A stretch of DNA of 64,000 nt from Sulfurimonas paralvinellae (GTDB taxonomy: Bacteria > Campylobacterota > Campylobacteria > Campylobacterales > Sulfurimonadaceae). The position numbers and the translations under genes were made by a program. The stretch lies in the NCBI RefSeq assembly GCF_014905135.1, contig NZ_CP041406.1, forward strand, positions 1,550,001-1,614,000, read 5' to 3'. Position 1 is the first letter of the stretch; each line of letters starts with the position of its first letter. The notes beneath the pieces are model-generated. The model ran no database searches, had not been told where the DNA came from, and saw nothing but the letters and a program-made list of their open reading frames with translations. Below are positions 1-64,000 of the stretch, in pieces.

Positions 1-1161
1 GAAATAAGGTTCAAAGATAGAATCTATATTCTCTTGTGAAATACCACCTGCGTTGTCGGCTATCTCTATAACAACCTCTTTATGTCTGCTAAAGATATTG
101 ATGCCAATATGAGGATTTTTGATATTGCGTGAGACAAGTTCGTCAACAGCATTGTTGATGATATTTAAAAGAACCTGTATCAATTCGTTCTGATATGTAG
201 CGACAACAATTCGCTGCTTCACATTGAATCTGATTTCTACCCGTGTCTTTTTTAATCTCGGTTCAATAAAAGAAATAGCCTTTTTTACAAGTTCATTGAT
301 ATCAACTGTCGCAATCTCTTTATTTGGTCTGAAATAGGTTTGAAAATCATCAATGGTTTCAGAGAGATAAACAACAGTATCACTGATATTTTCAAGTGCA
401 CTATCGAGTTCTGTATCAGGTATCTCTTCTCCTAGTAGTTTTTTTACCTGAAGGTTGGAGATATTGAGCGTTACAGTTGAGAGCGGTTGACGCCACTGAT
501 GGGCAATCATAGAGATCATCTCTCCCATCACGGCCTGTCTTGACTGCAATGTCAGCATCTTGTCTTTTTTCTGCATCTCTTTTATCTGCCGTTCCAACTG
601 TTCTTGCTGCTGCAATATCAGTCGTTTTGATTCAATCATTTTATATTTATAGAAATAGACGATCAAACTGACGATCACTAGTGCAAAGACAATATAAAAA
701 ACCTGAAAGAAGCTGTATTTGACAGGTATGTAAGGCTGCAGTGGTGCGATTAGAATCATGCCGATTAAGATTAAAAACCATACAATGGTCACTCTGTCAT
801 CAACAAGATAGAGCATTACGATAGGATAGGTGTATATCCAGACAAATTTCATCTGCGTTGGATCAGTGACATATATCAACAGTATCAACAGAGTCGTACC
901 TATGGTCGTAACAGACATAGAAACAAAAGTATAATACTGCTTACTGCGCCTTAAAAGAAAGAACGCAATGATGTTAAAAACGAAAAGTGAAAATTCAAAC
1001 CATGCCAAAGCACTGAAATGGTTGATAATAAAACCATAAATATAGGCGATAGAAGATGTTATAAGAGCTATATTTATCATCTGAAATCGACTGCGCTGTT
1101 CGATCTCATCTTTTTGAAACTGGTGACCGCTAACAAAAATATTTCTCAATGACATCTGCAT
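1..1161 (-). CDS. Membrane sensor histidine kinase, C-terminal end cut by window edge
   Basis: Two-component sensor kinase. The gene continues to the first base of the window without a stop, so the end of the ATPase domain is missing. The N-terminal half has about five hydrophobic segments (roughly residues 25-175), then a short coiled linker, a HisKA-type dimerisation helix with the phospho-acceptor in AHQWRQPL, and a HATPase with the N-box NIINNAVDEL and the start of the G-box (IADNAGG). The AHQWRQPL form of the H-box is common in Campylobacterota kinases. ATG codons at 1161 and 1155 are in frame; I chose 1161 because a purine-rich stretch sits about 5 bases before it. It lies 11 bases downstream of pabB on the same strand, so it may be co-transcribed. 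No response regulator is visible nearby and the ligand is unknown. Confidence 0.85.
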   Translation of the reverse strand, partial: MQMSLRNIFVSGHQFQKDEIEQRSRFQMINIALITSSIAYIYGFIINHFSALAWFEFSLFVFNIIAFFLLRRSKQYYTFVSMSVTTIGTTLLILLIYVTDPTQMKFVWIYTYPIVMLYLVDDRVTIVWFLILIGMILIAPLQPYIPVKYSFFQVFYIVFALVIVSLIVYFYKYKMIESKRLILQQQEQLERQIKEMQKKDKMLTLQSRQAVMGEMISMIAHQWRQPLSTVTLNISNLQVKKLLGEEIPDTELDSALENISDTVVYLSETIDDFQTYFRPNKEIATVDINELVKKAISFIEPRLKKTRVEIRFNVKQRIVVATYQNELIQVLLNIINNAVDELVSRNIKNPHIGINIFSRHKEVVIEIADNAGGISQENIDSIFEPYF

Positions 1162-1172
1162 CCGTTTCTCTC

Positions 1173-2111
1173 TTAAGGAAGATATATCTTATCTAGCATC
1201 TCTTCATATTCACTTACAGCATCACTGTCAAGCGTAATGCCGCCCCCGCTTTTATAGACATAACCATCTCTTGTTTTTTCAATAAAACGGATCATCACCC
1301 CGCTATCGAAGCTTTGTCCGTCAAACAGACCAAAAACACCGCTGAAAAATCCCCGCTCATACATTTCTGTCTTCTCTATTATATCCAAAGTACTCTTCTT
1401 TGGCGCACCGCTGATACTACCGGCGGGAAGCAGTGAATGCAGTATATCTCCAAGATGCTCACGCCAATCTTTGGGAAGTACGCCAGAGATATGTGAACTT
1501 ACCTGCCACAGCTCTTTTTCTCCTGCTTGAATTTTTTGTGTATAACGAAAACGATCAACCTTCACATCTCTTGCAACAATCGAGAGATCATTGCGTAGCA
1601 GATCAACGATCATAATATGCTCAGCCATCTCTTTAGCATTGGCTAAAATTTTCTCCTCTGCGTGAGGTATCGCCGCATCTATGGTTCCCTTCATCGGAAA
1701 TGTATGAATGATATCATCATTTATCTGCACAAACTTTTCAGGAGAAAAGCAGACGAACTCATCTTTGTAACGAAGTTTGTAATGTGCATTGGCAAGCGCA
1801 TATATCTCTTGAAGAGAAAGCTCAGTGTCAATAACAGTCGGCTGCGTGAGATTTAAAATGTAGGTATTACCTGAACGTATCTCCTCAATAATGGCATCAA
1901 ACTTTTTTTTATACAATGCAAAATCGAGGGGAGATTTCTTTAAAAAATGTGGATGTGCTTTGTAAACATACTCTTCACAAATAGCAAACTCTATATCACT
2001 CTTTTTGAGTTCATCAAGCGTAAAAACTTCTACATTCTCTGCTTTAAAATCACTCAAAAACAAAAAAGGAGTTCCCTCACGTGAGAGGGCATTTATTTTT
2101 TCAAAAGGCAT
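1173..2111 (-). CDS. pabB: Aminodeoxychorismate synthase component I (PabB-type chorismate-binding enzyme)
   Basis: Converts chorismate and ammonia to 4-amino-4-deoxychorismate for folate synthesis. The protein (312 aa) is essentially only the chorismate-binding catalytic domain. It shows GNTYILNLT, FPMKGTID, the lysine/glutamate region IMIVDLLRNDL, the motif PAGSISGAPK and the final SGGGITLDS block. Large TrpE/PabB proteins are about 450 residues or more; the short form lacking the N-terminal subdomain is usual for epsilonproteobacterial PabB. The gene lies 8 bases from the end of pyrB, so pyrB-pabB are probably one transcript, and folP is also in this window. Anthranilate synthase TrpE is the alternative, but the length and the lack of neighbouring trp genes argue against it. 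Confidence 0.85.
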   Translation of the reverse strand: MPFEKINALSREGTPFLFLSDFKAENVEVFTLDELKKSDIEFAICEEYVYKAHPHFLKKSPLDFALYKKKFDAIIEEIRSGNTYILNLTQPTVIDTELSLQEIYALANAHYKLRYKDEFVCFSPEKFVQINDDIIHTFPMKGTIDAAIPHAEEKILANAKEMAEHIMIVDLLRNDLSIVARDVKVDRFRYTQKIQAGEKELWQVSSHISGVLPKDWREHLGDILHSLLPAGSISGAPKKSTLDIIEKTEMYERGFFSGVFGLFDGQSFDSGVMIRFIEKTRDGYVYKSGGGITLDSDAVSEYEEMLDKIYLP

Positions 2112-2119
2112 CTCTGCGT

Positions 2120-2989
2120 TTAAACTATCAACTTTTTAAGAATTGCCATTCGGATATTGACACCGTTGCTCACCTGCTGGAGTACTTTGCAGCGTTTATC
2201 TTCAAGCATCGCATCGCTAATATCTATGTTTCTGTGTACCGGACCAGGATGGAGTAAAATGATGTCACGATCCCCTACCAACTCTTCAGTGATACAAAAA
2301 TCGCTCGCATAATCCTTGAGTGATGCATAGCTTTGTGAAGAGTGACGCTCAGTCTGGGTTCGAAGACTCATAATAGCATCCACTTCATCGATGATATCAT
2401 GCAGATAGTGCGTCGTTCTAAGATCTGTTTTTGGTAAAAAATGCGGCGGAGCCACGAGGACTACTTCCATACCAAAACGTGTCAAAAGCTCAATGTTTGA
2501 ATTTGCCACACGGGAATTCTTAATGTCACCGACGATGGCTATCTTTTTACCACTTACATCTCCAAAATGATCCTTGAGCGTATAAAGGTCCAAAAGTGCC
2601 TGTGAGGGATGCGCATGAGCACCATCACCTGCATTTAAGATAGCGGCTTTTGTATGGTTAGAGAGAATTTTCGGCACACCGGCATTTTGATGACGGACAA
2701 TGATTGCGTGAGGGCCCATTGCATCGAGATTCATCGCTGTATCGACAAGTGTTTCACCTTTTTTTGTAGAGCTTTTTGCCACATCAAGATGCACTATCTC
2801 AGCGCCTAAACGTTTTGCGGCTATTTCAAAAGAGCTTTTTGTCCGTGTGGAGTTTTCAAAAAAGAGTGTAATAATGATCTTGTCCTGCAAAATCCGCTCG
2901 AATCTTCCATCACTGAACTCCTTTGCATCAGCTAAAAGTGCTTCTATCTCTTCTTTTGTAAAGTCATCAGTTCGAATTAAATGGCGCAT
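2120..2989 (-). CDS. pyrB: Aspartate carbamoyltransferase catalytic chain
   Basis: Catalyses carbamoyl phosphate plus L-aspartate to N-carbamoyl-aspartate, the first committed step of pyrimidine synthesis. The carbamoyl-phosphate motif [13 protein letters not shown] is at about residues 43-55, with [12 protein letters not shown] and [10 protein letters not shown] further on; these are standard ATCase blocks. At 289 aa it is close to the family's usual length of about 300. No regulatory pyrI gene is adjacent. It sits between bioD (about 20 bases upstream) and pabB (8 bases downstream) on the same strand, suggesting one transcript. Confidence 0.95.
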
Positions 2990-3010
2990 GAGAATCTCTT
3001 TTATTTTAAT

Positions 3011-3658
3011 TTACAAATTATACAGGACATCGCAAAGCGTGTCAATGTCAGAAGCACTTTTATATACTTTGAGATCTTTAGCCAGAAAGTAAGGTTCACT
3101 GACTACAGAAAAACTCTCATCATCCTCTTTACAGTTAAAAACAGTCGCAAAAGACACTTTTTTATCTTCAAGTGTCTTTTGAGAAAGCAGTGTATCATTG
3201 ATACAGCCAAGTGAGCAGTGCGTCACTAGCAGTGCCGTTGCCTGAAGTGCTTTAATAAGGTCTATCATCATTGCATTACTGTCTAAAGGCACATAAAGCC
3301 CCCCTGCCCCTTCAATGAGCAAAACATCACAAAAGGCTTCCTGCTGTGCTATGGCTCTGTCTATCTTGTCATAATCAATGAGGCTGAAATTTGAAGCGAT
3401 GGCAGGAGCCGCAGGCAGTTCGTAAGAGATGGGCACGATATCTTCAACATCCAAAGACCAGGCAAGCGGATTGAGCTGTTTTAAAAGCCCTAAAAGTTCA
3501 TCCCCATCAGGATACATTTCATCTGTAACCCCAGTCTCTATCGGTTTAACCACACCGACACTATACCCTTTGTCAGTAAAAGCCCGCATCAAAAGTTTTG
3601 TGAGATATGTTTTACCGATGTCAGTATTGGTAGCTGTTATAAAAATTCGTTTTGCCAA
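3011..3658 (-). CDS. bioD: ATP-dependent dethiobiotin synthetase
   Basis: Makes dethiobiotin from 7,8-diaminopelargonate, CO2 and ATP, the penultimate step of biotin synthesis. The protein (215 aa) starts with a P-loop of the BioD type (TNTDIGKTYLTKLL, residues about 9-22) and has the KPIETG loop and the LIEGAGGLYVPL block. Length is normal for the family. It is the first gene of a probable bioD-pyrB-pabB-kinase run. Other bio genes are not in the window. Confidence 0.93.
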   Translation of the reverse strand: MAKRIFITATNTDIGKTYLTKLLMRAFTDKGYSVGVVKPIETGVTDEMYPDGDELLGLLKQLNPLAWSLDVEDIVPISYELPAAPAIASNFSLIDYDKIDRAIAQQEAFCDVLLIEGAGGLYVPLDSNAMMIDLIKALQATALLVTHCSLGCINDTLLSQKTLEDKKVSFATVFNCKEDDESFSVVSEPYFLAKDLKVYKSASDIDTLCDVLYNL

Positions 3659-3761
3659 AATTTCTCTCTTAATTATTTAAAAGATTATAGCAAAATAAAA
3701 TTTTATAAGATAATGAAAAAATTGAAAACTATTAGATTTTTGCTTAATGTGCTTTAGATTT

Positions 3762-3828
3762 GGATGTTTTTGTAAAGGAGCTTACTGAAGTAAGTGACTG
3801 CACAAATCATCCGAAGATGAAGTGCAGT
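3762..3828. repeat. Compound palindromic intergenic sequence between ilvC and bioD
   Basis: Several inverted repeats are nested in about 67 bases. There is an outer pair at 3762-3773 and 3802-3812 (GGATG..TTTGT against ACAAATCATCC), a perfect inner palindrome CTTACT-GA-AGTAAG at 3781-3794, and a hairpin ACTGCAC (3797-3803)/GTGCAGT (3822-3828) that encloses TCATC-CGAA-GATGA. It lies just downstream of ilvC, so it could act as its terminator, but no clean T-run follows in that direction. The layout resembles the larger element before nth. Confidence 0.55.
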
Positions 3829-3841
3829 AAGTAAAAAGATA

Positions 3842-4901
<1,060 letters not shown>

Positions 4902-4912
4902 AAATTTGTCGC

Positions 4913-4918
4913 ATTATA
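4913..4918 (-). promoter_or_regulatory. -10 box of ilvC promoter
   Basis: A perfect TATAAT reads on the minus strand, about 50 bases before the ilvC start codon. No good -35 is seen, which is normal for the vegetative promoters of this group. Confidence 0.55.
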
Positions 4919-4994
4919 CTGAAACTTTTGTAAAACTTTTATTAGTTCTAGCTTATAACAAAGATAAAAATATTTATCTTAATCTCACACTCTG

Positions 4995-5000
4995 TATAAT
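4995..5000 (+). promoter_or_regulatory. -10 box upstream of the 5023 gene
   Basis: TATAAT lies 22 bases before the ATG at 5023, followed by the ribosome-binding site AGAGG. It is divergent to the ilvC promoter. Confidence 0.55.
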
Positions 5001-5022
5001 ATGAAAAAAATTAGAGGCAGTT

Positions 5023-5676
5023 ATGAAAAAATTTAACCTATTTAACGAGATAATCATTACAAGTAAAAAAGAACTTCTTAATGCTGTAAACTCTCAAAAA
5101 GAGTTTGGTATAAACACGCAAGGGGAGATTGTATTTGCACCTTTTAATGCTAAAGAGATACTGATCTATCAAGACAAACACACGCCGCAGGCTTCGAGTG
5201 CCCTTATGCCGCCGAAAGTCCCAACACTCACCGATATCTTGGGAGAAAAGTATCAGATAGTAGAGGATGATGACCGTCTGCTTATAAAAGCATTCTCAAA
5301 CTGGCAGGAACTTATCAAGATAAATACACCTCGCGCATCGTATGACGATACCACAGGAGATGGTGTCGATAAATTTGCAAACAATGAGCTTGAAGATATC
5401 GGCTGGAATGCAACTGAATTTGACATCTCTTACCGGGAACTCGTTGAAGTTTTAGAAGAGAAATGCGATGGGACACTGCTTTGCATCGAGCAGGAAGAGC
5501 CCTCTTATCAGTTCAGTGGATTAGGTTTTATAGCTGACGACAAACAGGCAAAAGAGATTCTTTTTAACTATTGTCAGGAAAAAATCAAAAAAATGACAAA
5601 CGAAGACCCTCTGTATGCCAAAGACAACCTAAGCTCCGATGAAGAAGAAGCTGCAGAATTTTTCGCTGTGCTATAA
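5023..5676 (+). CDS. Conserved hypothetical protein, partner of the NYN protein
   Basis: I do not recognise a known domain. The product is 217 aa, soluble and acidic, with no signal peptide or membrane segment. The first 60 residues look like a small alpha/beta fold, followed by a central ETD-rich region (residues about 80-150) and an acidic tail with a run of Asp/Glu near residues 203-212. It starts at an ATG preceded by AGAGG and ends 8 bases before the NYN-domain gene, so the two are probably co-transcribed. Function is unknown; the pairing suggests a shared RNA- or nucleic-acid-related job, which is inference only. Confidence 0.75.
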   Translation: MKKFNLFNEIIITSKKELLNAVNSQKEFGINTQGEIVFAPFNAKEILIYQDKHTPQASSALMPPKVPTLTDILGEKYQIVEDDDRLLIKAFSNWQELIKINTPRASYDDTTGDGVDKFANNELEDIGWNATEFDISYRELVEVLEEKCDGTLLCIEQEEPSYQFSGLGFIADDKQAKEILFNYCQEKIKKMTNEDPLYAKDNLSSDEEEAAEFFAVL

Positions 5677-5684
5677 TCCAACAA

Positions 5685-6419
5685 ATGACAAACAAACAAA
5701 AAATCACCATCGAGTATAAGTATCGCGGCAGTATCGAACTGCCGGACACTCCTCACTCAAAAGATATCTTCTTTCGTGTTAAACAGGCTTATGCAAACCA
5801 TGAAAAGATGGGTGTGCATCTTCTTTTCTCACGCAATAAGCTTCAACAGCTCAAAAAATACCAAAAGGGTGCTGCGGAAAATGAACTCTTGGAGTTGGAT
5901 TTTTACATTAACATGGGTGAGATACTTGGCTTTGAGACAAAAGATGCACAAAAATTAAAACAATCCATTATCCTTATCAACGATACTGCCCATACAGGCT
6001 TTAACATCACCAAACGTCTCAAGCTCATCAACAAAAAAAAGCCCTCTCACGCAAAGAAGAGTTACCTCTTTTGGGATATTGAGAACTTTTCAAGTATCGC
6101 GTCCATCTTCAATGATGTCATAGAACCCTATAACATAGACGATAAGAACATATTTCTAGCAGCAAACCCTGATTCACTCTACTTAAAAAAAGCGGAGTGG
6201 GAAGCAAATCTCTATGATTATGGAAAAACGCTCAACTCTTTTGAATTTATAAAGTGTGACCATGGAAAGAATGTAGCAGATGATGTTTTGCTGCGTGAGA
6301 TGCAGAAACTGCACTTGAAAAACACAAATATCTTTATACTCACCTTTGACAGAGAGCTAAAAGAGCGTTTCACGCAAGAGGTGGATAAAAGCAACAACCT
6401 CTATATCTTGGGCAAATAA
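5685..6419 (+). CDS. NYN/PIN-like domain protein, putative RNase
   Basis: The C-terminal half (residues about 124-244) looks like a NYN/PIN-fold nuclease. It has an aspartate at the end of the first strand (LFWDIENFSS, D131), an acidic pair in the middle (KNVADDVLLREM, D199-D200) and another aspartate after the last strand (FILTFDREL, D222). This spacing of acidic residues is what these metal-dependent RNases use. The N-terminal 120 residues are lysine-rich and not assigned. The usual GDSDF block is replaced by TFDREL, so activity is not certain. It follows the 217-aa unknown gene by 8 bases and ends 15 bases from ruvX (convergent). Confidence 0.7.
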   Translation: MTNKQKITIEYKYRGSIELPDTPHSKDIFFRVKQAYANHEKMGVHLLFSRNKLQQLKKYQKGAAENELLELDFYINMGEILGFETKDAQKLKQSIILINDTAHTGFNITKRLKLINKKKPSHAKKSYLFWDIENFSSIASIFNDVIEPYNIDDKNIFLAANPDSLYLKKAEWEANLYDYGKTLNSFEFIKCDHGKNVADDVLLREMQKLHLKNTNIFILTFDRELKERFTQEVDKSNNLYILGK

Positions 6420-6434
6420 CTTTAAAGTATACCT

Positions 6435-6824
6435 CTACTTACGAGCCAGATACCTCTGCAGAATTATCATAGCAGAGAGTGAATCGATGCGCCCGTCACG
6501 TATCTGTTTCATCTCTCCTTTCATAAGAGCTTCTGCTTCTTTGGAGCTGCCTGCTTCATCTTGAAAAAAGACTTCCCCTTGAAAATCGACAAGATTCATA
6601 AAGTGTTCTATCCTGCGGCGCATCTCATCTTCACTGCTTCCGCCAAGCGGCAGACCGACAACGACTACATCGGCTTCCCACTCTTTTAGCACTGTTTGTA
6701 CTTCAGCTGCTGCTTGATTGCGATTCTTACGGATGACTGCCGGCAGCGGTGTTACAATGTCCTTATGTGCAGAATAGGCAAGACCGATACGCTTGAGTCC
6801 TAAATCAATAGCAATATATTTCAT
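6435..6824 (-). CDS. ruvX: YqgF/RuvX-type Holliday junction resolvase-like RNase
   Basis: Member of the YqgF/RuvX family (RNase H fold), implicated in pre-16S rRNA maturation and annotated as a putative Holliday junction resolvase. The protein is 129 aa and starts with the diagnostic MKYIAIDLGLKRIGLAYS, with the first catalytic Asp at residue 7. It then has VVVGLPLGG and the QDEAGSSKEAE block with a second acidic site. Length is normal. The start codon directly abuts the stop of mnmE, and it is the last gene of the rpmH-led operon. In C. jejuni and H. pylori ruvX sits next to dprA; here dprA is about 35 kb away. Confidence 0.88.
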   Translation of the reverse strand: MKYIAIDLGLKRIGLAYSAHKDIVTPLPAVIRKNRNQAAAEVQTVLKEWEADVVVVGLPLGGSSEDEMRRRIEHFMNLVDFQGEVFFQDEAGSSKEAEALMKGEMKQIRDGRIDSLSAMIILQRYLARK

Positions 6825-8165
6825 CTATTTTCCAAGACAAAAAGAGCCGAACATCTTGTCAAGCATCTCATCATTTTCAAACGGGCGTGTTATGCTTGCC
6901 ATTGCCTTGACGGCTTCATTGAGATGAAAAGAGAAAATTTCAAGTTCTTGTGACTCAAGCGGTTCATACGCCTCTTCAATATTACGCATCGTCTCCCTCA
7001 CCGCACTGATCTGACGCTCCGAAATCAGCATGATCTCATCACTGCTGTTACTACTGTCCATAATGGCTTGCAGCTTTGCAACAAGAGAAGAGACATCCTC
7101 TTTGGAATTGAGTTCAAGATCGAAATCCATACCCTCAAGTAGAAATTTCTGCGGCAGATCGACTTTGTTTTTAATGATGATCTTCTCTTTATCGGCTGCG
7201 TGAGCATGCAACAGTTCGACGATCTGGCTATCCTCATCATCAGCCTCACGTGAGCCGTCAAAGAGAGCGATGACGATATCACTCTGTTTAATAGCATCGA
7301 GACTTCTCTCTATTCCTATGCGTTCTATCTCATCATCAGCCTCACGGATTCCTGCCGTATCAACGATTCGGATAAGGTGTGTGCCGATCTTCACCTGTTC
7401 TTCAATAGTATCACGTGTCGTTCCCGCTATATCACTGACTATGGCACGATTATAATTCAGCAACGCATTTAAAAGGGAGCTTTTACCGACATTCGGTTTT
7501 CCAATTATAGCTACACGAAAGCCCTGCATCAAGCCTGCGCGTGACTGCGATGCCATCAATGTTTTTTGCAGCAGCTTATACAGTTCATCGAGTTTTGCTC
7601 TTATCTGCGCAACCAAATCTGTTGGCAGATCCTCTTCTGCATAATCGATCGTCACTTCAGAGTAAGCAAGTATATGAATTATCTCATCTCTGACCTGCTC
7701 GATGAACTCTTTAAGTGAGCCTTTCATCTGAGCGGCAAGTATCTTCGCCGCATCTTCACTCTTTGCCTCTATGAGTTGTGAGATAGCTTCTGCTTCGCTG
7801 AGATCTATTCTTCCGTTAAAAAAAGCCCGTTTGGAAAACTCGCCGGCATTGGCAAGGCGTGCACCTGCATCCAAAGCTGCCTTGAGAATACTCTGTGCAA
7901 CGATATAACCGCCATGACACTGGATCTCGACAACATCCTCTGCAGTAAAAGAGTGCGGCCCTTTGAAATAAATAACGATAGACTCATCAATAAGTTCACC
8001 ATCAGCATTGTAAATATTTGTCAGCGTTGCATATCTGTTTTGGAAATTTTCTTTTTTGGAGAGTTTTTTTGCGATTGAGAATGACTCAGCGCCGCTGAGT
8101 CTAATTATTGCAATAGAGCCAATGCCATTTGCAGTGGCAACGGCTGCTATAGTATCATTTTCCAT
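6825..8165 (-). CDS. mnmE: tRNA modification GTPase MnmE
   Basis: With MnmG it installs the carboxymethylaminomethyl group on U34 of certain tRNAs. At 446 aa it has the N-terminal folate-binding domain (DTIAAVATANGIGSIAIIRLSG), a helical domain, and an inserted G domain with GKPNVGKSS (about residues 225-233), DIAGTTRD and DTAG. The C-terminal end is CLGK, the MnmE formyl-folate Cys motif. It follows jag by 2 bases and abuts ruvX, in a tight operon. Confidence 0.97.
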   Translation of the reverse strand: MENDTIAAVATANGIGSIAIIRLSGAESFSIAKKLSKKENFQNRYATLTNIYNADGELIDESIVIYFKGPHSFTAEDVVEIQCHGGYIVAQSILKAALDAGARLANAGEFSKRAFFNGRIDLSEAEAISQLIEAKSEDAAKILAAQMKGSLKEFIEQVRDEIIHILAYSEVTIDYAEEDLPTDLVAQIRAKLDELYKLLQKTLMASQSRAGLMQGFRVAIIGKPNVGKSSLLNALLNYNRAIVSDIAGTTRDTIEEQVKIGTHLIRIVDTAGIREADDEIERIGIERSLDAIKQSDIVIALFDGSREADDEDSQIVELLHAHAADKEKIIIKNKVDLPQKFLLEGMDFDLELNSKEDVSSLVAKLQAIMDSSNSSDEIMLISERQISAVRETMRNIEEAYEPLESQELEIFSFHLNEAVKAMASITRPFENDEMLDKMFGSFCLGK

Positions 8166-8167
8166 GA

Positions 8168-9037
8168 TCAGTTCGTGTGGTAATCATTTACCAGAATATA
8201 TTTAAGTCCGTCCCGAGTTGAACGGATAACGACATATTTTTCCGGATAACGCTCACGCAGCTCTTTGAGTGCGATCTGAACGAGAACACCATCAAGAATT
8301 TTTGTTTGTGCACGGCCGTCTCTGTCGATATTTTCACATACTGACGTGAGATAACGGCCGACGGACTCTTCCTGATTTTTCAAAAATTCTGCGATCTCCA
8401 GACGAAGCTGTACATCATATTTTGTATTTATCCAGTTAAAGAGCATATAAGAGAGTGCTTTGTAACGGTACCCTTCTTTTCCTATGAGCAGTGCTGCATC
8501 TTCACCTTTAAACTCTACAAGCAGTGTCTCATTGTCATATGGGCTAACTTCAATGGTATCGATCTCGAAACATATCAGCTTAAAAAGGTCATTGATCTCT
8601 TTTTGCACTTCAACTGCAATGGCATCGATGTCAACGGAAACTTCTTTTTCGATATTCTCTTCATCATAAGCGTCATCATAATCTGCCGTATAGTCCAGCC
8701 CACTTGCCAAATCTTCCTCTAACTCTTCTTCATCCTGATCACTCACAAAAGAGGTCGGCATGATAGTGTCATTTAAGAATGTCGGGCTTATTTCTTCCTC
8801 TCTAACAACAGGCTTCTCTTTTTTTGGAGATACTTGTTTTGGAGTATTTACTTCATTCTTGACCTGTTTTGATTTATCAATCGTTGCAACAATGATTGCC
8901 GGCTTTTTAAAAAGTCCCAAAAAACCGCCGCTTGGAGCTTGTACAACTTCAACAGCCATCTCCGTAACGGAACATTTTAGTGTAGCTGCTGCATCTTTGT
9001 AGGCTTCTTCAAGGGTTACAGCTTCTATCTTAATCAT
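8168..9037 (-). CDS. jag: Jag/KhpB family KH-R3H RNA-binding protein
   Basis: RNA-binding protein usually encoded beside yidC. The product is 289 aa. It has a Jag N-terminal domain (residues 1-50, with the GFLGLFKKPA motif), then an acidic low-complexity linker rich in Asp/Glu (about 75-130), then a KH domain (about 150-220, with LIGKEGYRYKALSYML in place of the usual GxxG loop) and a C-terminal R3H domain (RxxxH-like, ending in ILVNDYHTN). The long acidic linker is longer than in Firmicute KhpB. Neighbours are yidC (2 bases) and mnmE (2 bases). Confidence 0.88.
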   Translation of the reverse strand: MIKIEAVTLEEAYKDAAATLKCSVTEMAVEVVQAPSGGFLGLFKKPAIIVATIDKSKQVKNEVNTPKQVSPKKEKPVVREEEISPTFLNDTIMPTSFVSDQDEEELEEDLASGLDYTADYDDAYDEENIEKEVSVDIDAIAVEVQKEINDLFKLICFEIDTIEVSPYDNETLLVEFKGEDAALLIGKEGYRYKALSYMLFNWINTKYDVQLRLEIAEFLKNQEESVGRYLTSVCENIDRDGRAQTKILDGVLVQIALKELRERYPEKYVVIRSTRDGLKYILVNDYHTN

Positions 9038-9039
9038 AA

Positions 9040-10638
9040 CTATTTCTCGCTTTTTTTCTCTATGGCAGCTTTTGCATCTTCAGCATTTTTAAACTGCTGA
9101 TTTACCATATACTGCTGTGCAATTGAGAAAAGGTTATTTGTAAACCAGTACAGAACAAGTCCTGAAGGGAATGTTACAAAGAAAAATGTAAAGATCACAG
9201 GAAGATATTTAAACACTTTTTCCTGCATTGGATCTGTAAAATTATTCGGTGTCATTCTCTGTTGTATAAACATTGAAGCACCCATTAAGATCGGTAGCAC
9301 ATAGTACGGATCCATACGTGAGAGGTCATTGATCCATAAAATCCAAGGAGCACCTTGCAGCTCAACCGCGTTTAAAAGGGTACGGTAGAGTGCAAAGAAA
9401 ACTGGAATCTGCAGTAACATCGGCAGACAGCCTCCAAGCGGATTTGCTCCGTGTTTTTTGTACATCTCCATTGTCATGGCATTGAGTTTTTGAGGGTCTT
9501 TGCCATACTTCTCTTTGAGCTCTTTGAGCTTTGGAGCAAGTGTTTTCATCTTCTGCATGCTCACCATACCTTTGTATGTCAAAGGATACAGAACCGCTCT
9601 GATGATGAAAGTAAGTGCAATGATGGCCCATCCCCAGTTTCCAAAGATGCCATGCAGCCAGGAAAGCAGAGCAAAAAGCGGTTTTGCCGCAAAAGTAAAC
9701 CAACCGTATTCGATGGCATTTGTAAGGACAGGATCAATCGCTTTTAAAACTTTATGCTCTTTTGGCCCAATATAACCGTGAATATTTTCATTTTGTGCAG
9801 CATCGAAATAGACGACAGGATTGTCATCACGACCTCGTTCTACGATTACGTTTGTATCTTTTTTGAAACCGTAAAGAATAATCGCCGTATACTGATCAAA
9901 TGATGATGCAAGTTTCACATCCTGAAAAATCTGTCTGCCCTCGGCATCACCGTCTTCAATGATGTGCGCGACATCATCACCTGTGTAAATAAGTGCTCCG
10001 GCAACTGCCATAAGTTTTTTGGATACCTGCGGACGATCTCCAAGATAAACAAAGTGTCTTACATCTTTTGAAAGTGATATCTTTGCATCATAATGCCCAT
10101 CTGCATAAAATGTCAAAACTTTTGTAACAGTCAGTGACGGAAGTTTTTGTGTCAAGGTAACTGTCACAGGCTGATCTTTTACTTGAACGTCACTAATGTC
10201 TGCCATGTATGGTGTTCGTATCGCTGCATCATTAATGGCATCATCTGCAAAACGAATATAAAGAGGCTTTGTTCCCTCACTCGGAATAACTTGAGCATGA
10301 AGGTCTTCATCATTTCTAAATTTATCTTCCAAAAGCTCTTTAGATGCTATACGTCCCAAAGTGTCGATTTTTAAAACAAACTTCTCACTTGTAACAGTTA
10401 CGATATCACTTGATGTTGTATTGGAAGCTTTTTCCTCCGCTGCAATGGCATGTCCGGCTACTTCTTCTACTTTTTTACTAATGTCTTGTTTTGCACTCTG
10501 TGCCACTTCTGTTTGAGAGCTCTTTTCTGCTGTGTTTGGCTCCGCCGGTGGAAATATTGCAGTATATCCTACGAAAAAAACTACAGATAACAGTACTGCG
10601 ACTATCAATCTTTGATTTGGTGTCATTTTGTCTAACAC
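9040..10638 (-). CDS. yidC: Membrane protein insertase YidC
   Basis: Inserts proteins into the inner membrane, alone or with SecYEG. At 532 aa it is the Gram-negative form: an N-terminal membrane anchor (residues 8-27), a large periplasmic P1 domain (about 60-320) and a five-helix core from about 335, starting WAIIALTFIIRAVLYPLTYK with the conserved arginine in IIRAVLY. The GGCLPMLLQIPVFFALY block is also present. It begins 3 bases after yidD ends and sits in the rpmH-rnpA-yidD-yidC-jag-mnmE order. Confidence 0.97.
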   Translation of the reverse strand: MLDKMTPNQRLIVAVLLSVVFFVGYTAIFPPAEPNTAEKSSQTEVAQSAKQDISKKVEEVAGHAIAAEEKASNTTSSDIVTVTSEKFVLKIDTLGRIASKELLEDKFRNDEDLHAQVIPSEGTKPLYIRFADDAINDAAIRTPYMADISDVQVKDQPVTVTLTQKLPSLTVTKVLTFYADGHYDAKISLSKDVRHFVYLGDRPQVSKKLMAVAGALIYTGDDVAHIIEDGDAEGRQIFQDVKLASSFDQYTAIILYGFKKDTNVIVERGRDDNPVVYFDAAQNENIHGYIGPKEHKVLKAIDPVLTNAIEYGWFTFAAKPLFALLSWLHGIFGNWGWAIIALTFIIRAVLYPLTYKGMVSMQKMKTLAPKLKELKEKYGKDPQKLNAMTMEMYKKHGANPLGGCLPMLLQIPVFFALYRTLLNAVELQGAPWILWINDLSRMDPYYVLPILMGASMFIQQRMTPNNFTDPMQEKVFKYLPVIFTFFFVTFPSGLVLYWFTNNLFSIAQQYMVNQQFKNAEDAKAAIEKKSEK

Positions 10639-10641
10639 TAA

Positions 10642-10992
10642 CTACCCTTTATATGAAAAATTTTTTATAATGTAATAACGGTTTTTTTTATTGGGAACCA
10701 ACCAATATTTTATAGAATCAACGTCGAGTTTTGCGGGCTTTTGTTTGAGCTTATCCAAGAGTGGATACTCTATGCCGCCTTCAAAAAATTGATTACAACG
10801 TAGTATTCTAGTAAAAGAGTGGTAAAAAGCACTTGAAATTGAATTGTTTTCGAAATTTAGTCGTGCATATTCGCTGCAACTTGGGTAATATCTACACGAA
10901 CCAAATCCAATGAGTGTAAAAAACCTTTGATAAAGCCATAAAAGCTTAAGCAGTAATTGCTTTAGCACGTAAGAGAACTTTTTTAAAATCAT
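10642..10992 (-). CDS. yidD: Membrane protein insertion efficiency factor YidD
   Basis: Small protein that assists YidC-dependent insertion. The family signature CRYYPSCSEYA is at about residues 29-39, after an amphipathic N-terminal helix. I place the start at the ATG at 10992, giving 116 aa and a 47-base overlap with rnpA. Longer in-frame starts exist, but their extra residues are the rnpA gene read in another frame. No clear ribosome-binding site precedes it, so translation may be coupled to rnpA. The C-terminal tail after the core (about 40 residues, basic and aromatic) is longer than in E. coli YidD (85 aa). Confidence 0.88.
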   Translation of the reverse strand: MILKKFSYVLKQLLLKLLWLYQRFFTLIGFGSCRYYPSCSEYARLNFENNSISSAFYHSFTRILRCNQFFEGGIEYPLLDKLKQKPAKLDVDSIKYWLVPNKKNRYYIIKNFSYKG

Positions 10993-11287
10993 TGTGGAAT
11001 TTTTCATGAGAAGTATCGAAGAGGCCCGCTTTTGCAACAAAAATATAAGTACCGTCTTTGAGAGAGTTTGAAAGTTCATAAAACATTGCACGCATTCTGC
11101 GTTTTGCTCGATTGCGTTTTACTGCATTTCCAATTTTTTTGGTTGCTGTAAAACCTACTTTATGAACTCCATTTTGAGGAAGGTAAAAAAGAACAACACT
11201 GTTTGCGTGTTGATTTTTTCCTTTTCTATAGATATAGCTGAACTCTTTATGAGTTTTAACTATATCAAATCCGCCTATACTGACAAT
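10946..11287 (-). CDS. rnpA: Ribonuclease P protein component, with non-canonical start
   Basis: Protein subunit of RNase P, which matures tRNA 5' ends. The frame encodes the family hallmarks: [33 protein letters not shown] (the RNR motif) and a C-terminal [15 protein letters not shown]. The frame is closed upstream by a TAA two codons before 11287. Between that stop and the first conserved residue there is no ATG, GTG or TTG. The only near-cognate codons are ATT at 11287 and ATA at 11278. ATT is preferred because AAAGG lies 9 bases before it, inside the rpmH gene, giving 113 aa, a normal length. It overlaps rpmH by 13 bases and yidD by 47. Confidence 0.85.
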
Positions 11288-11409
11288 TTTTTACGACCTT
11301 TAGCACGACGACGGTTAAGTACGTTACGACCGTTTGCAGTAGCCATTCTAGCTCTGAAACCATGTGTTCTTTTTCTAGGTGTATTATGTGGTTGGTATGT
11401 TCTTTTCAT
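11275..11409 (-). CDS. rpmH: 50S ribosomal protein L34
   Basis: Very short and very basic ribosomal protein of 44 aa. It begins [20 protein letters not shown] and ends in [12 protein letters not shown], the classic L34 pattern. A ribosome-binding site AAGGA precedes the ATG at 11409. It is first in the operon and its 3' end overlaps the probable rnpA start. It is too short for many gene finders. Confidence 0.96.
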
Positions 11410-11473
11410 GTGACATATCCTTATTTAATTTAAGTCCGGAAGTGTACAAAATTTTTGCTTAAAGCGCGGTTAA

Positions 11474-11599
11474 GGTTTAAGTTCTCTGCTTATTCTTACG
11501 AAAGAAACCATAGATGTAGTTACAGAGTTAGGAGTAGATTATGCGCAGGATTTCCATCTTGGAAAACCACTGCGCATTGAGGATTATATTAAAGATTAA
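11474..11599 (+). pseudogene. C-terminal remnant of an EAL-domain (c-di-GMP phosphodiesterase) gene
   Basis: Forty-one sense codons without a start read on the plus strand between rpmH and clpB. They contain ELGVDYAQDFHLGKPLRI, which matches the last helix and strand of EAL domains (typically LGxDYAQGxxxGKP). The normal Gly after AQ is Asp here. The frame is closed upstream by TAA at 11471, and nothing else of the domain is present, so this is debris of a lost gene. Its stop codon overlaps the end of clpB on the other strand. Confidence 0.6.
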
Positions 11600-14175
11600 G
11601 AGATATTTACGGTTACTTCTCCATTTTGTACCGTAAACTCTACGCGAGAGCCTTCAGTGACTTTACCTTCCAAGATAAGGTCAGCCAAACGGTCTTCAAC
11701 AATCTCATAGAGAGCTCGTTTAAGCGGACGTGCTCCATATACAGGATCAAATCCTGCCTCTGCGATGTATGTTTTCGCTTCTTCAGAAAGCACAAGCTCA
11801 ATATCACGCTCTTTGACTTTCTTTTTAATGTCATCAAAGAATATCTCGACAATTCCTTTAATTTGCTCTTGACCAAGCGCATTAAAGATAACAACATCAT
11901 CAAGTCTATTTAAAAATTCCGGTTTAAAGGCCTGTTTCAACTCAGCCATAACCATTTTATCAAGCTCTTCACCTTGTGGATTATTGATGATTTTATCAGA
12001 CGCGATATTTGACGTCAAGATAATAATGGTATTTGTAAAATCTACCGTCACACCTTTGTTATCTGTTAAACGCCCGTCATCAAGTACCTGTAAAAGGATG
12101 TTAAAGACATCCGGATGTGCTTTTTCCACCTCATCGAAAAGGATGACAGAATATGGTTTTCTACGCACCGCTTCGGTAAGCTGTCCGCCTTCTTCATACC
12201 CGACATAACCTGGAGCTGCACCGACCAAACGTGATACGGCATGTTTCTCCATGTACTCACTCATATCGATACGGATCATTGCATCTTCTGAGTCAAAGAG
12301 GAACTTCGCGAGCGTTTTTGCAGTCTGAGTTTTACCCACACCGGTAGGTCCTAGGAACAAGAAACTACCAATCGGTCTATTTTTGTCACTAAGTCCCGCT
12401 TTATTACGCTTGATAGCACGTGCTACGGCATGTGTCGCTCTCTCTTGACCGACTACTGTTTTGTTCAACTCATCTTCAACGTGAATGATTTTATCTTTTT
12501 CACTTTGAAGCATTTTGTTGACCGGTATGCCTGTCCATCTGCTTACAATTGAAGCAATGGATTCTTCATCGACAGAATTTTTAAGCAGCGTTCCAGCTTC
12601 TTGCATTCTTGCCCATTGTTCGTTAAGCGCCTTTTCTTCCTCGATTAGTTTTGGAATTTCACCATACTCAATCTCAGCAGCACGGTTAAAGTCAGCTTGT
12701 GCTTTTGCCAACTCTGCTTCACGACGTTTCGCTTCGATATCTACTTTAATACTCGAGATTTTCTCAAAAACCTCTTTTTCAGTTTTAAATTGAGACTCGA
12801 GATTTCTTACTTTCTCTTCTACATCAGCAAGCTCTTTCTCTATCTCTTCAAGGCGTTTTTCATTTGAAGGTGTTTTTTCCATCTTCAACGCCTCTTTTTC
12901 AACCATTAACTCTGAGAGTTTACGTTTTGCAGCACTGAGTTCATTCGGCTCAGATTCTATCTGCATTTTCAGCTCAGCTGCTGCTTCATCAATAAGGTCA
13001 ATCGCTTTATCCGGCAAGAATCTGTCAGCAATGTATCTATCAGAAAGTTTTGCTGCAGCAACAAGTGCAGAGTCCGTAATATTTACATTATGGTGCGCTT
13101 CAAGTCTCTCTTTTATTCCACGAAGAATTTGCAGTGACTGATTCACTGTCGGTTCATCTACAGAGATAGGAAGGAAACGACGTTGCAATGCTGCATCTTT
13201 TTCAAAGTATTTTCTATACTCTTTAAGTGTCGTTGCACCGATAGTATGCAATTCACCACGAGCGAGTGCTGGTTTCAAGATATTTGCCGCATCCATTGAA
13301 CCCTCAGATGCTCCAGCACCGACAATCGTATGAATCTCATCGATAAAGAGAATGATATTTCCGTTCTCTTTTACCTCATCGATAACCGCTTTGAGTCTGT
13401 CTTCAAATTCACCACGATATTTTGCACCGGCGATAAGTGCCGACATATCAAGTGCTATCAAACGTTTGTTCTGTAAAGACGTTGGAACATCCCCACTATG
13501 AATTCTCTGTGCAAGCCCTTCAACAAGTGCCGTTTTACCAACTCCAGGTTCACCGAGGAGCATCGGATTGTTTTTCGTTTTACGGATGAGAATCTGCATC
13601 GTTCTTGCAATCTCTTCATCACGTCCGATTACAGGAGGCAGTTTTCCCTCTGCTGCTTCTTTTGTAAGATCGATTCCGTATTTATCCAAAGACTCTAACG
13701 TTTCATCTGCAGTCTGTGAATCTATCTTCGCACCGCCACGAGCTGCTTCCAGCTCTTTAGCAAGATCCATAGTATTGATATACTTCGGTAAAATCTCAGA
13801 GAATGGAGGTGTCTGCAAGTTTGCCAAGATATAAGTGTCTACTGCCAAGAAAGCATCTCCATTTTTTATCATGAGACCTTCTCCGTTTTGTAAGGTTCTC
13901 ACAAACTCTTGAGAAAGCTTAATGTTCTCTTTTGTTACAGATGAAGATTTTGGAAGTTTTTCTGCCATTGACTTAATGTCAAGCTCCATTGCAACTTTAT
14001 CGACACCCATTTTATTGAACATCTGATTAAGCACCGAATCAGAATTCGTCAAAAGTGCCCATAAGAAGTGGATTGGTGTCACTTCCTGATTTTTATTATG
14101 AAGCGCCAATGAGACTGCACTCTCAATTGATTCTGTCATGTTATGTGTTAGTTTTTCGAAAATATTATTAGCCAT
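11596..14175 (-). CDS. clpB: ATP-dependent chaperone ClpB
   Basis: Hexameric AAA+ disaggregase that works with DnaK to resolubilise aggregated proteins in the cytosol. The protein is 859 aa. It has a Clp N-terminal double repeat (about 1-150), a first AAA+ module with GEPGVGKT and [11 protein letters not shown], the long coiled-coil M-domain (about 410-530), and a second AAA+ module with [20 protein letters not shown] and GARPLKRA near the C terminus. Length and order are typical. It stands alone between a gene remnant and a PLP enzyme, with its own leader of about 80 bases; no HrcA/CIRCE-type repeat is visible to me. Confidence 0.97.
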
Positions 14176-14258
14176 TTTTAAATCCTTCTATTTTTTTTCT
14201 GACGTAAGTATATTCTATTTCTCAAAATAGCTTTGCTACTTAAGTCGCATAAATTATA

Positions 14259-15131
14259 CTACTTGAGTATACCTTTGTCAATATTTTTATATCTTGGTAG
14301 CATAGAGGCATTGCCACTCACACCGCCACTATGTATATAAAGGATTCTCTCATCAGTTTGTTCAAGAAGTGTCTGCCACATCAAAGGAGCGTAGAGCAGA
14401 TCAAATTCAATACCTCCAGATTTGAGCTTTTGATACATCTCATAAAACTCCGGATAAGGCTTTGCAAAATGATACTTTTTCTTTGATTCTAAAATATGAA
14501 GATTTTTCGGCAGTTTTCCAAGTGCGAGCATCTGTTCTTTTAGATAGCTGACATCACCGACACTCGGCGTTGTATAGATCCTATACTCCGGCAGTGCCAA
14601 TGCTAAAAAGTATGCTGTCGTTCCTGTTCCCGAAGGCGTTGCCAATGATTGAATATCTTTATGCTCACGCAGCTGTTCGCGCAGCTCATCTGCCAAGACT
14701 TCAAGACCTTCTTTTGCCTCTGTTACCGCCCCGCCCTGATCGAGTATAAAAATTTTTTCATCAAGGTTTAGCCGTAAAGATGCTATAAAATCTCTATAGA
14801 GTTCATGCTCTATTTCATGATGCGTCATTCCTAGAGCAAGTGCTGTCGCAAAATTTCCAAGAGTGTTCTCTCGTTGTTGTCTACTTAGAGGTTTGGAGTA
14901 ATAGATAAAATTCCAACCTTTTTGCCTACACATAGCTGCAATTGCAAGCATTGCATTGGACTGTGTACCGCCATAAGAGATAATTGTGTGGTAAAGTTCT
15001 TTTGGTGTTTGTAGAAGAGTGTAGAGTTTTCTGTATTTGTTTCCTGCCAAATAAGGGTCAATGAGATCATCCCTTTTGACAAGAAACTCTCTTGTGTCTA
15101 AAATAATTTTAGACAGAGGAGAGAGTTGCAT
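14259..15131 (-). CDS. PLP-dependent ACC deaminase / D-cysteine desulfhydrase family protein
   Basis: Fold-type II PLP enzyme of the 1-aminocyclopropane-1-carboxylate deaminase/D-cysteine desulfhydrase group. The protein (290 aa) has VKRDDLIDPYLAGNKYRKL near the N terminus, with the PLP lysine in GNKYRK, then ISYGGTQSNAM (phosphate/substrate loop) and ATPSGTGTTAYFLA (glycine-rich PLP phosphate cup). True ACC deaminases are about 338 residues, so this shorter form is more likely a D-cysteine desulfhydrase-like or uncharacterised deaminase; the substrate cannot be read from sequence. It starts 6 bases after the PPIase gene, so the pair is likely co-transcribed. Confidence 0.75.
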   Translation of the reverse strand: MQLSPLSKIILDTREFLVKRDDLIDPYLAGNKYRKLYTLLQTPKELYHTIISYGGTQSNAMLAIAAMCRQKGWNFIYYSKPLSRQQRENTLGNFATALALGMTHHEIEHELYRDFIASLRLNLDEKIFILDQGGAVTEAKEGLEVLADELREQLREHKDIQSLATPSGTGTTAYFLALALPEYRIYTTPSVGDVSYLKEQMLALGKLPKNLHILESKKKYHFAKPYPEFYEMYQKLKSGGIEFDLLYAPLMWQTLLEQTDERILYIHSGGVSGNASMLPRYKNIDKGILK

Positions 15132-15137
15132 AGAATG

Positions 15138-15968
15138 TTACTTGATTACAGCTTTCTTCTGTAATGCATCCATTTTTTTCTTCATGACTTCTTTGAATTT
15201 TTCCATTTTCAAACGTTGTTCGATAAATGCTTTTACTTCATCGAATTTTCTTGTCATAGATGGTTTTTTATCTTCAAGATAGATAACATGGTACCCAAAC
15301 TGTGTTTTTACAGGTTGTTGCGTAATCGTACCTTTTTTCATAGAAAATACTTTATCATTAAAAGCAGGAACCATCTGTCCTTTAGAAAAATATCCAAGAT
15401 CACCACCATTTTTACCGCTAGGTCCGGTTGATTCTTTTTTTGCCAGCTCGATGAATTTTGCTTTGAGTTTATCACCACTTAAAGATTTAAGCTGTGCAAT
15501 GATCTTCTTAGCTTCATCTTCAGTTTTTACCAAAATATGGCGTGCATGAACAGACTCTTTTTCTCTGAATTCATCCATATTTTTCTTGTAGTAGTCTTTG
15601 AGCTCTTTATTTGAGATTTTGATACTGTCAAGTAATTTTTTCTGCCATACCTGAATAGCAAGCTCTTTTTTCATGCGCTCTTCAAGTTTTTTATATTCAC
15701 TCTTATACTCAGCAGATTTTGTTATGCCTGATTTTTTTGCATCATCATAAATAAGCTCTTTGCCAATAAGCTGTTGCAGAACCTGTTGTCTGAATGCTGC
15801 TTGTCTATCAGCCGGTACTTGATTGAATCTTCCCTGAGTAGCTTGCATTAACTCTTGGTCAACCTCTTCTTGCGTAATAGGTTTGCCATTTACGCTCACT
15901 AATGTTTTTGCTGATGCCACTGCTCCAGTGAGTAGTAAAGCAGAAAGTAAGATCGTTACTTTATTCAT
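15138..15968 (-). CDS. Periplasmic parvulin-type peptidyl-prolyl isomerase (PEB4/Cbf2-like)
   Basis: SurA/PrsA-like periplasmic folding helper. It has a signal peptide (residues 1-20, cleavage after ASA), an N-terminal chaperone domain (about 25-135) and one rotamase domain (about 140-235) with HARHILVKTEDEA and GGDLGYFSKGQMVPAF, then VKTQFGYHVIYLEDKKP. The size (276 aa) and layout match Campylobacter PEB4/Cbf2 and H. pylori HP0175, which help outer-membrane protein folding. It heads a two-gene unit with the PLP enzyme. Confidence 0.87.
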   Translation of the reverse strand: MNKVTILLSALLLTGAVASAKTLVSVNGKPITQEEVDQELMQATQGRFNQVPADRQAAFRQQVLQQLIGKELIYDDAKKSGITKSAEYKSEYKKLEERMKKELAIQVWQKKLLDSIKISNKELKDYYKKNMDEFREKESVHARHILVKTEDEAKKIIAQLKSLSGDKLKAKFIELAKKESTGPSGKNGGDLGYFSKGQMVPAFNDKVFSMKKGTITQQPVKTQFGYHVIYLEDKKPSMTRKFDEVKAFIEQRLKMEKFKEVMKKKMDALQKKAVIK

Positions 15969-16039
15969 TATAGTTCCTTATAGATTAGTTATAAGAAGTT
16001 TAATGACAATATATTAACAATTATTAAACAACAGCTCTT

Positions 16040-17995
16040 TTACTCGGCAAATGTAAGATATTTGTCTAAAATAGATTCCAGTTTTTCCCGTGTCAACGGT
16101 TTTGAGAGATAATCATCGAGTCCTTCGGCCAACAACATCTCTTTATCCCCTTCCATAGCCATTGCAGTCAGTGCAACTATAGGCAATTCTCTGTCTCTCG
16201 GCATTTTATCTTTAATCTGTTTTGTTGCTATGATCCCGTTCATCTCAGGCATATCAATGTCCATGAAGATGATATCGTATCTGTTTTTTTCAGCCATTGA
16301 GACAGCTTCAAGCCCATTGGCGGCAGTGGCTACTTTGATATCATACTCCTGTAAAAGGATTTGAATGAGTCTTTGATTGATAAGATTGTCTTCGACGACC
16401 AAAGCAGTCAGTCTATGTTTTAACTGCAGCTCGTTTGTCTCTTCTTTTTTCGGTTCAAATTTATGAACCGCATAAAGATGTTTTGCCATATTGCTTGGCA
16501 AGATTGGTTTATGAATCACTTCATCGACAATATGCGTCAGTTTTGTCTGTAGTTTTTCATGCTCTTCCAACAGAAGTGTTATCGGTGCTTTTTTAGAATA
16601 CGTTCCGAGTTCAAGCATCCATGAAGAGTCATTTTGATTGCCGACAATATAAAGCGCATCTATATCATCGTAAAGTGTCTCATCAAGAAGATTTGATTTG
16701 ATGACATCAATAGCAAAAGCTCTGAGATAGATCGTTAAAAAGTTTGCTTCATCCACTCTTGAGTTATCAAGCAGTAGCACTTTTACTTTGCGTTTTGGCA
16801 TCATTTTATAGTTTTGACCTTCAGAGTCTTTAAAATCAAGTACAAAGTTTACATATGTGCCATTATCTTTCTCACTCGTTATTCTCAGCTCAGAACCCAT
16901 CAGTTTTGTAAGTCCGTGTGAGAGACTAAGTCCGACACCCATTCTCTGGTCTGCCTGATTTCCAGCAGTAAAAGGCTCATACATAAAGGCGATCTGCTCT
17001 TCTGAAATGCCTTTGCCGTTGTCTTTGACTCCAAAACCGATGCTGCAGGCACCGTTTTGTGCACGCTTGAGAACTTTAACTTCAAGGATGACCTTACCGC
17101 CGCGAGGTGTGAACTTAATGGCATTTTGAGTAATGGCATTCATGATCTGTAGAATCTTATTGATATCACCTGTCAGTTTCTGCGGAATTTTAGGGTCTAT
17201 GAATGAAAGGACTTTCACCCCTTTCTCTTCTCCGGCTTTATAAAAATGGTAGGCGAGTTTTTCAATCTCCGGCAGCAGATTAAACGTTTCATTCTCCAAT
17301 TCAAGGCGACCTCCCTGGAGCTGTGAAAGATCTAACAGAGTTTCAATATTCGTCATCAGACTTTTCGATGATTTTGAAATCATATTAATATATTCAAGTT
17401 GTGTAGCATCAAGGGAAGTCTCTTTAAGAAGTTCTACAAAACCAAGTATCCCGTTCATAGGTGTTCTAAATTCATGTCCTATATTGGCTAAGAACTTAGT
17501 TTTGAGTTTTTCTACTTCTTTGGTTTTCAATCTCGCCTTATGTAAACTCGTCACATCTCGCAATTCTAAGATATAAAGATTTTTATTATGGGGGTAGATA
17601 TGACAATAAGCATCGATAACAAGAACTTCATTCGTCTCCTGTGATGCTAAACTAACACGGTAACCATCACTTTTATATTTTTTGATGTAGTCAAGCCAGC
17701 TTTTGTCAGACTCTGTAAATATCTCTTCGCTCTCATTTAAAAAGACATCTCTTATACTCTCTTTTTCTCTTTTAAAATCATTCATATCATGATAGGACAT
17801 GGTTTCTAAAAACTTTTTATTTGCCCATATCCACCCTTCGCTCTCCAAGAAGCAGAGTATCATATTCTCATTTTTATTGACAATGTATTTAAAAAAGTTA
17901 TTATCTAGATAGTGTGAAACATCATCATCTACTATAATCGGCTCACGTCCTGCCTCTTTTTTATCACTGCCAAATATCATTGAAAAAAATCCCAT
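16040..17995 (-). CDS. Hybrid histidine kinase with a degenerate and a C-terminal receiver domain
   Basis: Cytosolic hybrid sensor kinase of 651 aa. Order: a PAS-like N-terminal domain (about 35-150); HisKA with NIGHEFRTPMNGILGF (phospho-His about residue 174); HATPase (about 265-400, with NAIKFTPRGGKV and GVGLSLSHGL); a weak receiver-like domain (about 405-515) that lacks the acidic pair and phospho-Asp; and a good receiver (about 525-645) with VVEDN, the phospho-acceptor in FMDIDMPEMNG and the KPL lysine. A longer TTG start at 18010 is possible, but GGGGGA lies just before the ATG at 17995, so I use that. No membrane segment is seen, so it probably senses an internal signal. No separate regulator is adjacent. 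Confidence 0.88.
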   Translation of the reverse strand: MGFFSMIFGSDKKEAGREPIIVDDDVSHYLDNNFFKYIVNKNENMILCFLESEGWIWANKKFLETMSYHDMNDFKREKESIRDVFLNESEEIFTESDKSWLDYIKKYKSDGYRVSLASQETNEVLVIDAYCHIYPHNKNLYILELRDVTSLHKARLKTKEVEKLKTKFLANIGHEFRTPMNGILGFVELLKETSLDATQLEYINMISKSSKSLMTNIETLLDLSQLQGGRLELENETFNLLPEIEKLAYHFYKAGEEKGVKVLSFIDPKIPQKLTGDINKILQIMNAITQNAIKFTPRGGKVILEVKVLKRAQNGACSIGFGVKDNGKGISEEQIAFMYEPFTAGNQADQRMGVGLSLSHGLTKLMGSELRITSEKDNGTYVNFVLDFKDSEGQNYKMMPKRKVKVLLLDNSRVDEANFLTIYLRAFAIDVIKSNLLDETLYDDIDALYIVGNQNDSSWMLELGTYSKKAPITLLLEEHEKLQTKLTHIVDEVIHKPILPSNMAKHLYAVHKFEPKKEETNELQLKHRLTALVVEDNLINQRLIQILLQEYDIKVATAANGLEAVSMAEKNRYDIIFMDIDMPEMNGIIATKQIKDKMPRDRELPIVALTAMAMEGDKEMLLAEGLDDYLSKPLTREKLESILDKYLTFAE

Positions 17996-18063
17996 AATGT
18001 TATCCCCCAAAAAAAATGTCGTAATTTTGATTATATCACAAAAAAAGGATAAAATTGCTTTTT

Positions 18064-18332
18064 AGACTTCTTTCATAACCTCTGATACTCTTCAGAGGTC
18101 TAAAAAGAGTTAAGATTGTGCAAAATGTTTTTTGAAGCGTAGCCGTAGCTACGGTGATGAAAACTTTTGTGCAAGATTGATTCTTTTTAGACCTCCCTTC
18201 GGGTAAACTATACAAAAAGATATTCTGTGTTGGATAACCTTCACCGTAACTACGGCTACGCTGAAGAACATCCGCCTTGACTATCATATTGTATAGTTTA
18301 CTGAAGAATATCAGAGGTTATGAAAGAAGTCT
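18064..18332. repeat. Nested inverted-repeat (MITE-like) element upstream of nth
   Basis: A 32-base arm at 18064-18095 is repeated inverted at 18301-18332 with a single mismatch. Inside are GAGGTCTAAAAAGA (18095-18108) and its exact complement (18182-18195), a pair around GTAAACTATACAA (about 18202-18214 and 18289-18302), and two inverted copies of a CGTAGCCGTAGCTACGG-like unit (about 18138-18155 and 18244-18261). No transposase gene is present. The right arm runs to within 2 bases of the nth start, so it overlaps that gene's ribosome-binding region. Short open frames here are not gene-like. It fills the 338-base gap between the kinase and nth. Confidence 0.75.
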
Positions 18333-18333
18333 T

Positions 18334-18975
18334 ATGAAAAAAGCAACAAAAAAAGAGATTCAAGAAATTCACAAAAGATTTATTCAAAGATACAGCGATG
18401 CCGTTACCGAATTAAAATACAAAAATGCCTATGAACTTGTCGTGGCAGTTGCACTCTCTGCGCAATGTACAGATAAACGTGTAAACCTTATCACACCGGC
18501 ATTGTTTGAGAAATACTCCTCACCAAAAAAGCTGGCGGAAGCGGATATTGACGATGTTAAAAAACTTATAAACAGTTGTTCGTTTTTTAATAACAAGGCA
18601 AAAAATATTATAGCCATGGCCAAACGTGTCGTAGAGGTCTATAACGGTGAGATACCTATGGATGAAAAAGAGTTGCAGACACTTGCCGGTGTAGGGCAAA
18701 AAACAGCAAATGTCGTGATGATAGAGTACACCGGAGCTAATCTTATGGCCGTTGACACCCATGTATTTCGGGTTTCTCATCGTTTAGGGCTTAGTAATGA
18801 CAAAACAGCCAAAGCGACAGAAGCAACGCTCGTAAAAAAGTTTAAAAACGACCTGCATGCACTCCATCAGGGGATGGTACTTTTCGGACGTTATATCTGC
18901 ACGGCAAAAAATCCAAAATGTGATGAATGTTTTTTAACCGACCTTTGTAAGACAAAAGAGAGTTTCAAGGTTTAG
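18334..18975 (+). CDS. nth: Endonuclease III
   Basis: Base-excision repair glycosylase/AP lyase that removes oxidised pyrimidines. The protein is 213 aa. It has the helix-hairpin-helix LAGVGQKTANVVM with the catalytic lysine in QKTA, the catalytic aspartate in VDTHVFRVSHRLG, and a C-terminal 4Fe-4S loop with Cys spacing C-x6-C-x2-C-x5-C (CTAKNPKCDECFLTDLC). A longer TTG start at 18277 would translate the inverted repeat; the ATG at 18334 gives the family's usual length and N terminus. Confidence 0.96.
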   Translation: MKKATKKEIQEIHKRFIQRYSDAVTELKYKNAYELVVAVALSAQCTDKRVNLITPALFEKYSSPKKLAEADIDDVKKLINSCSFFNNKAKNIIAMAKRVVEVYNGEIPMDEKELQTLAGVGQKTANVVMIEYTGANLMAVDTHVFRVSHRLGLSNDKTAKATEATLVKKFKNDLHALHQGMVLFGRYICTAKNPKCDECFLTDLCKTKESFKV

Positions 18976-19000
18976 GCATAGAATTTGCTTCTTTAGAAAT

Positions 19001-19228
19001 ATGAAAAAAATTTTATTCCTATTGCTGCTTAGCCTGAGCAGTTTTTTTCTCTCAGGCTGTGTAAACAAGCACGGCATTTCGGCAAAATATTACAGTGACT
19101 GCAAAGAGTATTATGACCTGCAGGGCTATTATCACAAAGAGTGCGGGGACGATGATATCGTAACATACAAGCAGATGGGAGACCTCATCAAAAAGAAAAA
19201 ACCCGAACCGACCTCCAATGTATGGTAA
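19001..19228 (+). CDS. Small lipoprotein
   Basis: A 75-aa protein with a lipoprotein signal sequence: MKKILFLLLLSLSSFFL followed by the lipobox LSGC (modified Cys at residue 20). The mature part is about 55 residues with three further cysteines, Tyr-rich and hydrophilic, ending in a Lys/Pro-rich tail. I do not recognise a family. It lies 25 bases after nth on the same strand and ends 1 base from the next, convergent gene. It is probably anchored to the inner or outer membrane. Confidence 0.7.
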   Translation: MKKILFLLLLSLSSFFLSGCVNKHGISAKYYSDCKEYYDLQGYYHKECGDDDIVTYKQMGDLIKKKKPEPTSNVW

Positions 19229-19229
19229 A

Positions 19230-20582
19230 TCAACGCAAAGTTTTTAAATAGAATTTTCCATTTTTCACAGTAAAAACGGCACTTGATATATCTGTTCTTC
19301 TACTTGCTTTTATACTCTTTTGAAAATTGTTCGAAGATGAGTAGAGTTTTCCTCTAGATACTTTTGGATCACCAAAGACCATATGCATTGCCTGTGATGC
19401 CATTGCATCTGCAATACTTCTCACATTCTGTCTCTTTTTCGACAACGATTCTTTTATAAGCAGTGTTGTCAGTGCAGCCACTTTTTGCTCGCCTGTTATT
19501 TTTGTATTGAAGATAATCTTATCATACTCTGTTGATGCGGCTCGTACAGGCATGACAAGTGCAAAATTTTTCGCATGATTCAAAGCAAAATATATGCCTT
19601 CCGTCGCATCTGTATGCTTATTTTGCTTTATGATAGGACCGTCATACAGTCCCGTTTTCTTATTATACGCATACGCTACACTGCAGTTTGAGTTATATCT
19701 GTTCTTTTTTAGCTTTGTACAGAGTACAGGTAAATTGAAATGTATATCTTTATATCTGCTATAGTGCACTTGAAAATATTTTTGATATTTTTTAAAAGGG
19801 TTGGAGGTATAAAACTCTTTTTCCTTAGGCAGTCTCCAGTAATTGACCATCGAATTTGTCTTGAGTTTACTCAGTTTGGCAACGACAACACCTTTTTGGT
19901 TTTTCACGCCGGCTTTATACTCTGTCACTTCATTGTTGGATTTAAAAAGGAAATTTCTGCCGCGATACCTGAAGTATCCGCTGTATATCAATGTATCGAG
20001 TTTTGTTTCATAGATCTTCGGCCATGGCTTGCCCTTTGCAAAAACTGCATCTTTTACAATCATGCGTGGTTTTTTTTGTAAAATATAATCAACATAAGCA
20101 CTCGGCATTGCCCATATAAGTTTACTTTTTTTATCATATACCAAAGAGAAAAGATCATGCTGATTTTTCCACTCTATTTTTGTAACATACTTAAAATAAC
20201 TTGTGTCATATGGATTTTTAATGGTATGCAGGGTTACAGGCAGTACAAAATCTTCTTGAATGACTATCCATTTTTTATATTTTTGATATCCCTGCTTTGT
20301 AACTTCTATAAGATACTTACCTGGTTTTAAAAGAATATTGTCATGATATTTTGGTTTTATGTTGAGTATTCGAACACGAGCACCTTGAGGCGCTTTTACA
20401 TACAATGTATACTGCTGCGTGAGCGTATGTGCTGAAGTTTTGGCACTCTCTTTTGTTTGATTGCTCTCCTTCAGTGCTGTATCCGTGAGAACAACTGGAG
20501 CAGGCTTCTCCTGCATACAGCCCTGTAAAATAAGAACTAATAAAACCAAAGCCGGCAGATATGTAAAGAGTCTCATAAACAT
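19230..20582 (-). CDS. Lipoprotein with PEGA-like and Lcl/DUF1566-like regions
   Basis: A 450-aa predicted lipoprotein (lipobox LQGC, Cys at residue 22). Residues about 59-118 look like a PEGA domain (KAPQGARVRILNIKPKYH, then a KPGKYLIEVTKQGYQKY block), a beta-fold seen in surface proteins. The middle region (LIWAMPSAYVDYI ... YWRLPKEKEFYT) resembles the DUF1566/Lcl C-terminal fold. The C-terminal part has AL-rich and SxxR segments with no assignment. Its exact role is unknown. It ends near the small lipoprotein (convergent) and starts 1 base from the end of cmoA, so it may be transcribed with it. Confidence 0.6.
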   Translation of the reverse strand: MFMRLFTYLPALVLLVLILQGCMQEKPAPVVLTDTALKESNQTKESAKTSAHTLTQQYTLYVKAPQGARVRILNIKPKYHDNILLKPGKYLIEVTKQGYQKYKKWIVIQEDFVLPVTLHTIKNPYDTSYFKYVTKIEWKNQHDLFSLVYDKKSKLIWAMPSAYVDYILQKKPRMIVKDAVFAKGKPWPKIYETKLDTLIYSGYFRYRGRNFLFKSNNEVTEYKAGVKNQKGVVVAKLSKLKTNSMVNYWRLPKEKEFYTSNPFKKYQKYFQVHYSRYKDIHFNLPVLCTKLKKNRYNSNCSVAYAYNKKTGLYDGPIIKQNKHTDATEGIYFALNHAKNFALVMPVRAASTEYDKIIFNTKITGEQKVAALTTLLIKESLSKKRQNVRSIADAMASQAMHMVFGDPKVSRGKLYSSSNNFQKSIKASRRTDISSAVFTVKNGKFYLKTLR

Positions 20583-20583
20583 C

Positions 20584-21300
20584 CTATTTTATAGCAATGA
20601 ACGTTGCAAAGTTTGCCCAGCGGAATATCACTTCACAATGTGAAAATCCTGCATTTTTTGCCATTGTCATATTTTCTTCTTCACTGTAAGGCACAAGCAC
20701 ATTCTCCAACGCCTCACGCTTTTGCATGATCTCATACTCCGAGTATCCCTGCTCTTTTTTAAAATCATAATAACACTCTATCAGATCTTTATTTAATTTT
20801 GAATGATGTGATATCACTTTTTCACTAAAGATAAAGACACCCTCCTCACGCAAAGAGGCAGCGATCTTTTTTAGAAGTTCTTCACGTACAAGTGGTCGAA
20901 CAAACTGCAGTGTATAGTTTGAGATAAAGACATCTGCCTCTTTATAATCGTATTGTAAAATATCAGCTTCTTGAACATCGACATCCGCCCCAAAAGCTTC
21001 TATCTTTCTTGTGGCGCGTGCAAGCATCGCTTTTGAATTGTCAAGCCCTATCAATGTCGCTTTTGCATGCAGATCCCGGTGGATTTCTATAAGCAATGAA
21101 GCTGTCGAGCAGCCAAGATCATACAAATATCCATCCTCACGCAGGTTTTTCAAGGCAAAGAACTTTGTGATCTTCTGACTCTCTTTATAAAAAGGAACAC
21201 TCCGCTCCAACATGTCATCAAAGACCGCGGCGACTTCTTCATCAAATTCAAACTGTTTTTTTATCGGTTTTGTAAATACTTTATCATTTTTGTCATTCAT
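20584..21300 (-). CDS. cmoA: Carboxy-S-adenosyl-L-methionine synthase CmoA
   Basis: SAM-dependent enzyme that makes carboxy-SAM from SAM and prephenate for the cmo5U34 modification of tRNA. The 238-aa sequence has the family N terminus [20 protein letters not shown], the SAM motif [23 protein letters not shown] and SNYTLQFV. Length fits the family (about 240). CmoB is not in this window. The start overlaps a divergent promoter region shared with the 21365 gene. Confidence 0.93.
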
Positions 21301-21326
21301 CGTATGCTATTTTATCGAAAATTGTC

Positions 21327-21332
21327 TATAAT
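21327..21332 (+). promoter_or_regulatory. -10 box of the 21365 gene
   Basis: TATAAT lies 32 bases before the ATG at 21365, with an AGAAGAAGG ribosome-binding site between them. Confidence 0.55.
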
Positions 21333-21364
21333 TAAAAAAGAATAATATTAGAAGAAGGTTTTTT

Positions 21365-21727
21365 ATGGAAATAAGCACATCAACATGGATGATGACAGCC
21401 TTTATTGCAGGGATGATTGTAAGTATATGGAAAATGTACCCTTTTTTAGTCAATCGGACACTTGAAGATGATGATACGGGAGAAGATGCCCACAATTATC
21501 TCATTGAACTTATGCAAAAAGTTTTAAAAGAAGAGGAAACGGCACCTGACGCGAAAACTCTTCATGAAAAGATGACGGCACATGCGGATTTTGATAAAGA
21601 GAGATTTTGGAGATTTAATCTCAACAAACTCAATCAGCTGCTTTTCACGCACTATGCACAACACCCGCACTTGAGTTCTATTGAGGATATTCACCAGGAA
21701 GTGAACAAAGAGACTAAGAAAAATTAG
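21365..21727 (+). CDS. Hypothetical membrane-anchored small protein
   Basis: A 120-aa protein with one N-terminal hydrophobic segment (residues about 8-28), then a hydrophilic, acidic and helix-rich C-terminal part. I do not recognise a family. A clear promoter (TATAAT) and ribosome-binding site (GAAGG, 6 bases before the ATG) support it as real. It runs divergently from cmoA and ends 3 bases into fbaA, which is on the other strand. Confidence 0.65.
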   Translation: MEISTSTWMMTAFIAGMIVSIWKMYPFLVNRTLEDDDTGEDAHNYLIELMQKVLKEEETAPDAKTLHEKMTAHADFDKERFWRFNLNKLNQLLFTHYAQHPHLSSIEDIHQEVNKETKKN

Positions 21728-22803
21728 TTTCTATTTAATGCATTTAAGTCTTTATAAGCCTGCAGTACACGCTCTACTAAAGACTCTTGCCCTGCTCGGA
21801 GCCATTTTCTAGGGTCATAATATTTTTTGTTCGGCTTATCATCACCTTCAGGGTTGCCGATCTGTCCTTGAAGATAGTCATGGTATTTTTCAACATAGTT
21901 CTTCACACCTGACCATGTAGCCCACTGTGTATCTGTATCGATGTTCATTTTGATGACACCGTAAGAGATTGCTTCAGAAATTTCTGAAGGCAGTGAACCA
22001 GAACCACCATGGAAAACAAAGTTTACAGGTTTTTCAGCTGTGCCGAACTTCTCTTGGATGTATTTTTGTGAGTTATCCAAGATCTTTGGCGTGAGCTGCA
22101 CATTTCCTGGTTTGTAAACACCATGGACATTTCCAAATGACGCAGCGATGGTAAAGTGTGGTGATACTTCTCTGAGTTCTTTATAAGCAAGAGCGACTTC
22201 TTCTGGCTGCGTGTATAAGAGAGCATTGTCAATGTTCGTATTGTCAACACCATCCTCTTCTCCACCTGTACAGCCAAGTTCTATCTCGATGCTCATACCT
22301 ATCTTGCTCATTCGCTCCAGATATGCTTTAGAGATACCTATGTTCTCTTCTAACGGCTCTTCAGAGAGATCGAGCATATGTGAAGAAAAGAGTGGTTTAC
22401 CTTGTGTTTTATAATAAGATTCGCCTGCTTCTAAAAGTGCATTGATCCATGGCAGTAATTTCTTTGCAGCATGGTCTGTATGCAGAATAACCGGAACACC
22501 ATAAGCTTCGGCCATCATATGCGTGTGAATAGCACCTGCTACCGCACCTGTGATCGCTGCTTTTTCATTTTCATTGCTTAACCCTTTGCCTGCATAAAAA
22601 GATGCACCGCCGTTACTAAACTGAATGATAACAGGAGAGTTTGCTTTGGCCGCAGCTTCCAAAACACCGTTTAAAGAGTCACTGTTGACAACATTCACAG
22701 CAGGTATGGCAAAACCCTCTTTTTTTGCATGATCATAAACTTTTTGAACATCTTCGCCAAAAAGAACTCCGGGTTTTACAATATCTAAAATGCCTTTGCT
22801 CAT
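21724..22803 (-). CDS. fbaA: Class II fructose-bisphosphate aldolase
   Basis: Zinc-dependent aldolase that cleaves or forms fructose-1,6-bisphosphate in glycolysis and gluconeogenesis. The protein is 359 aa, a class IIA length. It has the zinc/catalytic region VILHTDHAAKKLLPW (with the catalytic Asp and zinc His), the loop SFGNVHGVYKPG with another zinc His, and FVFHGGSGS plus NIDTDTQWA, which bind the substrate phosphates. A GGGAAG site precedes the ATG. It stands alone. Confidence 0.96.
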   Translation of the reverse strand: MSKGILDIVKPGVLFGEDVQKVYDHAKKEGFAIPAVNVVNSDSLNGVLEAAAKANSPVIIQFSNGGASFYAGKGLSNENEKAAITGAVAGAIHTHMMAEAYGVPVILHTDHAAKKLLPWINALLEAGESYYKTQGKPLFSSHMLDLSEEPLEENIGISKAYLERMSKIGMSIEIELGCTGGEEDGVDNTNIDNALLYTQPEEVALAYKELREVSPHFTIAASFGNVHGVYKPGNVQLTPKILDNSQKYIQEKFGTAEKPVNFVFHGGSGSLPSEISEAISYGVIKMNIDTDTQWATWSGVKNYVEKYHDYLQGQIGNPEGDDKPNKKYYDPRKWLRAGQESLVERVLQAYKDLNALNRN

Positions 22804-22898
22804 AATACTTCCCTAAAAAAATTAATTTCAACCCGGATTATAATATATACTACATTTAAAACAACTTTATGTTAGAATGAAGTCAAAAAGAAACCATA

Positions 22899-23534
22899 AT
22901 GCCTTTATATAGAGAAATCACAACAGATATTGTTCTCATAGATATTATTGATTTTTCCAAGCTCGATGCAAAGCAGCAGCTTGAGATCATCTCTTTTTTA
23001 ACCCGAAGCTACCGTAAGGTGATAGAGAAGATGCTTTCTCACTCCGAGATAGTTCTCGAGAGTTTCATTATGGGCTTCATTCCAACCGGAGACGGTTTTT
23101 ACTGTATTTTAAGTCCAAAGTATAAAGGATACGGTGTTATTCTGGGACTTAGTTTCAACCATTTTTCAGACCAAATAGCCAAGATGTTTCCCTATTTTCA
23201 TGGTATACGCATCGCTGTCCATACCGGAGGCGTCAACCAGTTTCGGGACATTTTAGGACACAAGAATTTCATAGGTGACGGACTCAACGACTGTGCACGC
23301 TATCTTGAGCTCAAAGACTTTACCATCTCTACGGTCATGGTCTCCGACACTGCCTATGAAAACTTTAAAAGCTTCCTTTCAAAGAGAGAAGATTACAAAG
23401 AGCTTTTACAAAGAAGAGAGTTTAAACGCTCTGATGCCTACATATTTCAAGACAAGCATCATATAACAAAACGGGGTTATTTAGTCTGGATGAGAAAATC
23501 GGGTATAATTACTCCTCCAAAATATAAACTTTAA
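22899..23534 (+). CDS. Class III nucleotidyl cyclase-like domain protein
   Basis: A 211-aa soluble protein that resembles the class III adenylate/guanylate cyclase homology domain. The two metal-binding aspartates are plausible at D15 (LIDIIDFSKL) and D65 (IPTGDGFYC). The GDGLNDCARYLEL segment matches the Asn...Arg transition-state motif (VNxAAR in typical cyclases), and IRIAVHTGG is the usual strand before it. The substrate-recognition lysine is not obvious at its usual place, so activity and base preference are uncertain; a degenerate, regulatory role is possible. It is followed 15 bases later by the coiled-coil gene and then the FapA gene, a likely operon. Confidence 0.65.
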   Translation: MPLYREITTDIVLIDIIDFSKLDAKQQLEIISFLTRSYRKVIEKMLSHSEIVLESFIMGFIPTGDGFYCILSPKYKGYGVILGLSFNHFSDQIAKMFPYFHGIRIAVHTGGVNQFRDILGHKNFIGDGLNDCARYLELKDFTISTVMVSDTAYENFKSFLSKREDYKELLQRREFKRSDAYIFQDKHHITKRGYLVWMRKSGIITPPKYKL

Positions 23535-23549
23535 AACAGAGGGCAGACC

Positions 23550-24266
23550 ATGCGATTGACCTTAGACGAATATTCAAAACATTTTAAAATGTCCAAAGAG
23601 ATGATTAACTCCAAACTGCGTGCAAAAAAACTCAACTACATCATTGAAGACGGTATTACTTACATTATTGTCACCCGCAGCTCATTAGAACCCCAAAAAC
23701 GTGAAGAGATCCACAAAGAAAAAAAGCAGACCATACAATCGCAAAAAGAAGAGACACAAAAAAAGAACGAGGAAAGAAAAATGCCGCAAAAACCTAAAAC
23801 AACCGTTGCAATGGTACTTTCTCTTTATCAAAAAGAGAATCAACACCTCAAAGAAAAAATAGTACAGCTAGAAGCCAAGATAGACAAACTCATTGACGAC
23901 AAGGAACAGATGCTGCGTGATGAGATGAACAAAATTGAGCAGGTATATTCTCAAAAAGATGAGCAGCTCAAAAATATTTTAGAGTTGATGAACACGCAAC
24001 TGCTCACGCAAAAGTCGCAAACTATCCATGATGTTGAAACCGTTAGTGCTGATGTTGCGATCAAGAAAGAAAAAAATAAAAAAGAAGATGAAATTGTAGA
24101 ACTCAAAGAATATCTCAAAACACTTGATCTTGAACCCTACCAAAGAAAGATCATCAAAAAAAGATTTTTGGCAGTATATGACAAAGACGTTCGTGTTATC
24201 AAACAAAACGGCAAACTCTATCTGAACTTTTCAAAATACGATTACAGCGACCTTTTAGAGTATTAG
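23550..24266 (+). CDS. Coiled-coil protein with N-terminal HTH-like segment
   Basis: A 238-aa protein. Residues 1-50 look like a small helix-turn-helix/wing (MRLTLDEYSKHFKMSKEMI, then a beta pair YIIEDGITYIIV). Residues about 55-160 are Lys/Glu/Gln-rich coiled coil, and the C-terminal 60 residues are a compact region ending in NFSKYDYSDLLEY. I do not recognise a family. It sits between the cyclase-like gene and the FapA gene with gaps of 15 and 12 bases. A DNA-binding or scaffold role is inference. Confidence 0.6.
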   Translation: MRLTLDEYSKHFKMSKEMINSKLRAKKLNYIIEDGITYIIVTRSSLEPQKREEIHKEKKQTIQSQKEETQKKNEERKMPQKPKTTVAMVLSLYQKENQHLKEKIVQLEAKIDKLIDDKEQMLRDEMNKIEQVYSQKDEQLKNILELMNTQLLTQKSQTIHDVETVSADVAIKKEKNKKEDEIVELKEYLKTLDLEPYQRKIIKKRFLAVYDKDVRVIKQNGKLYLNFSKYDYSDLLEY

Positions 24267-24278
24267 GAGTTATCAAGA

Positions 24279-25946
24279 GTGGCAACAAAAGAGCTTATAA
24301 AAACAAAACATATCAAAGATGCTCTTCAACGCTATGCGACAGATAATCTCATTCCACTCTCCGAATGTGATTTTACAATCAATAAAGTGGATACACTGGT
24401 TAAAAATGCAAGGAACCATGAGTTTGAGCACTATACAAAAGAGCGTCTAGAAGAATATCTCAACCCCGAAACAATTCTCAATGAGCATGTTGAATTTACG
24501 CAGATATACACCATCACTGCCATGCAAAAAGATACTCAGGAGATGGATCTTCTCTACACAATCGATTACGGAAGATATGCGACACATCCAACACTCATTC
24601 TCTCGCCGAAATCAAAAATACCCTATAAACGATATGCGCCTTCTGATACACTTAAACTGCTTTATAGAGAACTTAACAAGATAAAAGCCGCTAACGAGAT
24701 TCTTATTGGCATCTTTGATGAAACTATGAAAACGACACTGAAGAAATTTGTAAAGTACCTCTATGCAGGAAAGTTTACAAAAAAAGTAAAAATTTCTCTT
24801 TTTGAAGGCATTGAACCTGTTGTTGCACGCCAAAGCCGTGTTATTTTCTGGTTCAAGGAAAAAGAAAAAGAAGGCATGGTTATAGAAGTCGATAAAGATG
24901 AGATACTAATAGAATACAAAAAACCGATCTATGGACATAATGGGTTCAATGCACACGGAAAATATATTGACACACTTTATGCACAGAACAATGATGATGT
25001 AAACATAGAGATAGATCCAAAATCTGTACGCATTGAGGAAGATAATAACTCGAAACGCTACATCAGTATAAACAAAGGCTATGTTCATTATGACGGTGTC
25101 AAACTCTCGGTAGACAACCGACTGAGACTTCATGAGATATCACGCAATAAACATATTATAGATTCTCATGATGAAGATAATAACATCGATGTCATTGTTG
25201 CGCAGCATGACGTCACAAAAGATTCCGTTGGCGAAGGTGTAGAACTTGTTTCTGAATGTATTGCCGTTGAAGGGTTTGTCGGTGCCGGATCCACGCTCGA
25301 AGCGATGCAGCTTGAGATCAAAGGAGCTACGCATCAGGACTCCAAACAATTCGCAAAGTTTGCCAAGATAAATCGCCATAAAGGAACGCTGCGTTGTCAT
25401 GAAGCTGAAATAGGACTGCTTGAAGGCGGTACTGTACATGCAACGAAAGTAAAGGTAGAATCTTCTCTCGGTGGGCAGATTTATGCACAGGATGTTGTCA
25501 TAGGACATACAAAGAACAACCTCAAGGTCTATGCATCAAACTCGATCACCGTACGACTTGTCAGCGGAGAGGACAATCTTTTTCAAATAAACTACAGAGA
25601 TATTCCAATTCTCGATGCAAAGATACAATTCATTCAAGAAGAACTCGAAGATCTTAAATACAGAGTCGATCAGGCAAAACGCTTTCAACCGCAGGAAGTG
25701 AAACTCTTAGAAGATGAGATAGCTTCACTAAAGATTGAAGAGAAAAAGATCGTTGAGTCCTACAAAACAGCCACAATTACAGTTGAACAGCCATTTAGAG
25801 GTTTAAACTCCATAGTTTTCACAATAGATAAAGACCATGAGATTCACTACAAAACTGATGCAAAAGCCTACCTTCCATTTCATTTGAAAATAGATGACGG
25901 CACCATAACATTGCTTCCTCCTGCCATTTCTCTTACAATTGAATGA
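24279..25946 (+). CDS. FapA/DUF342 family polymer-forming-like protein
   Basis: A 555-aa cytosolic protein of the FapA (DUF342) family. The N-terminal region holds two mixed folds; the central part (about 270-450) is a right-handed beta-helix with repeated short strands (VAQHDVTKDSVGEGVELVS, then blocks of V/I-x-G turns); a coiled coil follows (about 460-510), and a small C-terminal domain ends the protein. The start is GTG at 24279, with AGGAG nine bases before it. In other bacteria DUF342 proteins link to polysaccharide, flagellar placement or cell-envelope functions, but none can be assigned here. Last gene of the cyclase-like/coiled-coil/FapA unit, convergent with the chemoreceptor. Confidence 0.75.
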   Translation: MATKELIKTKHIKDALQRYATDNLIPLSECDFTINKVDTLVKNARNHEFEHYTKERLEEYLNPETILNEHVEFTQIYTITAMQKDTQEMDLLYTIDYGRYATHPTLILSPKSKIPYKRYAPSDTLKLLYRELNKIKAANEILIGIFDETMKTTLKKFVKYLYAGKFTKKVKISLFEGIEPVVARQSRVIFWFKEKEKEGMVIEVDKDEILIEYKKPIYGHNGFNAHGKYIDTLYAQNNDDVNIEIDPKSVRIEEDNNSKRYISINKGYVHYDGVKLSVDNRLRLHEISRNKHIIDSHDEDNNIDVIVAQHDVTKDSVGEGVELVSECIAVEGFVGAGSTLEAMQLEIKGATHQDSKQFAKFAKINRHKGTLRCHEAEIGLLEGGTVHATKVKVESSLGGQIYAQDVVIGHTKNNLKVYASNSITVRLVSGEDNLFQINYRDIPILDAKIQFIQEELEDLKYRVDQAKRFQPQEVKLLEDEIASLKIEEKKIVESYKTATITVEQPFRGLNSIVFTIDKDHEIHYKTDAKAYLPFHLKIDDGTITLLPPAISLTIE

Positions 25947-25962
25947 AGTTTAACAATTAAGT

Positions 25963-28203
25963 CTATTTATGATGGATCTTTGCTTTTTCAGAGACCATCT
26001 CATCAAGTTTAGAAAAGAGCAGATAACTTTGAGCTTCCATATCTTTAAAGTTAGCTACGATCTCATCTTCATGCTCCAGTCGTGTATCGACAGGTTTCAA
26101 AAAGTCAAGGTTGTGATAAACATCATCATGGACATGTTTATGCGGCTCTTCCATCTCTTTAAAAGCTTTGGTAGTGCCAAAACGCTCTTTCCCTGTGGTG
26201 GTATACCATTTGCCAAGACGACATTCGGTATGACGTGTAAATTCTTTTTGCGTATCAACATTTACAATAGTATTGTAAGCATCAGATTTAAAGATGATAT
26301 GATCAATTTTTGCCAAAACTACAAAAACTCTGTTCTCCATATCTTCAACGACATCTGCCATCAGTCCTGCATCATCATTAAGCTCAGACATGGTTGCATT
26401 AAAAGCTTCTACGGAATCTGAAGACTCTTCTGCCAACAGCGTCATAGCTTCTGATTTATCTAAAACGGTACTTGCTTCTTGCTTCATGGAGTTGATAGAG
26501 ATAGTGATCTCGCTTGTCGCTTTTTGCGTTCTCTCGGCAAGTTTTCTAACCTCATCGGCAACAACGGCAAAACCACGTCCGTGTTCACCTGCACGAGCTG
26601 CTTCAATGGCTGCATTGAGTGCCAATAGATTTGTCTGCTCTGCAATATCTTTAATGAGATCAACAACAGAAGTGATCTCATTTGTTTTTTCATTCAAATC
26701 TTCTATGGAAACATTACTGTCATTTATATGTTCAACCAGACTTTGAAGTTTAGATAAGATAGCTTCTACCTGCTGCATACTTTCAGAGGATTGGGAACTT
26801 GTTTTTTGGGTATTTCTATGGACATCACCCAGCTCATCGATAACATTGGCTATTTCACCTTGGATAAGTTTAAGACCATCGCCAACATTATTGATGCTAA
26901 GAACAGAGCTGTTAAAAGAGATGACCTTTTGCTTCTCATTAGCATCTTTCATCGCATCAATACCACTTTTAACCATATGTATGGCTTCAGAAAAATCTCC
27001 ACTTAATCCCTCATCCTTAAGTTCATAACTAAAATCACCTGCTGATGCTTTGTGTACCGAAGTATTAATTCGTTCTGTTAAAGTTTTCATAATAGTTACA
27101 AGTGATTGTAAAAGTACGGTAATCTCATCCATCTCATTACGAACTGTTTTTCTGCGATTAACAACAACGTTTAAGTCACCCTCCGTTACTTTTGTAATTA
27201 ACATTTTAAATCTATCAATAGCTCCGGTAATACCCTTTGTCACACTCAAAGAGATATAGATGACAAAACCAAGAATAAACAAAGAGGATATGATTAAAAA
27301 TAACATTTTTCTTAATGCTCCGGAAGCTTTTGATGCAGCCAAATTATTAATATCCTTAGATATCTCATCTTCCAACCATTTTAATTTATTTATTTTTTTA
27401 GTTATTGTTTTAAACCAATAAATTGGATCGATTCCAAATTCGCTCTCCTTGGAAAAAGCGAGCTGTCTTATTTTTTCAACTTCTGCAAAAGAAGGGTCTG
27501 AAGAAGCTTTTTTATATAAATCATTTATATGTTTTGTAGAGACATGTAAAAAAAGATTGAGAAGCGTCTTTTGCTGACTTACCAAAGATGCAAATTTAGC
27601 AGATGTGGCTCTGTTAAATCTATCTTTGGCAAATACCGCTGACAATACAGCTCTTTCAATGCCGGCACGCTCTTTTGCTGAGATAAAAAGAACGAGAGAG
27701 TTGAAATCATTACGAACTTCTCTGTCCTTTGGCTCAATAGAAAATTCAGAGATAGTATCTATAATTTTTTTATTTAAGCCTGTATAAAAAGAGACAGCAC
27801 CACTCACAGGAATACTAAGACTGTTTACTTTTGTACGCATAGATGCAATCGCGTCAAAATCTATCTCACGTTTGACATACTCTGAGTAGCTATTTTTATG
27901 GGTATTGTAAAATTTTTTCAGCGCTGCAATTTTGATATCGGTAGTTTGTTGTTGTTGCGGCAAAATATCAGAAAACTTTTTACCCTTAGACCCTAAAAAT
28001 CCCGCACTGGCACCACGCTCTTTTTGTAACTCATGCAAAACTGCACTCATTTTTACAGAGAGTGCTACTATCGATTTTGTTCTCTTCTGATCTGAATACT
28101 CATTCCACGATTCATAAGAGAGAACACTTGCATAAGCCAATATAACAGCCAGTACACTCAAACTAAGAACTATTAATCTTTGCCGTATAGTTAAATTCCT
28201 CAT
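25963..28203 (-). CDS. Methyl-accepting chemotaxis protein with NIT sensor and CZB domains
   Basis: Transmembrane chemoreceptor of 746 aa. Order: TM1 (about 10-28), a periplasmic NIT-type helical sensor (about 45-290, with [16 protein letters not shown]), TM2 (about 298-320), HAMP, and the cytoplasmic signalling hairpin with [20 protein letters not shown]. The C terminus (about 655-740) is a CZB zinc-binding domain with [10 protein letters not shown] and a later His-rich [17 protein letters not shown] domains are linked to nitrate/nitrite sensing, CZB domains to zinc or hypochlorite sensing. No CheR/B/A gene is adjacent. Its own TATAAT and AAAGGTGA lie just before the ATG. Confidence 0.92.
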
Positions 28204-28220
28204 GTTTTCACCTTTATAGA

Positions 28221-28226
28221 ATTATA
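28221..28226 (-). promoter_or_regulatory. -10 box of the chemoreceptor gene
   Basis: TATAAT on the minus strand lies 17 bases before the ATG at 28203. The ribosome-binding site AAAGGTGA lies between. Confidence 0.5.
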
Positions 28227-28589
28227 AAATTTCAATTTGAAGTTCAATTATTAAAAAATATCTTATCTGCTTCCAGCTTAAATCGCACTAACACTCAGAA
28301 GAGACTTAAATGAAGCCTCTGAATAAAGTCACTTTCGTTACTCTGCATTTTAAAAGTTACGTGTTTTATATAATCCTACCTATCTTAAATATATATAGCT
28401 CATAAACCATTTAATAACTACAAATAGTCTTTCAAACTTTATTAAAAATTATACGTTATTTCGTGTATAATATTCGTAATAACATATCTATTATTGTATT
28501 TATCGAATATAATATTCTATTTTCATACAATTAAATACATTATTTGATATATTTTTAATAATAAAATGTATATTTAAGTATTAAAACCG

Positions 28590-28595
28590 TATACT
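28590..28595 (+). promoter_or_regulatory. -10-like TATACT directly before the HTH gene
   Basis: TATACT ends 6 bases before the ATG at 28602 and no ribosome-binding site is visible. Transcription would start at about the ATG, suggesting a leaderless message. Confidence 0.4.
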
Positions 28596-28601
28596 TTTCG
28601 A

Positions 28602-28841
28602 ATGCAAATTGATGATCTGTTTAATATCCTTCATAACTCTATAGAGTCTCAAAACAACGGCAAGAAGATATCCCTTAAAGATATGGCCAATGAACTGGGA
28701 ATCTCTATGCGTACATACCAAGACTGGAAACTCGGCCGTGCCAAACCACAGGCAGCCGCTGTTGTGATGAAGATGCTTGGAAAGTTGGATGATGATGAGA
28801 TCATCAGAGCCGTTCGAAAAATAAACAAACTAGAGGAGTAG
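28602..28841 (+). CDS. Small XRE-like helix-turn-helix protein
   Basis: A 79-aa putative DNA-binding protein. Residues about 22-62 contain a helix-turn-helix of the XRE/phage-repressor type: SLKDMANELGISMRTYQDWK followed by LGRAKPQ. No other domain is present. It is preceded by a long AT-rich region with a -10-like TATACT but no ribosome-binding site. It is followed 2 bases later by a 76-aa gene, so they are co-transcribed. Its target is unknown; autoregulation through the AT-rich region is a reasonable guess. Confidence 0.7.
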   Translation: MQIDDLFNILHNSIESQNNGKKISLKDMANELGISMRTYQDWKLGRAKPQAAAVVMKMLGKLDDDEIIRAVRKINKLEE

Positions 28842-28843
28842 TA

Positions 28844-29074
28844 ATGGGTGCGCTTACAAAGAATGAAAGAGATGGTTTGGAAGATGTATTTTTATCTATC
28901 CACAGTGTCAGCAGATATGAAAAACTCAAAGATTTATCATCATTAGTTATTTCTAAGCCAAGAACACTCAACTTCAAAAAACTCGTAAAACAGGCTAAAC
29001 ATGGACTAAAAGAAACAAAAATATCACATTTTTTACTCAAAATTGCCAAAAAGAAGAAAAATTTAAGCAAATAA
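28844..29074 (+). CDS. Hypothetical small basic protein
   Basis: A 76-aa basic protein with no signal peptide, membrane segment or recognised motif. The C terminus is very Lys-rich (KIAKKKKNLSK). The start has GAGGAG upstream, overlapping the end of the HTH gene, so the two look coupled. Function is unknown; HU follows 61 bases later. Confidence 0.55.
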   Translation: MGALTKNERDGLEDVFLSIHSVSRYEKLKDLSSLVISKPRTLNFKKLVKQAKHGLKETKISHFLLKIAKKKKNLSK

Positions 29075-29135
29075 ACTATAAAGTATCTCTAGCTGAATTA
29101 TTTAATTCGGAAAATTTTAATCCAAGGGTAAATTT

Positions 29136-29420
29136 ATGAATAAAGCGCAATTCGTTGAGTTAGTACAAGAGAAAGGTGGTTACAAAACTAAAGTTGAAGC
29201 TGAATCTGCAATCAAAGCATTCACTGAAGCTGTAGTTGAAGCACTTGTAAAGGGTGAAGATGTTTCTTTAGTTGGCTTTGGTAGCTTCGCTGCTGCATTA
29301 CAAAAAGGTAAAAGTGGTAAAGTTCCTGGTACTGACAAAACATACACTACTCAAGATAAAATGGTTCCTAAATTTAAAGCTGGTAAAGGTCTTAAAGACC
29401 GCGTTGCAGCTGGTAAATAA
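29136..29420 (+). CDS. hup: HU family DNA-binding protein
   Basis: Nucleoid-associated protein that bends DNA as a dimer. The 94-aa sequence has the HU/IHF fold: MNKAQFVELVQEKGGYKTK, the VSLVGFGSFAAA beta arm base, and a C-terminal basic part ending LKDRVAAGK. The typical GRNPxTG of the DNA-binding arm is changed to GKSGKVPGTDKTY, so the arm tip differs from E. coli HU; a divergent arm of this kind is known in Campylobacterota HU. A strong terminator follows directly. It stands in a plus-strand group with a preceding ribosome-binding site (AAGGG). Confidence 0.92.
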   Translation: MNKAQFVELVQEKGGYKTKVEAESAIKAFTEAVVEALVKGEDVSLVGFGSFAAALQKGKSGKVPGTDKTYTTQDKMVPKFKAGKGLKDRVAAGK

Positions 29421-29425
29421 TTGTT

Positions 29426-29455
29426 AAAATACCGTTATTTTCATAACGGTATTTT
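29426..29455 (+). terminator. Terminator hairpin after hup
   Basis: AAAATACCGTTAT and its exact complement ATAACGGTATTTT form a 13-base stem around TTTC; the T-rich end forms the tail. It separates hup from the next gene, whose ATG follows at 29462. Confidence 0.75.
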
Positions 29456-29461
29456 ATCTCT

Positions 29462-30973
29462 ATGATGAAATTATCATTCCTTCCTTCATTTTTTAAAACA
29501 AAAGATGAAACACTCATTGTCCCCGACTCTTTGTTGCTAAAAAAGATCAAATCACTCTCAGATAACAGTGATCTTATCGTTTTTTCAAATAAAGAAATTT
29601 TTCACCATAAAACTGCTTATTTAATTCCACTGATGATATATGACAAACTTCGCGATATCTATATCTTTGAAAGAAAAGAGTGGTCCTATGATGACTTAAA
29701 AAATGCAACTGCAAGTAAAGCAGAAGGTGTAGAGAATTCAAAGAATACGCTTGCTTTTGATAAAACACATGCAATTATCAAGCAAAAATTCAATGAGCTG
29801 CTTCACAATGACGGCGTCGACATTTTCAACTATCTGTTAATGGAAAATTTAAGTTCTGATGAGTATGAGCACTTAAATGATTCATTACAGGAAATTCTGC
29901 CAAAAGAGAAGATTATATTCAGTGATTCTGATACATCCGAGATCTTTAAAAAACTGCAAAATGCTGCAGATGAAAATCATTCTCTTCCTTCTGCCGACAC
30001 TGTCTTAGGAACACTTTTTATACAGTATGCCATTGCACAAAACAGTAATGAAGTTCATCTTTGCAATAATGAGCAGATTAATTTTATAGATACAGATATA
30101 AAAGGAGTTCAAAATCTATGTGCTCCTGCGAGAAGCGGAAAAAGCTATGCGCTTCTGCTCAAATCGATAAAAGAGCTTTTTCAGCACAAAAGAGAGAAGA
30201 TTATCCTTATAAAACCGACGACGCTCTCAAAAGATATTTTACACCAACGCTTTTTAGAACTGATCGAACACGCCATCATAGATATAGATCTCATGGCATT
30301 TGAGATTTTAACACCATTGGAACTCATCAACAGACATTTAGCCAAACTGAAAATGCCTCTGCTTGATGAAACACTTATCATAGATACAAAATTAATGCAA
30401 AAGAGCTTCGATGCCGCAGATATTATTCTCTGCGATGATGCAAATATGATACCTGCACAATTTCTCTCTTATCTTAAACATATACAAAAAAAAGGTGACT
30501 TGCTTTTCGTAAATAATATTGACCTGGAATCAACTTTCACTTTTACAAAAAGCTATCTTCCCCAAACAAGAGAAGTCCTGTTTCATCAAACGAATCCTCT
30601 TGCAAAAGCGCTCCATCTTGTTTCATCCTTATTACAGACTGCGGAGGCAAACGAAATTATCATAGTCAGCAGTAACAACAACAGAAAAAAGCTTCAAGAT
30701 GACCTTGCTTTTTTCATAGAAGATAAAACAATAACAATCGATGCTTCAAAACATCTCTTGGAACAGGAATTGAACTCTCTTTTACTGACAACATATGATG
30801 ATATCTTTGACTTGCATGCAAAACACATCATTTTAATGGATCTTTGTGATGAAGATAAAGAAAAAATCAAATATGCCTGCACCCTGGCAGAGGAAACTCT
30901 TCACATTCTCTATGAAGAGAGTTGTGAAACCATAGAAGGACTCAAGGAACAGTATGAAAGTAACGAAAACTGA
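29462..30973 (+). CDS. UvrD/SF1 helicase-like P-loop protein
   Basis: A 503-aa cytosolic protein. Near residue 220 it has a P-loop-like motif APARSGKS, a few strands later [12 protein letters not shown] (Walker B-like, matching the DEAQ region of SF1 helicases) and [13 protein letters not shown] (motif III-like). The N-terminal 210 residues and C-terminal 150 are alpha/beta but without the remaining helicase motifs (no clear motif IV-VI). It looks like a reduced or degenerate SF1 ATPase, whose role is unknown. The gene overlaps msrB by 20 bases, so translation is coupled with it. Starts at ATG 29462, 6 bases after the hup terminator. Confidence 0.6.
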
Positions 30974-31340
30974 ACAGGAGTGGAGAGAACAACTCTCTCC
31001 AGAAGCCTTTGCCGTTTGCAGACAACATGGGACAGAAGCTCCCTTTTCTGGAAAATATTATGATAACAAAGATGCCGGTATTTACAAATGTGTCTGTTGT
31101 GGTGCACCTCTTTTTGAATCAAGTACAAAATTTGATTCGGGCACAGGTTGGCCAAGCTACTATGAAGCGATTGAAGATGCCGTTAGAGAAGTCAAAGATA
31201 TGAGCCATGGTATGATTAGAGTTGAAGTTCGTTGCAGTAACTGTGATGCTCATTTAGGTCACGTCTTTCCAGACGGACCGGAACCAACAGGTATGCGCTA
31301 CTGCATCAATTCTGTCTGTTTAGACTTTCAAAAGGAATAA
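30954..31340 (+). CDS. msrB: Peptide methionine-R-sulfoxide reductase MsrB
   Basis: Reduces methionine-R-sulfoxide in proteins, part of oxidative-damage repair. The 128-aa protein has two zinc-binding CxxC pairs (CVCCGAPLF and [10 protein letters not shown]), [10 protein letters not shown], and the catalytic Cys in [12 protein letters not shown]. There is no signal peptide, so it acts in the cytosol. The start at ATG 30954 has AAGGAACA just before it and overlaps the previous gene by 20 bases. The cyclophilin gene follows 5 bases later. Confidence 0.95.
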
Positions 31341-31345
31341 TAACA

Positions 31346-31894
31346 ATGTTACAAAAATTATTTTTTACTTTTCTGTTACTACTCAATGTCAATCTCTTTG
31401 CCAAAACGAATCCTCACGTTATACTTGAAACAACACAGGGAAAGATAGAGCTGGAACTTTTTTCCGATACTGCACCTCTGGCAGTTGAGAATTTTATAAC
31501 ACATGTAAAAGAAGGTTACTACAATGGTATTGCATTTCACAGAATTATCCACAACTTTATGATCCAAGGCGGCGATCCGACAGAAACAGGACGTGGCGGT
31601 GAGAGCATCTGGCACAAAGAGTTTAAAGATGAATTTGCTCCAAATCTTGTTTTTGACAAAGCAGGCATACTTGCTATGGCAAATCGTGGACCAAATACCA
31701 ACGGCAGCCAATTTTTCATCACAACCGCTCCTGCACCCTGGCTCAACGGAGGCTATACCATATTTGGAAAAGTAGTGGACAATGCTTCGATGAAAACAGT
31801 GATGAAGCTCAACAATGTGGCGACAACGGGACGTTCAGGCGGCGACAGACCGTTAGAGAGACAAGAGATTATAAAAGCATATATCAAGCAATAA
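31346..31894 (+). CDS. Periplasmic cyclophilin-type peptidyl-prolyl isomerase
   Basis: Prolyl isomerase with an N-terminal signal peptide (residues 1-19, cleaved near FAK), so it acts in the periplasm. Cyclophilin motifs are present: YYNGIAFHRIIHNFMIQGGDP, the MANRGPNTNGSQFFIT block with the active-site residues, and WLNGGYTIFGKVV. The 182-aa length is typical of PpiA-like proteins. It sits 5 bases after msrB, making a small protein-repair operon. Confidence 0.92.
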   Translation: MLQKLFFTFLLLLNVNLFAKTNPHVILETTQGKIELELFSDTAPLAVENFITHVKEGYYNGIAFHRIIHNFMIQGGDPTETGRGGESIWHKEFKDEFAPNLVFDKAGILAMANRGPNTNGSQFFITTAPAPWLNGGYTIFGKVVDNASMKTVMKLNNVATTGRSGGDRPLERQEIIKAYIKQ

Positions 31895-31899
31895 AAGCT

Positions 31900-31905
31900 T
31901 ATAAT
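31900..31905 (+). promoter_or_regulatory. -10 box of the PiT transporter gene
   Basis: TATAAT lies 26 bases before the ATG at 31932, with the ribosome-binding site GGAG following. Confidence 0.5.
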
Positions 31906-31931
31906 TTCATCATCCTATCTATGGAGTAACA

Positions 31932-33575
31932 ATGGAAATTGAAACGATAAGCAAGCTTGAAAAAGAAGCACTCAAAAAAAGCGGAACTGACTTTACACGG
32001 ATAGGGCTTGCTCTATTTTTCATGATAGGCGTTCTTACCTATACCTTTTTAAGCAGCGGCGGCATATCTGACAATATGTTTTTAGCCGTTGCCGCTTTCA
32101 TTGGTGCTTATATGGCAATGAACATCGGTGCAAATGATGTAGCCAACAATGTCGGCCCTGCTGTTGGCAGCCGTGCAATGACCATGACAATGGCAATCAT
32201 CATAGCAGCTGTTTTTGAAGCTGGTGGAGCACTCATTGCCGGTGGCGAGGTCGTCAAGACAATCAAAAAAGGCATTATTGACATTGCAGCCTTTGGCGGC
32301 AATCCCGACCCTTTTATATGGGCTATGATGGCGGCCCTCCTCGCTGCTGCACTCTGGCTGAATTTCGCAACAGCCATGAAAGCACCTGTATCAACGACAC
32401 ACTCTATTGTCGGTGGTGTGATGGGTGCCGGAATTGCAGCTGCAGGTTTTAGCATCGTTTCCTGGTCAACAATGGCAAAAATTGTCGCTTCATGGATTAT
32501 CTCACCTCTTTTAGGTGGTCTTATTGCCGCTGCTTTTCTTTTTGCCATTAAAAAAAGTATTGTTTTTAAAGAAAATAAAGTAGAAGCCGCAAAAGAGTAT
32601 GTTCCTATTTTTGTTGCTTTGATGTCCTGGGCTTTTATAACTTACCTTGTAATCAAGGGTCTTAAAAAGATATGGCCGCAGATCATTGAAATTGTAAACA
32701 CCATTCCTCTTATCTCTCTTGAAATAACTAAAAAACCTTCCTTTGTAACAGCGCTAATTATCGGTGCTGTTATCGGTGTAGTCATCTACTTTATTCTCAA
32801 AAGAAAATTATCATCCCATAAGGGGTTGGAGAATTCAAAAGAGTCAGTAAATACACTCTTTACCATCCCTCTCATCTTTGCAGCAGCACTTTTAAGTTTT
32901 GCTCACGGTGCCAATGATGTTGCCAATGCCATCGGTCCACTCGCTGCAATCAATGATGCTGTTGTCAATGGCGGTATCTCTTCAAAAGCAAGTATCCCGC
33001 TGTGGGTTATGGGCGTGGGTGCTTTTGGTATAGCACTTGGTCTGGCTCTCTATGGTCCAAAGCTAATCCGAACGGTTGGTTCCGAGATCACTGAACTCGA
33101 TCAGATTCGTGCTTTTTCCATCGCTATGGCAGCATCTATCACTGTTATTATCGCTTCACAACTTGGTCTGCCTGTCAGTTCTACACATATCGCAATCGGT
33201 GGTGTTTTTGGAGTCGGATTCTTGCGTGAATGGCTGCAGCTAACAGAAACAACCACCACGATCGAAGAAGACAGAGAACTTATTGAAGATGAGAAGAACA
33301 TCCTCAACAGCTATAAAGATGAACTCAAATCATTAAAATACAAAACAGATAAAGAAGAAGCCGAGTATAAAAGAATTGTAGAACTTTACACGCTCATAGA
33401 AAAAGAGGAAAAACTTATAAAGTCTGCTAAAAAGCATATAAAAAGAGTGAAAAAAGTAGAGTATGTCAAGCGTGATGCTGTCAAAAAAATCATCGCTGCA
33501 TGGATCATTACCGTTCCGGCTGCTGCCATTCTCTCCGGACTTCTATTTTTTACTATCCGAGGAATAATGCTTTAG
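31932..33575 (+). CDS. PiT family inorganic phosphate transporter
   Basis: Inner-membrane phosphate permease with internal duplication. Two PiT signatures are present: GANDVANNVGPAVGS near residue 66 and AHGANDVANAIGP near residue 325. At 547 aa it has about 10-12 membrane segments and a hydrophilic, Lys/Glu-rich loop (about 440-510) before the final helix. It ends 4 bases into folP, which is on the opposite strand. Whether it transports phosphate alone or with metal cannot be told. Confidence 0.92.
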   Translation: MEIETISKLEKEALKKSGTDFTRIGLALFFMIGVLTYTFLSSGGISDNMFLAVAAFIGAYMAMNIGANDVANNVGPAVGSRAMTMTMAIIIAAVFEAGGALIAGGEVVKTIKKGIIDIAAFGGNPDPFIWAMMAALLAAALWLNFATAMKAPVSTTHSIVGGVMGAGIAAAGFSIVSWSTMAKIVASWIISPLLGGLIAAAFLFAIKKSIVFKENKVEAAKEYVPIFVALMSWAFITYLVIKGLKKIWPQIIEIVNTIPLISLEITKKPSFVTALIIGAVIGVVIYFILKRKLSSHKGLENSKESVNTLFTIPLIFAAALLSFAHGANDVANAIGPLAAINDAVVNGGISSKASIPLWVMGVGAFGIALGLALYGPKLIRTVGSEITELDQIRAFSIAMAASITVIIASQLGLPVSSTHIAIGGVFGVGFLREWLQLTETTTTIEEDRELIEDEKNILNSYKDELKSLKYKTDKEEAEYKRIVELYTLIEKEEKLIKSAKKHIKRVKKVEYVKRDAVKKIIAAWIITVPAAAILSGLLFFTIRGIML

Positions 33576-34714
33576 AGTTTTAAAAGAGTCTCTTGTACTC
33601 TTAAAGCCTGTGCATGTTCATAGACATCATGCACACGTAAAATAGAAGCACCATTTCTAAAAGCTTCAAGATGCAGAGCCAGCGTGCCGGCTAATCTCTT
33701 CTCGACCGGTGAAGGAAATATCTTATCAATCATTGACTTGCGTGAGGCACCAAATAAAATCGGCTTTTGCAATGAGAGAAAATGTTCCAGGTTTTTCAGC
33801 AGCATCAAATTATCTTCAAGCCTTTTTCCAAAACCTATGCCGACATCAAGTACAATATCTTCGATACCAAATGATTCCGCTTTTGCTATGCGCGTTTGAA
33901 AAAAACTGTAAACCTCATCCAATACATCCTCGTAGTAAGGATCGTTCTGCATCATCTGCGGCGTTCCCTGCATATGCATAATAACAACTTGGGCTTTATA
34001 CTTTGCCACTACTTCACAAACTGCATCGTTTTGTAAGCCTGTTATGTCGTTAACGATGCGAAAACCATGTTGCAGAGCATACTCAATAACTGCAGGCTCA
34101 TACGAATCTATACTGAAATCCACACATTCATAGAGCTTTTTCTCTGCAATCAGATCACAGACAGGACGAACCCTTTTGAGCTCTTCCTCTACTGAAACGA
34201 CAGGAGCATTGGGACGAGAGGAGACGCCTCCGATGTCAATGATGTCAGCACCCTCTTCTATCATAGCTTCTATTTTCTTGATAGCATCACTGCTTTGAAA
34301 CCTGCTGCTGCTAAAAAAGCTGTCATCATTGGCATTGATAACACCCATAATTTTGGCCGTGTGAGGCTTTTGTATCTGTGTATAGATTTTGAGCTGTTTT
34401 GCCAGATCTTTAAGGCCAAATGGCTGAGCGAGTTCTTTGCGTGAGAGAACTTCAAGCTCTTTTGTCGTTGCAATCAAAAGGCAGTCCACTCTTTGTGTTT
34501 TTGCTACAACCGTTCCCCGTGGTACTGCCAGATCTGCACCGACAGAAAGGGCATCCTGTTTTAAAATATTCGCAGCGCCGACATGCAGATCCTTAATAGC
34601 TATCAAGTGCACTTTTGCTTTTGCGCTCAATATGCTTACACCGCCGTTGTCCACATCAAGCTTTTTAAGATACTGCTTTATATCTATCTCTGAAGAGAGC
34701 TTCTCTACAATCAT
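33572..34714 (-). CDS. folP: Dihydropteroate synthase, long form
   Basis: Joins 4-aminobenzoate and 6-hydroxymethyl-dihydropterin pyrophosphate in folate synthesis. At 380 aa it is about 100 residues longer than E. coli FolP; the TIM-barrel domain starts near residue 115 (IMGVINANDDSFF) and contains IEEGADIIDIGGVSSRPNA, FRIVNDITGLQ and ILFGASRKSMI. The extra N-terminal domain matches the long form found in Campylobacterota. It overlaps holB by 4 bases. Its gene order lysC-hobA-holB-folP matches H. pylori. Confidence 0.93.
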   Translation of the reverse strand: MIVEKLSSEIDIKQYLKKLDVDNGGVSILSAKAKVHLIAIKDLHVGAANILKQDALSVGADLAVPRGTVVAKTQRVDCLLIATTKELEVLSRKELAQPFGLKDLAKQLKIYTQIQKPHTAKIMGVINANDDSFFSSSRFQSSDAIKKIEAMIEEGADIIDIGGVSSRPNAPVVSVEEELKRVRPVCDLIAEKKLYECVDFSIDSYEPAVIEYALQHGFRIVNDITGLQNDAVCEVVAKYKAQVVIMHMQGTPQMMQNDPYYEDVLDEVYSFFQTRIAKAESFGIEDIVLDVGIGFGKRLEDNLMLLKNLEHFLSLQKPILFGASRKSMIDKIFPSPVEKRLAGTLALHLEAFRNGASILRVHDVYEHAQALRVQETLLKL

Positions 34715-35331
34715 CCTCTCTCTCCCGTAAAACTCATCAGTAGCATTGCAAAGACTGACTGTGCCCGGGCATTGAGATCAAGCAGTCTGTAAGCTTTATC
34801 GAAATTATCCAGTTGTCTCTCGCTCAAGATCAGTTTATCAACTACTGTTGCTCTATAGTAAAGGGCTTCAACAAGCCCTTTTGCTTCATTCTTTGACACA
34901 CGGGCATTTGCCTTTAAAAAATCAAATATCTCTTTATAATCAATCTTTGCAAGATGAATATCTAAAACTTCTTTTTGGTGTGTCTGCTCGACTTTTAGTA
35001 TAGGCAGTCTTGATCGTACCGTTGGGAGAAGATTGGATTTTGTTGGAGAGATGATGATAAATTCTATATTTTTTGGTGGTTCTTCGAGAAGTTTGAGCAG
35101 AGAGTTTTGCGCTACTGTCGTAAATTCCACTGCCGCTATGATGATGTACTTTGTTTCAGATTCACTGATGTACGCTTCGGCAGTGACAAGTTTGGCATGT
35201 TCAATCTTAAAATTCTCTTCGAAAAAAGAGACGACACGCAATGGTTTTAACGTACTCTCCAGCCGTTCAATCTCCTGCTCTATCTCTGATGCAATGAGGA
35301 TATGTCCTTTGAGTTTATCAGGAGCCTGCAT
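34711..35331 (-). CDS. holB: DNA polymerase III delta' subunit (short form)
   Basis: Clamp-loader subunit. The sequence (206 aa from ATG 35331) has AQNSLLKLLEEPPKNIEFIII and LPTVRSRLPILKV, the delta' SRC-type region. It has no Walker A, which is normal for delta', and lacks the C-terminal collar of larger HolB; H. pylori HolB is also short. An ATG at 35355 would add 8 residues, but the GGAGAGG site fits the one at 35331. It overlaps hobA by 14 bases and folP by 4. Confidence 0.85.
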   Translation of the reverse strand: MQAPDKLKGHILIASEIEQEIERLESTLKPLRVVSFFEENFKIEHAKLVTAEAYISESETKYIIIAAVEFTTVAQNSLLKLLEEPPKNIEFIIISPTKSNLLPTVRSRLPILKVEQTHQKEVLDIHLAKIDYKEIFDFLKANARVSKNEAKGLVEALYYRATVVDKLILSERQLDNFDKAYRLLDLNARAQSVFAMLLMSFTGERG

Positions 35332-35869
35332 CGACCTCTCCAAACATCGTTGCACTTAACGAAGCATCAAAAAGACGGTAGAGCTGTAGAAGTTTGATGT
35401 CTAAAACAGGATCATAAGATTTCAGCGTAAAAGCATTGTTGAAATCTTCATCAAAGATCCAAAAATAACTCTCATCTTTTCTTTTGGCGATATCACTGCG
35501 TTTATCATCACCTTTACCGATATACCAAAAGAAATAATCATCTTTATAAGAAAGCGATATCATATCATCGAGCATATCTATCATCTCACCGCCACTGAGA
35601 CTGTTATAGTGCGGATAGACACTGTCTATACTGATAATAGGAATAAGAGGACGATCCAAAGAGATGGAATTTATAGAGCTGATTATATACTGTTCCAGCC
35701 ATTTTCTCTTCTCATCCGTGATCAGGATGACTGTTTTGCCGTTTAAAATCTGTTCAAGTGCAAAGGCTGTCGTTTTGGACCACTCAAAGCGGTACTCTTC
35801 AAGCCATGAAAGGCTTCCGCCCTCTTCACGAATAGCATCCAGACTCCATTGGGCAAAATCGAGTACCAT
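35318..35869 (-). CDS. hobA: DnaA-binding replication initiation factor HobA
   Basis: Campylobacterota-specific protein that binds DnaA domain I and helps it oligomerise at oriC, the functional counterpart of DiaA. The 183-aa sequence has WLEEYRFEW near the N terminus, VILITDEKRKWLEQYI, and FFWYIGKGDDKRSDIA. The gene order lysC-hobA-holB-folP supports the assignment. It is a strong marker of this phylum. Confidence 0.92.
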   Translation of the reverse strand: MVLDFAQWSLDAIREEGGSLSWLEEYRFEWSKTTAFALEQILNGKTVILITDEKRKWLEQYIISSINSISLDRPLIPIISIDSVYPHYNSLSGGEMIDMLDDMISLSYKDDYFFWYIGKGDDKRSDIAKRKDESYFWIFDEDFNNAFTLKSYDPVLDIKLLQLYRLFDASLSATMFGEVDAGS

Positions 35870-35872
35870 AAC

Positions 35873-37084
35873 TTACTTATCTAACTCGTATGCATTATGC
35901 AGGCTGCGTACTGCAAGCTCTGCATACTTTTCATCAATGACCATTGAGACTTTTATCTCAGAAGTTGAGATCATATTTATATTGATATTCTCTTTTGCCA
36001 TTGTTGAAAAAGCGAGTGCCGCAACACCTGCGTGAGACTTCATACCGACACCCACGACAGAGACCTTACAGATATCTTCATTATATGAATCATCTTTTAC
36101 TTCTCCGTTTTTAACGAATGTATCGACAACCATTTTAGCATCATGCAAATCACCGACAGGAACAGTAAAGTCAATGTTTGTTGTATCATCTACCGCCTTG
36201 TTTTGAATGATCATGTCAACATTGACCTCAGCATCAGCCAATGCATTGAAAATATCAGAAGCAATTCCCGGTCTGTCTTTGACACCCATTAAAGAGATGC
36301 GAGCCTGGTTTCTATCGAGTGCGATTCCGCTGACAAGTGGTTTTTCCATAATGTTTTCTTCCTTTGTGATTAATGTTCCCTCTTCATCGCTGAAGCTGCT
36401 TCGTGTTACTAAGTTTACATTGAGTTTTTTTGCAAGTTCTACCGAACGGTTCTGCAGTACTTTTGCACCGAGACTTGCGAGTTCCAGCATCTCATCATAC
36501 GAGATGCGCTCAAGCTTCTTTGCTTTTGGTTCTATGCGCGGATCTGTTGTAAAGATTCCCGTCACATCGGTATATATCTCACACAGATCAGCCTTTAGTG
36601 CACCGGCAATTGCAACAGCTGAGAGATCACTCCCGCCACGGCCGAGTGTAGTAACATCACCATTGGTATTTACACCTTGAAAACCTGCGACAACTATGAT
36701 CTTGCCTTTATCAAGCGCACTTTTCATTGTTTTTGGATTGATCTCCTCGATACGTGCTTTTGTATGGTGCTTGTCTGTTACAATACCTGCTTTTCTTCCC
36801 GTCATCGCTTCAGCATCAAAACCCATCTCCTGAAGTGCGATGGAGAGTAAAGCAGCCGTTACGCGCTCTCCTGAGCTCAGCAGCATATCCATCTCAGCAC
36901 GTGCAGGATTGTCGGAAAAATGCTCCGCATACCCTACAAGCTTATTTGTCTCACCGCTCATGGCCGATACGACAACCACAACATCATTGCCTGCTTTTTT
37001 TGTCTCTGCCACACGATTGGCTACGTTTTGAATGCGTTCCAGGTCACCGACACTTGTCCCGCCGAATTTTTGAACAATCAACAT
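35873..37084 (-). CDS. lysC: Aspartate kinase
   Basis: Phosphorylates L-aspartate, the first step to lysine, threonine and methionine (and diaminopimelate). The 403-aa protein begins with the kinase signature VQKFGGTSVGD and has GRGGSDLSAVAIAG. The C-terminal third holds two ACT domains (about 265-400: GVKDRPGIASDIFNALA and GVGMKSHAGVAALAF), which usually give feedback control by lysine or threonine. It has 3 bases to hobA and is adjacent to rppH. Confidence 0.96.
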   Translation of the reverse strand: MLIVQKFGGTSVGDLERIQNVANRVAETKKAGNDVVVVVSAMSGETNKLVGYAEHFSDNPARAEMDMLLSSGERVTAALLSIALQEMGFDAEAMTGRKAGIVTDKHHTKARIEEINPKTMKSALDKGKIIVVAGFQGVNTNGDVTTLGRGGSDLSAVAIAGALKADLCEIYTDVTGIFTTDPRIEPKAKKLERISYDEMLELASLGAKVLQNRSVELAKKLNVNLVTRSSFSDEEGTLITKEENIMEKPLVSGIALDRNQARISLMGVKDRPGIASDIFNALADAEVNVDMIIQNKAVDDTTNIDFTVPVGDLHDAKMVVDTFVKNGEVKDDSYNEDICKVSVVGVGMKSHAGVAALAFSTMAKENININMISTSEIKVSMVIDEKYAELAVRSLHNAYELDK

Positions 37085-37555
37085 CTACAGTAATCCCTCT
37101 TTTTTGAAATAATTTATCACCGTCTCATACACGGGCTTCTTAAAATGTGCCGTAAAATCAAGAACCTTATCAACATCTACAAACTTATAATTTATAAACT
37201 CCGGATGTTTCGTAGCGAGATTTATCTTTGCATCTTTACCAAGTTTCAGTAAAAAGTAACGCTGTGTCTGCCCTTTGTACGGTTTCATTTTTTTCGCTAT
37301 CTTGTCCGGAAAATCATAACTGATCCACTCCGGATACTCAGCCACAATCTCAGCCGCATCCGTACCTATCTCCTCTTCCATCTCACGAAAAAGAGCCTCT
37401 TTAACCTCTTCACCTTTATCAATTCCACCCTGCGGAAACTGCCAGATGTCAGTTAAATCGTTACGCTGTGCGATAAATATCTCTTTTTTATCCGGATAGT
37501 TCTCCGATAAAATTATCATCGCAACATTAGGACGATATTTGTCATTTTTACTCAT
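37085..37555 (-). CDS. rppH: RNA pyrophosphohydrolase / (di)nucleoside polyphosphate hydrolase
   Basis: Nudix enzyme that removes pyrophosphate from the 5' end of mRNAs and may also cleave dinucleoside polyphosphates. The 156-aa protein has a full Nudix box GGIDKGEEVKEALFREMEEEIG near residues 43-64 preceded by WQFPQ. Length is typical. It abuts lysC with no gap and is the first gene of the rppH-lysC-hobA-holB-folP run. Confidence 0.92.
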   Translation of the reverse strand: MSKNDKYRPNVAMIILSENYPDKKEIFIAQRNDLTDIWQFPQGGIDKGEEVKEALFREMEEEIGTDAAEIVAEYPEWISYDFPDKIAKKMKPYKGQTQRYFLLKLGKDAKINLATKHPEFINYKFVDVDKVLDFTAHFKKPVYETVINYFKKEGLL

Positions 37556-37619
37556 ACCAACACCTATTTTAAATTACCGCGATTATACAAAAGATGCGAT
37601 TAAAGTAAGTTTATCTTGT

Positions 37620-37625
37620 TATAAT
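37620..37625 (+). promoter_or_regulatory. -10 box directly before hemW
   Basis: TATAAT ends only 6 bases before the ATG at 37632 and no ribosome-binding site is seen, suggesting a leaderless transcript. Confidence 0.5.
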
Positions 37626-37631
37626 TTTGCC

Positions 37632-38687
37632 ATGCTTTTATATATTCATATTCCATTTTGTGACTCCAAATGCTCCTACTGTGCTTTTAATTCCTATGTA
37701 GATAAATTTCATCTCAAATCCAGCTATATGCAGGCCCTTTATAAACAGCTCTCTTTTGAACTTGATCGCTTTGAAGCAACAGACAATTCCATCGAGACGG
37801 TTTTTATAGGAGGCGGAACACCTTCTACCGTTTCACCCAAACTCTATGAACCTATCTTTGATCTTATCAGACCTTATCTCACGCAAGATGCAGAGATAAC
37901 AAGCGAGGCAAATCCAAACAGCGCAACACGGGAGTGGCAACAGGGAATGAAAGATCTCGGAGTCAACCGTCTCAGCTTTGGCGTGCAGAGTTTTAATGCA
38001 GCAAAACTCAAACTACTCAATCGTGCGCACACACCGCAAATGGCAAAAGAGGCAATCACTCACGCAAGGGAGATCGGTTTTGAAAATATCTCCCTTGATC
38101 TTATCTATGCAACACTCGGCGACACAAAAGAGCTGCTTGAAAATGATCTGCGTGAGGCCTTTTCACTCCCTATAAACCATCTCAGCGCTTATGCGCTTAC
38201 TATTGAAGAAGGAACTGCTTTTGAGACAAAACCGCAAATGGCAAAAGAGCACTTGGATCTGACACAATGGATATTTCAAAACATCCAAGAACATAGATTT
38301 GAGCAGTATGAGATCAGTAATTTCGGTTCGTACCGTTCCAAACACAATCTTGGATATTGGAAATATAAAGATTATATTGGTGCCGGTGCCGGTGCCGTAG
38401 GCAAAAAAGATAACGAACGGTTCTATCCCTCTTGTGATATTGAATGCTACATCAACAATCCAATAAAGATGCGCGTTGAAACGCTCAGTGAAGAGGATGC
38501 AAGACTTGAAAAGATATTTTTAGGTTTTCGCTCCTGTATCGGTGTTTCAAAAGAGGTTTTAAGTGATGAAGAAAAAGTTAGAGCCTCTGTTTTGATTGAT
38601 GAGAAGAAACTGCTCCTGCGTGAGGGAGTTTTATACAATCCAGACTATCTTTTAGCAGATGAACTTGCCCTCTTTTTAACCTCTTGA
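37632..38687 (+). CDS. hemW: Radical SAM heme chaperone HemW-like protein
   Basis: Radical SAM protein of the HemN/HemW group, once annotated as oxygen-independent coproporphyrinogen oxidase and now thought to insert or carry heme. The 4Fe-4S motif CDSKCSYCAF starts at residue 10 of MLLYIHIPF. It continues with VFIGGGTPST and RLSFGVQSFN. The start at 37632 is supported by the family N terminus; a longer upstream frame from 37539 is not. The 351-aa length and the CxxxCxxC form without an extra cysteine are typical of HemW rather than HemN (about 450 aa). Confidence 0.9.
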   Translation: MLLYIHIPFCDSKCSYCAFNSYVDKFHLKSSYMQALYKQLSFELDRFEATDNSIETVFIGGGTPSTVSPKLYEPIFDLIRPYLTQDAEITSEANPNSATREWQQGMKDLGVNRLSFGVQSFNAAKLKLLNRAHTPQMAKEAITHAREIGFENISLDLIYATLGDTKELLENDLREAFSLPINHLSAYALTIEEGTAFETKPQMAKEHLDLTQWIFQNIQEHRFEQYEISNFGSYRSKHNLGYWKYKDYIGAGAGAVGKKDNERFYPSCDIECYINNPIKMRVETLSEEDARLEKIFLGFRSCIGVSKEVLSDEEKVRASVLIDEKKLLLREGVLYNPDYLLADELALFLTS

Positions 38688-38747
38688 AGATTATTTAATC
38701 ATTCTTTGGATAAAATTCAGAACTAAAAACCAATATGAAGGCTAATT

Positions 38748-39185
38748 ATGTTTGGAATGGGGTTTACTGAGATACTTCTCATCGCCGTTATTGCAATTCT
38801 TTTTTTAGGTCCAGACAAACTGCCAAGTACAATGATAGAAATTGCTAAATTTTTCAGAAGTGTTAAAAGCACCATTGGCTCGGTCAAAGACTCACTAGAA
38901 GAAGAGATGAATGTTACAGGTATCAAACAAGAAGCGTTGGCATATAAAGAAGAGCTTTTAAAAGCAAGTGAAAGTGTCCATAAAGCGACAAATGTCCATG
39001 CAAATCTTGGGGCTGAGATTGACAATATTCTCAATGATGACGAACCGACAGCAGAAGTTGCCGCTCCACAAGCTAAAAAAACACCAAAAGAGCCTCAGGA
39101 AGTAACTTTTAAAAAAAAGAAAAAGAAAAAAAGTAAGCCTTCAGAAGAAAAATTAGAAGATAAAGAAGAAAATACAGATGTTTGA
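38748..39185 (+). CDS. tatB: Sec-independent protein translocase TatB
   Basis: Part of the twin-arginine translocase in the inner membrane. The 145-aa protein has one N-terminal membrane helix beginning MFGMGFTEILLIAVIAILFL with the GP hinge (GPDKLP), then an amphipathic helix, and an acidic-then-lysine-rich tail. GAAGG precedes the ATG. It overlaps tatC by 8 bases, so the two are translated together. Tail low complexity (KKKKKKSK) is notable. Confidence 0.92.
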   Translation: MFGMGFTEILLIAVIAILFLGPDKLPSTMIEIAKFFRSVKSTIGSVKDSLEEEMNVTGIKQEALAYKEELLKASESVHKATNVHANLGAEIDNILNDDEPTAEVAAPQAKKTPKEPQEVTFKKKKKKKSKPSEEKLEDKEENTDV

Positions 39186-40014
39186 TGAATTACGACCGCA
39201 CTTAGTAGAACTCAGAAAAAGGCTTGCCATCTCTGCTGCAAGTCTCATTGTAATGTTTTTTGCAATGTTTTATTTTCATGAACCGCTTTTAAACTGGATG
39301 GTAGCACCACTCAATGATGCACTTGTTGAAGTCGGTAAGGTCTCTGTCAATGCAGCTAACGGAATGGTTACGACTTCTCAGGTCGGTGGCGCTTTTTTTG
39401 TTGCACTAAAAGTCTCTTTCTTTGCGGCAATCGTCGCGGCACTGCCTATCATCCTTTCTCAAATCTGGCTTTTTATAGCACCGGGACTTTATGCACATGA
39501 GAAGAAGATGCTCATTCCTTTCATCATCGGTGGAACGACTATGTTCATCGTTGGTGTCCTTTTTGCCTACTACATTGTAACGCCATTCGGATTTGATTTT
39601 CTCATCACATTCGGTTCTTTTAAATTCACACCGCTCATCAATATCGAAGATTATGTCGGATTTTTTACAAAGATTATGTTTGGTTTCGGACTGGCTTTTG
39701 AGCTGCCGATATTCGCTTACTTCTTAGCACTTCTCGGACTCGTTGATGACAGACAGATGACAGCATTTTTTAAATACGCCATCGTCATTATTTTTATTGT
39801 CGCAGCACTGCTCACACCTCCTGATGTCCTCACGCAGCTGCTAATGGCAGGACCGTTGATCATTCTTTACGGAATTTCTATCATCATTGTAAAACTGGTC
39901 AATCCGGCAAAACCGGAAGAAGATGACGAAGATGAAGATATAGATGATGAACAAGAGAGTGAAGAAATCACGGCGACAATTGCTGAAGAATCACAAGAGC
40001 CAAAACAAGATTAA
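39178..40014 (+). CDS. tatC: Sec-independent protein translocase TatC
   Basis: Core receptor of the twin-arginine pathway, with six membrane helices. The 278-aa protein starts MFDELRPHLVELRKRL, a TatC hallmark, with IAPGLYAHEKK and FGLAFELPIFAYFLALLG further on. The C terminus is a long acidic cytoplasmic tail (about 243-278). It overlaps tatB by 8 bases and ends 4 bases before the likely queA start. Confidence 0.96.
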   Translation: MFDELRPHLVELRKRLAISAASLIVMFFAMFYFHEPLLNWMVAPLNDALVEVGKVSVNAANGMVTTSQVGGAFFVALKVSFFAAIVAALPIILSQIWLFIAPGLYAHEKKMLIPFIIGGTTMFIVGVLFAYYIVTPFGFDFLITFGSFKFTPLINIEDYVGFFTKIMFGFGLAFELPIFAYFLALLGLVDDRQMTAFFKYAIVIIFIVAALLTPPDVLTQLLMAGPLIILYGISIIIVKLVNPAKPEEDDEDEDIDDEQESEEITATIAEESQEPKQD

Positions 40015-40018
40015 AGAC

Positions 40019-41050
40019 GTGTCCATAGACAAAGAACTCCTCACGCAGAGCTATGATTTCATCCTTCCGGATGAACTCATAGCCACACATCCTGCACATC
40101 CTCGTGACCATGCTAAACTATTAGTCTATAATAGAGCTTCAAACTCCATCACACACACTTACTTTTATGAGCTTGAAAAATATCTTCCAAAAGAGTGTGC
40201 ACTTATCTTTAATGATACCAAGGTTATCAAAGCGAGACTTTTTGGGCACAAAACAAGCGGTGGGAAAGTAGAACTGCTCATTAACAGAGCACTCAATGCA
40301 CATGATGTCAATGTCTATATCCGGGGAAAAGTAAAAGAAGGGACAAAACTGCACTTCGGTGAAGCTCTTGATGCAGAGGTAAAGGAGCTGCGTGAGGATG
40401 GCAGCCGTATTGTTAACTTTTATAGAAACGGCACACTGTTACGCTTTGAAGAGATTCTGCCTGTCATCGATAAAATAGGCCATATTCCACTGCCTCCTTA
40501 CATAAACAGAGAAGACAATGAAGAAGATGCAAATGAGTACCAGAGTGTTTTTGCCAATGAAGAAGGTGCCGTAGCCGCACCGACAGCCTCACTGCACTTC
40601 ACGCAGGAGCAACACGAGCGAATATGCAAAAACTTCAGACACGCCTATGTTACCTTGCATGTCGGCAGCGGAACATTCAAACCTGTTGAAGCCGAAGTAA
40701 TAACAGAACATCCCATGCACGCAGAATATTATGCCATTTCTGATGAAGCCAAAGAGCTGCTTGACTCTACTGTGCCAATTCTCTGCGTGGGAACGACATC
40801 AACGCGTACTGTAGAATTCTATGAAAAGCATGGCAAGGTACAAGCGGGAGAAGCCAACCTCTTTTTACATCCAAAGAACAGACCTAGCCGTGTCAATCAT
40901 CTGCTTACAAATTTCCACCTGCCAAAATCAACACTTTTAATGCTCGTAGCATCTTTTGTAGGACTGCAAAAAACAAAAGAGCTTTATGAGGAAGCTATAA
41001 AAGAGAAGTATCGTTTCTACTCTTACGGCGACGTTATGTTGATACTGTAA
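40019..41050 (+). CDS. queA: S-adenosylmethionine:tRNA ribosyltransferase-isomerase
   Basis: Transfers the ribosyl part of SAM to preQ1 in tRNA to make epoxyqueuosine. The 343-aa protein begins near SYDFILPDELIATHPAHPRDHAKLL, with LIFNDTKVIKARLFG, FTQEQHERICK and THVGSGTFKPV-like LHVGSGTFKPVEAE. I place the start at GTG 40019, 4 bases after tatC. The longer ATG frame from 39944 only reads the acidic end of tatC in another frame. The 3' end overlaps the dprA remnant on the other strand. Confidence 0.9.
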   Translation: MSIDKELLTQSYDFILPDELIATHPAHPRDHAKLLVYNRASNSITHTYFYELEKYLPKECALIFNDTKVIKARLFGHKTSGGKVELLINRALNAHDVNVYIRGKVKEGTKLHFGEALDAEVKELREDGSRIVNFYRNGTLLRFEEILPVIDKIGHIPLPPYINREDNEEDANEYQSVFANEEGAVAAPTASLHFTQEQHERICKNFRHAYVTLHVGSGTFKPVEAEVITEHPMHAEYYAISDEAKELLDSTVPILCVGTTSTRTVEFYEKHGKVQAGEANLFLHPKNRPSRVNHLLTNFHLPKSTLLMLVASFVGLQKTKELYEEAIKEKYRFYSYGDVMLIL

Positions 41051-41209
41051 CCCTTCCATTTTTAACAACTATCTCACCGCTGAGTTCAGCTTCAAAAACT
41101 CTATTTGAAAACTTTTTCAATGCTTCTTCATAGCTTGGATTTTTTGCACAAAAAGATAAAAAATCATCACTCTCTTGCTTTGCTTCTTGACTCACGCAGG
41201 TAAATTTAT
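41034..41209 (-). pseudogene. Detached C-terminal part of dprA after a frameshift
   Basis: Directly after the dprA stop (TAG 41212-41210), the minus strand continues in the -1 frame with IDKFTCVSQEAK and ends in FEAELSGEIVVKNGRVTVST followed by TAA at 41036. That is the winged-helix C-terminal domain of DprA. One extra T in the run at 41213-41215 would restore a single 259-aa frame, close to H. pylori DprA (266 aa). Confidence 0.75.
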
Positions 41210-41812
41210 CTATAAAGCTTCAAGATTATAGATTGCTTCTGCCTTGCCCTCTTCAAGCAAAAGATTAGTACCTTGACTCTCAGATATTCTATGCGGCAGA
41301 ACATAGATTTTTTTGCCCATTTTCATAGCATACTCCACACTGCGCATCGTTCCTGAGTCAATATCCGCATAGGTAACAACCAACACATCGCCAAGAGCTA
41401 CGACCACTTCATTTCTCAAGACGAAATTATATCTGTTCGAGGGTGTTTTTGAAGGAAACTGGCTCATAATCAAACCCTCTTTTTCAATATCACAGATAAG
41501 ATTTCTATTGATGGCGGGATAACGCTTATCTAAACCGGTCGCAGCGACCATGATGGTATTTTTAGCCCCTGCCGCTTTATGTGCAATGGCATCGACACCG
41601 ATAGCACCGCCACTCACAACCACAACTCCTTGCTTTGCAAGTTTTCCTGCCAAAAGATGTGTCATCTCACGCACATACTGATTTGGCTTGCGTGAGCCGA
41701 CAATAGATACTTTTTTATTGTCTAAAAGATCAGTATTGCCGATACAGAAAAGTTCTTTGGGATATTTTTTCATAGATTCAAGTGCATCTATATGAAAATC
41801 TATCCTTTGCAT
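41210..41812 (-). CDS. dprA: DNA processing protein DprA, truncated by frameshift
   Basis: Loads RecA on single-stranded DNA taken up in natural transformation. The 200 residues hold the complete Rossmann-like DprA core: VSIVGSRKPNQYVREMT, VVSGGAIGVDAIAHKAA, IMVAATGLDKRYP, FVLRNEVVVALGDVLVV and the SGTMRSVEYAMKMGKKIYVLPH block. The protein stops at NLEAL while its C-terminal domain continues in another frame. Three copies of TGCGTGAG (41191, 41666, 41689) lie in the full locus. It starts 9 bases after the deacetylase-like gene, as in Campylobacter. The core could still act alone. Confidence 0.85.
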   Translation of the reverse strand: MQRIDFHIDALESMKKYPKELFCIGNTDLLDNKKVSIVGSRKPNQYVREMTHLLAGKLAKQGVVVVSGGAIGVDAIAHKAAGAKNTIMVAATGLDKRYPAINRNLICDIEKEGLIMSQFPSKTPSNRYNFVLRNEVVVALGDVLVVTYADIDSGTMRSVEYAMKMGKKIYVLPHRISESQGTNLLLEEGKAEAIYNLEAL

Positions 41813-41821
41813 CGTAAACTT

Positions 41822-42811
41822 CTAGTAGATCTTATTGACAAGTACGAGATCAACATCTTTGGCAAAAAGCTTTTTCGATTCATACAGTGCTTCAAGTGTA
41901 TTTTTATGAGGATGTCCTATTGCAATGGCAGTTCCGTGTGCTTTTGCAACCGCTATAGCTTTTTTGATCTGTCCTAAAACATATGGTTTATCCATATGAT
42001 GATCCAAAAAAACATCACGTGCAACATATTTCAAGCCAAAATTTTTCATAACTTTAGGAGCCTGTGTTTGTGCAGTCGTGCGTGAGTCAATAAAATGGAT
42101 ATGATATTTATTGAGTGCAAATATCAATCTGTTCATTGCAACTTCATTAGAAGTAAACTTACTTCCCGTATGGTTGTTAATGTAAGCAACCTTTGGAAAA
42201 AGTTTTTTGATATCGGCAACTCTTTGAAGTATCTCCTGCTGCGACTCTCTTACACGCAGTGTATACGGTTCTTCTTTACTGAAGTGCATCGCTTCCATCG
42301 GAAGGTGAACCATATAAAACTTCTCGTGAGCCGCCAATTTTGCCGAGTTTGGACGTGCTGCACGAGGAGGCAAAAAAGACATTGTCAATGGAATACCGAC
42401 ACTTTTAATAGCACGTACCTGAGAGGCCGTCTGTACATCATCGATGATAATCGCCAATTTTGGTTTTGCAGCATAGAGCTTTGGTTTTGTAAGCGGTACC
42501 TTTGGCGGATTTGCCAATGCTTCACTCTCTATCTCATGGGCAGCGGAGTTGTAGGTTTTTGACTCTTTTTTCAGCACCTCTTCAAGCTGTTTTTTTACAT
42601 TTGTTTTTTTGGGTTGTGATTTTGAAGGGAGTTTACGGACTTTCTCTTTTGTTACAGTTTTTACCGTTTTTTCTTCGGCACTGCTGTACCCGAAATAATA
42701 ACCGATAAGAATCGAACTGAGCACCAAAGCAACAAGGGCAAGTGCCCATGCTGTGTACATTAGTACTTTAGAACTACTTTGCTTTTTTTTACTTTTTTTT
42801 CTTTTTGCCAT
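41822..42811 (-). CDS. Divergent polysaccharide deacetylase family protein (YibQ-like)
   Basis: Membrane-anchored periplasmic protein of 329 aa. It has one N-terminal helix (residues 15-37) preceded by a very basic cytoplasmic tail, a Lys-rich linker, and a catalytic-like domain (about 115-329) with LAIIIDDVQTASQVRAI, MSFLPP, YINNHTGSKFTSNE, HFIDSRTTA and AIGHPH. This is the divergent polysaccharide deacetylase (DUF610/YibQ) fold; metal ligands are plausible but the substrate is unknown. In C. jejuni the homologue also precedes dprA. Confidence 0.87.
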   Translation of the reverse strand: MAKRKKSKKKQSSSKVLMYTAWALALVALVLSSILIGYYFGYSSAEEKTVKTVTKEKVRKLPSKSQPKKTNVKKQLEEVLKKESKTYNSAAHEIESEALANPPKVPLTKPKLYAAKPKLAIIIDDVQTASQVRAIKSVGIPLTMSFLPPRAARPNSAKLAAHEKFYMVHLPMEAMHFSKEEPYTLRVRESQQEILQRVADIKKLFPKVAYINNHTGSKFTSNEVAMNRLIFALNKYHIHFIDSRTTAQTQAPKVMKNFGLKYVARDVFLDHHMDKPYVLGQIKKAIAVAKAHGTAIAIGHPHKNTLEALYESKKLFAKDVDLVLVNKIY

Positions 42812-42932
42812 CTTGAAACTTTTTGTAAATTTGTGAAACTATATCCTAAATATATTAAATAAATAATTTCATGACACTATGTCATAAAAATTTATAACAA
42901 TTTTTCATGTGCTTATTTTAAGATAATTTTAG

Positions 42933-42938
42933 TATAAT
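42933..42938 (+). promoter_or_regulatory. -10 box of the rpsF-ssb-rpsR promoter
   Basis: TATAAT lies about 105 bases before the rpsF start, with a T-rich region upstream. The long 5' leader (about 42945-43042) could hold r-protein autoregulation. Confidence 0.55.
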
Positions 42939-43042
42939 TGCGCGTTCCTTTCTCTTTGTAATCTCACAATTGAGACTATATTTAGATCCGAAAGGGAAAC
43001 ATGAAGCCAGTCAATGGCAATACCAAGAGGAGATCATACTAT

Positions 43043-43465
43043 ATGAGAAACTACGAAAACCTAGTAATCGTAAAACCTACATTAACTGCTGAAGAGATTC
43101 AAGCAGCTATAAAAAATGTTGAAGATATTATAACTTCTAACGGTGGCGAAATCGCTGCTGAAGATGCAATGGGAATGAGAAAACTTGCATACCCAATTGA
43201 TAAAAACGAACGTGGTTATTACCAAGTAATCTACTACTCAGTTGCACCTGCAGCTATTGCAGAGATCGAAAGACGTTTCCGTATCAACGAGGACCTTCTT
43301 CGTTTTGTAACTATTAAATATACTACAAATCGTGAAGTAACTGCATGGAACGGGCTTGTTGAAAAAGCGAAAAAAGCAGCAGCAGCTCCGGCAAAAGAAG
43401 AGACTCCTGCAGAGGAAGCTCCTAAAGCTGAAGAAGCTCCGGCAACTGAAGCAGCAGCTGAGTAA
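43043..43465 (+). CDS. rpsF: 30S ribosomal protein S6
   Basis: Small-subunit protein that pairs with S18 on the platform. The true start is likely the ATG at 43043, giving MRNYENLVIVKP, the usual S6 N terminus. An upstream in-frame ATG at 43001 adds 14 residues unlike S6. The S6 core is about 100 residues; an Ala/Glu/Lys/Pro-rich tail of about 35 residues follows. First gene of rpsF-ssb-rpsR; AGGAG lies 10 bases before the start. Confidence 0.96.
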   Translation: MRNYENLVIVKPTLTAEEIQAAIKNVEDIITSNGGEIAAEDAMGMRKLAYPIDKNERGYYQVIYYSVAPAAIAEIERRFRINEDLLRFVTIKYTTNREVTAWNGLVEKAKKAAAAPAKEETPAEEAPKAEEAPATEAAAE

Positions 43466-43495
43466 TAGCAAACGCTATAAAAAGAAGGAAAACTT

Positions 43496-44068
43496 ATGTT
43501 CAATAAAATAATTTTAGTTGGAAACCTAACGCGTGATATCGAACTCAGATATTCTCAAAGCGGCATGGGCATCGCAAAAAGTGCTATCGCTACAAGCCGT
43601 AAATTCACTAGCAATGGTGAGAAAAAAGAGGAAGTCTGTTTTGTAGACATCACTTTCTTCGGAAGAAGTGCCGAAGTTGCCAACCAATACCTTCGCAAAG
43701 GAAGTAAAATCCTTGTAGAGGGAAGATTAAACTTTGAACAATGGGTTGACCAAAATGGACAAAAAAGATCAAAACACTCTGTAATCGTTGAGACTATGCA
43801 GATGCTTGACTCACGCAGTGACTCTCAAGGCGGTGGATACAATGCACCGGCAAGTAACGGTGGAGCAGATTATGCAGCACCTGCACAAGGGCAACCGCAA
43901 AGCTATCAGGCACCACAGCAGCAACAAAGCTATGGACAACCGGCACAGCAGCAACAGCAACAACAAAGTTATCAACAGCCATCACCGGCACAGGAACAAA
44001 GCCGTACAATGCCAAGTCCTGCCGATGTTCCAGTAATTGATATTGATGAAGATGAAATTCCATTTTAG
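43496..44068 (+). CDS. ssb: Single-stranded DNA-binding protein
   Basis: Coats single-stranded DNA in replication, repair and recombination. The 190-aa protein starts MFNKIILVGNLTRDIELRYS and has an OB-fold to about residue 105. A long Gln/Pro/Ala/Tyr-rich disordered linker follows (about 112-175), and the C-terminal tip is DIDEDEIPF, the acidic tail that binds partner proteins. It lies between rpsF (30 bases) and rpsR (27 bases). Confidence 0.97.
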   Translation: MFNKIILVGNLTRDIELRYSQSGMGIAKSAIATSRKFTSNGEKKEEVCFVDITFFGRSAEVANQYLRKGSKILVEGRLNFEQWVDQNGQKRSKHSVIVETMQMLDSRSDSQGGGYNAPASNGGADYAAPAQGQPQSYQAPQQQQSYGQPAQQQQQQQSYQQPSPAQEQSRTMPSPADVPVIDIDEDEIPF

Positions 44069-44095
44069 AAAATAAATAGATACAAAGGTAATAAC

Positions 44096-44359
44096 ATGTC
44101 AGAAAAAAGAAAATACAAAAAAAGATACTGTAAATATTGTGAAGCAAAAGTTGACTTCATGGATTATAAAGATGTAGCAAACCTACGTTTTTCACTTTCA
44201 GAGAGATATAAAATCATGCCACGTCGTTTAACAGGTAACTGTAAACGTCACCAAGACATGATCTCTACTGTTATCAAACGTGCACGTGCAGCGGCATTCG
44301 TTCCGTACACTGTAACACGTAAAAAAGTTGTAACAGCACCTTTTGAAAACCTAAAATAA
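44096..44359 (+). CDS. rpsR: 30S ribosomal protein S18
   Basis: 87-aa basic protein with the S18 core: [29 protein letters not shown] and [13 protein letters not shown]. Two zinc-type CxxC residues (YCKYC) are present, with a third Cys in the GNCKRH motif. It closes the rpsF-ssb-rpsR operon. A weak hairpin (GACTCCC/GGGTGTC, one mismatch) about 10 bases after the stop may serve as terminator. Confidence 0.97.
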
Positions 44360-44520
44360 GGTTTTACAGACTCCCTCTTTTGGGTGTCACCACTTCTACT
44401 CCAACTCTCTTCTTAATTCAAAATACACTTCTCAATATATGCACTTATAGTTTATTGCGAACACTCCATGTCTTTAATTTAAAGTTAAATATTGCTACAA
44501 TAAGGAAAAAGTGAATTTTT

Positions 44521-47199
44521 ATGAAAATAAAAGCATATGCTCTCATAATTTGGTCTCTTTTACTTACAGCCAGTCTATCTGCACAAACATTAGAAAAAAT
44601 TTCGCTACAACTCCTTTGGAAGCATCAGTTTGAGTTCGCCGGTTTTTATATGGCACAAGAGAAAGGCTTTTATAAAAATGCAGGATTGGATGTAAATTTT
44701 TTAGAGTATGAAAATGGTGTGGACGTCGTAAAAAACATTGCAAATGGTAAAACAGAATATGGCATTGCTTATCAAGATGCTCTGTTGGACAAACCATCTA
44801 GTAAAAATATTGTATTACTTGCCGCTATATATCAATCTTCTCCTCATGTGCTGATAACGTTAAAATCATCCAATATCAAGACACTTCAAGATTTCAAAAA
44901 TAAAAAAATCATGATGAGTCTTGCGGCAAAAAATTCTGCCTCTTTTATGGCAATGCTACGTTCTAATGGAGTTTCACTCAAAGAGATGATAGTTGTAAAA
45001 CCTACATATAATGTTGAGAGTCTTATAGAAGGCAAAACAGATATTATTACTTCTTACATCTCAAATGAGCCATATATACTAGATAAAAAGGGAATTGCCT
45101 ATGATATATGGGATCCAAGAGATTACGGTTTCGATGTATATAATGATTTATTGATTACTTCAAAACAGGAGTTGAAGAATCATCCAAAAAGAGTAGAAAA
45201 TTTCAGGAAGGCCTCTTTAAAGGGTTGGGAATATGCATTTTCACATATTGATGAAACGATTAATGTTATTTTACAAAAATATAATACACAGCATAAAACG
45301 AAAGATGAACTTTATTTTGAAGCTCAAAAATTAAAAAAACTTGCTTATGAAAACAATACTAAAATAGGAACTGTAGATAAATATAAAATACAAAGAATTA
45401 TAGATATATATAATGTTTTGGGATTAACCAAGGGTAAAATAAATTTAGATACTTTCATTTATAAACAGCCTTTACATTATGCTTTAACAGAACAAGATAA
45501 AGAGTACTTAAACAAGAAAAAAACAATTACTATGTGTGTAGATCCTGATTGGATGCCGTTTGAAAAACTTTCTAATGGAAAACACATTGGTATGAGTGCT
45601 GAGTATTTTGAACATTTTAAAAAGTTTTTAAATATACCTGTAAAAGTGATTTCTACAAAGAGTTGGGAACAGTCCTTGGAATATGCAAAAAGCAGAAAAT
45701 GTGACATACTTTCACTACTGATGAAAACACCTCAAAGAACTAAATATCTAAATTTCACAGATCCTTATTTGAAAATTCCTATAGTGATGGCAACAAAAAC
45801 GGATGCTCCTTTTACCACAGATTTTACTTCACTTAAAAATAAAAAGATAGGACTTCCAAAAGGATATGCTTTTATAGAGATTCTCAAGACTAAATATCCA
45901 AATTTAAAAATAGTAGAAGTAAAAAACCTGCAGGATGGGCTCAATCAAGTTAGAGAAGGAAAAATATACGGTTACATCGGTTCACTGGCTACTATCGGCT
46001 ATGCATTTAGCAAGCAATATACCGGGGAGTTAAAAATCGCAGGGAAGTTTGACGGTACCTGGGATTTGGGAATAGGTGTTAGAAATGATGACAACCGGCT
46101 TTTACATATAATGCAAAAGGCAGTTCACAGTGTTGATGAAGCAAGCAGGGAAAAAATACTAAATAATTGGCTTGCAATTAAATATGAAAAGGGAATTGAT
46201 TATTCATTAGTTTGGAAAATAATATTACTTTTTAGTGCTGTTTTCTTTATTATACTCATCTTTTATTTTAAAATGACAAAATTAAAGAACAAGATACAAA
46301 AGCAAAATGACGAAATAAGTACCAACCATGCACTACTGATAACACTTTTCAATACCATTCCGAATCCTGTTTTTTATAAAGATAAAAATGGTGTTTATCA
46401 AAATTGCAACCATGCTTTTTCCCAAAAAATAATTGGAGTACCAAAAGAGAAGATTATTGGCCGTTCCTTACAAGACTTAGAAGAGTATATTCCTCCTAGT
46501 TTGGCATTGATATATCAACAAAAAGATGAAGAATTATTAAAAAGCAGAGGTACACAAAAATATGAAGCGCAGGTACAGTGTGCAGATGGAATGCTCCGTG
46601 ATTATATTCTAAATAAAGCCGTTATACTTTCTGATACAAATGAAGTACTGGGCATAGTGGGTATTATGCTGGATATTACAGAGGTAAAAGAAAAAGAAAA
46701 AGAATTACTTACTCTTGCGACTGTTGACTTCTTGACAAAACTTTATAATAGACGTTATTGTATGCAAACAGGTGAAAAGCTCTTTATGCTGGCAAAACGG
46801 CATAAACAGCTTATGAGTGTCATTATGATAGATATAGACGATTTTAAAAATATTAATGATACTTACGGACATAAAATGGGTGATAATGTTCTTGAAAGTT
46901 TAGCATTGACAATTTCTAAAAATATTAGACAGAGTGATGTGGCCTGTCGCTTTGGTGGGGAAGAGTTTCTTATTCTTTTACCACAAACGGACAAAGAAAA
47001 TACTTTTAACATTGCACAAAAAATTCGTCAAGAGATAAAAAAGACAGCAGATGTCAATGCTTTACACATAACAGCAAGTTTTGGTGTATCGCAGTTAGAT
47101 ATAGAAAAAGACAATAATTTAGAAGAATTGATAAAGAGAGCTGATGAAGCTCTTTATATTGCTAAAAACAAGGGAAAAGACAAAGTAGTCACAGTTTAA
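44521..47199 (+). CDS. Diguanylate cyclase with two periplasmic solute-binding domains and PAS
   Basis: An 892-aa membrane sensor likely to make c-di-GMP. Order: signal peptide (1-21); an NMT1/THI5-type substrate-binding domain (about 25-310, LLWKHQFEFAGFYMAQEKGFY); a family-3 solute-binding domain (about 328-558, TMCVDPDWMPFEKL); one membrane helix (about 563-584); PAS (about 605-725); and GGDEF (about 730-892) with an intact RFGGEEF active site. An RxxD I-site (RQSD) sits five residues before it, implying product inhibition. The two ligand domains in series are unusual. It is monocistronic; a TATAAT-like box is not obvious. Confidence 0.88.
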   Translation: MKIKAYALIIWSLLLTASLSAQTLEKISLQLLWKHQFEFAGFYMAQEKGFYKNAGLDVNFLEYENGVDVVKNIANGKTEYGIAYQDALLDKPSSKNIVLLAAIYQSSPHVLITLKSSNIKTLQDFKNKKIMMSLAAKNSASFMAMLRSNGVSLKEMIVVKPTYNVESLIEGKTDIITSYISNEPYILDKKGIAYDIWDPRDYGFDVYNDLLITSKQELKNHPKRVENFRKASLKGWEYAFSHIDETINVILQKYNTQHKTKDELYFEAQKLKKLAYENNTKIGTVDKYKIQRIIDIYNVLGLTKGKINLDTFIYKQPLHYALTEQDKEYLNKKKTITMCVDPDWMPFEKLSNGKHIGMSAEYFEHFKKFLNIPVKVISTKSWEQSLEYAKSRKCDILSLLMKTPQRTKYLNFTDPYLKIPIVMATKTDAPFTTDFTSLKNKKIGLPKGYAFIEILKTKYPNLKIVEVKNLQDGLNQVREGKIYGYIGSLATIGYAFSKQYTGELKIAGKFDGTWDLGIGVRNDDNRLLHIMQKAVHSVDEASREKILNNWLAIKYEKGIDYSLVWKIILLFSAVFFIILIFYFKMTKLKNKIQKQNDEISTNHALLITLFNTIPNPVFYKDKNGVYQNCNHAFSQKIIGVPKEKIIGRSLQDLEEYIPPSLALIYQQKDEELLKSRGTQKYEAQVQCADGMLRDYILNKAVILSDTNEVLGIVGIMLDITEVKEKEKELLTLATVDFLTKLYNRRYCMQTGEKLFMLAKRHKQLMSVIMIDIDDFKNINDTYGHKMGDNVLESLALTISKNIRQSDVACRFGGEEFLILLPQTDKENTFNIAQKIRQEIKKTADVNALHITASFGVSQLDIEKDNNLEELIKRADEALYIAKNKGKDKVVTV

Positions 47200-47313
47200 A
47201 ATTCTTTAGTTTTTTTGAGTCATAACTACCATACTAACGCAAAAAAGTTATAATTGCAGCAAGCTTTCATTTAGGAATATTTTTTGCTTTAAATTCAGAA
47301 AAAAAGCAAGCTT

Positions 47314-49038
47314 ATGAAACTCTTTCTACTCTTTTTCCTTATACTCTCTTTTGTTCATGCAAAAACAACGACCGACTTTTCTGTAGTCATCCATAAACCA
47401 TTCAATGCAGCACTTTTTGACATCACGGAAGATCACGACAGAACCATTACTGCCGTAGGTTTTTCCAATACATTCAAACAAAACGCCAATCCGTCTAAAA
47501 CGTACACGAATGCTTTTGATTATCTTGCAAGTGTTTCAGACAAATACGGTGCACAGATGAATCTTGTAAAAGTCAACAATCAGGCAAAAATCCTACTAGA
47601 CAAAACAGCAAAATTATCGCGTTTCAACAAGGCTGTTGCTGTTGTCAAAACACCCACAAACGGTTACTTTATAGGCGGCTACACAATGGATGGATCTTTG
47701 CTTGTTGCAAAACTCGATGCCAATGCAAATCTTCTCTACTCAAAAATTTTCGGTACAAAGAACTATGATAGAATGAGCAACCTTGTCCTGCTCAGTGACG
47801 GCGGTGTTCTTGCAGTGGGATCCTCATTCACCTCACGTGATACACGTGATAATATGTTTCGAGCAGGTTTGGGTAATAATGACATCTTTTTAACACGCTT
47901 TTCTAAAGACGGACATATGCTCTGGAGTAAAAAATACGGCACACGTTTTGATGACAACGGCATCGATGCCGTCGAAGCTCAAGACGGCTCCATCATAGTC
48001 GTAAGCACAATGTCATCACAAAAGAGCAGAGATGTAAGCTTTATGCGCATCACTGAAAACGGTAACAAAATATGGCTGAACCATTTCATCACACATCATA
48101 ATGATGAAAATTTAGTTGTTCCTAAAAAAATTATCCGCCTCAAAGATAATAGTTTTGTCGTCTCATTAATTCAGTACAATCAAGTTCAAAAAGAGCATAT
48201 CAGACTCGTCAAATTCGATCTTTATCAAAATATTTTAGCAGATAAAGAGATAAGTACAACCTACCCTTCGGGACTAATGGACATCAAAGAGTTCTCAAAC
48301 GGCAAACTTATGGGAGTGGGCTACGTAAAAGACAAACACAATACAGACGGGCTAGCCATGCTGATTGATTCTGATCTTACAATGCTCAAACAAGAACACT
48401 ATGGCGGTAAGAACTTTGACATCTTTTATGCACTCAGCATTCTGCATAACTCACAGGTTGCCGTCGCCGGTATCCATACCGATGATTATTCACAAGAGGG
48501 CAATATGTGGATTTTAAAACTCAATCAAGATGCAACGATTGCCCAGATTGCAACACTGAGTGGTGATTTTTACAATGTGCTTTGTAAAACCTTTGCCAAA
48601 GAGATAGAAAATAAAAAATTACGAATCAAAGAGGATCTTAGTATAGAGTTTACAGATAAAACGCTCTATTTTCCAGTCGGAGAATATAAACTTACTCACG
48701 AGCAAAAAGAGTTTCTTAACTCTTTTTCTAAAAAACTAATCCCATTTTTATATGCAAACAGAGAACTCATTAGCGCTTTTTCTATCAATGGACATACTTC
48801 CAGTGAATGGAAAAATGTCAGTTTTAAAGACCGTTATTTGAAAAATGCAAATCTGTCGATGCAGCGCTCTTTTTCAGTTTTAAGTGAAATTTTTTCAACA
48901 CAGGATAAAGCCAAACAAAAATGGCTGAGTAAAGTTTTACAGGGAAGCGGTTTAAGTTTTTCTCATAAAGTAATGACAAACGGATTTGAAGATAAAACAA
49001 AATCCAGAAGAGTTACCTTCAAGATTTTATTAAAGTAG
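47314..49038 (+). CDS. Periplasmic beta-propeller-like protein with OmpA-like C terminus
   Basis: A 574-aa exported protein (signal peptide residues 1-16). The body contains repeats of about 45-60 residues with VLLSDGGVLAVGSSF, VEAQDGSIIVVSTMSS, IIRLKDNSFVVSL and IKEFSNGKLMGVGYV, which look like blades of a propeller. From about residue 448 is an OmpA/MotB-like peptidoglycan-binding-like region (FPVGEYKLTHEQKEFL, INGHTSSEW, and SRRVTFKIL at the end). It may bind the cell wall. The function is not known. It stands alone. Confidence 0.65.
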   Translation: MKLFLLFFLILSFVHAKTTTDFSVVIHKPFNAALFDITEDHDRTITAVGFSNTFKQNANPSKTYTNAFDYLASVSDKYGAQMNLVKVNNQAKILLDKTAKLSRFNKAVAVVKTPTNGYFIGGYTMDGSLLVAKLDANANLLYSKIFGTKNYDRMSNLVLLSDGGVLAVGSSFTSRDTRDNMFRAGLGNNDIFLTRFSKDGHMLWSKKYGTRFDDNGIDAVEAQDGSIIVVSTMSSQKSRDVSFMRITENGNKIWLNHFITHHNDENLVVPKKIIRLKDNSFVVSLIQYNQVQKEHIRLVKFDLYQNILADKEISTTYPSGLMDIKEFSNGKLMGVGYVKDKHNTDGLAMLIDSDLTMLKQEHYGGKNFDIFYALSILHNSQVAVAGIHTDDYSQEGNMWILKLNQDATIAQIATLSGDFYNVLCKTFAKEIENKKLRIKEDLSIEFTDKTLYFPVGEYKLTHEQKEFLNSFSKKLIPFLYANRELISAFSINGHTSSEWKNVSFKDRYLKNANLSMQRSFSVLSEIFSTQDKAKQKWLSKVLQGSGLSFSHKVMTNGFEDKTKSRRVTFKILLK

Positions 49039-49052
49039 TAAAAACGAGATTT

Positions 49053-49394
49053 TTATCCGCAAGACGGTGTTTCACCATCAGAAGCATATTTCCAAACGAA
49101 ATCGTATAGGTTATTGATATCTTTTTTTCTCATTTTTTTGATTTTCTTCTTACCATGAGAGCAAACCTTTGTCCACTCCTGCTGCAGTTTATTTGACTCT
49201 TTTATCTCTGCCCAACCGCGACGATCATGTTTAATGGCAAACATGGCACCATTTTTAATTCCATCTTTTTTACATGCGTGTCTCAGCTTTTTCATGTAAA
49301 ATCTTTTCCCTTTGCTTGCATCAGCAGACGCAGTCGCTGTAAAGACAGATCCTGCCAGTATCGCAGCTAATAATAGTGAAGTAGTTTTCTTCAT
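49053..49394 (-). CDS. Small exported cytochrome-like protein without heme motif
   Basis: A 113-aa exported protein with a signal peptide (residues 1-24, cleavage after SADA or nearby). The mature part resembles small epsilonproteobacterial proteins sometimes annotated as cytochrome c-like: GKRFYMKKLRHACKKDG, AIKHDRRGWAEI and WTKVCSHGKKKI, with three cysteines. No CxxCH heme site is present, so it is not a c-type cytochrome by sequence. Very Lys-rich. Function unknown. Confidence 0.6.
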   Translation of the reverse strand: MKKTTSLLLAAILAGSVFTATASADASKGKRFYMKKLRHACKKDGIKNGAMFAIKHDRRGWAEIKESNKLQQEWTKVCSHGKKKIKKMRKKDINNLYDFVWKYASDGETPSCG

Positions 49395-49470
49395 AAATGA
49401 TATTCCTTACTTTTTAATAAAATTCTAATATGTTACTCATATCTAAATAAATAACAGATTAATATTATGC

Positions 49471-49791
49471 TTATTCTATCTCTGTAGTATTTGTTTCTCT
49501 AAAATCTAAACGGGTTTTATCCTGCTTGAGTTTTTTATAAAGTTTGAATTTCGCTTTTTCCAGTGCTTCATCATCATATCCAAACTCTTCTTTCAACACA
49601 GAATCATCAACATTAGCACAATCCATAGCGAAAAGTTTCAGCTCTTTTTTCGTCAATTTCGATTTTAAAACCGAATAAAGAAGTTTATCATCTTCAATCA
49701 GGTCAATAGTTTCCAATCTACAAAATTCCGCTATCTTGTCTCTAAAATTATTTTCATTATGATACTGTCTCCAGACTGTATTTTCTAACAT
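49471..49791 (-). CDS. Hypothetical small soluble protein
   Basis: A 106-aa hydrophilic, mostly helical protein with an even mix of acidic and basic residues. It has no signal peptide or recognised motif. The pattern YSVLKSKLTKKELKLFAMDC and later EEFGYDDEALEKAKFKLYKKL suggests a small helical (sigma/HTH-like) fold, but this is not certain. It starts 2 bases after serB, probably in one operon with it. Confidence 0.55.
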   Translation of the reverse strand: MLENTVWRQYHNENNFRDKIAEFCRLETIDLIEDDKLLYSVLKSKLTKKELKLFAMDCANVDDSVLKEEFGYDDEALEKAKFKLYKKLKQDKTRLDFRETNTTEIE

Positions 49792-49793
49792 TA

Positions 49794-50417
49794 TTATATT
49801 TCCTTTAGTATAAGTGACAAATCTTTTTCTTCAATGATAATATTTGCCTCACGTTTGAGTATATCTCGTGCACGAAATGCTATGCGCGTGCCTGCGTGAG
49901 CGAACATAGAAAGATCATTCGCACCGTCACCGCAGACAAGCGTCTCCTCTTCACTGACACCCAAGACTGCCTGCAATCTCGTGAGCATGTCTCCTTTTGA
50001 AAAGTTGTACATCATATCACCGCCGACTAGACCTGTCAATTTTCCCTCTTTTACATGCAGAGCATTGGAAAAATCGGCATGATATCCCAAAATATCTTTT
50101 GCATACGATGTAGCCGTACGGAAACCTCCACTGAAACAGACCACTTTCATGCCTCTGTTTTTCAGCTCAGTTATCGTCTCCTTGGCTCCGGGCATATAAG
50201 GAAGATTATGTGAGATTCTCTCAACGACAGAAAAATCAAGTCCTTTTAAAAGACCGACTCTCTGCTGCAAAGACTCAAAAAAATCAAGTCTGCCGCTCAT
50301 CGCTTCTTCCGTTATCTTGGCCACTTCTTCACCAATTCCAAGCTCTTCAGCAAAAAAGTCTATGGTTTCTCCGTCCATCAATGTAGAATCAAAGTCAAAT
50401 ACTGCAAGTTTTAGCAT
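49794..50417 (-). CDS. serB: Phosphoserine phosphatase
   Basis: HAD-family phosphatase that makes L-serine from phosphoserine. The 207-aa protein has the catalytic motif FDFDSTLMDGETID, CFSGGF (motif II), and GDGANDLSMFAHAG (motif III/IV). The N-terminal ACT regulatory domain found in some SerB is absent, giving the short form. It runs divergently to the MTHFR-family gene and is followed by the 106-aa hypothetical. Confidence 0.95.
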   Translation of the reverse strand: MLKLAVFDFDSTLMDGETIDFFAEELGIGEEVAKITEEAMSGRLDFFESLQQRVGLLKGLDFSVVERISHNLPYMPGAKETITELKNRGMKVVCFSGGFRTATSYAKDILGYHADFSNALHVKEGKLTGLVGGDMMYNFSKGDMLTRLQAVLGVSEEETLVCGDGANDLSMFAHAGTRIAFRARDILKREANIIIEEKDLSLILKEI

Positions 50418-50436
50418 TAAATACCTTCTCTTTTGT

Positions 50437-50442
50437 TATAAT
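50437..50442 (+). promoter_or_regulatory. -10 box upstream of the MTHFR-family gene
   Basis: TATAAT ends 29 bases before the chosen TTG start at 50472. An in-frame TTG at 50442 falls at the end of this box, so it is not a likely start. Confidence 0.5.
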
Positions 50443-50471
50443 TGCGCAATTATAGCGAAAGAGGACTTTAT

Positions 50472-51383
50472 TTGTTTGATACACTCATAGAGAAATTACA
50501 AAACAATACCTACATCACACTTGAGACGACACCGGGACACTCTGCAAAGTTCACGCCTATCATTGATAAAATAGAATCTTTGGGCCTGCATACAATGGTG
50601 GACGGTTTTTCAACAACGGACAATCCCCTTGCAAAACTGAAGTTCAACGCTCTTTTTGGCGCAAGACTGCTACAGGAAAGATTCAACAAACCTGTCATTG
50701 CAACAATGAGTATGCGTGATCGTAATAAAATTGCCCTGCAGTCAGACCTGCTTGGTGCAAATGAATTCGATATACGTGCCATATTGGCACTTACAGGTGA
50801 TCCTGCAAATATCTCTGACCAGCCAAATGCAAAAGGTGTCTTTGAAGCAGACTCGACACTCCTACTTGATATCATTTCAGCTTTTAATTCAGGTATGGAT
50901 TACTCGGCAAAACCTTTTAAAGAGCGCCCTTTACAGATATATCCGTTTGCCGTTGTCAACTCTTATGCAAAGAATCCAAAGACATTGCAAAAAAAGATGC
51001 AAAAAAAGATAAAACACGGGGCACTTGGCATCATCACACAACCTGTCTATGACATTGAAAATGCAAAACAGCTCTTAGAGCTTAAAGAAAAAGCCAATAA
51101 AGAGTGCTGCAGTGAGAACAAAAGTGCAGAACTTATCATGGGAGTCTTTCCGATCACCAAACTCCGTACAGCTCAATTTTTGGCTTCACATGTTCCGGGC
51201 ATCAATGTACCGCCATGCTGGCTCGATAAACTGCGTGAGGCAAATGCCAAAGGCGCCCAGGAAGAATATAAGATCGGGTTTGAGCTGAGCAAAAAACTCT
51301 TTGAAGATCTCAAAGCACTCCATCCGAAGATTCACCTTATGACAGCAAATCAATTTCAAATAGCAAAAGATATACTCGTATAA
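50472..51383 (+). CDS. Methylenetetrahydrofolate reductase family protein
   Basis: A 303-aa TIM-barrel protein of the MetF (methylenetetrahydrofolate reductase) family. It has YITLETTPGHSAK (catalytic Glu region), MRDRNKIALQSDLLGA, ILALTGDPANIS, GALGIITQPVYDIENA and a MGVFPI block. It is divergent from canonical MetF (no SFEFFPP start), so a related one-carbon or flavin role is possible. The start is TTG at 50472, 6 bases after AGAGGA. It precedes serS by 15 bases, probably co-transcribed. Confidence 0.65.
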   Translation: MFDTLIEKLQNNTYITLETTPGHSAKFTPIIDKIESLGLHTMVDGFSTTDNPLAKLKFNALFGARLLQERFNKPVIATMSMRDRNKIALQSDLLGANEFDIRAILALTGDPANISDQPNAKGVFEADSTLLLDIISAFNSGMDYSAKPFKERPLQIYPFAVVNSYAKNPKTLQKKMQKKIKHGALGIITQPVYDIENAKQLLELKEKANKECCSENKSAELIMGVFPITKLRTAQFLASHVPGINVPPCWLDKLREANAKGAQEEYKIGFELSKKLFEDLKALHPKIHLMTANQFQIAKDILV

Positions 51384-51398
51384 TAGAGAAGGAAAATA

Positions 51399-52646
51399 AT
51401 GATCGATTTAAAACTACTGCAAAAAGATTTTAATGAAGTAAAACGAAAACTGCTTCGCAAAGGTGTTGATGAAAAACTCCTTGAAAAACTACGCATCAAA
51501 AATGAAGAGCTCAAAGAGGCGAAAAAAGAGTACGAAGCACTCCAAGCTGCACAAAATGCCATGAGTAAAGAGTTTGGCGTTTACAAACGTGAAGGCAAAG
51601 ATATCTCTGAACTCAAAGCTCGAGTCGATGAGAACAAGATCAAGGTCACCGATGCCATCGAAATACAAAGACTCCGCCAAGAAGAGCTTGAAGCCATTGC
51701 CATGGCAATACCAAATATGCCTGATGATTCTGTTCCTGACGGTGAAGATGAAGATGACAATATAGAACTCAAAAGAGTTCTTGAGCCTCGTCAATTTGAT
51801 TTCACACCAAAAGAGCACTGGGAACTGGCCGAACAAAACGGCTGGATAGACTTTGAACGTGGTGTCAAACTGGCTGGAAGCCGTTTTTCCGTAGCTTATG
51901 ATATGGGTGCAAAACTCGAACGTGCTCTCATCAACTTCATGCTCAATTACAATACAAAAAAAGGTTATACAGAAGTAAGTGTACCACACCTTGTCAACCG
52001 CAGAGCCCTTGAAGGAACAGGACAACTGCCAAAATTCGAAGAAGATCTTTATAAGATAGAAAATCAGGATCTTTACCTCATCCCAACAGCAGAAGTACCG
52101 CTGACAAATCTTTTTGCCGATGAAATACTTCCGGCAGACAAACTGCCATTTAAAATGACAGGATACACATCATGTTATAGAAAAGAAGCAGGTGCAGCCG
52201 GACGTGATACACGTGGTATTATCCGTCAGCACCAGTTCCATAAAGTAGAACTTGTCTGTATCACAAAACCTGAGGAGAGTGAAGCAGTATTTGATGACAT
52301 GGTAAATACCGCCTCTGAAATTCTAACAGCACTTGAACTGCCACACCGTCTTGTCAATCTCTGTACAGGTGACCTAGGCTTTGGAGCTGCACATACAACG
52401 GACATCGAAGTATGGCTTCCTGGGCAAAATACTTACCGCGAGATCTCCTCTATCTCCAACACGAGAGATTTTCAAGCAAGACGTGCAAAGATCCGCTATA
52501 AAAACGGCAAGAAAAATGAACTCGTACACACACTCAACGGCTCTTCTTTAGCCGTTGGCCGTACTATGGTTGCCATCATGGAAAACTATCAAAATGAAGA
52601 TGGAAGCATCGATATTCCGAAAGTTCTCAAACCTTACCTTCCATAA
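51399..52646 (+). CDS. serS: Seryl-tRNA synthetase
   Basis: Class II aminoacyl-tRNA synthetase. The 415-aa protein has the N-terminal long coiled-coil arm (about 25-105) that contacts tRNA-Ser, then the class II catalytic domain with [44 protein letters not shown] (motif 2) and the C-terminal [19 protein letters not shown] (motif 3). Length is typical. In C. jejuni and H. pylori it sits next to the pflB homologue, as here. Confidence 0.97.
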
Positions 52647-52668
52647 AGAAGTTTCATACAGCGCAATA

Positions 52669-53526
52669 CTATTTTGCGCTGTAACGCATGACAAAGATAA
52701 AAAGGCTCAATGAAGCCATCATCACGCCAATTCCTCCTATAAGATAAAAAGCCTGTAGCATTTGAGTATAATCTTTTAACACTATTTTAAAAACGACTAA
52801 AAGTGCTTCAATCGAAAGTGCAATAATGATAGAGATGAAAAACCTTGCTAAAAGTCTGTTCTCAAGGTTGTTATTTCTACTGAGACTTTTGTAAAAGACC
52901 TCATGTTCGAGTATTGTTTTGGAAAGATCAAAGATAGCAAGCGCCAGTGTCAAGGCTATGATTGAATGAAAAATACCAGCAAGAACGTCATTGCTAGTGC
53001 GTGAGAGTATTTCCCATATACTCGAAAAAGCATAAACAATGAGTAATAGTGATAAAAAAGAGAGTAAAAAGCCGAAAAAAGAATAGAAAGCTTTTGTATA
53101 CTTTGAAAAATATTCATTGCCTTCTATCATTGAGAGTTCTTTGAGAAGTGTATAGAGTTCAAAGTCAAACACATAATACTCATCCTTATACTTGCGAACA
53201 ACAGTTAAATAAGGTGTCGCACTGCGTGAATTTACATAAACGTTTGATATGTAGATATCATCATCCCGAAAACGTATTCTTTCAAGAAGATGCTTTTTAT
53301 TGGAACCAAGGTACGTTGTATCTGTTTCATCCTTGGTATATAGCGGAGTTGACTGACGCAAATCTTTACTGATTATATATGTGGCTCTAAGTGCGGGATA
53401 GAGTTGAAATATAGATTTTTCAACCATCTCTGAATATACTGCAAGGTCAATGCTTTCAATCATTGTACTTAAAGAGTTCTCAATAAAGGCATATTGTTTT
53501 TTGTAAATTGTTACGATCTCTTTCAT
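52669..53526 (-). CDS. Cache/PDC-like sensor with conserved four-helix membrane domain
   Basis: A 285-aa protein with an N-terminal sensor-like domain (about 1-135; DDIYISNVYVNSRSATPYLTVVRKY is PDC/Cache-like) and four membrane helices (about 150-280). The second half has AIFDLSKTILEHE and ISIIIALSIEALLVVFKIVL, repeated almost identically in the 61272 gene, so they are paralogs. No kinase, GGDEF or MCP output domain is present, and the protein has no membrane helix before the sensor part, which would leave it cytosolic. Function unknown. It lies between serS and pflB, on the opposite strand. Confidence 0.65.
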   Translation of the reverse strand: MKEIVTIYKKQYAFIENSLSTMIESIDLAVYSEMVEKSIFQLYPALRATYIISKDLRQSTPLYTKDETDTTYLGSNKKHLLERIRFRDDDIYISNVYVNSRSATPYLTVVRKYKDEYYVFDFELYTLLKELSMIEGNEYFSKYTKAFYSFFGFLLSFLSLLLIVYAFSSIWEILSRTSNDVLAGIFHSIIALTLALAIFDLSKTILEHEVFYKSLSRNNNLENRLLARFFISIIIALSIEALLVVFKIVLKDYTQMLQAFYLIGGIGVMMASLSLFIFVMRYSAK

Positions 53527-53646
53527 AGCTACCTCAATTCAAGCATCATAAAAAATACTTCAACTAAGAGAGTATTTAAACTTTAGCACTTTATATGATA
53601 AAATTAACTGTTTAATTGAAACTACCATAAATTATTAAGACAATTA

Positions 53647-53675
53647 GTGGTACTTTTATTGCTTAAAAGTACCAC
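53647..53675 (+). promoter_or_regulatory. Perfect hairpin in the pflB leader
   Basis: GTGGTACTTTT and its exact complement AAAAGTACCAC form an 11-base stem with a 7-base loop, 32 bases before the pflB ATG. No T-run follows, so it is not a simple terminator; an operator or leader structure is possible. Confidence 0.5.
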
Positions 53676-53707
53676 ACAGATATGAACACTTCAATCCAAG
53701 GGAATAG

Positions 53708-56059
53708 ATGGCTGACGCACCAGAAGACATAATAATCATCGAAGACAGTGATGCCGCTTCCTATGACAGTGATTCAGGGTATTCGAGCGATGAATATTTA
53801 CAAGAAGAAGAGGCCAAAAGAAAAAAAATAATCCTTTTTGGCGGTCTTGCAATTATCGTAGTTCTCATCATTGCCATTACTATTATTCTTCTTACGCTCA
53901 AATCATCGAAAGAACATTCACAAATAAACATTACCGCTATTGATAAAAAGATAGAAGCAAGTAAACAAAAACCGACACTTGAACCAAGTAAACTTGAAAA
54001 TATGATTGCAAAAGCGAACTACCTCTATGCAAGCGGTTCAAAAGAAAAAGCACTGACACTCTATGAGCAGATTGCATCTTACAGTGAGGCTGTTTCTGAT
54101 TATAATCTGGGTGTAGCAGAACTCAAAGAGAAACAATTTGAAAAAGCGTTGCAAAGCTTTCAAAAAGCGATTGCAAATGATGAAAAACGCTGCGTGAGCG
54201 CTATCAATGCTGCCGTATGTTGTCTACACCTGCAAGATAAAGAGAATTTCAAATATTATATCGACCTCGCCTATGCTTATCTGCCTTATGAGATAGAATC
54301 GCCTCTTTACTCTTACTACTATACCCTTATAAGTTATTACAATAAAAACTATCTAGCTGCATTGAACTCCTTAAAAAATGCAACTTCTCATGAGTACCCA
54401 AATGTGCAAAATCATCTCTCAGCCAAGATCAATGCTCTTTATGAAAATGATTATGATGCCATAGAAGCGATGGAAAGAAAATCTGATGAACCCGAAGATT
54501 TTTCTTTAGGTCTGCTCTATGCAAGGATTGGTGACTTTTCTTTAGCCTCAAATCATCTCGAAGCCGCCATCTCCAAAGAGACACAACCGGTTCGAGCACC
54601 TCTTGCACTGGGCCTTGTCAATCTCAAAGCAGGTCATATTGCAAAAGCCGCAAAAAAGATCAAAGAGGTTACTGAGAAGTATCCTCAAGAAGTTTATAAA
54701 TACTACCCTGTTAAAGTCAAGCTCAAGGAGTCACTCTTTGATCCGCAAAAAGCGCAGCAAAACTACAGACATAAGATCCAACACTCTAAAAATGTTATGT
54801 ATCAAAAGATTTTTTATTTCTCTCCATACAAGATCTTTAATGCCAACCAAACTATCAGCTATATCAGAAAAGGAAATGCAAATATCTATATAGATAATGT
54901 CAAAAGTGCAAAAGAGTACCTTAAAAAGAGTGCTTCTTCTTCCTCAGTAAATATCGGCATTGTAAAAGCCATAAAAAAAGCACTCTCTTTTAAGATAAGA
55001 GAAGCCAATGAAGATCTCCAAAAGCTTGTGAAACTACAGCCTAAACACTCTATACTACAATATAATTTAGCCCTTACCTATGCTCAAATGGGCAATTTGA
55101 AAAAAGCACATGAGCATTTTTTACGTTCATACTATCTCGATGCAAAGAACTATCTCTCAGGTATCTATGCAGTTATGACTGCACAGCTTATAAACGTGAA
55201 ATACTATAAATTAAAATCAATTATCAAAGACTCCATAGCATTGGAGGAAGATGGAGAAGATGTAGATCTCTATAAAACACTGTTGCATCTTAGTGAAGGT
55301 GATTATCTCTCTGCTGTAGAGTGGCTGGACAGAGATTATAAACAGCGTCCTCTCTACCTTGCTCTTGATATTCTTATAGCAACGAAACTCTCAAAGATGG
55401 ATAAATCAAAAGAGTCTGCAAACAAACTGCTTCTTATGCAGCCAAATGACATTCTTCCAAATATCATATACATGGATACAGAATTCGCCGATCTTAAGAC
55501 ATCCGAATATGCAAAAGAGACGTTAAAATACCTTAAAGAGCACAGTTTTACCTATGATGATCTTTATTATGGTCCTTACATAACACGCTATCTTTTTATA
55601 CAGGAAAATCTTATCAGCGGGCGTCTTTACTTTTTAAGAAAACAGCTTAAAGAGGTGCTAGAGACGACAAATCAAGATACGCGTGATATTGAGAGTTCTT
55701 TAGCTCTGGTCTCTCTTTACAGTAAAGAGTTTGAAGAATCATACACGCTTTACAATCATCTTATCGATGAGCTCAAAGTTCGTGATGCTTACACACTTTA
55801 TCTTGGAGCTGTTGCATCAACTGCTGCAGGACATCATGAAAATGCCATTGCACTGCTTGAACTAGCGAAAATGAAAGATGGAAGTTTTTATGAAAGCAGA
55901 TATGCGCTTGCTCTGCTCTATATGGAGATCAATAACAATGACGGTGCTGTCATTCAGCTCTCACGTATACAAGAAGATGGATTTCAGTCACAATATTTTG
56001 AGTTTATGATAGACACGGATAAGCTGTTATTTCAGAAACAGCATCCGCAAAAAAAGTAG
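53708..56059 (+). CDS. pflB: TPR-repeat flagellar motor protein PflB
   Basis: Single-pass membrane protein with a TPR-rich periplasmic part, matching C. jejuni PflB (Cj0390, 820 aa), which scaffolds the flagellar motor and is needed for stator recruitment. The 783-aa protein begins with an acidic cytoplasmic tail (1-37), one membrane helix (about 41-64), then many TPR-like helical repeats such as SDYNLGVAELKEKQFEKALQ, ILQYNLALTYAQMGNLKKAH and YALALLYMEINNNDG. The main evidence is synteny with serS and the domain layout, not identity to a reference. A perfect hairpin lies in its leader. Confidence 0.82.
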   Translation: MADAPEDIIIIEDSDAASYDSDSGYSSDEYLQEEEAKRKKIILFGGLAIIVVLIIAITIILLTLKSSKEHSQINITAIDKKIEASKQKPTLEPSKLENMIAKANYLYASGSKEKALTLYEQIASYSEAVSDYNLGVAELKEKQFEKALQSFQKAIANDEKRCVSAINAAVCCLHLQDKENFKYYIDLAYAYLPYEIESPLYSYYYTLISYYNKNYLAALNSLKNATSHEYPNVQNHLSAKINALYENDYDAIEAMERKSDEPEDFSLGLLYARIGDFSLASNHLEAAISKETQPVRAPLALGLVNLKAGHIAKAAKKIKEVTEKYPQEVYKYYPVKVKLKESLFDPQKAQQNYRHKIQHSKNVMYQKIFYFSPYKIFNANQTISYIRKGNANIYIDNVKSAKEYLKKSASSSSVNIGIVKAIKKALSFKIREANEDLQKLVKLQPKHSILQYNLALTYAQMGNLKKAHEHFLRSYYLDAKNYLSGIYAVMTAQLINVKYYKLKSIIKDSIALEEDGEDVDLYKTLLHLSEGDYLSAVEWLDRDYKQRPLYLALDILIATKLSKMDKSKESANKLLLMQPNDILPNIIYMDTEFADLKTSEYAKETLKYLKEHSFTYDDLYYGPYITRYLFIQENLISGRLYFLRKQLKEVLETTNQDTRDIESSLALVSLYSKEFEESYTLYNHLIDELKVRDAYTLYLGAVASTAAGHHENAIALLELAKMKDGSFYESRYALALLYMEINNNDGAVIQLSRIQEDGFQSQYFEFMIDTDKLLFQKQHPQKK

Positions 56060-56060
56060 T

Positions 56061-56699
56061 TTAGGAAAAGTAGCCTACAAGTGTTTCTGAAGCTCTAAGC
56101 TCCTGCCCAACATTGAGATTTAAACGAAAATTTGCAGGCAGGTAAAGTGATGTCACACCATTAATCATAACACCATATCTCGCTGCTTGCATCAACTCCT
56201 GTGATTTGATAAGATCAATATCCAAAGGAGCGAAGCTCTGCTTCAATCTATGAAGAACTTTTACTTTATTATCGGCTTCATCAGCGAAAGTGATCTCTCC
56301 ATTTTCATTTAAAAGAGAAAAAAGCTTTGAATTTTTTCCTGTTCGTACACCTCTGACAATCTTTACCTCTGAAACTTTAGCTGCCATAGGCACTCTCAAT
56401 ACACCAATATTCAGATATGAAGATTCTATATCCAATCTATAGGCATAATCTGAATTTTCAAGATGCTCAATAGCTGTTACAACACCGTCTGAAGGAGCCA
56501 CCAAGTTCTTCTGCTGATAAAAAGGCATAATACGTTCAGGATTTCTAAAAAGATAGATAAACAATCCTGTCATTAGCAGGGAAATAAAAGCTAGGAGATC
56601 CCAATCCAGCAGCGAGAACAGAATAAATGCAACAAGAGCGTATCCAATATATTTCCAACCGCTATTTGCTATTATAAAAAGATTATTTCTCATCACCAC
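56061..56699 (-). CDS. Phosphatidylserine decarboxylase-related membrane protein
   Basis: A 212-aa protein like short phosphatidylserine decarboxylases: two membrane helices near the N terminus (about 13-50), VVTAIEHLENSDYAYRLDIES, and VLRVPMAAKVSEVKIVRG. The C-terminal block is YGVMINGVTSLYLP. In short-form Psd the corresponding stretch is FGSRVDxYLP, whose Gly-Ser is the self-cleavage and pyruvoyl site; here the residue after Gly is Val. It is the ftsH-linked copy that C. jejuni (Cj1115c) and H. pylori (HP1070) also have. It may not be a decarboxylase. It overlaps ftsH by 17 bases. A pssA gene, next in those genomes, is not here. Confidence 0.7.
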   Translation of the reverse strand: MVMRNNLFIIANSGWKYIGYALVAFILFSLLDWDLLAFISLLMTGLFIYLFRNPERIMPFYQQKNLVAPSDGVVTAIEHLENSDYAYRLDIESSYLNIGVLRVPMAAKVSEVKIVRGVRTGKNSKLFSLLNENGEITFADEADNKVKVLHRLKQSFAPLDIDLIKSQELMQAARYGVMINGVTSLYLPANFRLNLNVGQELRASETLVGYFS

Positions 56700-58644
56700 T
56701 ACTCATTGTTGCATCTTCTTTGAGCTCATCTTCAATAGTTTCTGTCTCTTGAACAATTTTTGATTCAAGACCATGCTCTTTCTCAAAATTCAAAATAATC
56801 TCTCGTACTTCTTCTCCTGTTATATTCTCTTTCTTGTAAAGCAGTGCAACCATCTCTTCTATTGCTTCTTTATACTCTTCAAGACGGGCAACAACATTTT
56901 TATAGTGTTCATCCAATGAACTTTTAATGAATGCATCCATCTCTTCAGCCATCTTGTCGCTATACTCACGAGTTGCTTGCTGACCGCCACCCAAGAAAGA
57001 CTGACGTGATTTTTCAAGGACCATCAAACCTGCGATATCACTCATACCATAGGTTTGAACCATGGATTTAATAATATCTGTTGCACGTTCAAGGTCATTA
57101 CCTGCACCTGTTGAGATCTCACCAATGAACACCTGTTCAGCAGCACGGCCGCCTAGGAGTGTGTCGACCTCAGCCCACAACTCATGTTTCTGCATCATGA
57201 ACTTATCTTCTTCAGGCTTGTTAAGTGTATATCCAAGAGCAGCAAGACCACGAGGAACGATGGAAACTTTTGAAACTTTCTTTGCCCCCTCTGTCGTCTC
57301 TGCGATAAGCGCGTGACCACTTTCATGGTACGCCACAATTTTCTTCTCTTTTGGGTTGATGCGACGGGATTTTTTTGCAAGCCCCGCAAGCGCACGCTCA
57401 ACTGCCTCGAACATATCCTTCTGCTTCACAGTTTTTTGACTTTTACGTCCCGCCAAAAGTGCCGCTTCATTGACAATATTTGCCAGATCTGCTCCTGCAA
57501 GTCCTGCAGTAAGTCGTGCCACCTCTTCAAGATCCACATCATCATCTATTTTCACATCTTTAACATGCACTTTGAGAATTTTCACACGCCCTTCAAAGTC
57601 CGGTTTATCAACAAGAACCTGTCTGTCAAAACGTCCAGGACGCAAGAGTGCCTGATCGAGGATTTCTGGTCTGTTTGTCGCAGCAAGAATAATAACCGGC
57701 GTATCTGTTCCAAAACCGTCCATCTCGGCAAGCAGTTGGTTAAGTGTCTGTTCACGTTCATCGTTACCACCCATAACACCACCTGCTGCACGACTTTTAC
57801 CGATAGCATCTATCTCATCTATAAAGATGATACTTGGAGCATCCTTCTTCGCCTGTTCGAACAGATCACGCACACGAGCCGCACCGACACCGACGAACAT
57901 CTCAATAAAGCTTGAACCACTGACCGAGAAGAAAGGCACTTCCGCTTCTCCTGCAACAGCTTTTGCCAAAAGCGTTTTACCGGTACCCGGACTACCTACA
58001 AGCAAGACACCTTTTGGAATCTTCGCTCCGATCTCTACATAACGTCCCGGATATTTCAAAAAATCAACAATCTCCTGAACTTCTTCTTTTGCCTCTTCTA
58101 CACCGGCAACATCGTCAAACTTCGTTTTTGGTTTCTCAGAAGAGATAAGCTTTTTCGAGTTACCCATACCAAGCAATCCACCGCCCATACTTTTTTGCAT
58201 ACGTCCCGCAAAGAACATCCAAATACCGATGATAAGTAAAAATGGAAAGAGCCATCCGAACATATCTGTAAACCAGTTCGTTTCAGAAAAACCTGTATAT
58301 TCAATGCCCTCTTTGTCAAGCATCTTTACAAGTTCGTTATCACCTTTAACCAGTCTTGTCGTATAGATTTTACTACCGTCATTGGACATTGCACGAATTA
58401 TTGTCTGTCCAATCTCAACTTTTTTAACTTCTTTGTCTTTTACAAGTCTTTTCAACTCGGAATAATCAACACTCTTTACTCTTGCAGTCGGACTCATTGC
58501 AGATTGTGTACCGCCTGCTGCACCATCACCTACCATGACTTTAAAAAGCAGAATCACAGCAACTGAAAATATCGCAAATGTGATCAGAGGATTTTGATTA
58601 AAAAAGTTATTGTTATCGTTATTATTATTTTCTTGGTTCGCCAT
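56683..58644 (-). CDS. ftsH: ATP-dependent zinc metalloprotease FtsH
   Basis: Membrane-anchored AAA+ protease that degrades misfolded membrane and regulatory proteins. The 653-aa protein has two N-terminal membrane helices (about 18-38 and 128-148), a periplasmic loop between, an AAA+ domain with [19 protein letters not shown] and [19 protein letters not shown], then the protease with HESGHA (HExxH zinc site, about residue 437). The C-terminal tail is acidic. It lies in the conserved order cheY-prmA-ftsH. Confidence 0.97.
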
Positions 58645-58656
58645 TCACACTCTCTT

Positions 58657-59484
58657 TTATTTTTTCTTTAATACTAAAGTAACCCATTCATCCTGGGCTA
58701 TTTTTTCTAAAATTTCGCAATCTTTATAATATGCCAGTACTTTATCTTCATACTTATCAAGAATACCTGATAAAATCAAAATACCGTCATCTTCCAAGGC
58801 ATTTTTCAACTCATTTGCAATAAATGTCAATACATCTGCAACGATATTAGCAACGACTATATTATATTTCTCTTTTGTTAGGGCGCAGGAACCTTCCCAT
58901 AAACCATGAAACTCCAAACCATTCAAGCTGGCATTTTCCCTGGCATTGGCAACTGAGACGGGGTCTGTATCACAGGCGTCAACAACAGCACCCAGTTTCA
59001 TAGCACCTATGCCAAGGATTCCACTTCCACAGCCAACATCCAAAACCCTGTCACCCTCTTTAACATAGTTTGATATGGCCAAAAGGGAAGAAGCAGTTGT
59101 CGGGTGATGTCCTGTACCAAATGCAAGTGCCGGGTCTATCACGATATTAATGAGTTCTTTACTCGGCTCACTCCATGTCGGATGAATATAGAATTTTCCG
59201 ATACTCAGTGGTTCAATACTTTTTTTATACGATTCCACCCAGTCACTGTTTTGCAGTTTTGTCTGTGTAGTTTCCAGTTCTATACTAGTTCCGAGTGCTT
59301 TTTGCAAAGCTTCTCGAAACTGCTCCAGTCCCCAAACGATTGTGTCTAGCTCATCTTCACTTCGTATGATAAAACCATCCTCTGTCTCTTCAAAACCAAT
59401 AGGAAGTGTATCTGCTAAAAAATCTGAAAATAAGGAATGATGAGAAGAAACTTTGACACGGAGCTCGAAATAATGCTCTTGCAT
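58657..59484 (-). CDS. prmA: Ribosomal protein L11 methyltransferase
   Basis: SAM-dependent enzyme that trimethylates ribosomal protein L11. The 275-aa protein has a substrate-recognition domain in the first 100 residues and a Rossmann MTase with DPALAFGTGHHPTT, RVLDVGCGSGILGIGAMKLGA and IVVANIVADVLT. Length is normal. It overlaps cheY by 1 base and ftsH follows 12 bases later. Confidence 0.95.
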   Translation of the reverse strand: MQEHYFELRVKVSSHHSLFSDFLADTLPIGFEETEDGFIIRSEDELDTIVWGLEQFREALQKALGTSIELETTQTKLQNSDWVESYKKSIEPLSIGKFYIHPTWSEPSKELINIVIDPALAFGTGHHPTTASSLLAISNYVKEGDRVLDVGCGSGILGIGAMKLGAVVDACDTDPVSVANARENASLNGLEFHGLWEGSCALTKEKYNIVVANIVADVLTFIANELKNALEDDGILILSGILDKYEDKVLAYYKDCEILEKIAQDEWVTLVLKKK

Positions 59485-59858
59485 TATTCCGCAACACCCA
59501 TAACGGCACCAAGTTTTTCTTTGAGTACCTGAGGAGTAAATGGTTTGACAATATAGTTGTTCACACCGGCTTTGAGCGCCGTAATAACCTCAGCTTTTCC
59601 ACCTTCTGTCGTAACCATAATAATTGGAAGATCTTTAAAACGATCGTCTGCACGAACTTTTTTCACAAGTTCAAGTCCGTTCATTTCCGGCATGTTCCAG
59701 TCGGTAATCAACATTTCAATATCCGGATTTGCATCCAGTTGTGCCCACCCTTCGACACCGTCCGCACCTTCAAGAATATCTTTATATCCAAGTCTCGCCA
59801 AAGTATTTTTTATAATACGGCGCATTGTAGAGCTGTCATCAACAACAAGTAATTTCAA
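59484..59858 (-). CDS. cheY: Chemotaxis response regulator CheY
   Basis: Single receiver-domain protein that carries the signal from CheA to the flagellar switch. The 124-aa sequence has VVDDSSTMRRII, the phospho-acceptor in LITDWNMPEMNG, the Thr in VTTEG and the Lys in NYIVKPFTP. No output domain. In H. pylori and C. jejuni cheY sits in the same order (cheY-prmA-ftsH). It is the first gene of that run here. Confidence 0.96.
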   Translation of the reverse strand: MKLLVVDDSSTMRRIIKNTLARLGYKDILEGADGVEGWAQLDANPDIEMLITDWNMPEMNGLELVKKVRADDRFKDLPIIMVTTEGGKAEVITALKAGVNNYIVKPFTPQVLKEKLGAVMGVAE

Positions 59859-59941
59859 TTGAAATCCTTTTTAATTATAATTTGCAAATTTATTTATCTA
59901 ATAATAGCCAAATTTTGTTTGTTTTGCCATTAAGGGCTGTT

Positions 59942-60652
59942 TTAAGCCAAAAGTTTAAACATTTTTGGAAGGTCCAATGTCCCTTCATAGTAAGCTTTTC
60001 CGATGATAACACCTTCTATTTCACCTGTTGCTATCAGAGCTTTAATGTCATTTTCATCTTTTACACCGCCGCTTGCTATCGTTGCGACTTTACTTGCACG
60101 GGCAATATCAAGAGTAAAGTCCACATTGACACCTGAAAGCGTGCCATCACGACCTACATCAGTACAAATAATAGCTTCAACACCTGCATTGGCAAACTCA
60201 CGTGCCAAGTCAGTCGCTTTCATCTGGCTTACTTCACCCCAGCCTTCTACAGCCACATAACCGTCTATTGCATCAATACCCACCGCTATTGGATATTTTG
60301 CGGCCATATCTTTAACGAACTGCGGATCTTTTACTGCAATAGAACCTAATATTATTCTATTTATCCCGATCTCAAGCATCTTTTGAATCGTTTTCTCATC
60401 ACGAATACCGCCGCCGAGTTCAAGCTTTACACTACAGTTCTCTCGTATCTTGACGATCTGCTCAAGATTTTTCGGCTCTCCTGCAAAAGCACCGTTAAGA
60501 TCAACCAGATGCACCCACTCTGCACCCATCTCTTCAAATGCTTTGACAAGTTGCCATGGCTCATCCGAGTATATTTTCGCACTCTCCATAAGTCCTTTTG
60601 TCAAGCGCACCGCTTTGCCGTCTTTTAAATCGATTGCCGGATATAAAGTCAT
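59942..60652 (-). CDS. hisA: Phosphoribosylformimino-5-aminoimidazole carboxamide ribotide isomerase
   Basis: Isomerase of the fourth step of histidine synthesis. The 236-aa TIM barrel starts [17 protein letters not shown] with the first catalytic Asp (D8), and has [25 protein letters not shown] with the second catalytic Asp, and [10 protein letters not shown] near the C terminus. It follows hisH by 8 bases. Confidence 0.96.
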
Positions 60653-60660
60653 TTTCTTCC

Positions 60661-61272
60661 TTATAGTTCTATAAAATTTTTAAGTATTGCAAGCCCGTTT
60701 TTGTGGCTTTTTTCAGGGTGCGGCTGGATTCCCATAATATTACCGTGTGCCACTGCCGAAGTGAATTTATAGCCATAATACGTCTCACCGATAATATCTT
60801 CGTCATTTGCACATTTGACATGATAGGTATGTACAAAGTAGAGATAGTGTTCATCATCCAGCCCTTCAAAAAGAGGATGTTCCTTTGTAAACATTCTATT
60901 CCAGCCCATATGCGGTACTTTGAGCGGCTCTTCAAATTTTGCAGTATCAAAATGTTCGACACGGCCTTGAATAAGTCCAAGCCCTGCGTGAGAACCAAAC
61001 TCTTCAGAACTTTCAAAAAGCAGCTGCATACCGAGGCATATACCAAGCATTGGTTTGCCTGATGCGGCAAATGATTTAATGGAGTCTATCATATCCCGCT
61101 CACGCAGATGCTCCATCGCATCACCAAAAGCGCCGACTCCCGGCAATACAAGCTTATCATAAAGGTGAAATTTTTTCGGATCACTCTCTACGACTGTCTC
61201 TTTTCCCAGTTTTGCAAATGCATTTTGAACACTTGCCAAATTTCCCATGTTATAGTCAATTATCGCTATCAT
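60661..61272 (-). CDS. hisH: Imidazole glycerol phosphate synthase, glutaminase subunit
   Basis: Glutaminase subunit that feeds ammonia to HisF. The 203-aa class I amidotransferase starts [21 protein letters not shown], with [10 protein letters not shown], the nucleophile Cys in [12 protein letters not shown] and the His/Glu pair in HPEKS. HisF is not in the window. It overlaps the upstream sensor gene by 1 base and hisA follows 8 bases later. Confidence 0.95.
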
Positions 61273-62183
61273 TATTCATCAATCTTTAATTTTGTAAATT
61301 TTATATATACAGCCAAACTTATCAGTAAAAATGCCACACCGATGACAATATACATCGCATATATCAACTTATTCGGATCTATTATGGCAAACTTGAAAAC
61401 CAGCATCAACGCCTCAATGGAGAGTGCAATAATAATAGAACCCAAAAATCGAACCATCGTCTTATGCGGGCCTGAGATATTGTGTTCTTTATGCCGTCCC
61501 AATATCTCCTCTTCGATAAGCGTTTTAGAGAGATCAAAAATGGCCAGTGATAGTGTAAGAAGAATCGTCGCTTCGAACATATCTTTTATTTTAAATTTAT
61601 CCGGTGTGATCTCATAAACAAAAAAGCTCTGAATTCCTTTAAAAAAGAGTAAAACAGCAACGGCAATGAGAGCAAAAGCAAAGGCACCATATGCGACTTT
61701 AAAAAATTCACTGAAAAGATGATCCATTGTCGTTGGATGTGCAATTTTTATGGCCTCTGCAAGTGGCACATCAATGCAGGCAACATACTTCAACTCACCT
61801 TTTTCATTGAAAATCGGTGCTGATGCTGTTACTGTCAGATCTCCGGTTATCAAGGAAGGATACGGATCAGTCAGCGTACATCGTTCTTCTCTTACTGCAC
61901 GGTAATAATAAGCTCGATCGGCTCTGATTTTACCAATATCGTCATCGACCTGTTTTTCGGGTTCAAAGGTAGGACTGACCTGCACACCTTTTTCATCAAG
62001 AAGATAAACACCTTCACAATGCTCAAGTTCTGCTTTTATCTTGAGCAGACGGGGGATTATCATCTCACGTGTAATCGACGGCAGCCTGTTTGGTATATTT
62101 TTAGAAAACAGGTAGCAAAAATAAGCTCTTGCTTTCGTTCTGCCTTCAGCATAGAGTTGTATATCGTGTGCAACCATTACCAA
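61272..62183 (-). CDS. PDC-sensor protein with conserved four-helix membrane domain
   Basis: Paralog of the 52669 gene, 303 aa. The N-terminal part (about 15-145) is a PDC-type sensor with VYLLDEKGVQVSPTF, RADRAYYYRAV and LTVTASAPIFNEKGEL. The C-terminal part has four helices, with SLAIFDLSKTLIEEE and GSIIIALSIEALMLVFKF shared with the paralog. No N-terminal membrane helix precedes the sensor and no output domain follows. It overlaps hisH by 1 base (ATGA), so it is translated with the his genes. Function unknown. Confidence 0.65.
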   Translation of the reverse strand: MVMVAHDIQLYAEGRTKARAYFCYLFSKNIPNRLPSITREMIIPRLLKIKAELEHCEGVYLLDEKGVQVSPTFEPEKQVDDDIGKIRADRAYYYRAVREERCTLTDPYPSLITGDLTVTASAPIFNEKGELKYVACIDVPLAEAIKIAHPTTMDHLFSEFFKVAYGAFAFALIAVAVLLFFKGIQSFFVYEITPDKFKIKDMFEATILLTLSLAIFDLSKTLIEEEILGRHKEHNISGPHKTMVRFLGSIIIALSIEALMLVFKFAIIDPNKLIYAMYIVIGVAFLLISLAVYIKFTKLKIDE

Positions 62184-62231
62184 ACCTCCTCATGATTTAG
62201 TCGAATTATATCAAAGATTTACTATTATTGG

Positions 62232-62237
62232 TATAAT
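62232..62237 (+). promoter_or_regulatory. -10 box directly before waaC
   Basis: TATAAT ends 7 bases before the ATG at 62245. It also overlaps an in-frame ATG at 62236. No ribosome-binding site is visible, suggesting a leaderless message. Confidence 0.45.
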
Positions 62238-62244
62238 GTCATCA

Positions 62245-63246
62245 ATGAATAAAGATATTAAAAAGATTGCCATTGTCAGGCTTTCAGCCCTCGGTGATAT
62301 TGTCAACAGCAGTATTGTTTTACAATTTATAAAAGAGTTCTATCCTCACGCAGAGATTTCATGGATAGTGGAAAATGCTTTTGCAGATATACTCAAAAAC
62401 GCAAAACATCTCGACCATATTCATCGCGTCGATCTCAAAAGATTTAAAAAAGAAAAAAAATTTAGCTTACTGAGCGAAGAGTACAAAAAACTAAAAAGCA
62501 TCGCTGAGTTTGACATTATCATAGACATGCAGGGACTTATTAAATCGGCCATAGTTTCTAGAATACTTGGAAAGAATACGCATGGCTTTGACAAACACTC
62601 AACGCGTGAGTCTTTAGCTGCTCTGTTTTACAATACAGCTTCAAACATCGCATATGAGACAAACGTAATTACCCGTAATGCAAAAGTCGTCTCCGATGCT
62701 TTAGGTATAAATATTACAGATACTATGATAGAAAATAAAGAGCCCGTTTTTAAAATAACAAAAGAGTTCGAGCTCAGAAGTGACATGAAAAATATTGCCT
62801 TTGTCATCGGAGCATCCTGGGAATCTAAACGCTACCCAAAAGAGAAGGTCGCTGAAGTTTGTGACGAGCTTGGGGAACAGTGCTACATAATCTGGGGAAA
62901 TGACAAAGAATTTGAAGATGCAGAGTGGATATGTAAGCACTCAGAGTATGCTACACTTGCACCGAAACTCACCTTAGATGAACTCATCTCTTTTATCTCC
63001 CATATGGATCTGCTTATGGGCAACGACACAGGACCGACACATATAGCATGGGCACAAAACATTCCATCTATCACGCTCTTAGGACCAACTACACTGCGAA
63101 TGATTGGACAAACACCTCAAAACATCAGTATAAAATCACCTTCCCATGTCAATATTTTAAAAATCGATAAAGATGATTTTTCGATCAAAGAGATCAAACC
63201 AGAGCAGATAATCTCTCATGCCAAGGAAATATTATGCAGCGTATAG
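62245..63246 (+). CDS. waaC: Lipopolysaccharide heptosyltransferase I
   Basis: GT9 family enzyme that adds the first heptose to Kdo in the lipopolysaccharide inner core. The 333-aa protein starts near KKIAIVRLSALGDIVNSSI with the family IVRLSALGDI motif, and has IDMQGLIKSAIVSRI, IGASWESKRYP and GNDTGPTHIAWAQNIPSITLLGPT. The ATG at 62236 overlaps the -10 box, so I start at 62245. It overlaps the next gene by 13 bases. Confidence 0.9.
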   Translation: MNKDIKKIAIVRLSALGDIVNSSIVLQFIKEFYPHAEISWIVENAFADILKNAKHLDHIHRVDLKRFKKEKKFSLLSEEYKKLKSIAEFDIIIDMQGLIKSAIVSRILGKNTHGFDKHSTRESLAALFYNTASNIAYETNVITRNAKVVSDALGINITDTMIENKEPVFKITKEFELRSDMKNIAFVIGASWESKRYPKEKVAEVCDELGEQCYIIWGNDKEFEDAEWICKHSEYATLAPKLTLDELISFISHMDLLMGNDTGPTHIAWAQNIPSITLLGPTTLRMIGQTPQNISIKSPSHVNILKIDKDDFSIKEIKPEQIISHAKEILCSV

Positions 63247-64000
63247 GTTTTTACCTTTTTCTATCTCTTGAAAAGTTTTTAATGTTTTTACCAAAAAAAA
63301 CAAGGCGCTCTTTCTTTGAATCACTTGGAGTCTTGGCTTATTATATTAGTACTCGTTACGGAAAGGTAGTAGAACAAAATCTTCGTTTTGTATTTGAGGA
63401 CTCAATCACTCCTGAACAAATAGATGAGATCAAACGCTATTCTTTCAAACAGATGTTGATCAATTTTCTACACACTATGGAAAGCCGCTACTATACTCCT
63501 GATGAGATCACCCAAAACATCACCTTTGAAAACCTAGAAATCGTACAAAAAGCACAACAGGAAAAAAGGCCCATCATATTTGTAACCGCCCACTACGGAG
63601 CATGGGAATTAGCAGGTCGTGCACTAAGCTATAAAATCGAACCTATCCTCATCATCTATAAAAAAATGAAAAACAAGTTCTTTGAAAACTATCTTCTATC
63701 ATCGCGTGAAAAATGGAAAATGACCTATGCAGAGCGCCATGGAGCAACAAGAGCAATGATGAAAACATTACGAAAAGGCGGGGCTATGGCAATTTTAATA
63801 GATACCAATGTCAACAAGAACGAAGCTGTCAAAGTTAAGTTTTTAGGTCACGAAATCTCTCAAATCAAGACAACTGCCTATTTTGCAAGAAAATACAATG
63901 CTGCCCTTATTCCGGCACTGATTCATACAGAAGATGATGAGAACTACACTATACGATTTGACAGTGAAATTGTTCCGCCAAAAACCGACAATGAAGAAAG
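63234..64000 (+). CDS. Lipid A lauroyl/myristoyl acyltransferase, 3' end outside window
   Basis: LpxL/HtrB family acyltransferase (often named waaM in Campylobacterota) that adds a secondary acyl chain to lipid A at the inner membrane. It starts at ATG 63234 inside the end of waaC and runs off the window, giving the first 255 residues. It has FVTAHYGAWELAGRAL, with the HxxxxE catalytic motif, and an N-terminal anchor. A LILIDTNVNK-like segment (AILIDTNVNKNEAV) follows. It is coupled to waaC. Confidence 0.85.
   Translation, partial: MQRIGFYLFLSLEKFLMFLPKKTRRSFFESLGVLAYYISTRYGKVVEQNLRFVFEDSITPEQIDEIKRYSFKQMLINFLHTMESRYYTPDEITQNITFENLEIVQKAQQEKRPIIFVTAHYGAWELAGRALSYKIEPILIIYKKMKNKFFENYLLSSREKWKMTYAERHGATRAMMKTLRKGGAMAILIDTNVNKNEAVKVKFLGHEISQIKTTAYFARKYNAALIPALIHTEDDENYTIRFDSEIVPPKTDNEE

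Follow-up and report, generated by a model that had tools for sequence, protein, structure and literature searches.

Why does a single octamer, TGCGTGAG, recur so often in a 64,000-nucleotide stretch of the Sulfurimonas paralvinellae chromosome (the window)? A sequence-only reading had flagged the word as strongly over-represented and offered four explanations: a Chi-like recombination signal, a DNA-uptake word, a methylation target or codon-pair bias. We weighed these against the word's abundance, its distribution among relatives and the genes that might read it.

Abundance and placement of the octamer

The window holds 37 copies of TGCGTGAG, whereas dinucleotide shuffles averaged 1.36. No other 8-mer there comes close to its over-representation (order-3 Markov expectation for TGCGTGAG, 1.6). 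The earlier count of 16 copies on the minus strand was correct, whereas the plus strand carries 21 copies rather than 19. The preceding base is C in 23 of the 37 copies, and the flanks farther out are not conserved. Outside the densest part, plus-strand copies lie at 126-133, 1659-1666, 1843-1850, 2705-2712, 4763-4770, 6292-6299, 7197-7204, 20416-20423, 49893-49900, 51232-51239, 52998-53005, 54191-54198 and 60985-60992, and minus-strand copies lie at 5828-5835, 6046-6053, 8252-8259, 14664-14671, 20845-20852, 21136-21143, 24003-24010, 61099-61106 and 62345-62352.

The density is as uneven as first described, with 15 copies between 33739 and 43817 and four gaps of at least 6 kb. At aligned sites, many copies are common to the genomes that carry the word, and noncarriers deviate at several bases. 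Within the dense part, the plus-strand sites at 33739-33746 (common to G029), 34438-34445 (G165), 36029-36036 (G141, G029, G019 and G165) and 40389-40396 (G141) are shared in this way, as are the minus-strand sites at 37878-37885 (G141), 39829-39836 (G141, G029 and G019), 40040-40047 (G029 and G019) and 43810-43817 (G141 and G029). Further copies occur at 38059-38066 (minus) and at 38149-38156, 38617-38624 and 42079-42086 (plus). Three copies had been assigned to the dprA locus, and all three lie within dprA or just behind it: one on the minus strand at 41191-41198, where the displaced 3' part of the gene lies, and an inverted pair inside dprA, with arms 15 bp apart at 41666-41673 (minus) and 41689-41696 (plus; site common to G141 and G029). 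The AT-rich segment from 44 to 48 kb has no copy. This segment carries a sensor gene that has no match in the compared stretches of relatives.

The enrichment extends to the whole genome (G000; 2,078,871 bases in two contigs), where TGCGTGAG occurs 962 times (488 and 474 by strand) and the reversed control word 33 times. For detailed statistics, we used 464 kb of the genome, made up of the window and 20 stretches of 20 kb each, spaced evenly along the genome. This sample contains 210 copies against 9.6 expected from an order-3 Markov model, an excess of ~22-fold and a density of about one copy per 2 kb, on either strand. The word is non-palindromic and sharp: substitutions at positions 3 to 7 are no commoner than expected by chance, and positions 1 and 8 are slightly tolerant, giving the extended consensus YTGCGTGAGV. 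Open reading frames contain 201 of the 210 sampled copies (~96%). The use of several codon phases, noticed in the sequence-only reading, extends to all five frames able to hold the word; the sixth contains TGA. Spacing is moderately clustered (variance/mean of 1.54 in 4-kb bins). The second, plasmid-like contig (49.8 kb) has no copy, compared with ~23 expected at chromosomal density, and a stretch of 29% GC (L012) likewise has none. Among the few regions examined, the word is thus missing from recently acquired DNA.

Carriers of the octamer and other words in Sulfurimonas

Among 151 genomes of the family, TGCGTGAG is clearly enriched only in G000, G019 (621 copies), G029 (757 copies) and G141 (688 copies), all of them close Sulfurimonas. 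A scan of 397 genomes across the phylum for the 9-mer CTGCGTGAG showed enrichment in G000, G019 and G029 alone. A further genome outside both samples, G165, has four copies of TGCGTGAG in 12.7 kb. Among the genomes searched, TGCGTGAG is confined to Campylobacterota. The carrier G141 has a LysC 95% identical to that of G000, and G045 is just as near (LysC, 95% identical) yet has 27 copies, close to chance. Comparison with related Sulfurimonas therefore restricts TGCGTGAG to a small clade whose relatives have other words or none detected.

In many congeners, another word reaches a comparable density. One of these, CTGCGTTT (counted as AAACGCAG), is about equal on both strands and is found in ~18 genomes at up to 2331 copies. 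TGGCGTTT is the word of G001, GGCATGTGGA that of G076, G098, G100, G129 and G145, and TACATCCCA that of G078. Most of these words lie several-fold above a synonymous shuffle and use several frames. The sequence CTGCGT is common to CTGCGTGAG and CTGCGTTT, and the words CTGCGTGAG, CTGCGTTT and TGGCGTTT of related species share the core GCGT, the pattern expected of dialects. The palindrome TACATGTA, found in G045, G110, G131, G133, G135 and G057 and also in Sulfurospirillum, may be a separate matter. We dropped AGCATCTAT of G096 and G122 as a dialect, since 17 of its 24 copies lie in one frame.

Competence genes and a candidate receptor

Genes for ComEA, ComEC, DprA and pilins are present in the clade. 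Directly behind comEA (TIGR00426) in G000 lies a gene for a 219-amino-acid minor pilin (G000:C1:1382211-1382867), with an rRNA operon as its other neighbor. Across 98 congeners, the best relatives of this pilin are mostly in CTGCGTTT genomes: it is 70% identical to the pilin of G134, 65% to that of G090 and 64% to those of G064 and G164. By LysC, however, these genomes are distant from G000, with identities of 82% (G134, G064 and G090) and 89% (G164). The pilin of the nearest species, G045, is only 46% identical.

In a pilin tree, the genomes with GCGT-containing words for which a pilin sequence was available, except G167, grouped with G153 and G172 in a single clade (SH-aLRT, 93). The pilin data rejected a grouping of G000 with G045 and G110 (p 6e-11), and LysC, used as a species marker, rejected the GCGT clade (p 4e-42); for both tests, the groups were named after inspection of the tree. 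The parsimony contrast was mild, at 3 changes against 4. A second minor pilin, taken as a control, was not associated with the word (p 0.93 versus 1.7e-6), and residues 98, 32, 115, 134 and 179 of the candidate best separate the two groups; these statistics ignore relatedness. The association has exceptions. G167 has a GCGT-type word but another type of pilin, and G153 and G172 have a pilin of the GCGT clade, yet no word was seen in them. For G172, whose pilin is 66% identical, the predicted GCGT-type word was not seen in 15 kb, and AAACGCAG was mildly raised (39 versus 8).

The candidate pilin is present in every single- or two-contig genome of the set. It is frameshifted in the draft G141, and no full-length copy was found in the carriers G029 and G019, both drafts. 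The expectation that the pilin adjoins comEA everywhere failed, as comEA stands without it in G029 and G019. A profile of the pilin matched solved structures only at the common pilin N terminus. Its match to the GspH model is weak, N-terminal and below the cut-off, and we therefore do not claim membership of the GspH/FimT family. FimT, a member of that family, is likewise a minor pilin; it binds DNA and acts in uptake via its C-terminal region (PMC8897410), and we met no report that it is sequence-specific. The minor pilin beside comEA is, on this pattern of co-variation, the most likely candidate receptor for the word, and naming it makes recognition testable.

Two competence genes of G000 are damaged. 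dprA (41037-41812, minus strand; TIGR00732) is frameshifted: its N-terminal 200 codons occupy 41812-41213, and the remaining ~60 codons lie in another frame at 41216-41037. In the relatives compared, the gene is a single frame of about 255 to 262 codons. comEC (L223:18948-17668, minus strand) is interrupted by an in-frame TGA that lies ~70 codons from the end of the gene; it is intact in relatives such as G029, G019, G045 and G110 and is broken too in the draft G141. A sequencing error is possible behind each single lesion. Competence may have been lost recently in this strain, which may therefore no longer take up DNA; with both dprA and comEC disrupted, the words in this genome would probably be a recent relic of competence.

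A probable uptake word and its rivals

Among the four explanations first offered, an uptake word is the best supported. We think it quite probable, judging from genome comparisons, that a small Sulfurimonas clade has TGCGTGAG as its DNA-uptake sequence. At the uptake pilus, the minor pilin would bind double-stranded DNA with a preference for the word; the DNA would then be drawn in, passed on to ComEA and ComEC, and recombined. Over time, such selective import and the homologous recombination after it would spread the word in shared genes and in every possible coding frame, and plasmid-like and island DNA would remain free of it. Through this tag, the transformation machinery would favor DNA from like cells, and other Sulfurimonas would use dialects, some of which keep the GCGT core.

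To our knowledge, Neisseriaceae and Pasteurellaceae are the only families whose uptake sequences are well known, and the Sulfurimonas word is a member of neither set, by word or by lineage. Its likeness to the Neisseriaceae DUS is threefold: both are short, non-palindromic and present once per ~1 to 2 kb in shared genes; both form dialects with a common core (CTG, shared by the Neisseria dialects, and CTGCGT or GCGT here); and a minor pilin is tied to specificity there (ComP) and is a candidate here (PMC3630211). Unlike the DUS, TGCGTGAG is not enriched between genes and is rarely paired. Unlike ComP, the Sulfurimonas candidate adjoins comEA and an rRNA operon, and its recognition of the word is a prediction. 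The Pasteurellaceae USS, too, is of octamer scale and has divergent dialects, and co-variation has nominated a minor pilin (ComN/PpdA) as its candidate receptor (PMC12616744). It differs in its flanking AT tracts, of which none were seen around TGCGTGAG. In the open-access literature, we found nothing relevant on uptake sequences in Sulfurimonas or Campylobacterota; within the phylum, the methylated RAATTY of Campylobacter jejuni was the only such signal found there (PMC10046745).

A broader account, which seems to us about evenly balanced between right and wrong, holds that this is an independently evolved Campylobacterota uptake system with fast turnover of dialects (CTGCGTGAG, CTGCGTTT, TGGCGTTT, GGCATGTGGA and perhaps TACATGTA). 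Whether by transfer or by convergence, specificity would move between distant species along with the minor pilin, and the word would persist as a fossil where comEC and dprA are lost. There is an old dispute over why uptake sequences exist, whether through choice of a cell's own DNA or as a by-product of receptor bias. The several dialects, the near-relatives without a detected word and the lineages with broken competence genes would serve as replicate natural experiments, in which the birth, change and decay of words could be traced within Sulfurimonas. Such words would also bear on recombination barriers between species of these abundant sulfur-oxidizing bacteria.

Methylation could instead underlie the abundance of TGCGTGAG. 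A methyltransferase would read the word or its GCGTGA core, and coupled repair or methyl-dependent uptake would multiply it. The cyanobacterial HIP1 is one precedent: this octamer is about as abundant, is matched by orphan methyltransferases, has alternate words in certain lineages and tolerates changes at its peripheral positions (PMC4390886), as TGCGTGAG does at positions 1 and 8. C. jejuni, a member of the same phylum, is another: its choice of DNA for uptake depends on a short sequence, RAATTY, which must be N6-methylated (RAATTY/CtsM; PMC10046745). The TACATGTA of relatives, moreover, is a palindrome. However, HIP1 is palindromic and RAATTY is a methylated degenerate palindrome, whereas TGCGTGAG is a non-palindromic 8-mer. 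The plasmid-like contig lacks the word, though a methylase or repair would act there too, and methylation does not predict the association with a pilin. We consider a methylation-linked word unlikely.

A Chi-like signal, read by AddAB or RecBCD, would also be a frequent octamer, mostly coding, with clade-specific words. GC skew puts the origin close to the start of the contig and the terminus at around 1.0 Mb; on this basis, 121 copies in the sampled stretches lie on the leading strand and 89 on the lagging strand. This lean is no greater than GC skew predicts for a word with four G's and one C, so that the lack of strong strand bias reported from the window holds along the replichores. An enrichment as strong as the ~22-fold excess over the Markov model is unusual for Chi, as are near-relatives with a differing word or none. 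Lack of polarity, very strong enrichment and clade-specific dialects thus disfavor Chi, which we regard as very unlikely.

High copy number and moderate clustering would suit a chromosome-organizing or segregation word (KOPS-, parS- or SMC-type) or the relic of a mobile repeat. A segregation word is countered by the same lack of polarity, and a mobile repeat by the conserved flank of only one base on each side, which leaves no repeat unit; the location of nearly all copies inside open reading frames argues against both. Such an origin is highly improbable.

Codon-pair or amino-acid bias, for which the commonest coding context, Leu-Arg-Glu (69 of 201 coding copies), might speak, is refuted by the use of both strands and of all five admissible frames, by a shuffle of synonymous codons within genes that left 15.9 +/- 3.1 copies compared with the real 201, and by tripeptide inflation absent from sister species, and we give it a negligible chance. 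In G000, Leu-Arg-Glu occurs 2.75 times as often as expected, 73 of its 107 occurrences being encoded by CTGCGTGAG or TTGCGTGAG, and Pro-His-Ala and Leu-Thr-Gln reach 4.05 and 2.61 times expectation. The corresponding ratios are only 0 to 1.4 in the sister species G045 and G110/G131. By inflating its tripeptides, TGCGTGAG shapes the proteins encoded by this genome.

Disrupted competence genes

Two competence genes of S. paralvinellae are interrupted. In the window, dprA (41037-41812, minus strand) is frameshifted, with its final 60 codons lying in a different frame; the relatives that we compared have a single intact dprA frame. In comEC, elsewhere on the chromosome (L223:17668-18948, minus strand), an in-frame TGA interrupts the gene some 70 codons short of its end. 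Together, the comEC stop codon and the dprA frameshift suggest that competence was lost recently in this strain. In the draft genome of the symbiont that carries the same putative uptake word (G141), frameshifts or stops break both comEC and the candidate pilin, the proposed word receptor (L331 and L238). The neighbors of these two genes that were compared are intact.

Over-represented words in other genomes

The palindrome TACATGTA(A) shows an enrichment of around 20- to 50-fold in several Sulfurimonas genomes as well as in Sulfurospirillum (L131-L135 from the near relative G045; L079, L090, and L074 from Sulfurospirillum), and its copies occupy many frames. It is possibly a methylation-type (HIP-like) word or another uptake word. 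Enrichment of GGCATGTGGA exceeds 100-fold in L164, L165, L188, and L283 (from G076, G098, G100, and G129), with a higher density between genes than inside them, which is not so for TGCGTGAG. In G064 (L172), CATGAGC is over-represented (26 versus 3.1) in addition to CTGCGTTT and is perhaps a second word within one genome. TGTGAATTT is abundant in Campylobacter troglodytis, as is GAAATTTC in C. majalis (L098 and L100); both words contain RAATTY, the motif that C. jejuni uses, in methylated form, for DNA uptake (PMC10046745).

Other features of the S. paralvinellae genome

A gene encoding a fused NMT1-like/diguanylate cyclase sensor (window 44521-47199) lies in a stretch with 33% GC and zero copies of the putative uptake word. 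Since this gene had no match in the compared stretches of six relatives, it was possibly acquired. Across the genome, the two strands hold unequal numbers of AAACGCAG, 111 versus 30, which may point to a repeat array (possibly a CRISPR) located outside the stretches read from this genome.

Follow-up and report, generated by a model that had tools for sequence, protein, structure and literature searches.

An inverted-repeat element, most probably a MITE of an IS5-type transposase, at the start codon of nth in Sulfurimonas paralvinellae

The window analysed here, a stretch of 64,000 nucleotides of the Sulfurimonas paralvinellae genome, carries an inverted-repeat element of 269 bp (18064-18332) that we interpret as an IS5-type MITE whose insertion at nth was tolerated, with an end that could be used as a ribosome-binding site and perhaps with a promoter in its gene-side hairpin. 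We give this reading as a whole a probability of about 85%. That the element is a MITE of an IS5-type transposase is close to certain, as its ends equal those of IS5-type insertion sequences in relatives, it is dispersed, and its site is empty in relatives. Use of the end repeat as a ribosome-binding site at nth has, judging from the sequence, an even chance, and a promoter in the gene-side hairpin (hairpin B) would be rather unlikely. As a MITE the element is ordinary; its notable parts are an interior that is kept under different ends and a fusion, in one orientation, to start codons.

Architecture of the element

The inverted repeat is real. Its terminal arms of 32 nt, at 18064-18095 (AGACTTCTTTCATAACC..., plus strand, matching the ends of an 896-bp insertion sequence described below) and 18301-18332 (plus strand), are 97% complementary, with one mismatch, and enclose three inner inverted pairs (18095-18130/18160-18195, 18136-18157/18241-18262 and 18203-18225/18279-18301); a fifth pair (18058-18071/18094-18107) straddles the left end. 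The repeat search agrees with the original prediction on the arms, their single mismatch, the 269-base span and the three inner pairs, an arrangement far beyond chance.

The predicted fold resembles a cloverleaf, in which an outer stem carries two large hairpins of ~100 bp each and a short CCC/GGG hairpin. Hairpin A (18095-18195, plus strand), which is distal to nth and was delimited from repeats, fold and the alignment of copies, has GTGCAA on both sides of its stem and the tip GCGTAGCCGTAGCTACGGTGA. Hairpin B (18203-18301, minus strand), which is proximal to nth and was delimited from repeats, fold and a hairpin model, has an internal loop TCAAGGC / AACACAG, the second strand of which reads AACGCAG in most copies. 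The 21-base tip core of hairpin A (18137-18157, plus strand, an exact match to the search pattern) recurs with one difference at the tip of hairpin B (18241-18261, minus strand), and the two hairpins are separated by a CCC-TTC-GGG mini-hairpin (18195-18203, plus strand) that is found in both DNA and RNA folds and that all 30 of the 30 copies aligned keep as CCC-NNN-GGG. Folded as single-stranded DNA the element reaches -71.7 kcal/mol, versus a shuffle mean of -21.6 (z -16), and as RNA -131.3 kcal/mol, versus -55.5 (z -18); none of 200 dinucleotide shuffles folded as well. It is short and has no transposase gene, the longest ORF that touches it besides nth being one of 83 aa on the minus strand.

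Dispersed copies, empty sites and partner transposons

Six such elements, five with AGAC ends and one with GGGC ends, were found in the genome of 2.08 Mb (2 contigs), and a model of hairpin B has 12 matches there, two in each of the six. The other copies in this genome are 95%, 93%, 86% and 75% identical to the window copy, and one partial match (L006) proved to be a full element with different ends. Among 59 other genomes 17 were matched (18 of 60 with the own genome counted). The hairpin core is absent upstream of nth in all 22 of the other same-genus loci, for which 400 nt were covered in 19 and 50, 236 and 206 nt in the remaining three. The empty site of genome G007 reads ...GGATAAAATGGCTTTT and then ATG, where the window has ...GGATAAAATTGCTTTTT, the element, a single T and ATG. 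There is likewise no element within 75 nt at the mqnD-like site in 14 of 14 same-genus loci compared (a second mqnD-like locus of G014 being left out) or at the gmhB site in 13 of 13. The sequence is thus multi-copy and missing from its site in relatives, the opposite of the unique, conserved single-copy leader that the original prediction had named as evidence against a mobile element. In genome G016 a solo end repeat (TTATGAAAGAAGTCT, L190) lies ~43-58 nt upstream of nth, and is perhaps an independent insertion or its remnant.

The search for a matching transposase succeeded in relatives. L225 contains, at 1451-2346, an insertion sequence of 896 bp that has the AGAC ends and is flanked by ATT on both sides, and similar insertion sequences with AGAC ends occur in L226 and L227. 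The 896-bp element has two overlapping frames with HTH_Tnp_4 and DDE_Tnp_4 matches above their cut-offs; against the NCBIfam IS5 model NF033581 the frames score 59.2 and 109.4 bits, each below the 140-bit cut-off. The N-terminal 75 residues of its transposase have matches, at the protein level only, in 10 of 135 genus genomes (E<=1e-8), one of which, G152, has different ends (AGACTTCTCCTAAAACC) and carries at least 10 identical-scoring copies of the related insertion sequence with those ends (L228, L239, L246). The GGGC ends frame a different element, of 1258 bp (L287), whose transposase of 350 aa carries DUF772 and DDE_Tnp_1 and scores 256.7 bits against the same IS5 model, above its 140-bit cut-off. 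Neither the N-terminus of the 896-bp element's transposase (E<=1e-8) nor the IS5_4 family (E 0.01) has a match in the own genome, and since no such IS5-type transposase was found there the window copy is probably an orphan. An IS5-type transposase would have moved the MITE in trans and then been lost from this genome.

Target duplications were counted on 53 of 67 end pairs (37 AGAC, 16 GGGC), some pairs being spurious and 14 rows dropped by a filter that asked for AGAC/GTCT with one mismatch or exact GGGC/GCCC, and for pairing at 17 or more of 24 end bases. Identical 3-bp flanks, mostly AAT or ATT, occur in 16 of 37 AGAC copies versus 6.2 expected from mismatched flanks, and 2-bp and 4-bp identity in none of the 37; GGGC copies have 4-bp duplications in 9 of 16 versus 2.0 expected. 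The family therefore has the target-site duplications that the original prediction proposed to look for, though the window copy itself, flanked by TTT and TAT, has no clean one. The 3-bp duplications of the AGAC copies fit the ANT duplication of the ISL2 group of the IS5 family. The TA duplication that is a trait of IS630 was considered and rejected, with 2-bp identical flanks in 0 of 37 copies versus 7.4 expected. Deleted forms of the transposon also exist, among them a shortened insertion sequence of 336 bp (L172) and 46-bp palindromes that contain nothing but the two end repeats (L165 6-51, L166 110-156 and L173 1045-1090), of which those of L166 and L173 have ATT at both flanks.

The junction with nth

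The nth gene, for an endonuclease III of 213 aa from its ATG (18334-18975, plus strand; TIGR01083, 233.4 bits vs a cut-off of 211.7), begins a single base beyond the end of the element at 18332, which bears out the earlier statement that the element abuts the start codon. It overlaps only a longer ORF reading, from TTG 18277. This TTG, within hairpin B, opens a 232-aa frame (18277-18975) that continues in frame into nth, so that gene callers or automatic annotation may choose a start for nth within the element. A short frame (MKEVL, then the stop TGA) that begins with the ATG at 18320 overlaps the nth ATG.

The ATG of nth in G007 and G013, and that of a menaquinone gene in L311-L314, is preceded in these relatives by a TAAAAT-like box that ends 6-7 nt away, so that leaders there were probably very short. 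The MITE would have landed in such a very short nth leader, just before the ATG, and the insertion may have been tolerated because the terminal repeat offers, in its purine-rich outward end, a possible ribosome-binding site: a purine run AAAGAAG (18323-18329, plus strand) stands at Shine-Dalgarno distance from the nth ATG, its function there being putative. Just outside the element, and also at the empty site, is a promoter-like TTGATT-17-TAAAAT (18027-18055, plus strand), a consensus match that a sigma-70 scan found once versus 1.3 expected in shuffles. From this old promoter a transcript would start at the left end, placing the whole cloverleaf in the mRNA and hiding the purine run in the outer stem; the predicted nth leader including the element reaches -137.8 kcal/mol (z -16) in a fold where the purine run is paired.

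Copies of the AGAC type may also bring a promoter of their own in the gene-side hairpin. The -10-like boxes of the window copy, TATAGT (18292-18297) and TATCAT (18282-18287, the one scored in the hexamer count given below), both in the gene-side arm on the plus strand, are weak; the sigma-70 scan listed neither, nor any other promoter inside the window copy. No intrinsic terminator was found within 17950-18360. An effect of the element on nth expression, as originally suggested, is plausible.

Spacing and orientation at start codons

All five known copies of the window's subfamily end just ahead of a start codon, at distances of 1, 1, 1, 1 and 2 nt. The genes concerned are nth, a PF02621 menaquinone gene, gmhB, an MlaD-like gene and, in G031, murG, of which the last three each lie closely behind another gene. 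The outward end in this subfamily, GAAAGAAGTCT or GAAAGAGGTCT (GATAGAGGTCT in L016), provides in each case a purine run at Shine-Dalgarno distance, and only one of the five copies (L004) has a 3-bp duplication. A mobile piece that ends 1-2 bases before the starts of such genes would be a way to rewire the translation starts of housekeeping functions. A single-hairpin element with other ends (TTAGAACTC..., L263 in G301) also stops directly before an ATG, that of an MnmE-like frame.

The simplest alternative, a neutral MITE inserted by chance and without function, whose position at start codons is only an effect of which insertions survive, keeps an appreciable chance, though one short of even. 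MITEs frequently adjoin genes (PMC3733652), the majority of the other AGAC copies are more distant from any start codon, and the GGGC copies near starts have no orientation bias (hairpin A distal in 6 of 11). Chance insertion is harder to reconcile with the spacing of the subfamily, in which 5 of 10 ends lie no more than 2 nt from a start versus 1 of 77 other AGAC ends (Fisher 4e-5, for a post hoc grouping, as the subfamily was delimited only after its start-codon pattern had been seen). Nor does it account for the orientation of those AGAC copies that lie no more than 40 nt from an ATG or GTG start, which have hairpin A distal in 21 of 24 cases (p 0.0003, in a count that may include short ORFs that are not genes and in which copies from the same genome are partly dependent on each other). 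A -10-like hexamer (at least 5 of 6 positions) is present at the B end of 22 of 37 AGAC copies, at the A end of 5 of 37 and at the B end of 2 of 16 GGGC copies; two copies that are apparently mis-oriented (L059 and L088, neither among the 24) give 24 of 37 and 3 of 37 for the B and A ends of the AGAC copies when turned by hand. A promoter that reads out of hairpin B would explain both the orientation bias and the B-end hexamers, and would leave the purine run free.

Why the hairpin arms stay paired

Of the 98 pairs compared across 30 full AGAC copies, 58 have changed on both sides, and 95.9% of cells pair; double changes fill 324 cells, where shuffles give 86 and sliding gives no more than 82. 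With four near-invariant G.T pairs set aside, G.T accounts for 44 of 2815 cells, fewer than the 119 mismatches, and among 107 close pairs of copies 44% of the changed pairs have changed on both sides. Template switching, by which one hairpin arm is copied from the other, is described for hairpins (PMC8794818), and arm-to-arm copying of this kind would fit the aligned copies better than selection on RNA by way of G-U steps. The four G.T pairs, GTGCAA and the TCAAGGC/AACGCAG motifs resist arm copying, so that something else probably holds them.

These observations bear on a second alternative, in which the element is a structured 5' leader selected as RNA and the cloverleaf in the nth mRNA hides or shows the start site and so regulates translation. 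The strength of the predicted leader fold, with its paired purine run, would favour such a role, as would the fixed orientation towards the gene, the conserved non-pairing motifs and the four near-invariant G.T pairs. We nevertheless consider it improbable: the paired changes came about with nearly no G-U steps, which DNA arm copying explains better, the neighbouring genes of the copies share no common pathway, and no Rfam family reaches its gathering score.

In G016 an ORF with the motif NHYHLLIE (L158, 2-676), like that of Y1 (RAYT) transposases, lies ~1.2 kb from a solo terminal repeat. This ORF, the strong hairpins and a GTAG in the tip core might suggest a REP/BIME-type palindrome that a RAYT (Y1) transposase mobilises in single-stranded DNA form, a very remote prospect for an element of 269 bp (versus 20-40 bp for REPs, PMC3733652) with terminal repeats, 3-bp target duplications and a DDE-type partner, and of the earlier suggestion "MITE or REP-type" only the first half, supported by dispersed copies, empty sites, target duplications and the IS5-type partner, has stood.

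One interior, several ends

The interior of the MITE has a wider distribution than its AGAC ends. Within the phylum, the hairpin model matches 21 of 200 genomes, the own genome included, and 12 of 47 genera. The exact 21-base tip was found at 60 loci of a collection of species genomes, 51 of them in named Campylobacterota groups and 9 in seven other MAGs (Bacteroidales, Saprospirales, Flavobacteriales, Uhrbacteria, Staskawiczbacteria, Gemmatimonadetes and Succiniclasticum), versus ~0.1 chance matches by our own estimate and with MAG contamination possible. In four of the seven (L069, L072, L087, L107) the tip belongs to a single hairpin that has terminal arms of its own to close it; L077 has a short stem only, and L058/L095 and L099 have no arm match around the tip. 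Arms were present at 26 of 30 inspected loci, mostly as elements of 267-284 bp with two hairpins or of 165-177 bp with one; L268 and L270 have inner arms only.

The same two-hairpin interior occurs between at least five mutually dissimilar ends: AGACTTCTT, GGGCACCTC, ATTACCGCACC, AACTGACC and TCACTACCAGC. Eight end types were distinguished by eye, and we claim five, since a shuffle test found some alike (TTAGAAC-GGGC, p 0.003; TTAGAAC-AGAC, 0.02; TACTACC-ATTACC, 0.02; AGGGTGG-TTAGAAC, 0.04); the remaining three may be diverged forms. As the AGAC and GGGC ends match two different transposons, with 3-bp and 4-bp duplications respectively, one interior is framed by the ends of two transposases. 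Exchange of ends around a common interior is the simpler reading; ends and interior may instead have diverged slowly together. A MITE normally depends on its ends, with an interior that is filler. In this family it is the interior that is conserved and the ends that vary, and one may ask what selects or copies that interior.

We put forward tentatively, and with less than even confidence, that the two-hairpin interior, with its TCAAGGC / AACGCAG loop and CCGTAGCTACGG tip, is a persisting structured cassette that has swapped its terminal repeats several times, has thereby been carried by different IS5-type transposases, and might be kept because some factor recognises the folded DNA or RNA; in one branch it would have become a mobile start signal, with promoter and ribosome site, fixed at start codons. 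In eight copies (L059, L071, L078, L079, L088, L096, L211, L212) the hairpin tips are lengthened by small palindromic modules (CCCCAAGGG, CCTGCGGG, TCGGCTTTGCCGA), which look as if hairpins grow at the tip. A shortened element in L073, at the same site as L029, consists of the left half of hairpin A and the right half of B, fused at their common core.

Comparison with known systems

We found no published description of the element in a search from which most subscription journals fall outside, so that this is no proof of its being unpublished; four of its core strings occur in no paper of the literature searched, and papers that pair miniature inverted-repeat transposable elements with Sulfurimonas or Campylobacterota held nothing on it. 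Searches of 50,697 phage and 72,556 plasmid records gave no match at E 1e-3, and the exact 18-base core is in none of the viral contigs. Comparison with described structured RNAs (Rfam 15) gave six matches in 17900-18500, all below gathering scores.

REPs and GTAG-tagged palindromes (PMC3733652) are likewise dispersed, palindromic and able to form hairpins in mRNA, but one of their ends carries an unpaired tag, GTAG or CGTC, where the present element has paired AGAC...GTCT ends, and the GTAG repeats are associated with Y1 transposases. The PATEs and SMRs of Haloquadratum (PMC3119063) are also small, mobile, palindrome-rich and free of a transposase, but PATEs have no terminal repeats and are of IS605-type origin, whereas the present element has terminal repeats, and SMRs differ in having no target duplications. 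Closer are the insertion sequences of the IS5 family: the ends and duplications of the AGAC and GGGC MITEs match those of two elements found in relatives, both with hits to the NCBIfam IS5 model and the GGGC one above its cut-off, from which the MITE differs in lacking a transposase gene and in an interior with no visible resemblance to theirs. Among miniature elements, MITEAba12 of Acinetobacter (PMC6382973) is alike in being small and non-coding, in its insertion-sequence terminal repeats, in some fusions to gene starts and in a possible outward promoter, and target duplications accompany a part of the copies in both (40% for MITEAba12, 16 of 37 here). MITEAba12 is, however, 111-114 bp long with 9-bp duplications, in contrast to the 269 bp, two hairpins and 3-bp duplications of the element described here, and the present element has an interior in common with other end types.
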